The notes beneath the pieces are model-generated. The model saw nothing but the letters and a program-made list of their open reading frames with translations, had not been told where the DNA came from and ran no database searches. The translations under genes were made by a program, and so were the position numbers. Of a stretch of DNA of 64,000 bases, positions 1 through 64,000 are shown piece by piece (within the stretch, counting starts at the first letter, position 1; every line of letters starts with the position of its first letter). The DNA lies in the NCBI GenBank assembly GCA_964007475.1, contig OZ023275.1, positions 11,263,829 through 11,327,828 of the forward strand, read 5' to 3'. The stretch comes from Hybos culiciformis. Taxonomy: Eukaryota; Arthropoda; Insecta; Diptera; Hybotidae.

Positions 1-3000
1 ATAGACTTTGCCGGCAATTCTTACAGACAACCAGCAGACGATAAGTAAATCTCAAAATTTTAAGCCGATAAAAATTTAACAGGAAACAAGGGTGTTATTT
101 CTGAACTCATTTGGGGAAAAAATACAATATGAAAACAATTTAAAATTGAAATATAAAGAACATGTATACAATAAAAGAGATAAACAGTGACGATGACTCT
201 TAAATAAATATACATTCGCTACGATTTTGGATAGAGTTGTATTCTCATAAACGATATATTATGAAAATAAATCTATCAAGCGATGAATGTACGTTTTAAT
301 CCAACCACAACAATTTAAAAAAACTATATTATAAATATCATCTTTTCATCTTTTTAAATTAAAAATTGCTCCACTTTTCCTTTCGAAATTTTATTATTTT
401 CCCGTTTATATTTATATATTTATTTAATTGCATTGTTTTATAGTTGCCCAAAAATTATTCTTCTTACTCTTCGGAATTTTTAATGCTTATTTATTACAGT
501 GTGCGTTTTTTACTTCGGACCATAATAAAATTTTGCATATGCACAAAATGAGAAAATATTATTCCAATAGATATTCTAGGTGCAACAAAATCTTAGTTGC
601 ACGATTATAGTACTTTCCGAAGAATGTTACAAAGGATAGTTAAAAAAAAGAAGTTAAGTATGTATTGCATGCATAAATCTTAAAGCTGCTGCAGATCTTA
701 TAGCAAAAATTAACAAAAATTAAGTCACACCCAAATTTTTTGATATTCAGAATAATTTTTAATCCTATGTAGAATTTTATTTTATTTTAAAACTAAACGT
801 TGATTATTACAAATAAGAACTATATTTATAAATTTTATTTCATTATTGAATTAAAACAAAAAATTAACTAGAATTCCCTAAAAAATTTAAATTGCATTGT
901 TTTTCATATAATAATAGAATTTTATTTATGTCATAACCATTAACAAACTTTTCTGATGAAAACAGAATGCACATAAAGCGATAAATATTACCAGTTTTCC
1001 CAGAAAATAAGATATAAATTAAAAAAAAAAAGTGAATTTTATATATTTTATATATCATACTAAATATTGTACAATTTATTATATTGCTCATAGTTTTATA
1101 AATATCACTTTTATTTTTTGAAATATGCTACTTCAGTAAAAGTGATGACTTACCTATAAAAATAAAACAATATTTCTAAATATTTTATTATAATTACAAT
1201 GACCTGAGTATCTTTCTTTATTATACTATATTGTAACTTTAAGAAATATACTTAATGTCATTGACATTTATGATTTTAAGTCACAAAAAATAAAAATTAA
1301 TAAACATATAGAAATGTACATAATGTAAAAGTACTTAATCTATTTTGAAGATTATATAATAATGGATTATTAAAAGAAATAAGACTTATGTAAATTTTTA
1401 TTTTTTTTATCAAATTTTTTTTAATACGGTAAGGTCAAATTTAAGATTGCTTATACATATATATAGTTGATGGAACTCGGGCCATTAATGGGTTTATATA
1501 AAGTGGGATTTGCAATAGGTATAGGATTCATGTAATTCCGAATTTGTAAAGTGCGTGCTTATAGAAATTCAATTTTGCCACATAATGATGAATGAACCTG
1601 TCAGACATCAGATATTGAAATGTTTCACGCAAAGAAATGCAAAGAAAACTTGAAATCAGTGTGAAATATTAATTCGAAATAAATTATCAAAATTTTTTTT
1701 TTTAAATAATTAAAAATAAAAACTTCAATGATTAATTTATTTTTATTTACGGAACATAATTTTTTTTGTTTTACATTCTTTATTCTTCTTCAATCGTAAA
1801 ATTATAGTGATTAATTACATTTTTTTTTTTTGACAAATATTTTGATTAGCTTTATGTAAACAAACTTTCATATTAAATTAAAATACATTTGTTATATAAA
1901 AATTAACATTATTTTAATGATTTTTAAAGCGAAACATTTTTTATTGAATTATTACTCGAAATAATTAAGTTCTTTTTGAAAAAAAAAAAAAATTAAATAA
2001 TAATAATAATAAGAATAAAAGCTAAGAGAAAATTATAAATTTATTAATGTGAAAAATTAACACCCATTAAATGAGTATATGAATATAAATGAAGAATGAA
2101 TGACAATTATAATATAGCTACGCTCTAGTTAACTTGAGAAATCAAATTAAAAAGTTGTAAATTTTTATTCAAAAAAGATTTAAAAAACATTGCCGAAATT
2201 GTGAATTAAATTTAAATTTATAACGTATATAAAAAAGTGTAAATTAACACTTAGTTTGCAATATCATTATCATTAATATTATTATGATGTAATTTATTTG
2301 TTAAATTTTTACCTTCTTTTCTTTAACTATAATTCAAATTGATCAGTCACAACACGTAGATATAACTAAGCTAAGTCTATGATAAGCTTAAATAATGTTC
2401 TTGCATTACAGGTTTCTTATATATACTAATTTTTATAGTTAGAGTTAAAGATTTACAATATAACTAGCTCAAATCAAGAGAAAACAAAAAAATTTAATAT
2501 TTTACTTGCAAAATCAACTAAGATAATGGATGTAGTAGATAAAAAATTGAAATATTATAATGTGATATCAAGTTTCTAATTATACTTTTTTAGTGATTAA
2601 TTTTAATGAGAGACAAGAAATACTATTTTAATATCAGATTTATCTATATTTATATACCTTTTTTGATCGATTTATATACCTTTTTTTTTTTTAATATACT
2701 CTTTTCGTCAATATACAAAGTATGATGCATTAACAGATTCCATCCTTCTTCCTGTATGCTTTTATTTATTTCTTTTTTCTTAATTGTGGGAAATTCTAAT
2801 AACTAATATCACTTTCTCTCCCCAGTATATTCTCTGATCATAATATTCTTTTTGACTTTTTTTTTAAATGAAATTTATTTACATACAACATCGTTTACCA
2901 TAAGCATCTAATTAGCAATAAATATTACACAAAAAAAATCTCATTCAATGAAAAACAAAATCATTATGAACGTAATGTATATAGTAGAAAACATTCAATG

Positions 3001-6000
3001 CTAAATTTCATAATATAATTCTGTGTAAAAACCTGATGTCAGGAAACAATTTAGAATTTATAATATATATATATATATTTGCTAATTACATGTAAATGTA
3101 TGCAATAATGAACGATAGAATTAAAATATGTATAAAATTATCAAAATTAATCAACCAAATCTTTTTCGCTTTGTTCCCTCATTTCAATTGGGAAATGGGA
3201 ATATCTAGTATTAATTCAAATTTGTTGAAAAAAAAAAATGAAAAATTATGAGTTAAGTACTTATTTATTTTGTTATTATAAAAATTGATAATCGTTTCAA
3301 ATTTCATATTGTATCTTTAATATATGTTACATTATACATACACAGACACACATAATAGTTTTAATTTTAAATTATTTTAATTAAATATGTATTTTTTATT
3401 TCAGTTTCATTCTATATACACAGTTTTCGATTCCATATCAATATTTTGTATTTTCCAGTAGAATAATGCTTCTTTTCACTTTGTATTTTTTATGTTCATT
3501 GATAAGATAAGTTTACTATTCTATAACCTAACTAGTACATTAATTTAAAAATAATTGGACGAACTTTGGAAAAATTATATTGATTAAATATAAATATATA
3601 TTTCTTCCGGGATCCAAAACATTTTACACGACCTTATGTACATTTATCAACAACTAGATTTTTTTTTTGCAATATGTGGCTATTCTAATTTTTTAATATT
3701 CATTCACAAAAAAATAGAAAAAATATTATCATAAATTCTAAATTCAATGACTGTAAAAAAGTTAATACTGTAAAATAAATAAAAACAGACAAATTTATTT
3801 AAAATATTTTGGCCTTAAGGTACAGAGCAAAAAAAAAAAAATATTAATTTTAATTTCTATAATTTGTTAACAAAAATGTAAATGATATGCATTCTAACGA
3901 TTATACTTAGTTGAAACAAAAAAAAATTCAGGAAAAGTGTTTTGTTCATAATAACAAGTCAAAAATAATTATATTATATAAAACAGTTGATCGGTCAAGC
4001 GTTATAAGCGCATCACATTTTATATTTTCATTAAAACCTAAACAGAACAAGTATACATAGAATAATATGCAGTAGGAAAATAATATTCAAGTTTTATTTT
4101 AATAAAAAAATATATAACCATATAATTTTAAACAGAAAATCAACTAATTTGACATTTCAATTTATAATTGGTAAATAATAATAACACAAAAAAAAAAAAT
4201 ACTACACATTTAATGACTAAGTATTTACTTTCGAAGCTTAACTAAGAACGTGAAAACAGAACCAAAAATATATGGTTGTAAAATCCTTAAATGAATTTCC
4301 TAAATAAAATTAAAATGTCAAAATGTCAAAGTGCACTTGTCAATAATTATTTGAATATGTGTCACATATAATAATAATACTGCAACATTAAGTATACCTA
4401 CGAAGTCGTTGGTACCTACTACATTAATTAAGGTACACTGAAAGTTCGTCTATATTTGTATTTGCTAATTAAAGAATTTAGATACCTCTCTGTCGGTCGT
4501 TATTAATTATTATTATAAAAAATATCGATAATGGAAATCATAATTAATTTTCTTTCAATTATAATTTCAAAATATGAGTGATAGTTTATTATTATTGTAA
4601 AAAAAAAGAGCTGATGTGTTTACAAAACAATCTATAATGTGCACTCTATAACCATAATGAATTGATTGATTAAAATAGACATTATATATATTCATTTGAT
4701 TATATCTTTATAAGCTCTACAGATAAATTAATCATTTTAAACTCTAAATAAAAATTTTGATAAATTTTGATATTATATTTTTACTATGATGACAGCAAAT
4801 ATGCAATAAATTTCAACGAAAACAAAAAAAAAAAAAAAACTAACAAATCAATAAAAATTTTAATAAAGATATTATCGTAAAAATTAATGAAAACATATTT
4901 TGTGCATATGCTTTACCTTTTTATTTTTTATGCTATACATAATTTCACATGTTTTATATATTAAAAAAAAAATAAAATAAAAAATTATGTTCTTTAAAAT
5001 TCGATTTTGACTGCACGTTTTATTTTATCTTAATTTTTAATGATGTAGATGTACATAGTAAAGTTTTTCTTTCATAATACTATTACTCTATCTCTACACT
5101 AAAAAAAAACTCAATGGAAAATCAGCTATAAAATATAGCAGAAGAATTATAGTTTTATTTTATTTTTCTAGCTCAGAAAAAATTACATTGAAATTTATTA
5201 TAAAATAATCATGTGAACAAATATATTAAATAAAAGTAGGAACTATTTTTCTTTGATACGAAAAATAGCTAATCATGCTAAAGTTATATTCACTAGTTCG
5301 ATTTGACCTACATATGTGGCAAGCGATACACACAAATTATAGTAGCCTAGGTTGTAGTTGAAACTATTGATCGGAACATAAAGATTGCTACACCACTAAA
5401 AATATCTCGGAATAGTTAGTTGCAGTCCAAATTGGTATTGAGAAATTTGTACAAGCCATTTGGAAACTATGAAAACCAAAATCTTAACTTATTTTACTTG
5501 GGCTTAACAATAGTTTTAAGTATCTTAAGATTATTATTTTTATGATTTACAAGAACCTTAATAGTGAAATCTAGAGAAGTTTTTTTTTAATAAAAAATTT
5601 ATTTTATTTAAGAAATTGAATTTTTATATTCAAGTTATAATTTAATTTATACTTGTGTTGTGAAACATAGATTTGATTGCCTAATTTAAAAAAAAAAAAC
5701 TCAAAAGGAATATAAAATATATGTATTCAACATTTTAATGTGAGAAATATAATTATTTCGAAAAGCAATATATAAAAAGCATAAATAAATTTCTAGAAAC
5801 TATTTTAATAGATTTATTAGTCTCTACAGAATCAAGAAAATATACTATTCTTTGATAGATTTTAAATTCAAAGATATACATATCTGTTATGCCTTTTTGC
5901 ATCTTTTTGCTTATTTATAGCAAAAATAATTTCTATTTTATATTTTTATTTCAAACCTATGTATATTTTTTTTGCATATTTTATTTCATTTCATTGCACT

Positions 6001-7970
6001 TATGCTTAAAGATCATGTTTTCTAGGTGAACATACATAACTGTAAAAAGTTTTTTTAACAGTACAACTTGTATAGTTGTTCATCAGATGGAATAAAGATA
6101 AAAACAAGAAAAAAAAAATTGTAATTGTCGGTTAGATAATTTTACATACTTTTGTGCACCACATTTTCTTTTTTTGTTTCTTTTTTTTTTTTTTTGTTAT
6201 TTTTGCATATAAATGTAAGACTTCTCTTATTATAAGTATAGCCATAAAAAAAAAATCAAATCAGCATACTCAACTTATACTTGTGTTGTGACGTCACATT
6301 ATATAGAAAATCATAACTTGAAAAAAGAAAAAAAAATGATTGCTTCCTTATTCAACACTCACATCATATTTTTAAAACTTAGTTTTTAATTGGAATATTT
6401 TGTTTTTTACTATTTTCGTCTCACGAAATTTCTCATATTTCATCAGACATTAATTTTTAATATGAAAAATATCGTATTTCTTTATGTTCTTAAATCACAG
6501 TATGATAATAGTTTTAACTGTTTAGTTCCAAAAAGGTTTCATTTTCTATATCATTCTGTAGGTGTAGAGTAAGGAACTGATTATTAAAGATGTACATTGT
6601 ATTCAATTAGATCTATATACTACGGCTCTCAAAATACATGAATAAGCTCATTTCAGCTTCAAAACCGCAAAAAGTAAATTAATTTCACATTACTTTATGA
6701 AAGTTGTACAATGCTTAAACCAAAAGTAACTTAAAGACACCTTTTCGAGCCTATAGTACACAGTCTAAATTAATTGGGGTCAATGTTTGTAAAAGCACAA
6801 AAAAGATCTTGAATTTTTGTTTGTAACGCCAATGGATTTTATTTCACTTTATCAAAGTGAATTGAAATCAATGGGTCTTATGTCGATTTGAAAATGATAT
6901 TAAAGTTATTTGACTATATATTTATATATAAATACCACTAAGTGTTAGGACACCCCACTAATGAATTCATTTATTTAAAGCTAATTTGTTTTAAATATTT
7001 AAAATGTCATTTTCTAATTATTTCGTTTTGATGACGATATTTTCATAACAAAATATTTTATTGAAGATCTTTTTGTATATTAATTTGTTAATTATAATAT
7101 TTTTCAATTTTACTTTTTTTTTATTTTTAATGATTTTATTTATATTTATATTCACATCTTTTCATTCCCCATATATATGAAATATGTACACTCAAAGTCA
7201 ATGTTCTTTGAAATAAGAAAATGACGGAAAGTTGATGAGGTCAATGCATTTTTTGAACACGGAAAACCTAAAGACCATTTTTATAAGACATAACATTTTT
7301 TATTATTATTATGATTATTATTTAAAAAAAATTATTTTCATCAAAAAAGAATCCTTTCCATTATAAATATAATCATTTGTTGCAGAAAATAACTATTATA
7401 AAAATGAAAAATTATATGAATTGTCGTAAGTAAACTGCATAAAATCAATAGAAATATTTTTTGAAAAGAATATTTAATTTTTTAAAGGGGGGCATTAATA
7501 TATTAATGAACTAAAATTAATTAATTATAATATCTATAAATCTACATTGTTTTAAAAATTTTAATTTATTAATTGTGCGCACTGTGCATAACGAAGTTGT
7601 TAAAAATTTGTAATATACTTGTCTTAAAATATTTATTATAGAGAAGTTTTTGTTTTTTTTTTATTATTTTTTTAAATTGAAATAAATTGCAAAAAAAATG
7701 TACATTGTATTTAAATATAATTATGATTGACCCCCACCTGAAATGTATGACTTAATAATATTGATAATAAATGTAAATATATATTAAGTATCCTTAATCA
7801 GTAACATGAGTAACATTATGTTATTATGTATTGTATTTTGATTTTTCCAAATTATGTTTATTATCATTACAATCCAAATTTCATTCCTAACTTTTTTATT
7901 CTTCTTATTCTTAAAATTTATTTTCGATTCATTTCTATATAACAATAAAAGAAAGTTTTCTTTTTTGGAA
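1..7970. other. AT-rich non-coding sequence, no gene recognised
   Basis: I see no supported gene, RNA gene or bounded mobile element here. Open frames are at most about 75 codons and have low-complexity, K/N/I/F-rich translations typical of random A/T sequence. Homopolymer A and T runs and a short (TA)n tract near 3060-3080 are present. I found no reverse-complement partner for this stretch inside the window, so it lies outside the large inverted duplication that starts just after it. Confidence 0.6.
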
Positions 7971-8984
7971 AATTTCAGTCTACCCAAAGTGGTGTCTATT
8001 AAAATTCAAAAACAAACATTCATTTTGCAACGTCGGCGTTGTCGTTAACAAAAGAAAATTTCATAAGAAAGTTCCACCATTTTTATAAGCGTATTTTCGT
8101 CACTTTATATATAAATGTGGGGAAAAAAGTAAATGCAAAATCCATAAAGCCAATTATGTAAAAAGCCTGTCACTTACAAACATTAATTTTTTTTACAGCA
8201 TTATTGTGCTTACAGTATGGATATCAAAGTCTCTAAACATAATAGCAATTAAAAAAGTTATACACCAAAAATTATGTATATACTGATATGTACATATATG
8301 ATATGTGAGAAGAGAATGTATATAGTCATCGTATGATAAATTACAGGTTTTCTTTACTTTACTAAATTTAATATGTTGAAAAGTTTTCACTATATACGAT
8401 TGAAATAATAAGCGCCGTTGTAAAATCATTTCGAAATATTTTCAAACATTTTGGGAATTCTATTAGAAAGAAATAACGAAAATAAACTACACTAAACAAA
8501 CATTTGAAACAAATCTCTGTTTCTTAAATTATATAGATTTATTCAAATTATATTTACCTAATAATAATGTCTAAAAATCTCCGTTAGATACAGACATGAA
8601 AAATGTAATAAAAAATGTTAAAACGGAATACAAATTAAAATTATTCAACTACATACCTGCCGCTTAAGACGCCGGCGGCGCTTTCTTAGAAAAATATACC
8701 TAATGTGGTTAAAATTCGTATTAAAATTCTATATGATGGACACAATTCTTATTATAACGCTTGACTTTTATTCGCTATAAAATATATAATTGATTTAATT
8801 TTAGCTTGAAGTTTTTATTTAAATATATAATTATAAAAACTAATCAATTATGTATATATGAATTGGTAAAATTTTTCGTTTCAGGGTTCATTAAGTTGAC
8901 TTTATTAGTTAATTCTTCATTTTATTTCAAAAAAAAAACTAAATATAAATAAAATGTAATTAAAATAAATTATATTTTGTTTCC

Positions 8985-9338
8985 TAGACTGTGACTTTTC
9001 GTTTTGTACTTGCAATGCAATTGGAACATACGCAAATCTTTTTCTATAAGGTTCGCTAATAGTCTTACTCTACGTTGCTTGATTGAAAAATCTGGATTTC
9101 TGTTATTAAGAATATTTAACAATTTGCTTGAGAAATGTTCTTTTAATATAACTCTTCATCCGCAGACCAAACACTTTCAGTGGCGTGGACTTAAGAGTGC
9201 AAGTCTAAGTTTCCTATTTTCATAAAATTCATCCTCCAGTAAAACTTCTTCTATCTTACTGTGACAAGATGCATTATGAATTACCTTAACAATAGGTGAA
9301 CCATGTCGAACCATTGCTTTACGAAGACAGGTCTTCAT
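8985..9338 (-). pseudogene. Decayed coding sequence, family not recognised
   Basis: On the minus strand three overlapping frames read like one broken protein. The first, 9338 down to 9177, is a 53-codon open frame containing RHGSPIVKVI, then KIEEVLLEDEFYENRKLRL and ending near LLSPRH. After an apparent frameshift the next frame continues KVFGLRMKSYIKRTFLKQIV. A third frame from about 9122 to 8987 reads NNRNPDFSIKQRRVRLLANL, then IEKDLRMFQ. The composition (E, L, R, C, W-poor) is unlike the K/N/I/F noise elsewhere, and the stretch is less A/T-rich than its flanks. It adjoins the heptad-encoding minisatellite at 9374-9532. The right arm has no counterpart between its matching flanks, so this is probably an inserted retrocopy or transposon fragment. 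I cannot name the protein. Confidence 0.4.
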
Positions 9339-9373
9339 TTACGCTTTTGCATTTAATTGCTTTCATATATTGG

Positions 9374-9532
9374 AATTTACTATTCTCATTATGAAATTTA
9401 CAATTCTCATCTTTAAAATTTACTAATTCCATTTTGAAATTTACTATTCTCTTATTGTTGAAATTCACTATTCTACTTTGAAGTTCACTATTCTCATATT
9501 GGGATTTACAATTCTCATTTTGAAATTAAAAA
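9374..9532. repeat. About 21-bp minisatellite, about 7-8 degenerate copies
   Basis: A unit resembling TTGAAATTTACTATTCTCAT repeats with small changes across the stretch. The period is close to 21 bp, a multiple of three. On the minus strand one frame stays open from 9532 to a stop at 9319-9321, giving degenerate seven-residue repeats of the type NENSKFQ, like a coiled-coil heptad. It lies directly upstream (minus-strand sense) of the decayed coding sequence at 8985-9338 and may have been part of the same protein. Confidence 0.75.
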
Positions 9533-11922
9533 TGTATAGTACAATACAGAAACAAAAATTATATTTTATAAAAACCCTGCATGAATATTCTTAAATCAGC
9601 TTATTCGGCAATTCATAATGCATGAATTTTGCATAGAAATTATTACAAGATAAATTTTCGAGTACCAAGCTGTTTTTCAGTGGAAAACACCAAAGGAACT
9701 GGCTAAACCTGTAAAATGTTCATTATCTGTTTGTCCATCAATTTCACAAAAATATCTAATCAAAGTTAAAAAATAATGATTTTTAGAATTTTTTTTTTTT
9801 AACTTGTCATTGATTCTAAAATTAACAAATGATTCAGTAATAAAATCTTGATAATTTTAATATTTTTATAGTAAATAATTTTTTTTTTGTTATATCCAAG
9901 TTATTCATATATTGAGAATATAACATCTTTTAAGAATAAAATTTCTTAATTATGATTATTTTTACAACTGAATATAATTATTAAAAAAAAAAAAAGAATA
10001 CACAAAAAATGTCTAGTCATAATAAATGATATAACTTTTATGAAAAAGAATATCTTTATATATACATTTTTTTTGATGAGAGATAAGGAAACTCGGAAGA
10101 AATATAAATTTTGTTATGTGTATAAACATTTTTTACCTTAACATCATTTTCATAACTTAAATTCTTGAATGAATATCTTTTTAACACATATAATGGAATG
10201 ATAAAATTATAAAAGAAAAAATTGTATGCACTTGGTATTAAATAACATTTTTCCCGTTTTGTAAATTAATATTAAGAAAGTTTGTGCTTGCAAATTTGAA
10301 GATAAATAAAATAGTATAATAATTATATAAATATAGAAATAGTTCAAATAATTCAAATAATCATTATTTTTACCCTTTTGCATCATGAATTTATAATTAT
10401 TACGATTAATTCCAATTTTCCTTAATTTTAATTTTAAACGATTTTAGTGAAGAAAATTTTTTAACTTTTTGTCAGATATTTATAATTCCAATATTTAGTA
10501 TTTATATGTTTTTTAAATATTTATATGTTAATTAAATATAATAATCATTTTTGATTACTTCAATCATCGTATATATAATTTTTTAAACTTTTATTTTATT
10601 ATTTAAATAGTTAAGTTGATTTGAACTAAATAGCTAAGTTAATCTTAAATTTTAATCTTGATAAAAAATTATATCAAGATTGACAATCATTATGTAGGTA
10701 GGTACTATGTTAATATGTATTCTAAATTAGACATTCATCTCTATAACAACAACTTTGGAACTAATTATTATGTATAAATATTTTTATGCCCAAAATGCAA
10801 AATGCACATTAATTTTCAATAAATTTATTTATTTAACATAAATTTTTAATAGTTAAGTAATTAATAGGAAATTAGACAAAACAAAATACAATAATTCGGA
10901 ATTGATTTCAAAAATATTAAATATTTTTCTTATACATTCCTATCCGATTTGAATGTTTATTTCCATATATTAATAAATATTTTTATTTCCACATTTCCAA
11001 TTAAAATTTTCAATTTTACTTATTGTGTAATTAAATAATGTATTAATTATATAAATATAATTTTTATTTTTTATAATAATGATTATTTCCTTCACTTCAA
11101 TCTATAAATATATAGGAATACGTAATAAATTTATTTTAATTCATTTATACCTTTTCTTTCGATATGATGAATTTTTCTATTTTCAATTATAGCATCGAAA
11201 TTTATTGTATAATTTGTTGAATTATTATTAGATTTTAATGTCTTATTAACTATAGCTATGTGTATAAAAAAATATAAATTATGAAAACAATACCTAAGTT
11301 AATCTTATGATGATATCAGAATTTGAATTTCTAAAAATAAATAAATTTAAAAATTTTTTTATTTTATAAGACGTATATTATCTGACTAAATAAATATAAT
11401 AAACAGAGGAAAACGTTAAATAACTTTAAATAATGTAATTTATACATTTTGTAAATTATGTATGCACCTAAATATAATATGTTACACCATAACTTTGGAT
11501 TTCTGATCACTTAGTAAACATCCTTTTAAATTCCCATTTATCTTGTTGCGACCAATGAGGAACAGTGTTGTTATGCGAGTTATGCTCAAAAAGCTTACTA
11601 TAAGATTATCAGTTTATATCTTCATACATTATCATTGTCTTGCTGCTTTATCGCTCACTCAATTTTCTATAAAAGAGCTTCAAATTTTATAATTCTTTTG
11701 ATATTTATATAACTATCATCTTTCAAGATATCAATTTTTTTTTTAACAATAACAAGGAAACCATAAAATGTTTATCATCATTACTTATATCAGTCACCTA
11801 GTCATTACCATTTTCTTAAAATGGAAATAAATTTTCTTTAGCATATAAAATGTAATTTAATACATAGTTTCCTTAAATATTTTTCATATACTAAACATAT
11901 TTTTTTTTTTTTTCTTTTACAG

Positions 11923-12007
11923 ATTTTAAATATGAAAAAACATAAACTTCGACTACCCTGAAACGGGCATCTGCCATGAAAATTATGTAATAATATATTT
12001 TTATTTG
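11923..12007 (+). pseudogene. Relic exon 1, left-arm copy
   Basis: An 85-bp segment is bounded by a polypyrimidine tract with AG at 11921-11922 and a strong GTAAGT donor starting at 12008. The reverse complement of 58535-58611 in the right arm has the same acceptor, interior and GTAAGT donor. In one frame both copies share STTLKRASA then KIM and a stop; the left copy also has an earlier stop. This may be a decayed coding exon or an exon of a non-coding transcript. No parent gene is recognised. Confidence 0.4.
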
Positions 12008-15000
12008 GTAAGTTAATATTTTATTTTATTTTTTAAAAATTTTATTTACTTTTTTTTTTTTTTAGAAAAACCACAAATATTTCATTTTCTTCTATATTTC
12101 AATGTTAATTTAATTTCACATTTGGATATTCGATAAAACAATTATGTAATTTGAAAGCATGCAAGATAAATAAAAAAATTATTAACACCTTTATGTATAC
12201 ATGTATTAAATTTTCAAATGAAAATACAATTATTGCTTATTTGTAACAATTTTGATTTAATTAAATTTAATAAACAATCATAAGATAATTTAACTTCAAT
12301 TATAATATAATAATCCTATATCAATTAAGAAGATAATTGGTTTGGCAAAGAAATAACATTAGAGATTATACCTACTTCAATTTAAAATATTCAAAGGAAA
12401 TCAAAATTTACGGTCAGTCTTTCGCATTTTTCCGTCAAAATGTCAACAATTCTTATATTAGACTGAAAACTCAGATCGGTAGTTTTATTTTTTAATATAA
12501 AATTTCACATTCCTTAGCAAGAATTTAAAAGAATTTGAATTAAAATAAGATGTTATGCCTACACTACACTAATGTCTTCGTCTTGAGTGTTTAAAATAAT
12601 AATTTAACTGGAGACTTATATTTTATTTGAATTAAAAGCTAGTAAGAAAATGTAAAAAAAAATAAAAATTTCATTGCTCTTATAGTTCTATTCTACACAA
12701 ATTGTTTTTACTTGTATTATTTTTCCAACAAGCAGCAGTTCATTCCGATAATATACAGAATAAAATAATGTAATTAAAATGTGCAGTGTTATCATCAATA
12801 TAATATGTTTACCTTCATTGTCACTTTAATGACGGTATCACATTCAGCATTACGTATTAAATTAATTTTAACCGCAATAAAAGAGTTTTATCTTGTATGA
12901 CTTCCGTAATTTAGAGCAATATATCCATCTGATTTCAAGATTGTCTGGCAGAATGAAAATGCAATATAAATTCATTTCAGTATTTTTAATGGTGTATAAA
13001 GTTACTTTAACGGACTCATATCAATTTATTTTATTGCAAAAAAAAAATAAAAAAGTTGTATTTATTTAAAACTATCTTAAAAATTGTCTGTAATTAAAAA
13101 ACTGCGCTTTGTTTGTTAGTTTCAAGATTAGATACAGAAACATTCATAATATTGACTTCTTATTATCTTACCAGTCTCATATATTATATCGTAGTTTTAA
13201 ATAGTTTTGATAGAACAATATATGTATGTAAAATGGTTATTTTTGTATCTGTAATATTTACTAATTTAGGAATTCTTTAACATAAAACTATTATTGTGTC
13301 TAGAAGAAGCATCATTTTGTACAATTTTTTATTATTATTCTTTATTTTATATTTATTCTTTTTATTATTTTCTATATATTAATAATAATTTCTAGCTAAT
13401 ACGGGTTACTGATTAATTATTCTGATAACCAAATGTAAAGAAAAATTTATACATAACATCATTAATATGCTAATCGAAGCTAAAGCACAATCTTCAACAA
13501 TCTTGAATTTCTAAACGAAATGTTTTGAAACATACTGAAAATCAAATAGGGAAAAATATCTAAAAAGCTCGTTTTATTCATAACAGCAGCATACTAATAA
13601 TTACAAAGGATGTATGCAAATAATAATAATTATTTATAAGGATTCTTATTCCTTTATTATATATTCGGTATATTCACAAAAACCAAAAACTCTCATGCAA
13701 AGAATAAAATTATTTTTTAATAAATTGTTTTTATGGGATGTTTCAAACGAAAATAAATGTAAATTACTTTTTTTTTATTAAAAAAAATATATATTTAACA
13801 TAGAAAAAAATTTAGTAAATTCCGAAGTTTTTTTTTTTAAATTCAGTTTCATTTGCTTAAAGGCTAATAGTCAAGGTAGTAATAAAATTACGTATATATA
13901 TTTTTATTGAAAAAGATACAAAATCTATATAACATTAATGTATCTACATAAAGAAGTTTTTTTTGGACGCTATAATGTAGTAGTTATTCTTTAGAACGAA
14001 GAATTATTTCCGCATTTAATAAAAAAATATTTTTATTATGATAATATTTTTTTAAAAAAATTGTGCGTATTTGGGAATTAATTAACAATTAATAAGTATA
14101 AATAAAAATAGTATGTGGTAAGTTTTTGCAGCTAGAATATGAAATTCCTAACATCTGAAATAAGTTTTATTATGACCATTGACTGTATTTGAGAACGAAA
14201 TAAAATAATCTCATTTATAAACCTCATAATTCCTACAAAACTTTCGAAAAGATTTTTACACACTTTTTGAACTTTTGAACTTAAGGTTAGTTAACTCAAT
14301 AATAAATTTTTCAAGAACTTCTATGGTTTAAACTTTTTAAAAAATTAGTGAATTAAAAGAAATTTTTTAAATTGATCGACTATCAAAATAGACTTACAAG
14401 ACTTCCAGAAAAAAAATTGTAGAATGTAAAAATAATTTGTTACTGAGGCTGAATCAGTTGTTCACATTTCATGTATAAATGTCGGAAAGGTTTAAAACTT
14501 ATAAAATTGGCTGTCTATCATAAAAGAACCAATAACAACTAATATCTTTTTATTTGATTTGTTAAGAAAAATATTTAAAACTAGTTTTTTATTAAAAAAT
14601 AATCAAAATTAACTTGCTTAACATTATCTATCAATTTGTTTATCGATTTCTTAAGCCTGTCATTATGTGCTGTCAAAATTTATTTGAAATATTATAATAT
14701 TTGTATTTTTTTTTTTGTTTTCACTGTTCTAAATTCCTTGGCAGGAATCTAATCATTGTGTATAGAAAATATATAATTAATATGGTTTTTTTTTACAAAA
14801 TTCCATTTTTAGTGATACAAAATTTATTAACTAACATATAAAGATAGAGTTTACTATAAAAATGCTTATGCTTATAATTTGTTTTTTAATATTTATAAAT
14901 ACAAATAATAAATAATCAATAATAGTCGTACAAGTATTATTGGCATTTTTTTTTCTACCTTTTTATTCAAGGTCTCTTTATAATAAAATTAAAAAACCAA

Positions 15001-15921
15001 AGAAAAAAAAATCAAAAACATATTTAATATAAAAAAAAGTTATCAGAAACTACATACAAACGATGCCTTAATAAATCGAATTTTTATGTTTTTTTCTTTC
15101 TTTACTAAAAAAAACGATATTATGACCAGAATTTAAATTACTTTCATAAATGTTAAAATTATTACATTTTTCATTAAAAAAAATATTTAATATTAACTAA
15201 AATTAAACGATATAACTTTTTTGTCAGGAGACATTAATACATAAATATTTTAATATACATTTGATAAAGGTATATAATAATATATAACTCACGACCTAAC
15301 ATGAATCATGAACTAAAAAATGAATTCTAAACTTTTTGGATATTAATATCAGCATATCTTAAGTGTGTAGTATTTGTTTCCAATGATTATACTTCCAAGT
15401 TGAGGTATTCAATCTCAATGGTTTGTCATTTCATTTTATTTTTATTATGACTTTAAATTTTGTGCCCAAAAGTTATGACCAGAGTGACCGCAATCTACAA
15501 TACTGTAGATTACCATTCTCAAAATTTCTAGTCATACAAGTTTTTAATTCGCTCAGATACAGTTAAATTATTTCATATTAAAGTATGATACGGCATTCAA
15601 TGATGTTTCAAACGGAGATGACAGAATTTGTGAAAATGGAAAATAAATACGGTACAATACAAGAAGGGTTTTTAATTCCACATTTCCCTTAAATAATAAA
15701 ATTGCCCAAAATTGTATAATGTATTCGTCGATGACATTTATGTAGTGATTAATTAGTTGTATAGGATTTCCATCATCTTTATCTCTTAGATTTAAATTTC
15801 TTTAATTATGTTTATGAAAAAAAACTATTGTAAATATTCTGTCAACAAATAAATAATTTAATTGAATTGAATACGGTACAGTACAATTAATTTTTTGACA
15901 CTAAGTAGATACAGCTTATAG

Positions 15922-16623
15922 CAGGCCTGCCCATCCTTTTTGTACTAAAGTTCGACTTTTTTTAATCCAACTACATCGAGATCTACCCATATACAAAAAA
16001 ATTTGATCGGTATAACTTGAGTTTATTTCATTTCAATTTAAAATACAAAAAAAATTTACACAAAACAAGTCAAAACAAATGTAAATTATCAATTAAAAAA
16101 TTTATCAATTAAAAAATATAACTTTATTTAAAATTAAATAAAAAATATAACTTCATTCATCGTGATAATGGTAGATTTTAGTTTTCTTTGCAACGCTCAC
16201 TAGGTTTAGGTTTAGTTTTCTTTGCAACGCTCATTAGGGCTGGGAAAAGTTAAAAAAAACTTTGTACAGAAACAATAAAACAAGTATTTCAAAATTTAAA
16301 TAATATAATTACCAAAATAATAATAAGTAGTTGGTCACGTGAATTCTAAATCGAAACTAAAATATTCAAACAAATTCGAGTCAAATTCAAATAAATCGCT
16401 AGAATTCAGTAATTTTGAAGTTTTCTCATACTTAAAATAGGCAAGTAAAATAAAATTTAAAATAAGTTACCTAAGAGTCTGTTCACTTATTAGCAATTAT
16501 TTAAAAAATTTTGGGTTCACAAAATTTTTTTTTTTGTACCATTTTTAGTCTGTAGTATAAGATCGACCCAAATTCGTGTCGAGATCGACTGGTAGATCGC
16601 GATCGCCTGGTTGGGCAGCCCTG
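15922..16623. mobile_element. Non-autonomous hAT-type DNA transposon, 702 bp
   Basis: The element begins CAGGCCTGCCCA and ends TGGGCAGCCCTG, imperfect terminal inverted repeats of the CAGGGCTGCCC hAT type. It is flanked by a perfect 8-bp target-site duplication GCTTATAG at 15914-15921 and 16624-16631. Eight base pairs is the hAT hallmark. No transposase frame is present. The inside holds short tandem duplications near 16160-16240 (TTCTTTGCAACGCTCA twice) and a fragment of another repeat at 16471-16510. The right arm shows an apparently unfilled site near 56025-56047, so insertion followed the duplication. Confidence 0.9.
16471..16510. repeat. Fragment of dispersed TIR element
   Basis: About 40 bp starting CTAAGAGTCTGTTCACTTAT are shared with 63272-63310 with only a few changes. 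The fragment lies inside the hAT element at 15922-16623. It looks like one end of a separate repeat family whose tip resembles the TIR of the element at 63511-63885. Confidence 0.6.
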
Positions 16624-19600
16624 GCTTATAGCCTTAAATAATTTCACAAGTAAGTCACACCCATGGTGAATGAGTAAAAAATTCTTAATATCACTGTAAA
16701 TAAAATTAATTTAATTTGTGTAGTTTAAAAATCTATCTTAAGTGCATTTGTAAGAGCTTTCTAAAAGAATTTCGAAGCGTTCAAAAATAATATAAACCTA
16801 GTAGAAGAATACAAATAAAATTTCACAGCATGCCAAATAATTTTTTAATTGTGGCATTTTTTATAATTTTTTTTTTAATATGCAAAAACATTATAAGCTA
16901 TTTTTCTTTAAAATATGTACAGATATGTAGTAAATATGATATGAACATTTTTTTTTTTTGAAAAGAAATTCATAGAATTTAATGTGAAACTGAATTACCC
17001 CCTGAAGATATTTGTATATAAACTGTATTTTTTTATGATTATAAGCAAAAAATAGAAAATAAGAATCAATTTTTATGTAAACAGAAACACATTATGAACA
17101 TTATTCTTTTTTCTTTTTTTGTCTGATTTACATATTCAGTCGATATTATTCTTAGGAAAAAAATTGTATATCTTCTTTGGATGTTTCTAAACTTACAAAC
17201 ACGAAATATGAAATAGTGTTTTTTTTTTGCCACTTGCTTTATCTTCAATTTCTAAATATTCAGGAATTTTTTTTTATGTTTCAAGATTACTGACCAATCT
17301 ACAATTTATACATATTGTACAGTTATTGTAGGTTCCATAAATTTACGATATAGTGCGATATAGTGGTTTACATATCCGATTTCAGTATTAAAAAATTTAA
17401 TATATTTCAGAACATTTTTACATTTATCGTTTAAAGTTCCGATATGGTCATGGTCGTGCTTTAGTTAAGTTCCATTAAAAGATATATGATTGAATATCAA
17501 TAGAATAGAAAGTTCTGACGTATCATGTGCCTACCTCATTTGAAGTTTACTCGATCAATTTCATTCTTATTTTACCTATAATAAATTATGCTACAGGTTT
17601 TATTTAAATCAGACGATAATTAAATTGGCACTTCATCTATTCATATAATTAACTAGATACCCTTCCTGATAATTAATTCCTATATTAAAAACTTTGAAAT
17701 ATAACTGCATAAAAATAATAATTTTTTTATGTACGTTCAAAAATATAGAACAGTAAGTACTTCATAAATGAAGTATGTATAGGATTTCGTTTCAGCATTT
17801 CGGTTTAGGATACTTTAATTTTAAGATACCTCCGTCACAATCAGGGGATCAACATACTTCTTTAGAGTCTCTGCAATATCATACCAAAAGAATTTAGTCA
17901 CATATACAAATATAACAATTTTAACCAAAACCAAACCCAAGTCCGAATCTTTGAGCTATGGCCATTTTTTCTACCCATGTGCTTTATTTTAATCAGAATT
18001 CATTTCATATAATAACAAATTTTGAAAAATGTTATATGAAAATTATTTAGACCGTTGGTTTGTTGACAGCCTCGATGTCCGAAACCTGAATAGATAGAAT
18101 CTTTAAAAGGATGAAAACCGCTTGGCTGGTTTGGCTGACGGACGGACAGACATTTAATGAAAACATAAAGACCGTTTTTTTTTTTAATTTTTAATGGAAA
18201 AGGGCATAAAAACTAAAATGAAAATTATAAATTGATGAATGAATACGGCAAATTAAATACCTATTAATTTCTGAAAATATACGTAAAAAAAACTATTTGC
18301 TGTCATTTCGCACTCAATCCCCAAAGTTTTTTCTATAAGAAATTTGCTTAATTTTTTCATAAGAAAAAAAAAATTGTTTACTTCCAAAATAAAAAAAGTA
18401 ATTTTTTGCTCTTTGTTTATTTTTTAATCAACTTTTTATAAAAAGAAAATTAAAAAAAAAAAAATTAATAAACAATTTTTTTTTCATTAAGATAACTTTT
18501 ATTAAAGAAATTTTCCTGTAATAAAAATTAATAAAAAAAAACTAATTTTCTTTTTTCTTTTTAGATAGTCTGACTTTTTTTTTATACGGTTAAAAAAAAT
18601 AAACAACTTAAAAGACAGCAATGTCATTAAGACAATTTTGTTTATAATAAATACATTTTTTTTCCAATGTTGTTTTTGAACTTTGTAAATATTACTATGT
18701 ACAATTATACACACATGCATTTATACAATGTGGAAAATAATGGACAATTAAGGCACCATGCGATAATGCCTGCCTTATCTAGAGTTAACATAATGTCCAT
18801 CAAAAAAACAACATAATGTCTGTATATACAAAACCAAACGAAATAAGACCTAAGGGATGGCTAAGGGATTTGCTTCCGACTCTTACAATTATACCTCTAT
18901 TATAGGGCACAGAATATCCTGAGCTTTTACATAACAATTTATTATACAAATGTCATGTAAACTACGGATATATAATATCATTATCATATTATTTACTTAA
19001 CTGTTCCATATAATCTATAATAACAATAATTGATGAAAATAAGACAAATGGAGGTATTAAAATTCTCAATTTCTAGAATATTATAATATTAAAAATAAAA
19101 TATAAAATAGATCTTAAAATTAATTTCATATACTATTGAAATGAGCTTAAATTAAAAAATTATCGGTTTTTTTAATTTTTTTAATTAACGTTTAATGATA
19201 GCCCATAATAGTAATTATATACACTTACAAAAGTTTGTCTTAAAAAAATATGATGTAATTAAAAATTTATTATTGTTTTAAAATTCTTAATATTTTTTTT
19301 CATTATAACTAATTTCATTATTTATTTATGAAAAAAAAGTGTTAAGTAATTATTATGTTGAAAAAAATTTAAGAAATATATATTTAGGGTAATCACTATT
19401 AATTTAATAGCTGATGGTACGTTCATATTTATTTAAGTGATATTGGTGTCATTTAGATTTTAATATAGCGATAAAATGTTCAATCTCGATATTTTCGTGT
19501 CTGACAATAATTACAACCAATTATATTCCTATTTTATAATCTTATATAAAATTTCAATTTTAAATACAAACCCAAATAATTTAAGTTCTCCCTATTATTA

Positions 19601-19813
19601 TAGCAAATATTATATTTGGGAACTGTCAAAGAAAATAACAAAAAACAAAATTAAAAATTTTGAAAGTAACACCTTTTAAAATTCTAAAACAAATTTTAGA
19701 CTGCTTTCCTTGATGTTTATTCAAGTATGGATATTTTTTTTATTTGCGCCTCTATTGCGAAATTTGTGGCAATCATTTTTTGGTTGTATAAATAAATAAT
19801 GATATTTCGCTGA

Positions 19814-20225
19814 ATATATCTGTGGCCACATGACATAACCGCTTAAGTCGAGTTAGGCGGTTATGATTTTATTGTTCCAAACTGTTGGTCCTATGATTCT
19901 ACGTATACTCACAAATTTTTACGTTCCTAGCTTTACAATTAAACTTTTTACAGCCAAAAACATAATAGCCAAAGTCGTTTTTAATCTTTTATAATTTTGG
20001 AATAACAGCTTAACTCTGATTATTTTTCAGAAATCAAAAAAAAAATTTCTTATCTTAACATAATAAGTCTTTATTCCAATCATTCTTTTGTTTTTTTAAT
20101 ACTTAGATTTTTTCCTAACTTAACTTTAGCCAATTTGAAACTTTAAAGATTTGAAACTTTAAACTGCTCTCCTGAAAAGTAGCAAAATCGACTTAGGCGA
20201 TTATGTCATGTGCCCACAGATATAT
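19814..20225. mobile_element. 412-bp TIR element
   Basis: The two ends are long inverted repeats of about 40 bp: left ATATATCTGTGGCCACATGA, right the reverse complement with a single change in that stretch, then continuing through CATAA, CGC and TAAGTCGA. The ends lie in TATA sequence, so the exact edge and target duplication (possibly TA) are ambiguous. There is no coding capacity. Matching right-arm sequence (about 53600-53820) shows no copy. The superfamily is not assigned. Confidence 0.75.
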
Positions 20226-22810
20226 ACACACATATGTCTGTGCATAAATTATGAAAAATAACCATGCATAAGCAAATATAAATTTAAATTACCTAAGTAT
20301 AAACAAACATTTAAAGATTTATAATTAAATAATTAAAATATAAATATGTTTGACAACGAAAAAGATTTCATTAGTTGTTTTACTATAAAATTTTGATGTT
20401 GAATGTTAACAAAATTTTATCTTTTAGAAAACTGATTATATGTAAATAGAAAATTATTCCATCATAAATAATATTTGAAAATAATAAATTATTGGTATTT
20501 TTTTTGTTACTGCAGAAATTTCCTGCACTACTGTTTAGTTCACATTCATACTATATGTTTAATATATAGTTTTCATGGATGTGTACTAAGAATTCCTAAA
20601 TATTTATGTAAATCTCAAAAACTACTACGAATCATTTGGCATTAACTTTGAAAAAAATATATGAGAAGAATTTTACAACGCAATGCGGCTGTACAATTCA
20701 AAGTTTTTGTAAAGATTTATTGATTGTGAATACATTTTCCTAGATATTTGAATGAATAAACATTTAATTTAATGGAATTAATAAGTGGAATCCGTACTAA
20801 AAAAGTTTTTCGTATTATCAGATTAAGGTGTTAATAACTAATCAATTATGTAATTTTCGGAAAATTATAAAGTTAATTTAATTACGTACGCTATTTTCGT
20901 TAATTTAACTAAATAATACACGTATGTTATGTTCTATGAAATTTTCTTGGAATAAAATATATTTTTAAGTATATTTCTAAATTATAATTTTTTTTTTAAT
21001 TTGAACAAAAACAAATTTCCATTGCTGATAATTTTTAATTTCATATATTTCTTGGAATTAATTTAGGTAATAATAATTAATACCTACAAGCATAAAATTT
21101 TCATTTATTTAAAAAATAATTATAAACAAAAAAAAATATTTTTTTCTATCTAAAAATGCAAAATAATTTAAATGATTTTAACTTTTGTTTATTTATTTTT
21201 AATTCAAATTATCATAGCAAAATAAATCGAATTTAATAATTCTCTATAAATGATGTATCGATAGTACTACATAATATATACATATTATATACCTAGGTAC
21301 ATATATTTTGAATAAATCGATAAAATTTTCCATATAAAATAATTTTTTTCTAGCTCATCATGTTTTCAATACATATATGTACATAACTATTTCTATTAAT
21401 GTACATATGTACATAACACATAGTGTATATAACTATATACAGCGAAAACATTTTTTTTTGTTTCCTTAAAATATTTGTCAATCGTTATTAAAGAAAACGA
21501 TGACTATATGAGTTTTTCTTAAGTTGAGTGCATTCATGAATATCTGTTGATATCAGATGCATTATGCAAAATAATGTTTACTTTTTATTATTCTCTTTGA
21601 TTTATGCAACACGAATTCATGTAAATTAAATTTTAACTTAAACATGAGAAATTTTATGTTGTATATCTCATAGTTAGTTGCTTCTTCCATTAATGTCTTT
21701 CTCTATAGATTTTCACTTATTTGACTTATTTGTCTGGTGCTCGTTAGATATACCATATGGAAAACCACTTAAATGATAAAATAAGTTTGCAGGTAAATTT
21801 TTAAATTTACATATTACTATTTAATCTGTTAGCTTAAAATCACCCAGAAACAGTAAATAACAACAACAAGGCCGTTCGAACAAAAATTCAAACTTAGAAC
21901 ATGTTAATTTTTGACATTTAACCCTAAAAACTCAAAAAAATTTTATTATAAACTTTTTGGCTTAGACATAAAAATTGTAAACTAATTATTACTGCGCTAG
22001 TGATAATAACTAATAATACAAGTTTTTTTCAGAATGTACATTTCATAGACTTTTAAAAAAATAATGTAATTCAAACTATTTAATTGCCTTGGGAGAATAA
22101 AAAGTACAAAAGGTAAATAAACCTTAAAGAAGTTTAACGAACATTATTGAAAGTCAATTAGTGTTATAGAACAAATCATAGATAAAAATAAATTGAAAAA
22201 AAAATATATTTTTTTAATGATTATTTATTTGGGCTACTTTTATCTATTATAGGTATGAAAGCATAATATAGTGAGTGGATTTTTTTGTTTATTTAGAAAT
22301 TTTGTTGTGAAGAAAACAAAATAACCATGAGAATATATCAGTTATACGTATATGTATATTATTAGTTTCAACCTGAGTCATATCATGCAGAGAAGTTACA
22401 TTAAAAAAAAAAATGTTTTAATGTAATTACATGCATATAAGCATAGGGAATAATGTTTTTAATTATGAAAACATATTAAAGTGTATGTATATAAATAATA
22501 ATGTTAGTTATTTAAAAAAAAAAAAATAACTACGTAATTATATAAAGTCGAGAGCCTTGCAAATTATGGATGGTATATAAAAATATGTTTTTATAATTAA
22601 ATCTATTGTATCACTAAAATTACTTTTATTCTTTTGTAATGCCATTGCAAAATCGAACTGAAATAATTAGACTTGTATTTGAAGAGTTGAGGATTTTGCA
22701 TTCAGCCATAGATATTTAAAACTCAAAATTTTGGTTTTGATTTAGAAAAGCAATTTGATCTTATTTATGAATTTATTTGTGCTCATTTATATTAATAGAA
22801 TTTTGTCTCT

Positions 22811-22870
22811 AAGCGTTCGTCGTGGCGGTCGTGAGTTGAATTCTCACCTCAGACTAGAATTGATATAACA
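22811..22870 (+). mobile_element. SINE fragment, B-box half
   Basis: A sequence with GTCGTGAGTTGAATTCTCAC followed by CTCAGACTAGAATT matches the B-box and downstream part of the tRNA-like SINE at 38669 (GTCGTGGGTTCGATTCCGAC, then CTCTGACTCGAATT). The A-box half is missing or deleted, so this is a decayed partial copy. Confidence 0.5.
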
Positions 22871-24128
22871 AACATCTTTATTATTCATTTACATATATAT
22901 TATCAATTTATTACTGATTTTTTATCATGTTTGATCATCTACCGCCATTATAGCTAATTATTTTAAAAATAATGTTCAAATCCTTATTGAAACTTATGTG
23001 TAAAACGAATAATACTGAAATTAAATTTATATAATTTTTAAATTAATCATTCAACTTTAATTCAATTCAATCAGATAAAAACCTTATAGATATTTGCTCT
23101 TAGAAGCTTGATGTAATTAATTATTATATACATAGTGCGTTTCAGGACTACAGAATCATTATTTCATTATTTTCATTATTTTAACTTTTTTTAATATTGT
23201 TATCTTAAAGAAGTACCTTTAATAGAAAATTTGATTAGAAACATGAAATAACGTCAACTTTTAACTTATTTTTTTGGATTTCAAAGAAGATTTTTGGAAT
23301 ATTCCGTGATCGTAATGACAAAATTGAAAATACTAAAATTATCTACATTCAATTACCCATCAAATAGTATCGTAAATCTAAAAATGTAAACTTTTAGAAC
23401 TCAATTTCACAATTTTTATACGAAAAAACCTTCTAAATGTGAGAAATATAAAACTTAAAAGAGTGGTTCTATAATTTTGAAACGCACTATATAAGTGAGA
23501 TAAAAGCTTAATATGGTTTATTTTACATATTTTTTGAATATAAACCTTTTTTTTCTGCAAAGAATATAGTATAGAAGTATACAAAGTATTTACCGCAAAA
23601 CTTTATAAATTGCAAATAATACGTAAAATATCAAGTATAAAGTTTTTTAAAAATATACACTTTGTATTTTATTATTAGAAATTTCCACATCACATGAACA
23701 ATTTATCTTATCCCAACCCAGAAAGCACAATAAATATGGTTTTTGTAAAAGATTAGTTGAAAAAACATTATATTTTTTTTATTATATAAAATAAAATAGA
23801 TGACTTTAAAGATAATTTCATATGACAAATTACAGAACTTTTGCAAATTATTTTTTCAAATAAAAAATAAATATACCTCTAATATCTATTAAGAGAACTT
23901 AATAGATTTCTATATATGGAATTATAGAGGTCCATGTTCCACCTTATAGATATTATTACATTTCAAGGTATAACAAAAATTTTGTTTGCAAAAAAAATTA
24001 TTATTATATTGTAGTAAAAAGAATAAGAAAATATAATTTTTATTATTTTTTAATACAATACTTAAAGTCTGTTTTAGAACGTAAATTAAATATGTAGACT
24101 TAGAATTTGAGATATAAATGGTTGGAAC

Positions 24129-24350
24129 TTAAATTCGAAACATATAATATTTCCTTAAGTTTTCCTTTGTTGGGGCTACGCATTGACAAATCAGATGTTC
24201 AACGATTTCCACCTGGTTAAAGTCTCCGTATTTTTTATACTTATCAAAGCCGAGTTGTTTCTGTTAGTCTATGTATCTACACTCTCTGTGCTTTCCTGAT
24301 AATCGAAGGCTTGTATTTGTGTTATCCAGCCGTTTTTGCGAGTTACTGTT
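24129..24350 (-). pseudogene. Non-LTR retrotransposon relic (RNase H C-terminal region)
   Basis: One minus-strand frame, broken by a single internal stop, reads LRLSGKHRECRYID, stop, QKQLGFDKYKKYGDFNQVE, then IVEHLICQCVAP and ends at a stop at 24129-24131. This resembles the region of jockey/I/R1-type LINE ORF2 proteins after the RNase H core, which has a consensus like LGL..C..C....E(T/I)VEHLLC.CPA. Two expected cysteines appear to have become tyrosines (KYKKY). The match rests on remembered family pattern, not a search. The stretch is in the part of the left arm (about 23960-25500) that is about 1 kb longer than its right-arm partner. Confidence 0.55.
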
Positions 24351-27300
24351 ACGTAAAATATCAGATATTTGTTAAATAAAATAAAGGGGTTAATATTTGC
24401 ATTATTACCAACTAACATAGAATTGGCTTTGATTCATAATGTATAAAACTTTTTCTTTCAAATAAAAAATTTGTAATGTATAACAAAATAATTTTTCAAT
24501 AAGATCATTCGTATTAAATTTCATATTAAATTTTAGACCATCACTTTTCCATCTTCATACAAAATAAAAACATTGTATAATTCAAGTTCAACATCATTTA
24601 ATATTGTTCGAAAAGTAAAAATAAGTTTATTTTTTAAAGTTGTTTAATCGCTTTCTAAAAGTAGTATTGTATATAATGCAATAATAAAAATCTACTAAGT
24701 GAAAGTATTTATTAATTAAAACGAAAGCATATATACAAAAAATAAGTGTCATCATATCACAACTAATCTTTATACAAAATTTTAGTTTTTCAACTCAAAA
24801 ACCTAAAAAATGTTATACAACTTTTTGCAATATCTAAATATTACATCCTTAGATACTTCATATCAAATTAAAAGTTTTCATAGGAAGTTTAAGACATTTT
24901 AAAATATGTACCTATAAAGGTATTTTATATTTTCGTATTATAAATTTAATATTCTAATCTTTTGGAAAAGGTGTTAACTTGAAGTTGTATAATAATATAG
25001 AAGTTATTTTTATAATTTTCTTGTTGATATAATGAAAGTTGTATGTATAGCATGATGTAAATTAAATGGGTAAAATATTTGAATACTGAAAAATATGCAA
25101 TTATTTTGAAATTTTATATTAAATTACAATAATGGCAAATTAAAATGATTCAAAAAAAATTTGTTTAATTTCTGAATTATTCTAATTTCAAACAACAGAT
25201 TTTCTTCTACAAATATCTTATTTTACAGGAAAAATTCTAAATAAAATAATACTTAATAAATTATAGAAGGAATAAGCCGAGTAAGTGAGATAAATTTTAA
25301 AATAATATCTCTGAATTATATTTATGAACCCTTACTATCTATATTATCTTCACAAATTCCTATTTGTAAAGTTGTCTTTTGCACTATTAACTAAATTCCA
25401 AAAGTTTTTAATACTCAGTTAGAGATAGAAAATATTACATAGCAAGTATATGGTTAATGAAATCTATAGCTCATTATTTATCAAAATAACTTAGTCACAA
25501 AATGTATACCAAAAAAAATTTCATTCCATACCTTGTATCTTCAAAAAGATTATAATTTCAATGTTATACTAAGCTTCTGTTCAAAACATGAAATTCTAAT
25601 AAAGAAATTTAATTTCCGTAAAAACTTATTTTAAATATGATATTCTTTTGATTAGTTTCCTGTCAACGTGATAAATTATGTCATTATACAGAGAGAAGTA
25701 GAACGCATTTTACATACAAAAATAAAGATTATGTAATATACTAAGTACATAATCACATCATTAAATTTTAAACTTTCAATTCTGAGTGATTTTTACATAC
25801 ATAAGTATATTTAAATAATTCATTGTTATTTTGCCTTTTGAAAATGTGTGGAAGTAGATAATTGTGATATTGCAATTGAATTATAATAAATTTTAAAGTT
25901 CACAGATGCCCAATTTGATTCTTGTTCATTTTGTAATTATATGATTATATGATATATAGCCGTCGAGAAAACAAGCATTTTATTTCGTGTACCGAACTGC
26001 TTCTCTTATGCATGACAAACGAAAGTTAAAGTCATTGCTTCCAAAATCAACTACATAATGTCATGAAAATGCCATCAAGTAATATGAATTAAAAAGGAAC
26101 CTCTTCGACCTAATCGATGATGTCTTGATTCCAATCCCTATTGGAATAATACTAAATTTTATTGTGTCCCAATAGGAATTTGAAATAAATCCGTCATTCA
26201 CGAAGTCAACAGGAAAAAATACTGGAGTGTTTCTTTTGTGATTAGGAATTCTGATAAAACTTTTATCCACAGAAAATTTAAATATATATTTTTAAATAAA
26301 TTTCCATCGATTTTTCATTTAAATTTGATATAAGAAATAAAAAGCACTTAAGTTCACTTACACAATCGCATTTCAGCCAACGATTTGAATAATAGTCTCG
26401 ATATACAAATAATTTTACATTCATTCAATATCTGGCACACAATCAATTCAATTTAAAAATGATCAAATTTAATGTTATTGGCTTTGTCTTTGAAGAAAAT
26501 TGAATTCTATGTACAGATGCACACATAAAAATAAAAATTACGTCAACAGCCCTTTTTAATAAACTTAATAATAATAGCGCAATAGTTTTAAATTAATATT
26601 ATATTCTTGTGACAACTATTACATGTAGAAAGTATTTTGCATTTGCCAATAATCTATTCAGATTTATAAGTTGCACTAATTTAAATCAGAGAAATAATGC
26701 ATTTCATGGTTGTTTATTGCTATTATTTTTCAGGAAATATAAACAAAATAAAATTTAGAATAATATTTATTTTTTATTTTTTGCTTGGAATATAAATTAA
26801 ATTTGTTTATCGCACATTTTAATAAATTTTATTATTTTTTTTGTGGGAGGAATTGTGCCGAATAAATAAATTATAAATTTTAGACAAAATTAATATACTT
26901 TGTTCAGTATCTTTCTGCACCTCTTAATATTCGAATTATTTTTTTTTAGTGGTTTGGAGACTTAATAACTTACTTCATTATTTATCACATACAAGATACA
27001 AGTTTTGATTTCATTAATTTCAAAAACTAATTCATTTTAAACGATTCTCTTCCAATTTTTCCGAATTTTACAGTAGAGATTTACAAGAAATCATTAACAA
27101 AATATAACAAGTCAGAATCAAACATTTTAGTTCAATTATAAAATGATCTTGAGAGATATACAAAATCATAATATTCAATTTAGCATAATAATTTAACAAT
27201 TACAACAATTATACTAAATCTATCATGACGGTTTCATGTTCGTTTTATTGTAGTATTATAAGATAAATGAAAATTAAAAAAAAATTATAATTAATGTTAA

Positions 27301-27486
27301 AAATCGCAGTGTATAAATGTAGAATAGTATTTGTTCTAAATTTTCACATAATTCTATTCTATATTCCCACAAATTTTTTTCCTGTTTTCGCTTTCCATTT
27401 AAAAGAAGATTAATATAAAAAAAAGTTAAATAGATGATTCATGAACAAAAAATTTTGAATCTTTATGAAAAAAACTTAAATATAAG

Positions 27487-27736
27487 CAGTGCGGCCGTTG
27501 TCTTCACCTTTTTTCGATGGTAAACGAGAGCAAATTTTTTAAAACATAAAAAAAAAATTTAGGATAGTAAAAAAAATGCGAAAAAATATAATTCGAAATA
27601 TAATTTGGTTTCTGGCCAGAAAATATTAATTTTTGATTTTTTTTACAATCAATTTAACAAGGCGTACGCCGTTCCTCCATAAAATTTAACAAGTACCACA
27701 GCGTTCCCCCGCGTCCCCCCTACTCCGGCAGCCCTG
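27487..27736. mobile_element. hAT-like MITE, 250 bp
   Basis: It begins CAGTGCGGCCGTTG and ends CCGGCAGCCCTG, short imperfect TIRs of hAT type. The flanks AATATAAG (27479-27486) and AGTATAAG (27737-27744) form an 8-bp target duplication with one mismatch. The end is GC- and C-rich compared with its surroundings. No ORF is present. It sits in the left-arm region that has no clear right-arm partner. Confidence 0.7.
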
Positions 27737-30270
27737 AGTATAAGTAGTATACATATAGAGGTACTCAAAACTATTTTCATTTTCCCTATTTAATATTATT
27801 ATAAATTTAATAACTTAAAATTGCTTCGCTCTCCAATTGGTTAAATTTGATATTGGTAACGAAAGAAATTTCAGTCGAAAAATTCAATTGTTATCAATTT
27901 ATTATACTATTTTCCTTTCGAAAATCATAATTATTTAGGTATCTAGAATTTTTTATTTTTGACCACTTTCATATGAATTATGTAAATGTATGTCTTTCCA
28001 AATTATTTTCATTTGAATTATCTGCTGGAAGTTGGAACCTGTGTTGATTGATGTTTTGGGAATATGGGTTTTTTTTTATCAATTATAAACATAAAATTTT
28101 TATTATTTTATTTTACTGGAGAAATTCTAATAATTTTTTCAAAATAATTATGAAAATATTTTAACTTTCAATATTAAATTTTATTTGTTTTTTAAACTAA
28201 AAAAATTTATCATAATAAAAATTATTAATGCAATAAATAATAAAGTAGGTCAAAAGGAATGCAATTTTTTTTTTAATTAACTTTATAAAGAAATATTGAA
28301 CTTCAATAAAATTTAACATTAAAGTTATTTTATTTTCGTAAATTATTCAAGAAAATCATTTTAAATATTCCATTTTATTTTATTCTGAGTTTTGAATATA
28401 TAAATAATATATATATATAAATATATTTTATTATTAATCGTATTGCATAAGAAAGTCTGAATTTGTTTATTTAATCAATGTGCAATTTATTTAAATTTAT
28501 TTTTATTTAGTAAAAAAAAATACAAAAAAAAATATTTAAAAATAAATTATGTTTTAGGTCTGTTTTTAAATGCGAAATGCAAAAATTCATAAGAATAAAA
28601 ATAAAGAAATATAATAGGGTGGGTCAAGCTTATTTTTTAAGTATTTATGTCTTTAGAAATAGTATAGTTCTGTAGAAAATATGTATAAATTAGATTCCAT
28701 TTGAATATTCAAAAATATAAATTTTTATTTAAATAATTTTAAAATGACAAACAAGATTCTGTTTGTTGTGTTGTATATTTAATGCGAATAATATCAAAAA
28801 TAATTCTGTTTAATTTTACATAAAATTAAAAAGAGTTTTATTGTACTACAATGCTAATAAGGCATTTAAGATTATTCTTAAAAATGCATATAAATGTAAT
28901 CAAATTTCAAATCGTTTTTATTTTTAAATAAATACATTATAAGGATAATTTCGCATATTCGGTATATGTCTTGAATAAATAAAATTTAATAAAGCCTTTT
29001 AATTAATTGCTAAATATTTTCGTTCACACATTAGAAAGTGGTAAGATATGAACCCTATACAGATAGTGCTTCGATAAAGAAGTTTCAAAATTCCAATTTA
29101 AACCGTACACAAAAACATTCCAGGTTGTACCATAAAATAAAATTATGTGAATATAATGAATCACTCCACTAAATAGCTTTATTAACAAAAAATTTATTAG
29201 ATCGCGCTATTTTGCAAACAAATTAAAGATTCTAATTTAAAAATAGCAGTATTAAATATAACGCTAAACAAATTTAGAGGAAGACATTGATGTCGCATCT
29301 TAGCTAACTGGGGCCACTATATGTTAAGAAAAGTAACGTTACGAAAACAATGTAATAATTGAGTACTAAATCAAGAGGTTCTAATAATTAAGTTATTTTA
29401 TTTACAAAATTTGGTTTAGTAGGTATTAATTGCACAGTGATCGAACTACGTTTTATTTACGAAAACGAAAATTTTGCACAATTTTATTTAAAAACTACTT
29501 TCTTTAATTACGAAAATCAATAAAGTAACAATAGACAATACATTGATGAAGGAATTGTACAATTTTATATTAAGCAGGTTTCATTAATTGCCACACTAAT
29601 GAAAAAATTATCTCCACCATTTAATTAGATCTTGTGTGAAAACTTAAGATCTAAACTTGCTTTAAAATTAAATTAATAATATAATTATTTAGGAAAACGG
29701 AGTTCATATAGTTTTCCTGAAATTCTGTACTAAACATGTTTTATATTTACGATCTGAAAATACGTAAACCTAAAATAATTTTATAATTTTATTCTTGAAG
29801 AAAATTATCTTTACTAATTTTTTATTATTATCTATTATATTTTTTTTTATGAACATTCATCAACATTCATTAAATTCAAGTTCAAGTGAAGTCAGTTAAT
29901 TCTTGTAAATTGATTGCGACGACCGACGATGCTCAATATAAAAATGTATGTATGTTATGATGCACTTGTGGATTTAAAAAAAAAAATTTAAATAATCATG
30001 AAGGAAATTTATTATTATATTTTTATATATACGAACAATATATATTGTACATTACAAACATTGAAATTAAAGCGCATTAAAATTAAAACAAATTGAAAAA
30101 TTATGGAACAAGGTTTATTAAAATGGATTTTAAATTGCAAATACACAATATTATAATAAGGTTGAAAAAAATGTGTTGCATTAAATAGAGCTTAAGCCCG
30201 CTTAGTTAATTTCTAACAAGGTTCATGATCATTATTTATATGGTATTTTAAGGTGTCTTTAATATATATC

Positions 30271-30650
30271 TGTTACGGGAAATGTGCGAATTCCGGTAAA
30301 TGTGAGTTTACTTTTGGTAAATGTCAATATTACAGTACATTTACCCGCCCGATTGACCCCATTTTTGCGGAGGGCGTAGAGGTGGTATCCCTTATCCAAA
30401 TAGGGGAGTGCGGGGTGGCGGGCGGGCGAACTGGTGGTCGGTCAGTGGGATTTGCGGCGCGCGCCGCAAATCCCACTGATCGACCACCAGTTCGCCCGCC
30501 CGCCACCCCGCACTCCCCTATTTGGATAAGGGGTACCCCCTCTACGCCCTCCGCAAAAATGGAGCCAATCGGGCCGGTAAATGTAATGTAATTTTAAAAT
30601 TAATGGTTTTTAAACTCACATTTACCGGAATTCGCACATTTCCCGTAACA
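30271..30650. mobile_element. GC-rich 380-bp foldback (near-perfect palindrome) element
   Basis: The element starts TGTTACGGGAAATGTGCGAA and ends with its reverse complement. The axis lies between 30460 and 30461, in TTTGCGGCGCGCGCCGCAAA, with no loop. Each arm is exactly 190 nt, so end repeats and centre are in the same register over the whole length. Arms are nearly identical in the outer 40 nt and inner about 140 nt and diverge in an A/T-rich middle part. A 4-bp direct repeat TATC flanks it (30267-30270 and 30651-30654). The 112-codon open frame across it is a by-product of the palindrome. It is strikingly GC-rich for this window. The superfamily is not assigned. Confidence 0.9.
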
Positions 30651-30660
30651 TATCTACAAC

Positions 30661-30732
30661 ACATATATATGGTTATATTGTTGTATTGAATGACATTTCA
30701 TTCAATACAACATAATATAACCATATATATTG
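30661..30732. repeat. Second hairpin, directly beside the foldback
   Basis: Arms of about 32-34 nt (left contains GGTTATATTGTTGTATTGAA, ending at 30692; right starts at 30699) pair around a six-base loop ACATTT. The right arm has two additional bases. The hairpin begins about 10 bp after the end of the foldback element and is not visible in the right arm of the large duplication. Confidence 0.8.
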
Positions 30733-30831
30733 TTCTCATCCAATTAATATTGAAATGGAAAATACAAATATTGTGCCGAACTATATTTCTATTAGTTTTC
30801 TAAATTAACCCATAATCGTTTTCTTTTTCAG

Positions 30832-30988
30832 AAATAAACAATGACTACAAAATTCTTATCAAATAAATTGACAAAATTATATGCCGATAACCAATGGAGA
30901 CAAATGTTATACTCTGAGATATTATTAAATTTGTCCTTCAAGATATAGAACAATATTTTAGTATTTACTCAAAGGATATCATTAAGAG
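30832..30988 (+). pseudogene. Relic exon 2, left-arm copy
   Basis: A 157-bp segment lies between a CTTTTTCAG acceptor (AG at 30830-30831) and an AAGAG/GTAAAT donor (GT at 30989-30990). The right arm (46072-46214, minus strand) keeps both splice sites. In the frame that ends at the donor both copies give IKFVLQ and finish IKR, but both also contain stops earlier. It could be a decayed coding exon or a non-coding exon. Confidence 0.4.
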
Positions 30989-33509
30989 GTAAATAATTAT
31001 TATCTTTAATAAATTCTAGTTCTTGCGAGTAAAACATCGTATCGCAATTTAAACCTGAACTAATTTTTTTAGAAAAGTAAAATTATCAGTAAATTATCAG
31101 AATTTAGGTACAGTTCCTGTAGTTTAATAATCTTGTTCTGTGACCTTTTTTTCGTTTAGACAGAAGTTGTACAGTAAAGTGAAGATTGTAAGGATAATAA
31201 TTGTTGTTTAGTAGTTATAGATGACAACATCAACATTTCAACGGTCAAGATAATTAAAATTTTTAAAAGCGTCCATCTTCAACTAAATTAAATATCGATG
31301 ATATTAAAATAAAAAATCACAGACAATTTTATTTGAACTTCAACTCTATGTATTCACATATAGATTTTATATCAATTTTCACATAAAAACTCTAGTAACA
31401 TATACATTATAACATAACGGTTGCAATCTATGATCATGAAATATCTAATGAAGCTAATCTTTTTAAATTTCTCCATGATGCTTAGGTCCAAACCATTAAA
31501 ATTCCTTAAACATAATATTAATATATAGGAAAATATAATAAACACAAAAGAGATATGTACAGTTATTATTTGCGGTCACTTGTGGGTTCTTAAGTTTTAA
31601 TAGTAATCATGATTTCCGAAGACCTGTTTTAATATACTTTTATATATATATTTTTTCTCTTTGATATTATCTTACACTAATCAAGAGAATTCTTATAAAT
31701 TATTTTCCTTTCAGTAATAATAAATTATCATTATAGATTTTGCCCATATAACTTTTTATATATTATTTTCATCTATGGATTCACATCATTTTGATGTGCT
31801 TCTTAAAATTATCGCTTAAACGATATAGGTGTAAATGTTAATAGTTAAATCCATTGAAAACTATTTTTTATTTTTTCAAAAATTTTCCCAGGGAAGAAAA
31901 ATTTTTTCATTAAGGAATTTATTATTATAAGATAAGAAAAGATAAAAGTAAGTTGATGGAAAACCTAAATATTTGTTCTTAGTTCAATGTAATTATATAC
32001 ATGTTTGTGGAAAAAATTATTAAATTTTTTATCAAAATGTTAAACGAATTATTTCTAGTATTTTGTTCGATTCGATACATTGTTATTTCATTCTTTTAAA
32101 TTAGTTAGTTTAAATAAGTGCTGTTGTGATTGCTATTGAATCTACGCCAATAGCTCCTCTCATCCGTTTTATAAGAATAACTAAAATTGAAAAGCATTAA
32201 ATTGAAGTGGGCAAATCAATCAAATATTGATTCCAAATTCATATATTATTTGCAGATCTCTTTTTAGAATTGCATTAAATAATTGAAATATAGAATTTTT
32301 CTTTTAATTTTAATTTAATCTTGTTTGAGTAGGTTTTAGGTTAACTTTTTCTTACTGTGCGTATACGTAAGTTAATAAAAATATTGTTTAATTAAAATAC
32401 ATGGGTTAAATTAATTTATTATGCAGAAAAATCTTATTGAAAAATTTATTACTTTTTTGGAAATTTATTACTTTTATTAAAATATATTTAGATTATATTT
32501 AAAAATTATTTCTATTTAAACCTTAATTTTTTTTAATTATAATTAACACTTTGAACTGCCTTTCGATTAAGACTGAATTTATAAACAAAATTATTTTTGA
32601 ATTTTCATAATTATGAAAATAAATTTTTCTTGACAATAACTCTCAATGAATATTCCTCGAATTATGTTTTAATTAAAATCTGTAATTTATAATTAAAAAA
32701 TATATAGTAATATATCTAAATTCTATCTGCGTTTTGTTATCTTATGACTTGTCACTTGTTTAGTTATTTTGAGCATAATAAAATAAAAAATATAGATCAA
32801 GGCTTCGAAACATCTCAAACACGAAATATTTAAGCATTAAATTGAATTTTCCCTTTGGAGTAATTTCTCTCTTTTAAATACCATATATATAATAACGATA
32901 CATTATTATTTTCTCCCCTTGTTACAAATTTACATCATTGGTACAAATTTCTTCAAAGCAAAAGTTATAAAAATCTTTAAAAACGTTTTCTTTAGTGTTA
33001 TTCAAATTATTTTGTTTTTATTTAATATTTCTTGCAAATTTTTATTTTTTTTGTAATAGAAGAAATAGAATATTTTAAGAAGATTAAACGGTCAGTGGCA
33101 CAATGACACAAATAATTTTTTTTTTTTTTTTGTACAATTAACCTGCGTATATGATTTTTATATTATATATTTATGGAAAATATAATATAATTAAAAAAGT
33201 TAAAATTTCTTATTTCAAATTGATGTAAATATGATCATATCCATATGACAAGTGTACATCTAAATAATCAGATTTTTTTTTCTCATTAAGGAGTTTTCAT
33301 TTGGATCTATATACGCATGTTGTGTTGTCTATGCCAAATATTAAAATGATAAAGAATTATTAATGATTTAAATTTATATTTTATCTTTTTTATTTAATCT
33401 CTTTTGAACATTATAAAAAAAAAACTGAACCATAAACGTTTTTTGCATGAATTATGTGACACCAACATTTTATGCAAATGCGTTATAAAGGCATACGTTC
33501 TGTTATAGT

Positions 33510-36393
33510 ACAATAATGTGGATTGTAGAATAATTATTAATTCTAGTGTATAAACTGTTCAAAAAAGTATTGACATAACTACAGACATGTTTTTGAATAA
33601 AATATGGAAATATTCATAATTCGAATTAGTTCTTAAAATTAATTTTATTATTAAATATTTAGAATAATAGATAAGTAAAATAGAATAATGAAAAATTACT
33701 TGATTTCCTTTTAACTTTGAAAAATTTTCGTAATGTTAAAACTTTTATAATCACTAATTATATTCTTTATATTATTGAATCATACATTTAAGGATTAGTC
33801 ATAGTAAGACGAACTAAATAATATTAAAAGTAAAATAATTAATTTTGTAAATTTTTAATTATAAAATAAAGAAAATTCTTATTTCCCTATTTACAATAAT
33901 AAATTTTTGTTAGATTTTTATATCTTGACATTTTTATCTATATATTTCACGGATTAAACCGTGAACTAGAAACCATGAAAAATGAAAAATTCTAAATTAT
34001 AAAACTAATTTGAATGTCAAACGTTAACGAAATTGATAAAATAATATTTGCAAATTCAGATAATTTTTTTAATTATTTTTTCATATTGCAAAAAAAAGGT
34101 TTTTTTTTAAAAAGCATAAAAGTTAAGTTGTTGGGCATTATTTAATAAGTTCAATAATTAACAAACAAATAAAATTTTTACAATCTGAGTGTAATAAATA
34201 AGTAGAGAAAAAACTTCTTTCATATAATGTTTTCAATTGAAAATGCATAAAATTATTTGAAAACTTAAACAACTATTAAAAGTGAACCAAATAATCGCGC
34301 CCATACTTATTATTTCATATATATATTAATATAATATAAATTAAACAACATTAAATTAGGTATATAAATAAAATATAAGTATAGTTGTTAAATGCAACTA
34401 TAGTTTTAAAAATATTAATTTTTTACATTATCAAGTGCACTATAAAAATAAGGAAGTAAGTTCTGCAACTTTTTTTTTTATTGAATCTGAAAAGTTTACA
34501 TTTCTTCTTCTTAATATCTACTTTTTTGTTGTTATTATGATTCTCGAACGTAATAAATGCGGTTAAAAAAATTGTTTATGTAGAGCATATATACATTTTT
34601 CTAATTAAACTGTAAGACCAGAGTAATTCTACACTCTTTTCTCCAAATTATATAGATGTTCAATCTTATTTACTGCTAAAATTACCATCCTCATTTTCAT
34701 ACTCAAATTAGATAAAACAAGATTCTGAGATTAAACTTTAATTAACTATAATTTTACGATTTATTTTTTCGTTACATTAAGTATCGAGTTAAAAAAAAGT
34801 TTAAAAGTTAAAAAAATGTTTAAAAAATATTGTGCAAAACATATTAGATTTGCAAATCTCTGTTCAGATAAATTTAATATTTGGTACATTAATATTTAAC
34901 CAAGCTTTTATATTTTCTTTGATCAACTTTTCTTTTTTAGTTCAATAAAATAATGCACTTTTAAATTAATGAAAATGTAAATAATAGATTAATTTTTTTT
35001 TCTTTGAAAATTAATTCTCTTTAAACTTAAACTTGTTATATACGCCAAAGTACACATAGTATCTGTTATATTATGTGGATCATCCACTTCTAGTATCTTC
35101 CAACTCAACTACAAGTTTAATTACTCGTGTGCAACCTCGAACAAACTTATTCAACTATCGTCTTTCAAAACTAAACGTCATAGAATATTAATAACAAACG
35201 GATTATTATGTAATTTTGATGTGGGCACTAGAATTATTATGCGTTGTTTATAGCTACCACAGTAAAGTAATTTTTGGAGGAATGTTCCGGAAACATATTC
35301 ACAGCTAATTTTATCTGACAGTAAAAATCTACTGCAAAAAATATAAAAAAAAAAAACAAAAAAAAAATGTTTGACAGGAAAGGTATAGTAAAAAAATATT
35401 ATGATAGGTGGCAAACGTAATGAAAAAGAAACAAAAAAATAATTTTGTAAGTAATGAAATTTTTCAGACATCAAAAAAAAATAAATTCAATTTTCTTCGT
35501 TATTTGAAAATATTTTTAAAAAATTCTTTTTACGAAAAATAGATAAAATGAATATCTTCATTTTCAGTAAATTTGCTTAAATATAAATAGAATAATAACA
35601 TAGAAAAACGGTTTTTACGGTACCATTTTTTCAGATAGGCCAATTAGCTATAAACAACGTATTAGTGTTCTACTTAGATCACCAAACATATTTCACTATA
35701 AACACCACTATAGATATTATAAATGATGTTTATTACTAACTATGTATTAATACTAACTATTAGTTTATCATGTTAAAAATAAATACAGTTTACACTAAAA
35801 TCTACATCTCAAACGATCTAATCATCTAATACTTTATAACACAATCAATTAAAAGTCACATTAGATTTGTCAATAGATTCAATTTAACTGAGAGATTGTT
35901 TGTTAAAGTATCCTTAAATAACTTAAAATGAAGAAGAGAAATATAATAGTAGAAAATTATTTCATTCGAAAAAATTAATATAATAAGTAATATTTATACT
36001 TTTCAATTACATTTTTGTTCTCTCTGATGCATTTTTTTCATAATTGATTTCATGACATAAGTAGGTTTATTATTATTTATTTTTGTAATAACTATTATTT
36101 ATTTTGTAATAACTTTTTTTTAATTTTTTGATAACGATTATAATCACAACAATGATAACTAAAAATTTAAGTACATACTTGCAATTTTTAATGCAGTTGT
36201 TCATTGCATTCGAAACTGAAATGTTACAAATTTTTAAAAAATTAGTTATTAAAAAAATTAACTAAGTAAGATATTAACGTAACGCTAAAGTTATAAAAAT
36301 TTATTATTATTGTAGGTATTAAAGAATAAATGATTAATTATACATAACTTTAACAAGTTTCCCGTTTTAATAAAATTAAAATAACTTTTTAAA
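33510..36393. other. Spacer, unique AT-rich sequence
   Basis: Inverted-repeat pairing fades near 33500, and I see no convincing partner beyond it. No gene or bounded repeat was found. The longest open frame here (about 98 codons, minus strand near 35180-35470) is F/Y/I-rich low-complexity sequence and is not taken as a gene. Confidence 0.55.
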
Positions 36394-36397
36394 TTAA

Positions 36398-36940
36398 GAG
36401 CCTTCAATGTGAAAAATTGCAAAAAATTGGTCTTAGTTTGGATTTGATTGTAGGGTTACTACAATCTAGACTGAAGTGATTTTTTGATATGTTAGAGAGT
36501 ATATAACTGGCTCCAGGGTAGGTGAGGCGGATTTTTTAAATTTTGAGTTTTTTGGCCCAAACAAGCCTTTAAAAAACTTAAACATATTTGCTTGGATTCA
36601 GAAGTAAAGGAAAAAGATAATAAAAAATCTCAAACGCAGAAATAAAGCTAAAATACCACTCTCCAGGGCTGGTGACGTGAAATTTTGAATTTCTTTAATT
36701 TCCAAAACAATTTTTAATTAATTTCATTTATTTCTAAGAATTTTTTTATTTTTTTTGATAAATAACAGTTTCTGCACAGAAATAAAATTCAAATATAGTT
36801 TTGTGATTTTCTGGTAGAGTTGTTTTTCGTACAATTTTTGTCGCATTTTTCACGGCCGTTTATTTTCTGTAAAATAAAACAAAAAAAAACTGCAAAAATA
36901 GAAAACAGAAATAGAAAACAGAATTTCACATGGAGGGCTC
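36398..36940. mobile_element. TTAA-flanked non-autonomous DNA transposon, 543 bp
   Basis: The ends are GAGCCTTCAATGTGAAAAAT and the reverse complement of GAGCCCTCCATGTGAAATTC, flanked on both sides by TTAA (36394-36397 and 36941-36944). TTAA duplications are known from piggyBac, Kolobok and some Sola elements; the ends do not decide between them. Inside, a module like CTCCAGGGTAGGTGAGGCGG occurs once and again, changed, as CTCCAGGGCTGGTGACGTG, an internal direct repeat. A second, incomplete copy lies at 61380-61557. Confidence 0.82.
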
Positions 36941-36944
36941 TTAA

Positions 36945-38660
36945 AGAAATCAATAACATTTTTCTAGAGACTCTAATTCTAAAGTGTTTCTTTTATAAAA
37001 TTCAGTCAAAAATTTTCCAAATTCGCTACCAACCGTAGCGTGATGATGATGTATTAGTTAATAAAGTAATATATCAAATAGTTTCTTATCTTAAAACACT
37101 ATCTGTTTTATTTAGGTACGTACATTTATTTTTATTTACATATTCTGTATTAATTTGCATGTACGATGTACCTGAGCAAATTTATATTGAACATGAATTT
37201 AAATTTTCTTTTTACAATAATTTATTATTTAAAAAAATTTAGTATTAGACTTTAGAATTTTATATGGACATTGTGTGTGTTTCCACATTCAACATACATA
37301 ATTAATTAAGGCAACAAACAATCATTAAATTAGTATGTACAGCATACATAATCCTGCATAATGTACATAAATTATCTGTTTATTATTTATATTTCAAATG
37401 TAGCTTTACAATCAAAAATCTTCATTTAATCAATCATTAGAATAATAATTTTTTTAATTTTTGCAGTTCTTACACCAGGGTCGTACAAATAACTTTTGAT
37501 ATAAAAATTCACTCCTTCTCTCTCTATAATTGATTTTTATTTTTTAATTAAAAGTATGGTAAAAATATTATATTTCTAAAAGATGATTTAAAATGATAAA
37601 AAAAAATTCAATTAAATTTTCCTACATTACTTGTTACATTAAGAATTTACATTTATGAAAATAGCAAATTTATTTTTTTTTTATTTTAAATTATAATTGT
37701 TTTTGCTTGGGAGACTTTTTATAATAATTATATTTTAAGTTAAAATAAAATAATAATTTTTATATCTAATTTTTTGTGGGAAATATATATTAAAAATCAC
37801 TGACCTTAAACTTGGTGAACATGTAAGTTTGTAATTAACCTTAATATAATTAGACTTTTTTCTTTAACTTTTTTTTAATATATGTTGTACATTCTTTAAT
37901 AACATGTATTTATGAAGAAAATCAACGCAAATGTTACTATCATAAATTTTGGATGAACATTCTTGTATTGTTTTCTTCAAAAATAATGAAATTTACACGT
38001 TTTACTGTGTACATTAACTGACATTGGGAATTTTTTTGCTTCACCAAAAAAAACTAAGTTTAAAGACATTAATTATTTTTTTTCGGGGTCAAATTACTTT
38101 TAATATAGCTACAGTCGAGTTGAAATCAATATATATAACGATGTGCAAAATTTAACAATTTTATAATTTGTAAAATTTAAATTCTAATATGATAATTATT
38201 AGTAAGGTAAAAAAAGTAAAGGAAAGTAAGAAGGCACTGATTTCGCTTTTAACTATTAAATACACAAACATATTATTGAATTCCTTTCTAAAGCAATGTT
38301 TTGAAAATATGATGTTTTTTGTTAATAAATTGATTTAAATGCAATCGACAACTTGAACAAAATACGTAAACATTTTCCCAATGGCCTAATTTTTGAATTT
38401 TGTGAACTTTTATCGATGTCATCTTTAATTAATATATTTTTTTTTTAAAGAAAATAATGTCATATATTTATCTTTTTTGTTTATTTACTTAACAGTAATT
38501 TTTTATCTTCCCAATCAGAATTTAATCAATTTCTTATCAAAATTTATTGAGTTCATTTAAAAAAATCTTTAATTAAAAATAATTCAATTTTTAATTTTAA
38601 ACAATTTTTAATTTTAAAAAAAATTTCCTTTTCTTCAACTAGATTTTTTGTACAAGCCTA
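36945..38660. other. AT-rich non-coding sequence upstream of the GT92 gene
   Basis: No gene or bounded repeat is recognised. The sequence probably includes promoter, 5' UTR exon or first-intron sequence of the gene at 39007, because an acceptor-like site sits just before its start codon, but no first exon can be fixed by eye. Confidence 0.45.
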
Positions 38661-38668
38661 CATTCGTC

Positions 38669-38800
38669 GGCCGTCATGGTGTAGTGGTATTACCATTATC
38701 GCGTGTTATGTCGTGGGTTCGATTCCGACCTCTGACTCGAATTTGTGTCAATTTTTCAATTTGTCTCATTTGAATTAAGTGTTTGTGTTGTTTTTATGTA
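38669..38800 (+). mobile_element. tRNA-derived SINE with A and B boxes
   Basis: The head has an A-box-like TGGTGTAGTGG (38677-38688) and a B-box GGTTCGATTCC (38716-38726) at tRNA-like spacing. The sequence does not fold into a full tRNA: the acceptor stem and T stem are incomplete. Two relatives occur, at 22811 (+, partial) and 63107-63189 (-). Shared internal polymerase III boxes in dispersed copies are the mark of a tRNA-derived SINE. The 3' end is not resolved. It lies about 340 bp before the GT92 start codon on the same strand. Confidence 0.7.
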
Positions 38801-38957
38801 AACATTTTGACCCATTCAAAGTTTATTAATTTATTAATTGATTTTCGCTCACGTTTCAACACTTTTTCAACTTGAAGGACTTCTTAGCATTCATTTACAA
38901 ATACCCATAGCATTTGTTTATAAAATAAATAAAAAATCACATTACTCATCTTTTCAG

Positions 38958-39006
38958 ATTTCCAGCCATTAATTTAAGCTACAAATACAAGACTAAGATA
39001 AACAAA
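38958..39006 (+). other. Probable 5' UTR part of GT92 exon with upstream acceptor
   Basis: CTTTTCAG ends at 38957, a good splice acceptor 49 bp before the ATG. The frame is open between this acceptor and the ATG, so an upstream coding exon cannot be excluded. A start at 39007 puts a signal-anchor at residues 6-25, so I take the upstream part as 5' UTR. Confidence 0.45.
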
Positions 39007-41172
39007 ATGCCAAAATCAAAGATACTATTAAAAATATTATTTACATTATCGGTATGGTCGTTCGCAATAATTGGTTTATTTAAATTCCATGGCAGTAGTA
39101 TAGTATCACAAGAATATGTTTCGACGGTACCAATAAATGGAAGATTATTATTGCAAAAAGAAAATAAATATAATAATGGTGATCCAACATCAACTACAAC
39201 AGATAGATTTGATCCATCTGAGATATTAGTTGATAATAGAACCAATATGGATGATGATCAATTAGTTCATGACGTCGAATTACGTTTACCATCATTACCA
39301 ATCGCCTATTGGAATAAAAATAAAGATTTTGTACAGCAAAAATCATCAAAATGCGCCAAATATCCATCGATATTCGAATTAGAATTTAATAATATTTATT
39401 GGCAAACTCTTAAGACTTCAAATGGTACATTTCAATTATTTGGAGCTTATTATGATATTCGAAAGACATCACTTATTGGTCCGTCAGTCCGAATACTAGG
39501 AATGATTGATAAAATCGAACCAAAGGTAATTTAAATCACAAAATATAACTTTATTCTATAGGAACTATTTTACCCAAGACAATTAAGGCACAAGGCTACA
39601 AATAATTTGTGTTAAAAGCTGCATTAAATATTAGAATTTAATATGGAGCTAAAACTAATATCTGAAACATATATATTGAATTTTTTTTATATAGATAGGT
39701 AATAGGTATGTTATATTATGAATTATTTGTAATATAAAAAACAAAATATTATTTTATTTACATTACAGGTTAAAACGTACTGCCAATTTTGGTTTGATGG
39801 TCAAAAAGAACCGTACATCGTAAAAACATATGAATATAAATACATTTGGTATAATAAATGGGGCAATTACAAACAGGGAATTTATCAGCCCTATTTAATT
39901 GCTTGTCAAATTCCGAAACCATTTCATAGCGTGGTACCATCCTCAGTATCAATTGTTGAAAAAGAATGTGATACAGCGACTAATAATCTTAGAGTTATTT
40001 ACAACCGACCACAAGATGACAAGAAAAGAGGTTTTGCAGTATGCGTCAAAGGATTAGATTTCTTATATGATGACTTGTCAGTACGTTTAATTGAATGGAT
40101 TGAACTTTTAAATATCTTGGGTGCAGATAAAATTTATTTTTATGAACTTCAAGTGCATCCTAATATAACAAAAGTAAGTAAAAAGCATATTATATTTTTC
40201 AATTAGTGCATAAAGTGAAATGTTGTAAGTAGTTTCAAATATATTATATTAATCATCAAAAACCACAAATTAATTTTTTTAACAATTGCGAATAAACTTT
40301 AATAACTTCCGTAAAACTTTATCAATTACAGTAAGAACAAAATATTTTTCTACTGTTCAATACTAAGTCACATAATTTAAAAATTTCAGTACCTAATTTA
40401 AACAATCAATATATTTTAGGTTCTTCGTCATTACCAAGAACAAGGAAAGGTGCAAGTCACTCCGTTAACGCTCCCTGGTGGTCAACCAAATGTTCCCGGC
40501 TTTCAACATTTATATTTAACGAAAAAAACAAATCACAAACGGCAAAATGAAGTAATTCCATATAACGATTGCTTGTACAAAAATTTATATCTCTACGACT
40601 ATATAGCATTATTAGATATTGATGAAGTTATCATGCCAGTACATCCGGAAGATTCAAGTTGGGCAGATCTAATGAAAAGACGAATTATTCCAAAAGCAAC
40701 GAAATCAAAATCAGAAAAATATCAAAGCTTTAATGTGAGAAACGTCTATTTTTTGGATGATCATCAGCATGAGCATGGATGGCATAAAAACATTCCAAAA
40801 TATATGCATATGCTGCAACATGTTTACAGGTCTAAGAACTACACAAAACCGAATCAATATGTTAAATGCTTTCATGATCCGGAACGAGTTTTAACATTAC
40901 ACAATCATTTTCCTTTATCTTGTTTGGGATCAGTTTGTAAATCATATTCAATTGAAACTGAAGACGCACAATTGCAGCATTACAGAGCCGATTGTGTTAA
41001 AACTTTAAAAAAATCTTGTGAAGATTTTCGAGAACATTCAGTTCAAGATACGACAATTTGGAAATTCAAAGATGAATTGATACACAGATCAATGAAAACT
41101 TTGGAACAGTTAGGTTTTTTTAAAAAATATAGTGCTAATTTGACACCAGTTTCTGGAAGTGATCATCGGTGA
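39007..41172 (+). CDS. Glycosyltransferase family 92 (DUF23) protein, type II membrane, three exons
   Basis: Exons are 39007-39525, 39769-40173 and 40420-41172. Both introns are phase 0 (243 and 246 bp), and joining gives 558 residues. Residues 6-25 (ILLKILFTLSVWSFAIIGLF) form a signal-anchor after a short basic N-terminus, as in Golgi glycosyltransferases. A stem with sequons (NRT at 77-79, NGT near 139) follows. The GT92 domain runs from about 260 (RGFAVCVKGL, LIEWIELLNILGADKIYFYE) to about 520. It carries the DxD-type motif LLDIDEV with D374 and D376, expected to bind metal and sugar nucleotide, and NDC at 357-359. Lengths of 450-600 residues are usual for the family. Known family members such as C. 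elegans GALT-1 transfer galactose to N-glycan core fucose; the substrate here is not known. The gene lies in the unique spacer between the inverted arms and shows no breaks. Confidence 0.93.
39526..39768 (+). other. GT92 intron 1
   Basis: A 243-bp intron starts GTAATT and ends CATTACAG. Read-through meets a stop two codons in, and removing it joins ...KIEPK to VKTYCQFWFD in phase 0. Confidence 0.9.
40174..40419 (+). other. GT92 intron 2
   Basis: A 246-bp intron starts GTAAGT and ends ATTTTAG. Removing it joins ...VHPNITK to VLRHYQEQGK in phase 0, restoring the family pattern of a helix followed by a strand. Confidence 0.9.
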
Positions 41173-41309
41173 TTTTTATTAAAATTATGGAGTAGGTTAA
41201 GTTAAAATTATTATTATGGAATTGATGATGAAGATGAATATAAGTCATGATTTTAAAAATAATTAAAAAAATTTAAGTAAAGATATTTTATTTATAATAT
41301 ATCAATGTA

Positions 41310-41315
41310 AATAAA
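41310..41315 (+). terminator. Poly(A) signal AATAAA for the GT92 gene
   Basis: This AATAAA lies 138 bp after the stop codon and follows a short A/T-rich 3' UTR. Similar hexamers are common by chance in such sequence, so the actual cleavage site is uncertain. Confidence 0.5.
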
Positions 41316-41339
41316 TATTTTCCTATTATAATTAGAATC

Positions 41340-44339
41340 ATAGATAAATATGTTTGTAGATGATGAATTAGGTTGTAAAATATAAATATATAATGTAACC
41401 TTAGATTTAAAATTTCATTATTTATTCATTCGAACTTTTTTTTAGTTATATCATTGTCATCTTTTTCAGAGCATAATAACTTACATTTTATTTTAACATT
41501 AAACGTCCGATTTTTTTATTATATATAGAAAATTATAAGCAATATAAAAAACAGGGCGTTTTATCATAATTCAAAAAATTTCAGTCTTCAACTAAACCAT
41601 CACAGACTATAACACTATTAGATTAGATAGAATAAGCTAGTTTTTCATTTATTTTTTCCTAAAAAAAATTTAGTGAATCAGAATATCTGAATGTTAATAC
41701 ATATATCGTTTCAAAATTAACCTAATTTCTTATCTAGATATTTTTATCCATGATTCATTCATAAAATAATGTTAATAGGAAAATAAAATAATAGTGATGT
41801 AATTTTGTTATTATTTTAAGAATATTTTTTGTTACTCTTTCAAACCGAATATAATTGTTTGAATTGAAAATGACTTTGACAAATTTTCAAGGGAAGTTTT
41901 TTTTAAATTTCATTATATATGTTTGATTAAAATTTTTTTGGTAGACAACGGATCCAGGATAATATAATGTGCAATTTTTTCTCGATAAAGTTTAGAATAT
42001 AAAGAAAAGTTATTCTTTAAAGGCTAATAGGTACTTATCACATTATTGCCCTTGACGTAGCTTGATCCAAGTATTTATAAAAATTATAAAATTTTATTTT
42101 TATTTAAGAAAACATTTTCATTTGACGTGTTAATTTAGCTTAAACCATTTTTAACCAGGTAACTGTTGAACATGATAGTAGAAAAGAAACACAACTACAA
42201 CTGTGTTTTAGAATAAAGAAAATCTACAAAATAAAACAATGTAACAGAAATAAATAATATCTGAAGGCGAATTGTCAGACTAATCTGTTAAATAAAAATA
42301 TGATGTTCAGAACCTACATGCAAGTTTTATTTCGAAAATAAATGTCACAAAATTTCTTAGAACTTCAAATCAATAAATTGATAGTTTATGATTTATGTTT
42401 TCTCACTTTTCTAAAATTTTCCAAATTTTCCATATTTATTACTAGTTTTTTTTTTATTAACATATTCTTTAATAATAATGATAATAAATTTATTTAATAG
42501 GATAAAAATAAAATATATTTATTTTTATCCATTTTATAAATTTCACGACGATTATTTTTATTATAAAAGAAAAATTATGTTTTCGATATTTAATTAGGGT
42601 GCTAGATAGAAATTCAAAAATTATTAAACTTTTAAATAATCTTCATGAAAGCGTTAAAAAATTTAATGTATATTTAATCCAAAATTATTATCATTAATTT
42701 TTAAGTGAAATTATAAAAACAATCAGAATTTTAATTACTATAATTATAATAATAATAAGAAATAAATAAATAAATAATTAAATAAAAGAAAAATAATAAT
42801 CATGTGCCTTTTGCCCAAGAGCGAAGCTTTTTAATGAAAAATAAAAAAAAAACAAACTTATATTATGTATTAAAATTTAATAAAAATTGTTAATAAAATT
42901 TAAAAATTAAGTAAATACGTTATTAAAAAAAAATTTATCAAAAATTTGTTAGTCATAAATAGAATTTTATATTAAAATAAAATATAATAAATTTATTATA
43001 TTGTCAGTACTTAAATGATGTTGTTTTTTCTTCTCTCAAGATGAGATTTATAGGGTCAGACGTCGAGACGGCAGTGAATTCTTTTGAGGAACTTTATTGA
43101 AAATTTTTTTCACAAATAATAGCCAGAGATGAGAATTAAATCTAGTACGACGGCAGCTACAACTATTGATTAACTTATTCTACGTACCTTCATGAATAAA
43201 TAATAATTTATTTTCATTTTATTTCTAAGTTTAATTGTCTTTTTTCAAAGTAACAAAAAAATATGATTTATGCAAAATCTTGAAGCTTGACTGCTCCAGG
43301 AAAAATTCTTGGAATTTGAAATCTTAGATCTGCAACTAACACAATTAAAAAAAAAAAACATAAAAACAATAGTCTCAAACAATAAATTATTCTTTATTTT
43401 ATTCATGTACAAGTCACATATATTTTATATAAATAACTACATTCATCCTAATAGTAATTTTTTACATTATATGTTCCTTAAAATTTTATAGCTTTGTATC
43501 ATATTTTTTATACTAATTATTTTGTGTAACTTTTAAAATAAAATAATATTTTTTAACTTTGTCATAAATGTCAAATATAGAAAACTTTCTTGAAAAAAGA
43601 AAGAAAAGAATTGTAGAAAAAAATTTTCTATATTATTTATCGTACATATAAATTCATTTTTTGTTGCTACTGATTCGTAACATATACTACTTCTACCACT
43701 TCTGGATTTATTTACTGCTTTTGGAAATAGGGCCTCTGTCTAGTTGGTACATTCTAATTCGATATTGTCCACATTTTCAATTTCGGAGTTAAATATTCTT
43801 TTCCTTGAAATTATCACGTGCATTCCACTCGAACGCTTCTAAACAGAATGCCTAAGTTTTCTTTACACAGATTACGATTCATCCATTTGCATTTCATATT
43901 ATATTTATTATTTGTTGATTGTATTTGGAATATTAATTTTTTTTTTGTCACCGTAATATTCTGTTATGGATGATAATTTTTACACCTAAAAAGTAAAAGA
44001 AAAAATAAATATGTTAAGGCTAAAAATGTTAAAAATAGTGACGAACTGAACTATTGTTCAAAGCTAATAATTTTTTTTTTTAATCTTATAAAGTTGTATG
44101 TGAAAATGAAAATCATTGATTATCGCTTTATTTTATCAATAGGTAAAAATTCATCAAAAATTATAGAATTATACACAGCTTTATGTATACAAAACTTGAA
44201 TTATGTACAATTTTTTTTTTTATATTTATATTTTCAAAAGTTTATTTTTCCTCAAAAAAAAAAAAATAATAATGTCAATATACTATTTGTTTACGCTTCA
44301 TTTTATTTCATTGATAAAATGTTATATACTATTTTTATG
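41340..44339. other. Spacer downstream of GT92, no gene recognised
   Basis: AT-rich sequence without a supported gene. A patch near 43660-43900 is less A/T-rich and on the minus strand has a 27-codon frame starting MKCKWMNRNLC, but it stops quickly and no family can be assigned. There is no clear partner in the left-arm flank. Confidence 0.5.
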
Positions 44340-46071
44340 CTTCACTACGTGTGTACCTTTATAACACATTAGCATAAAAATAAATCATAAAAAAACTTTA
44401 TGGTTCAGTTTTTTTTTATGATGTTTTAGAGAGATTATAGTAGAGATACAATTATAAATTAAATAATTTAAATCATAAATGATTTTTTTTGTCACTTCAA
44501 TATATATACTACATGCATGTATGCATGAATTTAAATAAAAAATTCTCTCATTATAAAATATAAACAAATCAGATTAATATGTCGTCGTCATATATATGCT
44601 TTTATTTAAATCAATTTGCAATAATGGAAATTTTAAACTTTTATTTTTTTAAATACATAATATATAAATCTATACCATATATAATTTACATACAATATTA
44701 TTTGAGTACGCAGGTTATTTATTGTACGAAAGACAAAAAAGAAATAAATTATTTGTGTCATTGTGCCACTGACCGTTTAATCTTCTTAAAAATATTCTAT
44801 TTCTTCTATAAAAAAAAAAAAATTGCAAAAAAAAAAAGTAAATAGAAAATAACTTGAATACGATTTTTAGAGATTTTTCTAACTTTTGCTTTGGGGAATT
44901 TTCTACAGATGATGTAAATTTGTTACAAGTGTAAACTAAAAATCACAATCACAATTTATGAATTCTCAAAATATGAAAAAAATTTTGTTAGAGTTAATTC
45001 AAAGGAATAGAAATTCTTGGATTTTATTAAGTTCAAAATGTGATTCTAAACTTACAAAAGCAAATAAAAATAAAATATAGAATTTTAATTTATTGATCTG
45101 AAAATAATGTTGTCAATAAAATTTTTAATTTAAATCTTTTCTATATATTTTAAATCTGTCATCTTTAAGTTCTTCATCAACTTGTTTTAAGTATACAGCT
45201 TATACACAACTATTATATCGCACTCGATACCAATGCTTTACAAAGCATCGCTTATTATTACAACGTTTTTTTCTTCCCTGGGAAAATTTTACAAAACACA
45301 AAGGAATTTTTTAATGGATTCAACTATTTACACCTATGTAGTATATCGTCAAGTGATAATATTAATAGAAGCATAAAAGATGTAAAAAAATTAAAATAAT
45401 TTAAAGTTTATATGTGCACAAAATCTATGGTAGGTAATATGATAATTTCTTACTGAAAAGGAAATAAGTTAAGAAAATTCGCTTGATTAATGAAAGATAA
45501 GAAAGAAAGAGAGAAAAAAAAATAACAAGAAAACAGGTCTTCGGAAATCGTGATTATTATTTAAAAAAAACTATAAGAACCCACAAGTGACCGCAAATGT
45601 CGACTGATGTTTGTGTATCTTTTGCGGTTATTACATTTTATTATGTTAATGTATTATATGTTTAATCAGGAATTTTAATGGTTTTTTGAACCTAATCATC
45701 ATGGAGAAATTTTAAAAAAGATTAGGTTCATTAGATATTTCATGACCAAAGATTGCAACCGTTATGTTTTAATGTACATAATATTATTTTTTTTTTATTT
45801 CAGATAAAGAAGAAAATATGTTATAAATAAAACTTAACATAAATGTATTTTTTAGTTGGTCGATATTTGATATTTTTGGTCATTAATAAGAAGTCATTGA
45901 ACTATGGGAGTTTTAAGTGCAAGGATGTATTCTGAATGATCACCTTCTCCCAACTGTATTCGATACTGATAAATTTAGGAGTGCGGATTTGAAAACATAA
46001 ATAATTGAACTACGATATCTTTTCTACCAAAGTAAAATTATTTTCGATAATAATTATAAAAATTTTAATAC

Positions 46072-46214
46072 CTCTTGATGTAGATCCTTTCATCAACATA
46101 TTTTATTATCCATTGAAGTACAAATTTAATATTTTCTAATTTTTTTTGTCTTTATTGACCATCGACTCATAATTTAGTTTTTTTTTGTTAAGCACTTTGA
46201 TATCATTGCTATTT
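46072..46214 (-). pseudogene. Relic exon 2, right-arm copy
   Basis: Minus-strand partner of 30832-30988. It has a TATTTTCAG acceptor just above 46214 and an AAGAG/GTATTA donor just below 46072. The 143-bp interior aligns with the left copy despite small deletions. The donor frame reads NIKFVLQWIIKYVDERIYIK after an in-frame stop. Confidence 0.4.
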
Positions 46215-48542
46215 CTGAAAATAAAAAGATAATAGATTAATAGAAAACTAAATAACAAAAATTTTAATTTGTTATTGTGCAGATATTTTCAAAATCTATA
46301 TGTATGTTTCATTTAATAAGAGTAAGATTTTAATATGACAACGTAATAAATTTGACAATAATGCGTTATAATTTAATTTCAAGCTTACTATAACATCGCG
46401 AATTTGCAATTAAAAGTTCACTTACATAAAACTTGTTTCTTAGTTTTTCGAGTAGTACTTTAATTTTAATGCGATTTAATGTACAATAAATTTTCTACTG
46501 CTTCGTATATAAATATAATAATTATAAGTACATCATAACTCATAACATTTATATTGAGCATATCGTCGAATTAAATGATCCTGATTGAATCTTAATGCAT
46601 TGACGAATGTTTACAAAATTATACTTACAATAAAAAAAGATTAAAATAATTACATTCTTTAAGATTTATGTATTTTCAAATTTATTGTTTTGCATTTGTC
46701 CATTCAAAATATAAAAATTAATTTGTTTTCACTGCAGCAGTATATTTCTCTTGTGGTATTGTAAAATAGTTAGTATTCTATTAGATTTAAATTAATTATT
46801 ATTTTTTTGTTTAATTCAAACAATTAATGTTAACGAAATCGATATTCTGCAGGTTTTTGAATTCTTTTTAATTATTTCAAAATTAAAAACGAAAATGATA
46901 AGCAATTAATTAATTTCCTGTTCAGTTTTTTATTTTTATTTTTTTTAATTTTGCATTTTTTTTGTTTGTGGTTTCTTTTTATAGCGGATATAGAAGAAAA
47001 AAAATTAATTAATTATTTAATTTTTAAGACAGGTTATTAACAAAACAACACTCATAGTAAATATGCAAATATTTTCCATTAATATTTTCATTTAATTTTC
47101 CACGTAAAATCAAATAAAAATATTGTTTATAAAAAAAAATTAGTTCAAAACAATAAAATCTTATGAATTTAGCACTTTAAAAAATATGCTAAAATATAAT
47201 ATATTTTCATTATTTTTTTTTTTATGAAAATAAATTGAAATAAATTCAACATTGATTAAAAAAAAAATATTTAACAAAATATATTAAAAAAAATAAAATT
47301 TAATGCGTGTACTTAAATTACTTTGAAATTCAATGAGAAACTTAGTGCATGGCAATACTGATATTATAATATTATGTTGCACTAACAACATTGAATATAT
47401 ATAAGAAAAATAAAATAAATAATTTTTGCAAAACAATTTTAAAATTCATCATCAAAATTTTCAATTTTCATTAATTTATTTATCTATGATACGAACATAA
47501 AACTATAATGACAACAAATAAAAAATATTTTATGATTATTATAATGTTTATTGTTAAATTATTATGCTAAATAAAAATATAAATTTTTCTAATAAAATTT
47601 CAAATTGGGAATTATGGATTTTTTTTTTCACTCATTCATAAATAAAGTATTTATGAATTTTATTTTTTTATATTTTCAGTGTTATAATTTTAATGAATAT
47701 TTTATACATAGACTGAAAATAGTTTTTTTAAAAGAATGAAAATTTTTAATCCAGATATATACAACATAATAATGAAGTTAAAATTGTTTAATAAGAACTC
47801 ATTTCGTTTCCAAGCAACTTAAAAAAATAATTAGATGATTAAGAGGTGTAGAAAGATACTGAACATAGATAGTATACTAATTTTGTCTAAAATAAATAAT
47901 TTATTTATTTGGCACAATTCCTCCCACAAAAAAAAAAATTATTAAAATGTGTGATAAACAAATTTAATTTATATTCCAAGCAAAAAACAAAAAATAAATA
48001 TTATTCTAAATTTTATTTTGTTTATATTTCCTACTGAATAGAAACATAAAAAATAATAGTAATAAACAACCATGAAATGCAGTATTTCTCTGATTTAAAT
48101 TAGTGCAATTTATAAATCTGAATAGATTATTGGCAAATGGAAGATACTTCCTACATGTAATAGTTGTCACAAGAAATGTCAATTTAGAAATATCAATATT
48201 AGTATGTTTATTGAAAACGGTTGTTGTTTGTTGACGATATTTTTATTTTTATATAGAATTCCATTTTCATCAAAGTCAATATACTTGAAATTTTTTGAAT
48301 GAAAAACTTTATAAGTTTATGTATATGTATTTGCTTTTTAAATCAATATTAAATAGAATACTGTCTATAATTACATTGTTTAATGATAAATTATTCGATA
48401 CTTTCGAAAATTTGATCACAATTTTAAAAAAATTCCGTGAATAAAACTTGAATATAACTTTGTATTCAACATTAGTATGATAAAGTATATAAATTATTAA
48501 TACTACACTGATTTATTACTAAAAACTTTGTAAAGTTATTAT

Positions 48543-48642
48543 GAGTTATTAAAATTTATATAGAGTTATTAAACTTTATGTAGATTGGACTCTGCATACT
48601 TATCTCTACTGACACGTACTTCTGCATACATATCTCTACTGA
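48543..48642. repeat. Two adjacent short tandem duplications
   Basis: A 20-bp unit starting GAGTTATTAAA occurs twice at about 48543-48582. A 30-bp unit containing TCTGCATAC, then TATCTCTACTGA, occurs at 48591-48612 and again at 48621-48642. These are local slippage-type duplications and create short open frames on both strands that are not genes. Confidence 0.75.
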
Positions 48643-51600
48643 ACAAATGTAGGTATATGAACTTATTTCCACAACAGAAATTTTCAAGAAAAACAACACG
48701 GTTCAATAAAATTAAAATCAATTCAAAAACGATTTTCTCTCGAATTTTGAATCGTACAGGCTTTCTGTGAAGCTTTAAATTATTATCATAATTCAATTGC
48801 AATATCAAAATTTTCTATTTTCAGTCAAGTTTAAAAAGCGAAATAACAATGAATAACTTTAATTTAATGTATACTTAAAATCACTTAAAATTTAATACCT
48901 ACTTAATATTACATAATTTTTATTTTCGTATATTAAATGTATTCTACTATTCTCTGTATAATGAACGACATATTTTATCACGTCGACAGGAAGAGTCAAA
49001 AGAATATCATATTTAAATGAAATGAGTTTTTACGGAAATTAAATTTCTTTATTAGCATTGCATGTTTTGAACACAAGTTAAGTAGAATTCAAATTATTAT
49101 CTTCTTTATTTATTTTTTTTATTTCTAAGTACTATTTGCATAATTTTTTTCCAAGCAGCAATATTAACCAACTTAATGTTATGAAATAACTCTTCAGGTT
49201 ATTAATATTGCCAAGACATCATATCTAAAAAAATATTTTTACGAAATATAATTAAAAGAAAGAAATCTCTTCGACGCTATTTTTTTAATTATAAGTGTGT
49301 TATCAATAGTGTTATTTATTATCCTTTGATATTGTAATTAAAGAGTTTAAATATAAACATCTAATCCTTAGATTTGAAAATGTAGAAACAAAAAAAATGT
49401 TTATATTTATCAGAAAGAAATTAAATTTCTCGATATTAAATTTATGTCTAGAATTGCAAGTCCACACATGTATAACTTTGTGCTTAAAATATATTTTTGT
49501 ATAGGTATAAAAAAAATTTACGAAAAAATGTTTCTTATTACACAATAATTCTGAAATAATGTTTTCCTCTAAACAAAATTTGTATTATATACCTTTGATA
49601 TTAAATATCTATAGGTGGAACGTGGACCTCTATAACTCCTTAATAGAAATCTTTTAAGCTCTCTTAATATAGATATTAGAAATATATATATATATAAACG
49701 TATATGTATATTTTTTTAATTATTTGCAAAGTTCTGTAATTTGTCACATGAAATTATCTTTAAAGTCATCTATTTAATTTAATAAAAAAAAAGTTTTTTT
49801 TAACTAATCTCTTACAAAAACCAAATTTTTTTTGTGCTTTCGGAGTTGGGATAAGATAAATTGGTCATGTGATGTGGAAACTTCTAATGAATACCTAGTG
49901 TACATTAAAAATTAATTTTCTTGATTTTTTATATATTATTTAAAATTTATATATAGTTTTGTGGTAAGTCCTATATTATTAGTTAAATAAAAAAAAAAGT
50001 TTAAAAAGGTTGATATTTAAAAATAGAATAAAAAATTATCTCATTCTCTTAAATAAAATAAGATAAGTTTTTTATCTGATAAATTTAATTAAAATCGAAT
50101 AATTAATTTTAAAATTAAATAATTTGAATATCGGTTTTTTTATTTTGACACATCAGTTCAATTTAATTAAAATTGGAATTTAAACATAATTTGTCAGTTA
50201 CTTAGTTTGATTAAAATCGATGACTTAAGTAGTAAAAAATGTGTTTGAATATTTATGTACATATGTAATAAAGTTTAAAGATAAATTAAAAATTTTATTT
50301 CCTTTGCTTACTTTAACTAAAACATTATTTTTTAATGCATCGTGATAATGATATAACGCAGTTTGGAACTATATAAATACTGTATGTAAGTAATATATTT
50401 TCAGAGTTATCTTTTCCTTTTTTTTTCAAAAAAAAATTTCTAAACAAACAAAAAATCTATTACATTTTTCTTGCTAACATATATATAATAGATAGAAGTA
50501 GCCCAAATAAATAATCCAGCGAAGCCCAAATTAGAACTAATTTAGAGCATATAGAAAATACTAAGGTTTTTTTCATATCACACCAACCCAATTTTTATTT
50601 AAAAAACATTCACTGTAAAAAAATTATTTCTAAAGACAATATTAAGAAAACTAAATTGTGTGTTGTATGTTTTTTGAATAAAATTACGTTTTATTAATCA
50701 GTTTTAATTCAATCCTAAAATAATAATTGGTTTGGTTATTTCTTTTAATTTTTAATTTTTTTTATTGATTTAATTTTAATTTTAAATAATTAGAAGATTT
50801 AGCAAACGCAATTTAATTTCAAAAATGCTTCTTAAGCATATATATTACGATTCACATCAGCTGACAAATTTTTTTTAAAAGCTTTCCTTTTCCATTTAAA
50901 ACAAAAGATTTTTCTGTCAGTTTTTTGTTTTACTTAATACAGAAATTTGTATAAGCCAGAAAGGGATAGAGATATAAAATTAAGGAGAAATGATTGAAGA
51001 AAAAAGCTTGATTTAAAAATTTATTAAAATTTGGCCCTTTCATAAAAACTCAACGGTCAATTGATTTAAATCGTACTCTAACAATATTTTATATAAAAAG
51101 TGATTCCTTCGGGATTTAAAAAAATTAAAATAAAATTGTTTAAAAGACCCTCCAGTCTAAAAGAGTAAGAAATATAAAGTTTATATTTTTAACAGTGTAT
51201 TTAAAAAAACTAGAAATAAAAAGAAAAAAATTTTTTTTTTTTTTTTGTGAATCAAAGTGAGCATACGAAATAATGAAATGAGTATACGATTTTATATGCG
51301 AGTATACGATTTTTTTTTTTTCATTGAAAATGATTACACATTTTTTTATTCCTATGCATTTGAGTATAAAAAAAAAAAATTTTGCTCGCGAGCATAGGCT
51401 TGGGCATCAGTGAAATAATCATTGAAAAAAAAATTTAAATTTATTTTTATCTATGATTTGTTCTTTAACACTAATTGACTTCCAATAATGATGTTTGAAC
51501 TTCTTTAAGGTTCATTTACCTTTAAGTACTTCTTTTTATTCTCCGGAGGCAATTAAATGTTTTGTAATTGTATTTAACTCTTTTAAATCAGTAATTATTA

Positions 51601-53021
51601 CACAATTTTCACTCCAATTCGATGATGATTTACAGGAAACTTTCGAGTTCTTTAATTGTTAAATGTCAAACATTAAAATATTTTTTTTTTTAATTTTTGT
51701 TTTCTTTGTATAAAATTTCTCATGTTTGAGTCAAAATTGAATTTACATAAATTCGTGTTGCATAAATCAAAGAGAATAACAAGAGGTGAACATAATTTTG
51801 CATATTAAGGCATATCCATATGAATGTACGTAAGTTGAAAGCTCATATAGTTGTTTTCTTTAATACAACAATTGACAAATATTTCAAGGAAGCAAAAAAC
51901 TTTTGCTATCAATATGCAACTATATAAAGTAAACTAAATAATATGTAAACTATAAAAATGTTTATTTATAATAATTTATATTTATAATACATATTACATA
52001 ATTATGTATAGTATAGTATAGTTATATAGTACATCATGTGTACAACACACAGAAATATATTTATAATTTCCCAATTTGCAAATGCACGACAGATTTATAA
52101 AAATTCCTAAATCCTACTTTTTTTCTACGATAGTTGAAACAAAAAACGTAAAAATCATTTAAATTATATTTTACATTTTTTGTAAAAAAAAATTTTTTTT
52201 AATTCTTTTTATAAATAAGTTATAAAAGGAATATTTTATGCTTATATTATCATTAATTTAATTTTAGGAAATTATTTAATGTCGTGGAAGAAGAGTAAAA
52301 AATAAAACTGAAAAGCATCACTAATATACTTTTTGTATTTGTGGAACAAATCCATGTTGATAAATAAATAAGAAAGAAAAAATTATTTGGTAATGGTTAA
52401 AAAATGAATTATTGCAAACAAAAGTGCACGTTACACTACAAACTTATGGTATACGTTTGTTCGAAATAGTAAGATATTAATTTTTACGACATGAAATAAG
52501 TACACCAAAAATTAAAAATAATTATTATTATTTAGATAGTGCTTTATAAATAAATTAATTAGTTAACGTGCTAGAACTAATCTGCAATTGAAATTTAATA
52601 GTAAAGGTTTACTAATACGTTTTATACTAGGTCTCCTAGTACACTAATGTAATTTAAATATTCTATACTTATTTATATTCTCTTTTCAATATGCTTTTAT
52701 AAACATTTTTTTTTTAAATATATAATATAATAAAAATGCAATCTTGTTTATAATATAAACTAAAACTTTGAATTGTTCAGTTTCATTTGTCGTCAATGCA
52801 CGATCAGGTGTTATATAGATGAAAAGATCAGGCTACTACATAAACTTACACTTTAAGAAATATTTTAACGTGATTTAAAGAGTTTTCTTTTTTTTAAAGA
52901 ACCAATAATGATGTTTATTCCAAAATTTATATACATATATTTTTTCTAATTTAATCTCAAAAGCTAAATATTTATTAATAGTAGATTATTCTATATGTAA
53001 ACTAAATTTGTTATTAATTAA

Positions 53022-53143
53022 GAGTTCTGTATACAGAAAAATACATTGACACGAGTCAATACTTATATCACGAGACCGAAGGTCGAGTGATATAAATTGA
53101 CAAGTGAGTGTCAATGTATTTTTGTGTAAATACAGAACGAGTT
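53022..53143. repeat. Two-tier hairpin element, about 120 bp
   Basis: Outer arms TTCTGTAT...AAAAATACATTGACAC (53025-53052) pair with GTGTCAATGTATTTTTGTGT and following bases (53108-53137). Inner arms GTCAATACTTATATCACGAG pair with CGAGTGATATAAATTGAC around GACC-GAA-GGTC, with the axis near 53079-53081. The whole unit could fold almost completely. No right-sized partner is seen in the left arm, so it looks like a small foldback MITE inserted after the duplication. The family is unknown. Confidence 0.8.
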
Positions 53144-53323
53144 GTAAAACAAATTTTGTTTACATATCCAATATACTGTTCTATTGCGTAGGGGAGAGGT
53201 AGTTGCAAAGAGAGAATATTTTTTCTTCTCATTTTTTCTCAATTTTTTTTTGTATTTGGCTGTATTGAAATATTGTGAGAGATATTATGTTTGTTTACGT
53301 ATTACGTAATATTCAATACGAAA

Positions 53324-53435
53324 CATCTAAATGATTTCATTATTTACGCTGATGCATCTAAATTTTTTCATTATATACGCTGATGCATCTAAATATTTTT
53401 CATTATTTACGCAGATGCATCTAAATGATTGCATG
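53324..53435. repeat. Minisatellite, about 32-35 bp unit, about 3.5 copies
   Basis: The unit CATCTAAAT, a T-rich stretch, CATTATTTACGCTGATG repeats from 53324. Four CATCTAAA starts are visible and spacing varies by a few bases. It lies only in the right arm. Confidence 0.85.
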
Positions 53436-56400
53436 TGTATTGACGCATATAATACTTCTTTTAGTGATCTAAATTCTATAGCACTAAATACAACATAACG
53501 ATCCCCAACGCATTAAAATTTGTTAACATCGTGATTTTTGAATGCAAATCTATTTCTTTGTCAAGAATTTAAATTTTAATTATTCAAATATAAATTATTG
53601 ATTGTTTGTTTATGCTTACTTTAAATTAATATTTCTGTATAGTTAAGCTTATTTCAATATTATATTTATTCATAAACACACCTAATGCGTGCAAAATCAT
53701 TAAATAAGTAAATATAAAACAAAATCCAATAAATTTTGAAATAGAAGATTAAATAAAAAAAATCACACTCATATATACTTTAAAAAAAATTCAATTATAA
53801 TACTAAGTTCATAAATTGTGAATTATAAAAAGAAATTAAATTATTTGCACGAAATTGAATATTGGAAGTTCATAAAATTTTGTACAGATAATCGAAATTC
53901 AAAAACTTTAAATTCTACCAGATTAGTAATCGACTGTCGTACACCCGATATTATCCAAACTAAACACTCAATTTATAACTATGTTGTTAAAATTAAAATT
54001 GCATTTCAATAATTGAACATTTTGTTGTTTTATTTAAAAAAAAAAAAAAATATTAAAAAAAGTTGACATCATATCAATATCAGTTAAATATGACCATCAT
54101 CGGTAATTTAATTAATAGTGATTTATTATGGTTTTAAATTTGTTTTGTTTTTGTCAGCATAAAAACATATAAAAGCAAGTCGAAAAAAAAATATTAGCAA
54201 TTTTAAACTAATAATAAATTGTTAATTACATTATTTGTTTATAAGAAAACTTTTGTAAGTGTAGATAATTACTTATTATCGGGCTATCATTATTCACTAA
54301 TTAAAAAAAAATATTTAAATAACTAATAATTTTTTAAAGTAAGCATAAAATTAAATTTTTTTATTTCAAAATAATTCTAATATTAAAAATTGACGACTTT
54401 TTATTTCATCTATTAAATTTTAATTTTTGTTTCCTGTATAAAGTCTGAAGTTCAATTTTCAGTTTCAAAGTATCAATTTCAAAGTATCGATTTGGAACGA
54501 AACTATGCAAAAAAGTAGATTTTTTTCAAAAAAATGATTATTCGTAGTTTTTACATAAAAAAAATGCAGTGAATCTTCTTGATGTTAAATAAACTTTTCT
54601 ATCTTGAAAAAAATTTAAAACAAAAAGTTTATTAAAAATAAACAGAAATTGTCTTAAATGACATTGCAGCAATGTTATGAGCTTATTTTCTTTAACCGTA
54701 CCTAACAAAAATAAATCAAAAGAAAATGACAGAAATTAAAAAAAAATGTATAAACTATCTTTAAAAAAAATTTGTCTTAATGAAACTAAAAAATGTTTAT
54801 TAATTTCTTTTTTTCCATAACGTTGATTAAAAAAAATAACCAAAGAGAAACAAAGTTATTAACTTTTTTTTGTTGGTTTGGAAGTAAACAATTTTTTTTC
54901 GCATGACTAATAAAAAGTCTTTGAAGATTTAGTACGAATATGAAACAGAAAATATTGTTAGTTTAGTTTTAAAAATAAATTTTTTTCAGAAATTAATATT
55001 AATATTCAATGTACGGTATTACGTTTCATTCGTCGATATAATATATTTTTATTTATATACATATAAATTACCTACATTTAAAATTTTTACGTTTTTTAAT
55101 AGACATACATATATCAATTAATTTAAAGGCAAACGTGGGGTCTTCAGATTTTTTAAATAAATGAAGTGTTATATAATTATAGCAAAACTGTCATCACTTT
55201 TGATTGTTTGAATTTTTATAATGATAATATATTACAATGTAATAGAAGTTAGCAGGAAAAAAAGCATTGAATTAAATTGAATAAAATTATCTTTAACGAA
55301 AATTTTAGAGTAATTAGTATTGAGTTATGAGATCTAATGAAGAAAGGCCGCGCAGTGATCTTGATTCTTGAAATATCAAAAATTATTCACTTATAAACTC
55401 AGCATAAGTACAACAAAAATATTATAATTTCATTTATTTTATTTCGTTTTTCTAAGTACAGAAAATATTCAAAGAAATTATTCTAGACTAAAGAATAATA
55501 TCGACAGAATATGCAAATCAGACACAAAAAAATTAAGTAGGTATAATGTGTTTACATAAAATTTGATTCCAATTTTTTCTATTTTTTGCTTATAATCATA
55601 AAAAAAAATAGTTTATTTACAAATATCTTCAGGGGGTAATTCAGTTTCTCATTAAATTCTATGAATTTGTAGTTAAAAATAAGAAATTGAAATTATTGTA
55701 CACATATTTTTTGAATATAGATATTTATATATTTTAAAGAAAAACAGCTTATAGTTTTTGCATAATATTAAATTTTTTTATAAAATAAATGCCACAATTA
55801 AAAATTATTTGGCATGCTGTGAACTTTTATTTGTATTTTTTTTGTGCCGTATTATTTTTGAACACTTCGAAATTCTTTTAAGTATATAGAAAGCTCATAG
55901 AAATGCACTTAACATAAATTTTTAAATAATTCCAATTTATATATTTATTTTCATATTATTTGAAATGATATTAAGAATTTTTTGCTCATTCATAATGGGT
56001 GTGAATTACTTGTAAATTTTTTTTGGGCCGCAAACTCTCTCTACTTAGCTTTAAATAATTAATTAATTTGAAACGAAAATAATTATTTAAATATTAAATA
56101 AATATGCGAACTTTCACCAACTTTTTTTTAGCATACATACTAGTCTAAAGTTATTTAATTTATATTTACATAAATTCAGTCATTACAAAATATCAGTCAG
56201 GATTTAATTCATTGAAATTGAAAAAAAAAATGTGTTCTCAGACTGGGTGTATTAAATATGTCACCTCACGCACAGAAAAGTATATAATATCGTTTAAATT
56301 TATTAAATATTAAACATTTTAAAATTAAAGAAAATTTAATAAAAAAAATTTTCATAAAAATAATTTATATTCTGGTCATATAATATCGTTTTTTATTAAA

Positions 56401-56821
56401 AAAAAAACTGAAAATTAAAAATAAAGTCCACTTTATTATGGCATCGTTGTAGTTTATGATAACTTTTTTATATTAAATATGTTTTTGTTTGGTTTGGTTT
56501 TTTTTATTTTATTTTAACAGACCTTGAATAAAAAAGTAGAAAAATAGCCAATAATACTTGTACGATTATAATTATTGATTATTTATTATTATTTTATAAT
56601 TTATCTTTAATATAAATAAAAACATATTGCTGCATAAGTATTTTCATAGTAAACTGACTATATCTTGAATATTCTGTAGAAATGTAAGTTTCTAAAATAA
56701 AAAAAATCGATATTAACTATGTAATCTGTAATGTATAGATAAACAAAAATTACATCCCTGGTTAAGGAATTGAAACTAGAGAAAATACAAATCATATTTC
56801 AAAAAAAATATTGAATGTTTA

Positions 56822-57171
56822 ATGATAGATTTCAGTATATTGTTTGTATCAATTGATAATGTTAAATGCCAAACACGTAATGCTTTAACGTCACACCCAT
56901 ATTTCGTTAAAATTCCCAGATGTGATAGAACGAGCTTTGGAGATTCGTTTTCAATTCGCACCTCAAGAATGTGGAATGCTCTCCCTTCAAAATTGTTCCC
57001 TACAGCTGGCGGATGTTTGATTTACGACTTGCGCCGCTTTAAGAAGAGTGTAAATGATTACCTACCGACTGTCCCACTTTTTAATCCCGTTTATTAAATA
57101 CATACTTCTTTAAGTATAAAAGGTATCCCACCTAGTGATTTGGTAACTTTAATAAAAAAAAAAAAAAAAAA
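56822..57171 (+). mobile_element. 5'-truncated LINE 3' end (reverse transcriptase ORF C-terminus) with poly(A)
   Basis: A 91-codon frame (56822-57097) carries the C-terminal signature of non-LTR retrotransposon ORF2 proteins: TRNA near residues 18-21, RTSFGDSFSIRTSRMWNALP at 36-55, and LRRFKKSVNDYL at 70-81. A stop, about 55 bp of 3' UTR and an 18-base A run (57154-57171) follow. The polymerase domain is absent, so this is a dead, 5'-truncated copy. The pattern fits jockey/CR1/RTE-like lineages, but the clade is not fixed. The left arm has no equivalent between its matching flanks. Confidence 0.82.
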
Positions 57172-58534
57172 TAATAAAATTTTAATTTTTTATAGAAGTC
57201 ACAGTAAAAACATTTTGTTTATTTAATTTTTTTAATCCTATGCATTCTCTTTTGTGGTACTTATCTGTATTCTAAATTTGATCCAGTTCCATCCAAGTTC
57301 AAAATTCTTGTAAAATTTATTATCGAGTTAAAATTGGATGAGTTTTGACAGTCACAGGCACTAAAATTAATATTCCTTCTATTTCTATTTGATTGTTAGT
57401 TCTTAATTAATGCTCAAATTCGTTCAAGTTTTTAAAAGATTATTAATGAATTTAAAATTTTAATAAATTTTTTTTTTATTTTATACGGAAATTACAAGTT
57501 TTTGTCTGCAAAATAATATATCTAGTTTCAGAAAAATTTTCTGAATATTTTACTGAGGTATTTTTTGTTGTTCAATAACAAATTATTTTTTTTATTACCA
57601 TCTTGATTATAAGCCAATGAACTGAATTCTTCAAAAAAAAAAAAAGTTTCAAAATTTTGTACCGAATATAAGGTAATATAAATGCATTATATATGTGGAA
57701 ACCAATAACAATATTATAATATTGTTCTATGCAAACTTTGATTTAATTTTATGCAGTGAGAAACACTGAATTTTATGATTTTATTTTTGCATTAAAATAA
57801 ACTGTCTGCGTCCGTTGATGTGCATTTACTGACCATCAAAAATTCTAAATGGTTTCATGGCGGATTGACCAGACAGTCTTGAAATCATATGGATATATTG
57901 CTCTAAATTACGGAAGTCATATAAAATAAAAATCTTCTATTGCGGTTAAATTTATTTTATTTCAAAAACGTAGTGATAAATGTGATACCTTCATTAAAAT
58001 GGCAATAAAGGTATATACATAACATTGCACATTTTTAATTATATTTTAGTTTATATCTGATCTACTGCTTGTTGAAGAAATAAAAAAAGTGTAAAATAAG
58101 ATTATATTTTATAGAATAGGAGAACTTTAAAACCAAGATATGTAGAAAATGTTTGAATTCTTTCTGCATAGAGATGACCTTTTTGTAAGTAGCTTTTGAG
58201 GTAAAATTTCCTGTTAAAGAAAATTAAGAACATTTATTCTAAACAACGAGCTTCTCAATGTGAACAAAGAAATTGTTAGCTGAATATTTGCAAGATTAGA
58301 TATAGACAAACTAGAAAATTAAAATGGAACAAACAAGCAATTGAATCTTCATTTGAAACTAATATAGGAATTAATAAAGGTGTGTATAATTGATATTTAT
58401 TTATCTTGCAAGCTTCTAACTTACATAATAGTTTTATTGAATATCAAAATGAAAATCAAATTAACATTGAAATGTAGAAGAAAATGAAATATTTGTGGTT
58501 TTACTATAAAAAAAAATAAATATTATTTACTTAC

Positions 58535-58611
58535 CAAAAAAATATTTTATTACATAATTTTCAGAGCAGATGCCCGTTTCAGTGTAGTAGATTCTTTTTT
58601 ATGTTTAAAAT
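58535..58611 (-). pseudogene. Relic exon 1, right-arm copy
   Basis: Minus-strand partner of 11923-12007. It has a CTTTAACAG acceptor above 58611 and a GTAAGT donor below 58535. The 77-bp interior gives one frame open from the acceptor, FKHKKESTTLKRASALKIM and a stop, without the extra stop of the left copy. Confidence 0.4.
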
Positions 58612-59341
58612 CTGTTAAAGAAAAAAAATAAATAAAAATTAAGGAAACTATTAAATTACTAAAAGAAAATTTCAATATCGAAAAATTTCAAGTCATGGTA
58701 ATGACTATGTGACTGTTATAATTTATATAATAATGATAAACACTTTTTATGGCTTCCTTGTAATTGTTAAAAATTAAATTAATATGTTGAAAGTTGATAT
58801 TTAATATTTATAGAATTACAACGTTTGAAACTATTTTTTCTTTAAACAAGGTATTAACACTTGAAAAGCCTTATTTATAAGTATAATAACATATATTAAA
58901 GTTTTAAAAAAATTTTAAGGTGAGGAGGTAATCTAGCCCAAAAGACAAAGATTTTTTTTTTTTGTATTATCTGATAAAGATACTTTGCAATTTGCATGAA
59001 GAAGACTTAATTGGATCTATGTAGGCATTATATACCTCGCACAACGTCTGTCGAAGTCGACTACATGAGTTGATATAAACTATTCATTACTTTTGAGACA
59101 TTCTAGGGAACTAAACGATCAGAAATACAAAGTTGTTTGCAATGTTATATTTACATATATGATTTAAAAATACACAATATCATAATTTGTTCCTTAGTAT
59201 ATTTTATTTATAGAGAATTATTTTTACCTAGAATAACCTTATAAATTAATTTATTTTTAGATATTCACGCAGTCTTATATCATTAAGGTTATTGTTTTCA
59301 TAATTTGCAATACAACCTTATTTATGTTAGTTAACCTATAC

Positions 59342-59553
59342 CATAGATTAAGAATACAGAAAGATGGGAAGCTTCATACAACATTATTTTTGGTATTTTT
59401 AAGTCAATGTTACTAACACATAAAATACGTGATAATTATCAATGTATGAAAAGAATTCTATTTAGTTTTACTAACACCTTCACAATAAAATACCAAAAAA
59501 GACTGAAAAAATGTTGTATGAAACTTCCCATCTTTCTGTATTCTTAATCTATG
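59342..59553. mobile_element. 212-bp MITE with 30-bp perfect TIRs
   Basis: The ends are CATAGATTAAGAATACAGAA, then AGATGGGAAG, as a perfect inverted pair. Similarity continues through TTCATACAACAT with one change. CCTATAC directly flanks both ends (59335-59341 and 59554-59560), a 7-bp target duplication, or 8 bp if the border is moved by one. There is no coding capacity. The left arm at about 11245-11270 has the flanks without the element. Confidence 0.87.
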
Positions 59554-61379
59554 CCTATACCTAGCTAGTTAATATATAAAACATTAAAATCTAATAAAAA
59601 TTCTCTAATTATTACAATTGAAATAAAATTACCGATGCTATAATCGAAAATAGAAAGAAAAGGAATTATAACCAGTTCTTAAATATTTATTTCTATAATT
59701 ATAGATTGAAATGAAGCAAATAATCATAATAAAAAAAAAACTTTATTTTATGTAATTAAATCAATTTTAATTACGTAATAAGAACTATTTATAATTTTAA
59801 TTAGGAATGTGGAAATTAAATAAAATATTAAAATATAGGCCATAAATTGGGAATTATTGGTATTCTTGTTTGGTAAATAGAAGGTAAGTATGATTTCCAA
59901 TAATAATTGCTTGCTTTATTAATTAGCGTTAAATAAAGAAATATATATATAGGTATAGGTATTCTGAATTATCGTCCATCATATTTTCATTTCTATAAAA
60001 TAGTTAGTTTTAAAATTGTTTTACAGAGAAAAATTGTCTACAAGAAGATATTAACTAACTTAAAATGACTGAAGGGAAAATGAACACTATAACTTCTGTT
60101 GTTCATTTTTTGTTACATGTAAAGTATACTTGTTCGTCTCTTGTCATTCAAAGGTTTTATTATAAACAATAAAACTTTTCCAACAAAAATATAATATTAA
60201 AATCAATATAAGTTGTTTGAAGTGTTATTAGTATTTTAATAGTTTTAACTTTGATTGAATTGATGCTAATTTAAATATACGCAGCTTGGGTAAATAAAAC
60301 TTAAATTGAAAATCAAAGAAAATTATAGCTTAATAATATTGCCTTATCAAAATATTTGTTCTTTATTAAGTGTAAAATAATTATTATAAGTACTATTGTA
60401 TTTGTCTTTAAATTTGCAACCGCACAGACTTTAATATTAACTAAAAAAAAAAAATTTACTACCAACTAAATAACAATTTTTTTTTTGTACAAAATTTTAT
60501 CATTCCGTACTATGTGTTAAAGAGATTTTTTCATTCAAGAATTTAAGTTATGAAAAAAATGTTAAGGTAAATAATTTTTATATGTACATACTATGCAACA
60601 TTTAGGTTTCTTCCGAGATTCTTTATCTTTTATAAAAAAAAATTATATATAGCTATATTTTTTTTCATAAAAGTTATATCATTTATTATGACTAGACATT
60701 TTTTGTGTATTTTTTTTTTTATTAAGTATATTCAGTTGTAAAAATAATCATAATTAAGAAATTTTATTCTTAAAAGATGTTAGATTCTCAAGTTTAAAAA
60801 AAAACTTTGAGATAACAATAAAATTTTATATAAAAATATTAAAATTACAAACATTTTATTACTGAATCATTTGTTAATTTAAGAATCAATGACTAGTTAA
60901 AAAATATTTCTAAAAATCACTTATTAAGTTTGATTAAATATTTTTGTAAGATAAAGTGATATTGATGGAGAAAAAAATTAACATTCTAGAAATGAGCACT
61001 GATGAAATATTTGTCCAGGGTTATCTCCTTCGTTTTTTTTTTTTTTTTCTGTTATCAAATTTTGTTAAATTTTAGAACCAATAAGAAACGCAGTTTGTTA
61101 TTTTGAAATTTATATTGTCCATGAATCCTGACTTATTTTGCAATGTGAAATTTTTGTAAAAATCTTAATTAACAGCAGATTGATTCAAGAATATTTTCAA
61201 TATTCATGCTGAGTTTTTATACTTTTATAACAAAAGAACTATTAACTACACTGATATGTAAGAATTATTCACGTATTTAAATTTTAATTATTCAAAAAAT
61301 AGTTTAATTGTATGTAAATCAAAGTTTGGAAATAATTTATTTAGTTTATTGATAGCAATATTATGGAAAAGAACCTTAA

Positions 61380-61557
61380 GAGCCCTCACTGCGAAAAATT
61401 CGTCTTAGTTTTGCTTTGATTGTATGATTAATACAATCTTGTGTGGCTTCAGGGTAGGTGAGCCGAATTTTTTTAATTTATAGTTTCTTAGCTCACATAG
61501 CCTTCTAAAAACTTTAATCAAAAAAATTTCACCCTTCAGGGCTGGTGGTGTGGAATT
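61380..61557. mobile_element. Partial second copy of the TTAA-flanked element
   Basis: It starts GAGCCCTCACTGCGAAAAAT after TTAA (61376-61379) and follows the element at 36398 in the same orientation. It includes CTTCAGGGTAGGTGAGCCG and CTTCAGGGCTGGTGGTGTG modules, with shorter internal sequence. The right end is not seen, so it is truncated or deleted. It is absent from the left arm. Confidence 0.75.
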
Positions 61558-61908
61558 ATACAAAAATAAGTTGAACCTTTATATTAAAATCATTACCGAA
61601 TATATTTATTGTAGTTCAGACGTTCAGAGACCTAAACCTAATTTATTTTAATCACATTTTATTTAAATAAAGTTGTATTTAAATTTAGTTATCTTTAGAT
61701 TAAAGATTATTGAAAATAAACTTAAGAATAATTAGAATAAGCCGAAAGGAAAAATGTTATCCAAATCATATAAATAATTGATTAATTTTCATGATTATTA
61801 TAAACACTTCAAGCTAAAATTAATTCATTAATAAAACAATTACGTACATATAATTTTTATATAGACTACATAGAGAGAATTTAAAGCAAACGTTATTGTA
61901 AGAAAATT

Positions 61909-61924
61909 GAAGGAAGGAAGGAAG
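61909..61924. repeat. (GAAG)4 microsatellite
   Basis: Four tandem GAAG units in an otherwise A/T-rich stretch of the right arm. Confidence 0.9.
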
Positions 61925-62760
61925 CAAATGACGTATTCAGATGTTGGAAAAATTTAAATTCTGTTTAAAAAGTTTCAAATACGGGAAGGTGCTTGTTTGG
62001 AAATCAAATTATTTTAGTTTTAATTTCATCTAATAATATTTTTCCTTGAAAGAAGGTGAAAACTAGAAATTTTGGCTTCTGTATCACTAAGGCTTTAACA
62101 TGTTTTAAAAATAGTTTTAAGTTCAACTAATTCTTAACGTCTTAAATATTTGACAAGTTTGGCTTATAGCTTGGACTATTTTCGAAATCAGAGAATATAT
62201 AATCAGCATTATAATAGGTGCCCAAAAATGTCTTTTTAAATATGTATAATAGTATAATATTCAATATAAGGATATTCTGACGACTTCATTAATTTTATTT
62301 CAATTGTACATACGAAGTCAAAAACCTTTCAACAATGTCATCATATTAAATTTCAAAGCAAAGAATACCTGTAATTTATCAAAGAATGTATACATTCTCT
62401 GTATTACATGATAATAATATCATACATCATTTATGGTACATAGCTTTTTTAATTGTTATTATGTTTAAAGACTTTGAAATTTGTACTATGTATAATAATG
62501 TATTTATAATAACGTTGTAAAAATCTTGATATAAAAAATAAAATAAAATGAATGCAAGTGACAGGCTTTTACATAATTGGTTTTATGGATTTTGCTTTTA
62601 CTTTTTTTTTTCTCCGTATTTTTTTGTATTAAAACAAGTATAGATAAAACACGTTTATAAAATTGTTGACATTTCCCGATGAGATATTCTTGTTTGTCAG
62701 ACGACACGAAGAGATGTTGAAAAATAAATGTTTGTTTATTAAAGTTCGAAGACTGACATT

Positions 62761-63106
62761 TTGTATCTTTTTAAAACCAATTAGAAATAATTGAAAGAAC
62801 ATACAAAATGAAGACTATAATAATCACTGATCTGTTTATGTTAATTCAACCTACAGGGTAGAATTTATAGATAAAAAATTTATTTTTGTAGTTATATTTA
62901 TAAAAATAATCTAAAAATATATAATTAGATACTACTGCATATAAGTTCAAGTGAACTTTTTAAAGATTTCAACTGAAATATTCATAATACCTATAATAAG
63001 TTGCAATCACTTAAATAACTATGAATTGTCAATCTGTTAATTAAATATTGATGCACATGTATTACTTTTTTATTTAACTGATTCTGAATTTTCTAAACTT
63101 GTATTG
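62761..63106. other. AT-rich sequence outside the right arm
   Basis: No gene or bounded repeat is seen. Pairing with the left arm fades near 62760. Confidence 0.5.
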
Positions 63107-63189
63107 AATCAAATTCCAGCTCGTGGGAATCGAAGCCACGAACAACACATTTAGGATGATGACAATATCCCTTTCCAGCATGACGACCG
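63107..63189 (-). mobile_element. tRNA-derived SINE copy
   Basis: On the minus strand the sequence reads GGTCGTCATGCTGG, a variable stretch, then GTTCGTGGCTTCGATTCCCA, and a tail GGAATTTGATTC. This parallels the copy at 38669 (GGCCGTCATGGTG, then GTCGTGGGTTCGATTCCGAC, then CGAATTTG). The B-box is intact except for one change; the A-box is degraded. Confidence 0.6.
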
Positions 63190-63271
63190 AAAAGATTAAG
63201 CAATAAAATTCCCTAAAATTTTAATTACATATTGTGATTTAACTTAATACTACTCAAAAGAATTTTGATAA

Positions 63272-63510
63272 CTAAGAGTCTGTTCACTTATTAGCGATTA
63301 TTGAAAAAATTGAAATCGGATTTAAAATTCCAGGTTTTTTAATTTGTGAACGAAACGATTTTACTGCTGTTATTTAAAAAAATGAAATAATTTTGTACTA
63401 AAGCCGTTCACAAATTCAATTTTACTTTTTTAAATTCTGCAAAGAGAAATTCTAAATTTCCCATAACAAACTAAATTTGTAGGTCTACTTTTAAGTGAAT
63501 TCAAAAAGTA
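63272..63510. repeat. Candidate decayed TIR element
   Basis: It starts CTAAGAGTCTGTTCACTTAT, as at 16471, and ends near 63510 with a weakly inverted end (AAGTGAATTCAAAAAGTAA). The tip AGAGTCTGTTC resembles the AGAGCCCGTTC of the element that follows immediately. The ends are not firm. Confidence 0.45.
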
Positions 63511-63885
63511 AGAGCCCGTTCCCAAACTGAGGCTATTTTAAATCGTAAAATATACCTTTTCTGCTAAAGAAAATTCCTTTTTTTCTGAAATTGAAATAGG
63601 CTTGACATTTAATCTGTATCATCTGCAACGTCTGCTTAAATTTTCAATTTTTTGTTTTTTTTTTAAAATGAGGTGCACCTATAAACTGAGTTTGATATGG
63701 GAAAAAAAAAAATTCCTTTTGCATATTTGCATATCATTTCGGAACGATTTTTACGTCAAAAAATCTTGATTTGTAAAATAATTGTAAAATAACAGCTGTA
63801 AAATAGTGTCGTTCCAAAACTAGAAATTCTAGAAATTAAAAAAATTTTTCTGTTTCTAAAATAGTCTCAGTTTGGGAACGGGCTG
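63511..63885. mobile_element. TA-flanked MITE, 375 bp
   Basis: The left end AGAGCCCGTTCCCAAACTGA and the following GGCTATTTTA match the reverse complement of the right end (CAGCCCGTTCCCAAACTGAG, then ACTATTTTA) with few changes. TA dinucleotides flank both ends (63509-63510 and 63886-63887), which would suit Tc1/mariner-type target use. No ORF is present. Confidence 0.78.
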
Positions 63886-64000
63886 TATAATTGTATAGAA
63901 AAGAAAAAAGCGGAAAAAATGGGTAAGAAAATTCGGTCGGCCACGTATTATTATAAGTTTTTGATTTCAGTCAGCCAAATATTATTTTATAAGTAGTTGA

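Follow-up and report, generated by a model that had tools for sequence, protein, structure and literature searches.

Developmental genes can be surrounded by arrays of conserved non-coding elements, which are known as genomic regulatory blocks (PMC5728398). In Drosophila gene deserts, one conserved cluster has been counted per approximately 1.1 kb, and 19 of the 19 clusters that were tested acted as enhancers (PMC3632565). In vertebrates, non-coding elements are reported to have been kept beside both copies after the fish-specific duplication (PMC1896008), and the inverted segmental duplications reported from Drosophila inversion breakpoints provide a possible origin for inverted duplicates that flank a segment (PMC4965816).

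The locus of the fly Hybos culiciformis presented here shares with genomic regulatory blocks the dense, mostly non-coding conserved islands, the gene-poor stretch and the apparent bystander genes. A dense non-coding array is present over tens to hundreds of kb, its conservation being that from arm to arm. Unlike those blocks, however, it consists of two inverted copies in one genome, and its target gene was not found among the families searched (see below). Island density, gene-poor setting and variable spacer lengths are like those of the Drosophila clusters. These were defined between species and tested as enhancers, whereas the present islands are defined between the two arms of a single genome and from sequence alone. 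The likeness to the duplicated vertebrate elements lies in their retention beside both copies, but the present case concerns an insect and a single, local inverted duplication; the likeness to the Drosophila breakpoint duplications lies in a possible mode of origin. In the open literature that was searched we found no description of a comparable insect case, although differently worded accounts could escape such a search.

Sequence data and searches

The window, i.e. the whole stretch of DNA that was analysed, comprises 64,000 nucleotides of Hybos culiciformis (OZ023275.1, positions 11,263,829 to 11,327,828, forward strand; approximately C3:11.3 Mb). Flanks totalling 290 kb were added from the same genome to give a stretch of 354 kb, whose left limit is at -130 kb. 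All coordinates are counted from the start of the window, and negative values lie to its left. Chain blocks were counted at E<=1e-4, with the reverse-only and the complement-only sequence as controls. The masked self-alignment was carried out at E<=10 with low complexity masked.

Results

Self-alignment of the window yielded collinear reverse-strand matches, and there was no direct-strand self-match at E<=1e-10. More sensitive self-alignments chained 7,994-33,602 to 44,246-62,753 on the reverse strand. With masking (E<=10), the real chain scored 4065, compared to 1178 on the direct strand and to 1000 and 963 for the reverse-only and the complement-only sequence, respectively. The collinear reverse-strand diagonal claimed by the first-pass annotation is thus borne out beyond all of these controls, as is the block it quoted, 26611-26730, which is 95% identical to 48049-48168. 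Without masking (E<=1e-3), the direct strand gave 509 matches and five shuffles gave 155-260 each, with best chance scores of 109 bits on the direct strand and 62-81 bits in the shuffles. Because AT-rich sequence alone yields hundreds of chance matches when unmasked, weak lone blocks carry little weight.

When the flanks were included, 122 inverted, collinear blocks were obtained (E<=1e-4), while each control sequence returned a single match. The chain spans about -119 to +33 kb and +45 to +211 kb, with a left arm of at least 152 kb and a right arm of at least 166 kb. The earlier arm sizes of 25.5 and 18.4 kb, and the outer edges that went with them, reflected the end of the window: only 20 of the 122 blocks lie wholly within it, and of the 35 chain blocks with their left member inside, 15 are paired with a stretch beyond its right end. 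Successive spacings are rank-correlated between the arms (Spearman 0.85, n=121); 9 of the 121 exceed 4 kb on a side, and several spacings are very unequal between the arms. The right side from 212.5 to 224 kb, compared with the left flank (to -130 kb), showed one 20-base out-of-order match and was otherwise without partner.

Within the window, the inner part of the left arm occupies 1..33602 (+) and continues to about -119 kb, and its reverse complement, the inner part of the right arm, occupies 44246..64000 (-) and continues to about +211 kb. The spacer between them extends over 33603..44245, or over 33116-44748 if only the chain blocks at E<=1e-4 are considered. Its length, previously given as approximately 11 kb, is 10.6 kb if the weak innermost block is assigned to the arms and 11.6 kb if it is not. 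Some islands of the window have partners beyond it: three strong islands (85, 91 and 84%) at 444..1283 (+) pair with 70379-71349 (-), and two (83 and 93%) at 5724..6163 (+) with 65246-65650 (-). Further inward, paired islands lie at 9712..10301 (+) and 60406..60988 (-) with 80% identity, at 12064..12244 (+) and 58329..58505 (-) with 82%, at 16636..17215 (+) and 55435..56022 (-) with 74.6%, at 22068..22194 (+) and 51438..51569 (-) with 87%, at 23590..23987 (+) and 49571..49967 (-) with 77.6%, and at 25543..25906 (+) and 48764..49106 (-) with 77%. They are followed by a two-block pair (78 and 87%) at 26484..26938 (+) and 47828..48279 (-), a pair of 81% at 31400..31626 (+) and 45534..45779 (-), and the innermost strong pair, 98% identical, at 33056..33115 (+) and 44749..44809 (-).

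Recent segmental duplications have at least 90% identity. Here, ungapped identity is 82.6% within blocks and averages 56.0% in the segments between them, against 50.0% in the reversed control (43 of 121 segments, those within the length limits); the real value is the higher one in 37 of these 43. The intervening DNA has almost reached saturation and is close to random, so the duplication is old, and the islands stand out. The first-pass annotation had proposed a segmental inverted duplication, of which the inverted duplication is supported, but a recent segmental one does not agree with the near-random DNA between the islands. Island density is 122 per 152-161 kb, and self-coverage is 2 or lower on each of the two sides in 94 of 99 blocks. 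Identical runs of at least 30 bases number 43, compared to a mean of 26.6 and a maximum of 37 in 200 shuffles; for runs of at least 40 bases (14, shuffled mean 9.9, maximum 16) the excess is within the range of the shuffles.

The coding test covered 99 of the 122 blocks, all but the 23 outermost. Only the chemoreceptor blocks look coding: gap lengths are divisible by three in 69 of 332 cases overall, and only one chemoreceptor block combines a stop-free frame of 169 codons with gap lengths that are all divisible by three (five of five) and with an excess at third positions (62 of 146). The description of the arms as almost devoid of coding sequence is accurate inside the window as far as tested, but not outside, where both arms carry chemoreceptor genes. 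A GT92 glycosyltransferase gene that looks intact lies in the spacer, spread over three frames (38929..41172, +; matched stretches 39064-39528, 39769-40182 and 40408-41127). In 304 kb, GT92 was found only in the spacer and Lachesin only in the right arm; a Ty3-like element is present on the right side only. We regard GT92, Lachesin and the chemoreceptors as probable bystander genes. A homologue of the left-arm chemoreceptor, sought in order to date the duplication, was not found at E<=0.001 among 3495 candidates, and neither window nor flanks gave an Rfam match at gathering score.

A target gene near the arms was not found among the homeobox, nuclear-receptor, TIR and FGF families of the same genome. 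The nearest of 103 homeobox matches (150 of 161 candidates scored) are at C3:8.45 and 13.22 Mb, the closer one 1.9 Mb off, and the nearest of 30 nuclear-receptor matches (35 of 35 candidates), considered with knirps in mind, is at C3:10.01 Mb, 1.2 Mb off. The seven TIR matches (the Toll-7/18-wheeler idea) are confined to C1 and C2, and the two FGF matches (the pyramus/thisbe idea) to C1, although divergent FGFs could escape this search. For zf-C2H2, 150 of 2611 candidates in the genome were scored, and the target gene may still belong to this family. Sixteen domain sequences gave only weak, chance-like matches to the 354 kb, the best with an E value of 0.41.

Discussion

The best reading of the window is that it shows the inner part of an old inverted duplication. 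Islands that stayed alike while their surroundings drifted are as expected if both copies hold working gene switches. We consider it probable that a gene-poor, enhancer-dense region was duplicated in inverted orientation long ago, around one GT92 gene, and that both copies are under purifying selection. The data agree poorly with a recent duplication, with misjoined haplotypes or with a doubled transposon.

Gene conversion, which would keep inverted arms alike in patches with no constraint on the islands, is unlikely. Conversion between inverted repeats is possible, and the arms are indeed alike in patches, but recent tracts should be close to 100% identical and sharply bounded. The blocks of the window are 68-98% identical, their edges are gradual, small indels sit in the A/T runs within them, and the distance between partners reaches about 330 kb. 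We regard an assembly artefact, in which alternative haplotypes or gametologous chromosomes were joined head to head, as quite improbable. There is a 200-N run in each arm, at -61,810 and 86,455, so the outer arm parts rest on scaffolding. However, the central 148 kb from -61,610 to 86,454 are without an N run, the arms are hardly alignable between islands, and Lachesin and GT92 were found once each in 304 kb and the Ty3-like element on one side. The misjoin that would have overturned the original proposal therefore fits badly.

A sex-linked palindrome or low-recombination duplication, retained for sex-chromosome reasons, had been suggested by the first-pass annotation and would agree with an inverted duplication that is large and has a short spacer. 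Sex-chromosome palindromes have near-identical arms kept by gene conversion, whereas identity here is 83% in the blocks and the DNA between these is near random. None of the observations speaks for either setting, and we judge this explanation very unlikely. Two insertions of a large mobile element or polydnavirus-like segment in opposite orientation would leave two collinear copies that are poor in coding sequence, but this is hardly credible, as the first reading had already argued for a transposon copied twice: block 26611-26730 occurs at two places in the genome only (2 of 2 candidates), ten window frames scanned with Pfam contain no transposition gene, and the arms exceed 150 kb with no end found. 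Three exact patterns from island cores, two searched in viral contigs and one in prokaryote genomes, had no match.

The ancient inverted duplication could have arisen in one event, e.g. by staggered breaks at an inversion, with arm-specific insertions and losses coming afterwards. The islands would be putative cis-regulatory elements that control one or several developmental genes, which may lie outside the fetched stretch or be present in it but unrecognised. Purifying selection would keep both copies, which may act on separate copies of the target or share a single one. More tentatively, and at somewhat less than even chances, a whole developmental regulatory domain may have been duplicated head to head together with its target gene, with more than 100 putative enhancers kept in order in both copies. 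Such a domain would record, within one genome, the survival of enhancers after duplication and the way in which control is shared or divided in a mirror-image arrangement.

If the ancient duplication is as we propose, one genome would reveal which regulatory elements persist after the duplication of a whole gene desert without any species alignment, and would show the weight of order and spacing and the reach of constraint. As a natural experiment, the locus would also show whether a regulatory region with mirror symmetry forms a single contact domain or two, and whether the copies act on a common target gene or on separate ones.

Extent of the inverted duplication

When the window was aligned with itself, the reverse-strand matches proved collinear and no direct-strand match was found at E ≤ 1e-10, so that the reverse-strand diagonal predicted by the first-pass annotation is present. 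With sensitive settings, the chain pairs positions 7,994-33,602 of the left arm with 44,246-62,753 of the right arm. Chance matches are frequent in this AT-rich DNA with unmasked low complexity, and we therefore relied on chains and controls: the real chain scored 4065, and the three controls reached 963-1178. The block at 26611-26730, singled out earlier for its resemblance to 48049-48168, is indeed 95% identical to its partner, and a genome search of the 342-Mb assembly, in which the window occupies C3:11,263,829-11,327,828, found it at these two places and no other (2/2 candidates).

After flanks of 130 kb on the left and 160 kb on the right had been added (negative coordinates lie left of the window), the diagonal extended beyond the window on both sides and comprised 122 collinear blocks at E ≤ 1e-4. 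Only 20 of the 122 lie entirely within the window; a further 15 have their left member in it and their partner to its right. Blocks of the left arm run from -118,893 to 33,115, with one more short block at -127,855, and those of the right arm from 44,749 to 210,682 (212,474 with the outlying block). The arms thus measure at least 152 and at least 166 kb; counting the outlying block brings them to 161 and 168 kb, and the lengths of about 25.5 and 18.4 kb first proposed were too small. Controls in which the right side was only reversed or only complemented gave one match each, and the direct strand gave 136 matches, yet a chain of just 21 blocks. Median self-coverage in an earlier 99-block chain was at most 2 on both sides in 94 blocks; the remaining five were one repeat and four chemoreceptor pieces.

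Conserved islands and the DNA between them

The blocks, or islands, are 82.6% identical across 19,598 ungapped columns. Between blocks, identity was 56.0% as compared to 50.0% in the reversed control, with the real value higher in 37 of 43 segments (those of the 121 gaps with 200-2500 bases, a length ratio within 1.5 and no N). In the window, seven between-block segments showed 48-66% identity, with controls at 47-52%, and the highest value (66%) came from a pair with very unequal lengths. By these identities, the DNA between islands is near saturation. Spacings are rank-correlated between the arms, with a Spearman coefficient of 0.85 for the 121 gaps; in nine of them one side is longer than 4 kb, and among these nine several show a several-fold difference between arms. 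The segmental inverted duplication proposed earlier is real; its arms, we infer, are old and not a recent copy. Nothing in the results speaks for the low recombination or the sex chromosome suggested as its setting.

Two haplotypes misjoined in the assembly are an unlikely source of the arms, which differ in gene content and are hardly alignable between islands; the central 148 kb, between -61,610 and 86,454, is also free of N. Two 200-N runs do lie farther out, and the outer arms thus depend on scaffolding. Patchy gene conversion alone, as the cause of the islands, should leave near-identical, sharp-edged patches; their absence from the alignments counts against it. Identical runs of at least 20 (137, shuffled mean 95.6) and at least 30 (43, shuffled mean 26.6) in blocks were above all 200 shuffles, and the 14 runs of at least 40 fell within them (mean 9.9, maximum 16). 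In the printed alignments, long perfect stretches are interrupted where runs of A or of T differ in length.

Coding content and genes

A coding test was applied to 99 blocks, those lying inward of the 23 outermost of the final chain. A long open frame, an excess of third-position changes and gap lengths that are all divisible by three coincided in one chemoreceptor block only, in a test that is weak for short blocks, which are often stop-free by chance. Over all tested blocks, 69 of 332 gap lengths were divisible by three. Chemoreceptors were the sole long protein common to both arms among the matches listed in a six-frame comparison of short frames, and in neither the window nor its flanks did an Rfam family reach its gathering score.

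The left arm contains two similar chemoreceptor copies plus fragments and the right arm two genes, with a cross-arm identity of about 45%. Pfam 7tm_7 matches the protein of the left arm (E 1.6e-8), and that of the right arm has no Pfam match at E ≤ 0.01. In the spacer (33603-44245) lies a GT92 glycosyltransferase gene (38929-41172), and among 120 listed of its 750 relatives the closest named ones belong to Condylostylus longicornis (83%) and to Drosophila kikkawai (82%), besides an unnamed partial record at 85% identity. The right arm has a Lachesin gene with fly relatives that are mostly 70-81% identical (among 120 listed of 782). Both genes mark the organism as a fly, probably a brachyceran. 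Within 304 kb, GT92 and Lachesin were each seen a single time. A gene with Methyltransf_FA matches, one frame just above the cut-off and one just below, lies close to the outer end of the left arm. The open frames L027 and L023 in the left flank (about -127.9 to -119.2 kb), repeated about 7.2 kb apart, flank this gene; their recurrence is a local tandem duplication.

Repeats were also noted. The palindrome at 30265-30656 (about 90% self-complementary, G+C above its surroundings) is closely matched by pieces at -38 kb (up to 99%) and less well at -119, -126, 111 and 118 kb; given this recurrence, it is probably a foldback-type mobile element. The repeat at 52964-53524 recurs at -48.7 kb with 95.7% identity and, in weaker form, in both arms; it is an insertion of much later date than the arms themselves. 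The open frame at 56780-57097, part of which recurs at -62 and -74 kb, has a weak, unrelated Pfam match below the cut-off and resembles, by a motif, the terminal part of a non-LTR reverse transcriptase. The spacer piece 35230-35670 recurs at 156.2 kb, in unchanged orientation and with 93% identity. Frames L022 and L025 (about 162.5-168 kb), found in the right arm only, resemble by eye a Ty3-type retroelement polyprotein.

Regulatory interpretation

Searches of this genome found no homeobox (150 of 161 candidates scored), nuclear-receptor, TIR or FGF matches near the duplication, and tblastn with 16 domain sequences over 354 kb gave weak matches only (best E 0.41). Homeodomain matches are clustered at C1:19.85-20.73 Mb, in what is probably the Hox complex.

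We conclude that the inverted duplication is real, old and very large, that it is conserved island by island, and that the content common to its arms is mostly non-coding. Islands occur about every 1.3 kb, a density similar to the one cluster per about 1.1 kb described for gene-poor expanses of Drosophila, where 19 consecutive clusters all acted as enhancers (PMC3632565). Arrays of conserved non-coding sequence are considered, in the account of PMC5728398, to regulate developmental genes as their targets while intervening bystander genes do not respond. Because of this density and this role of arrays, we read each arm as a copy of the same regulatory domain; the domain would act on a target gene, and purifying selection would have kept both copies. 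The duplication most likely works like a duplicated genomic regulatory block, of which it would be a candidate member.
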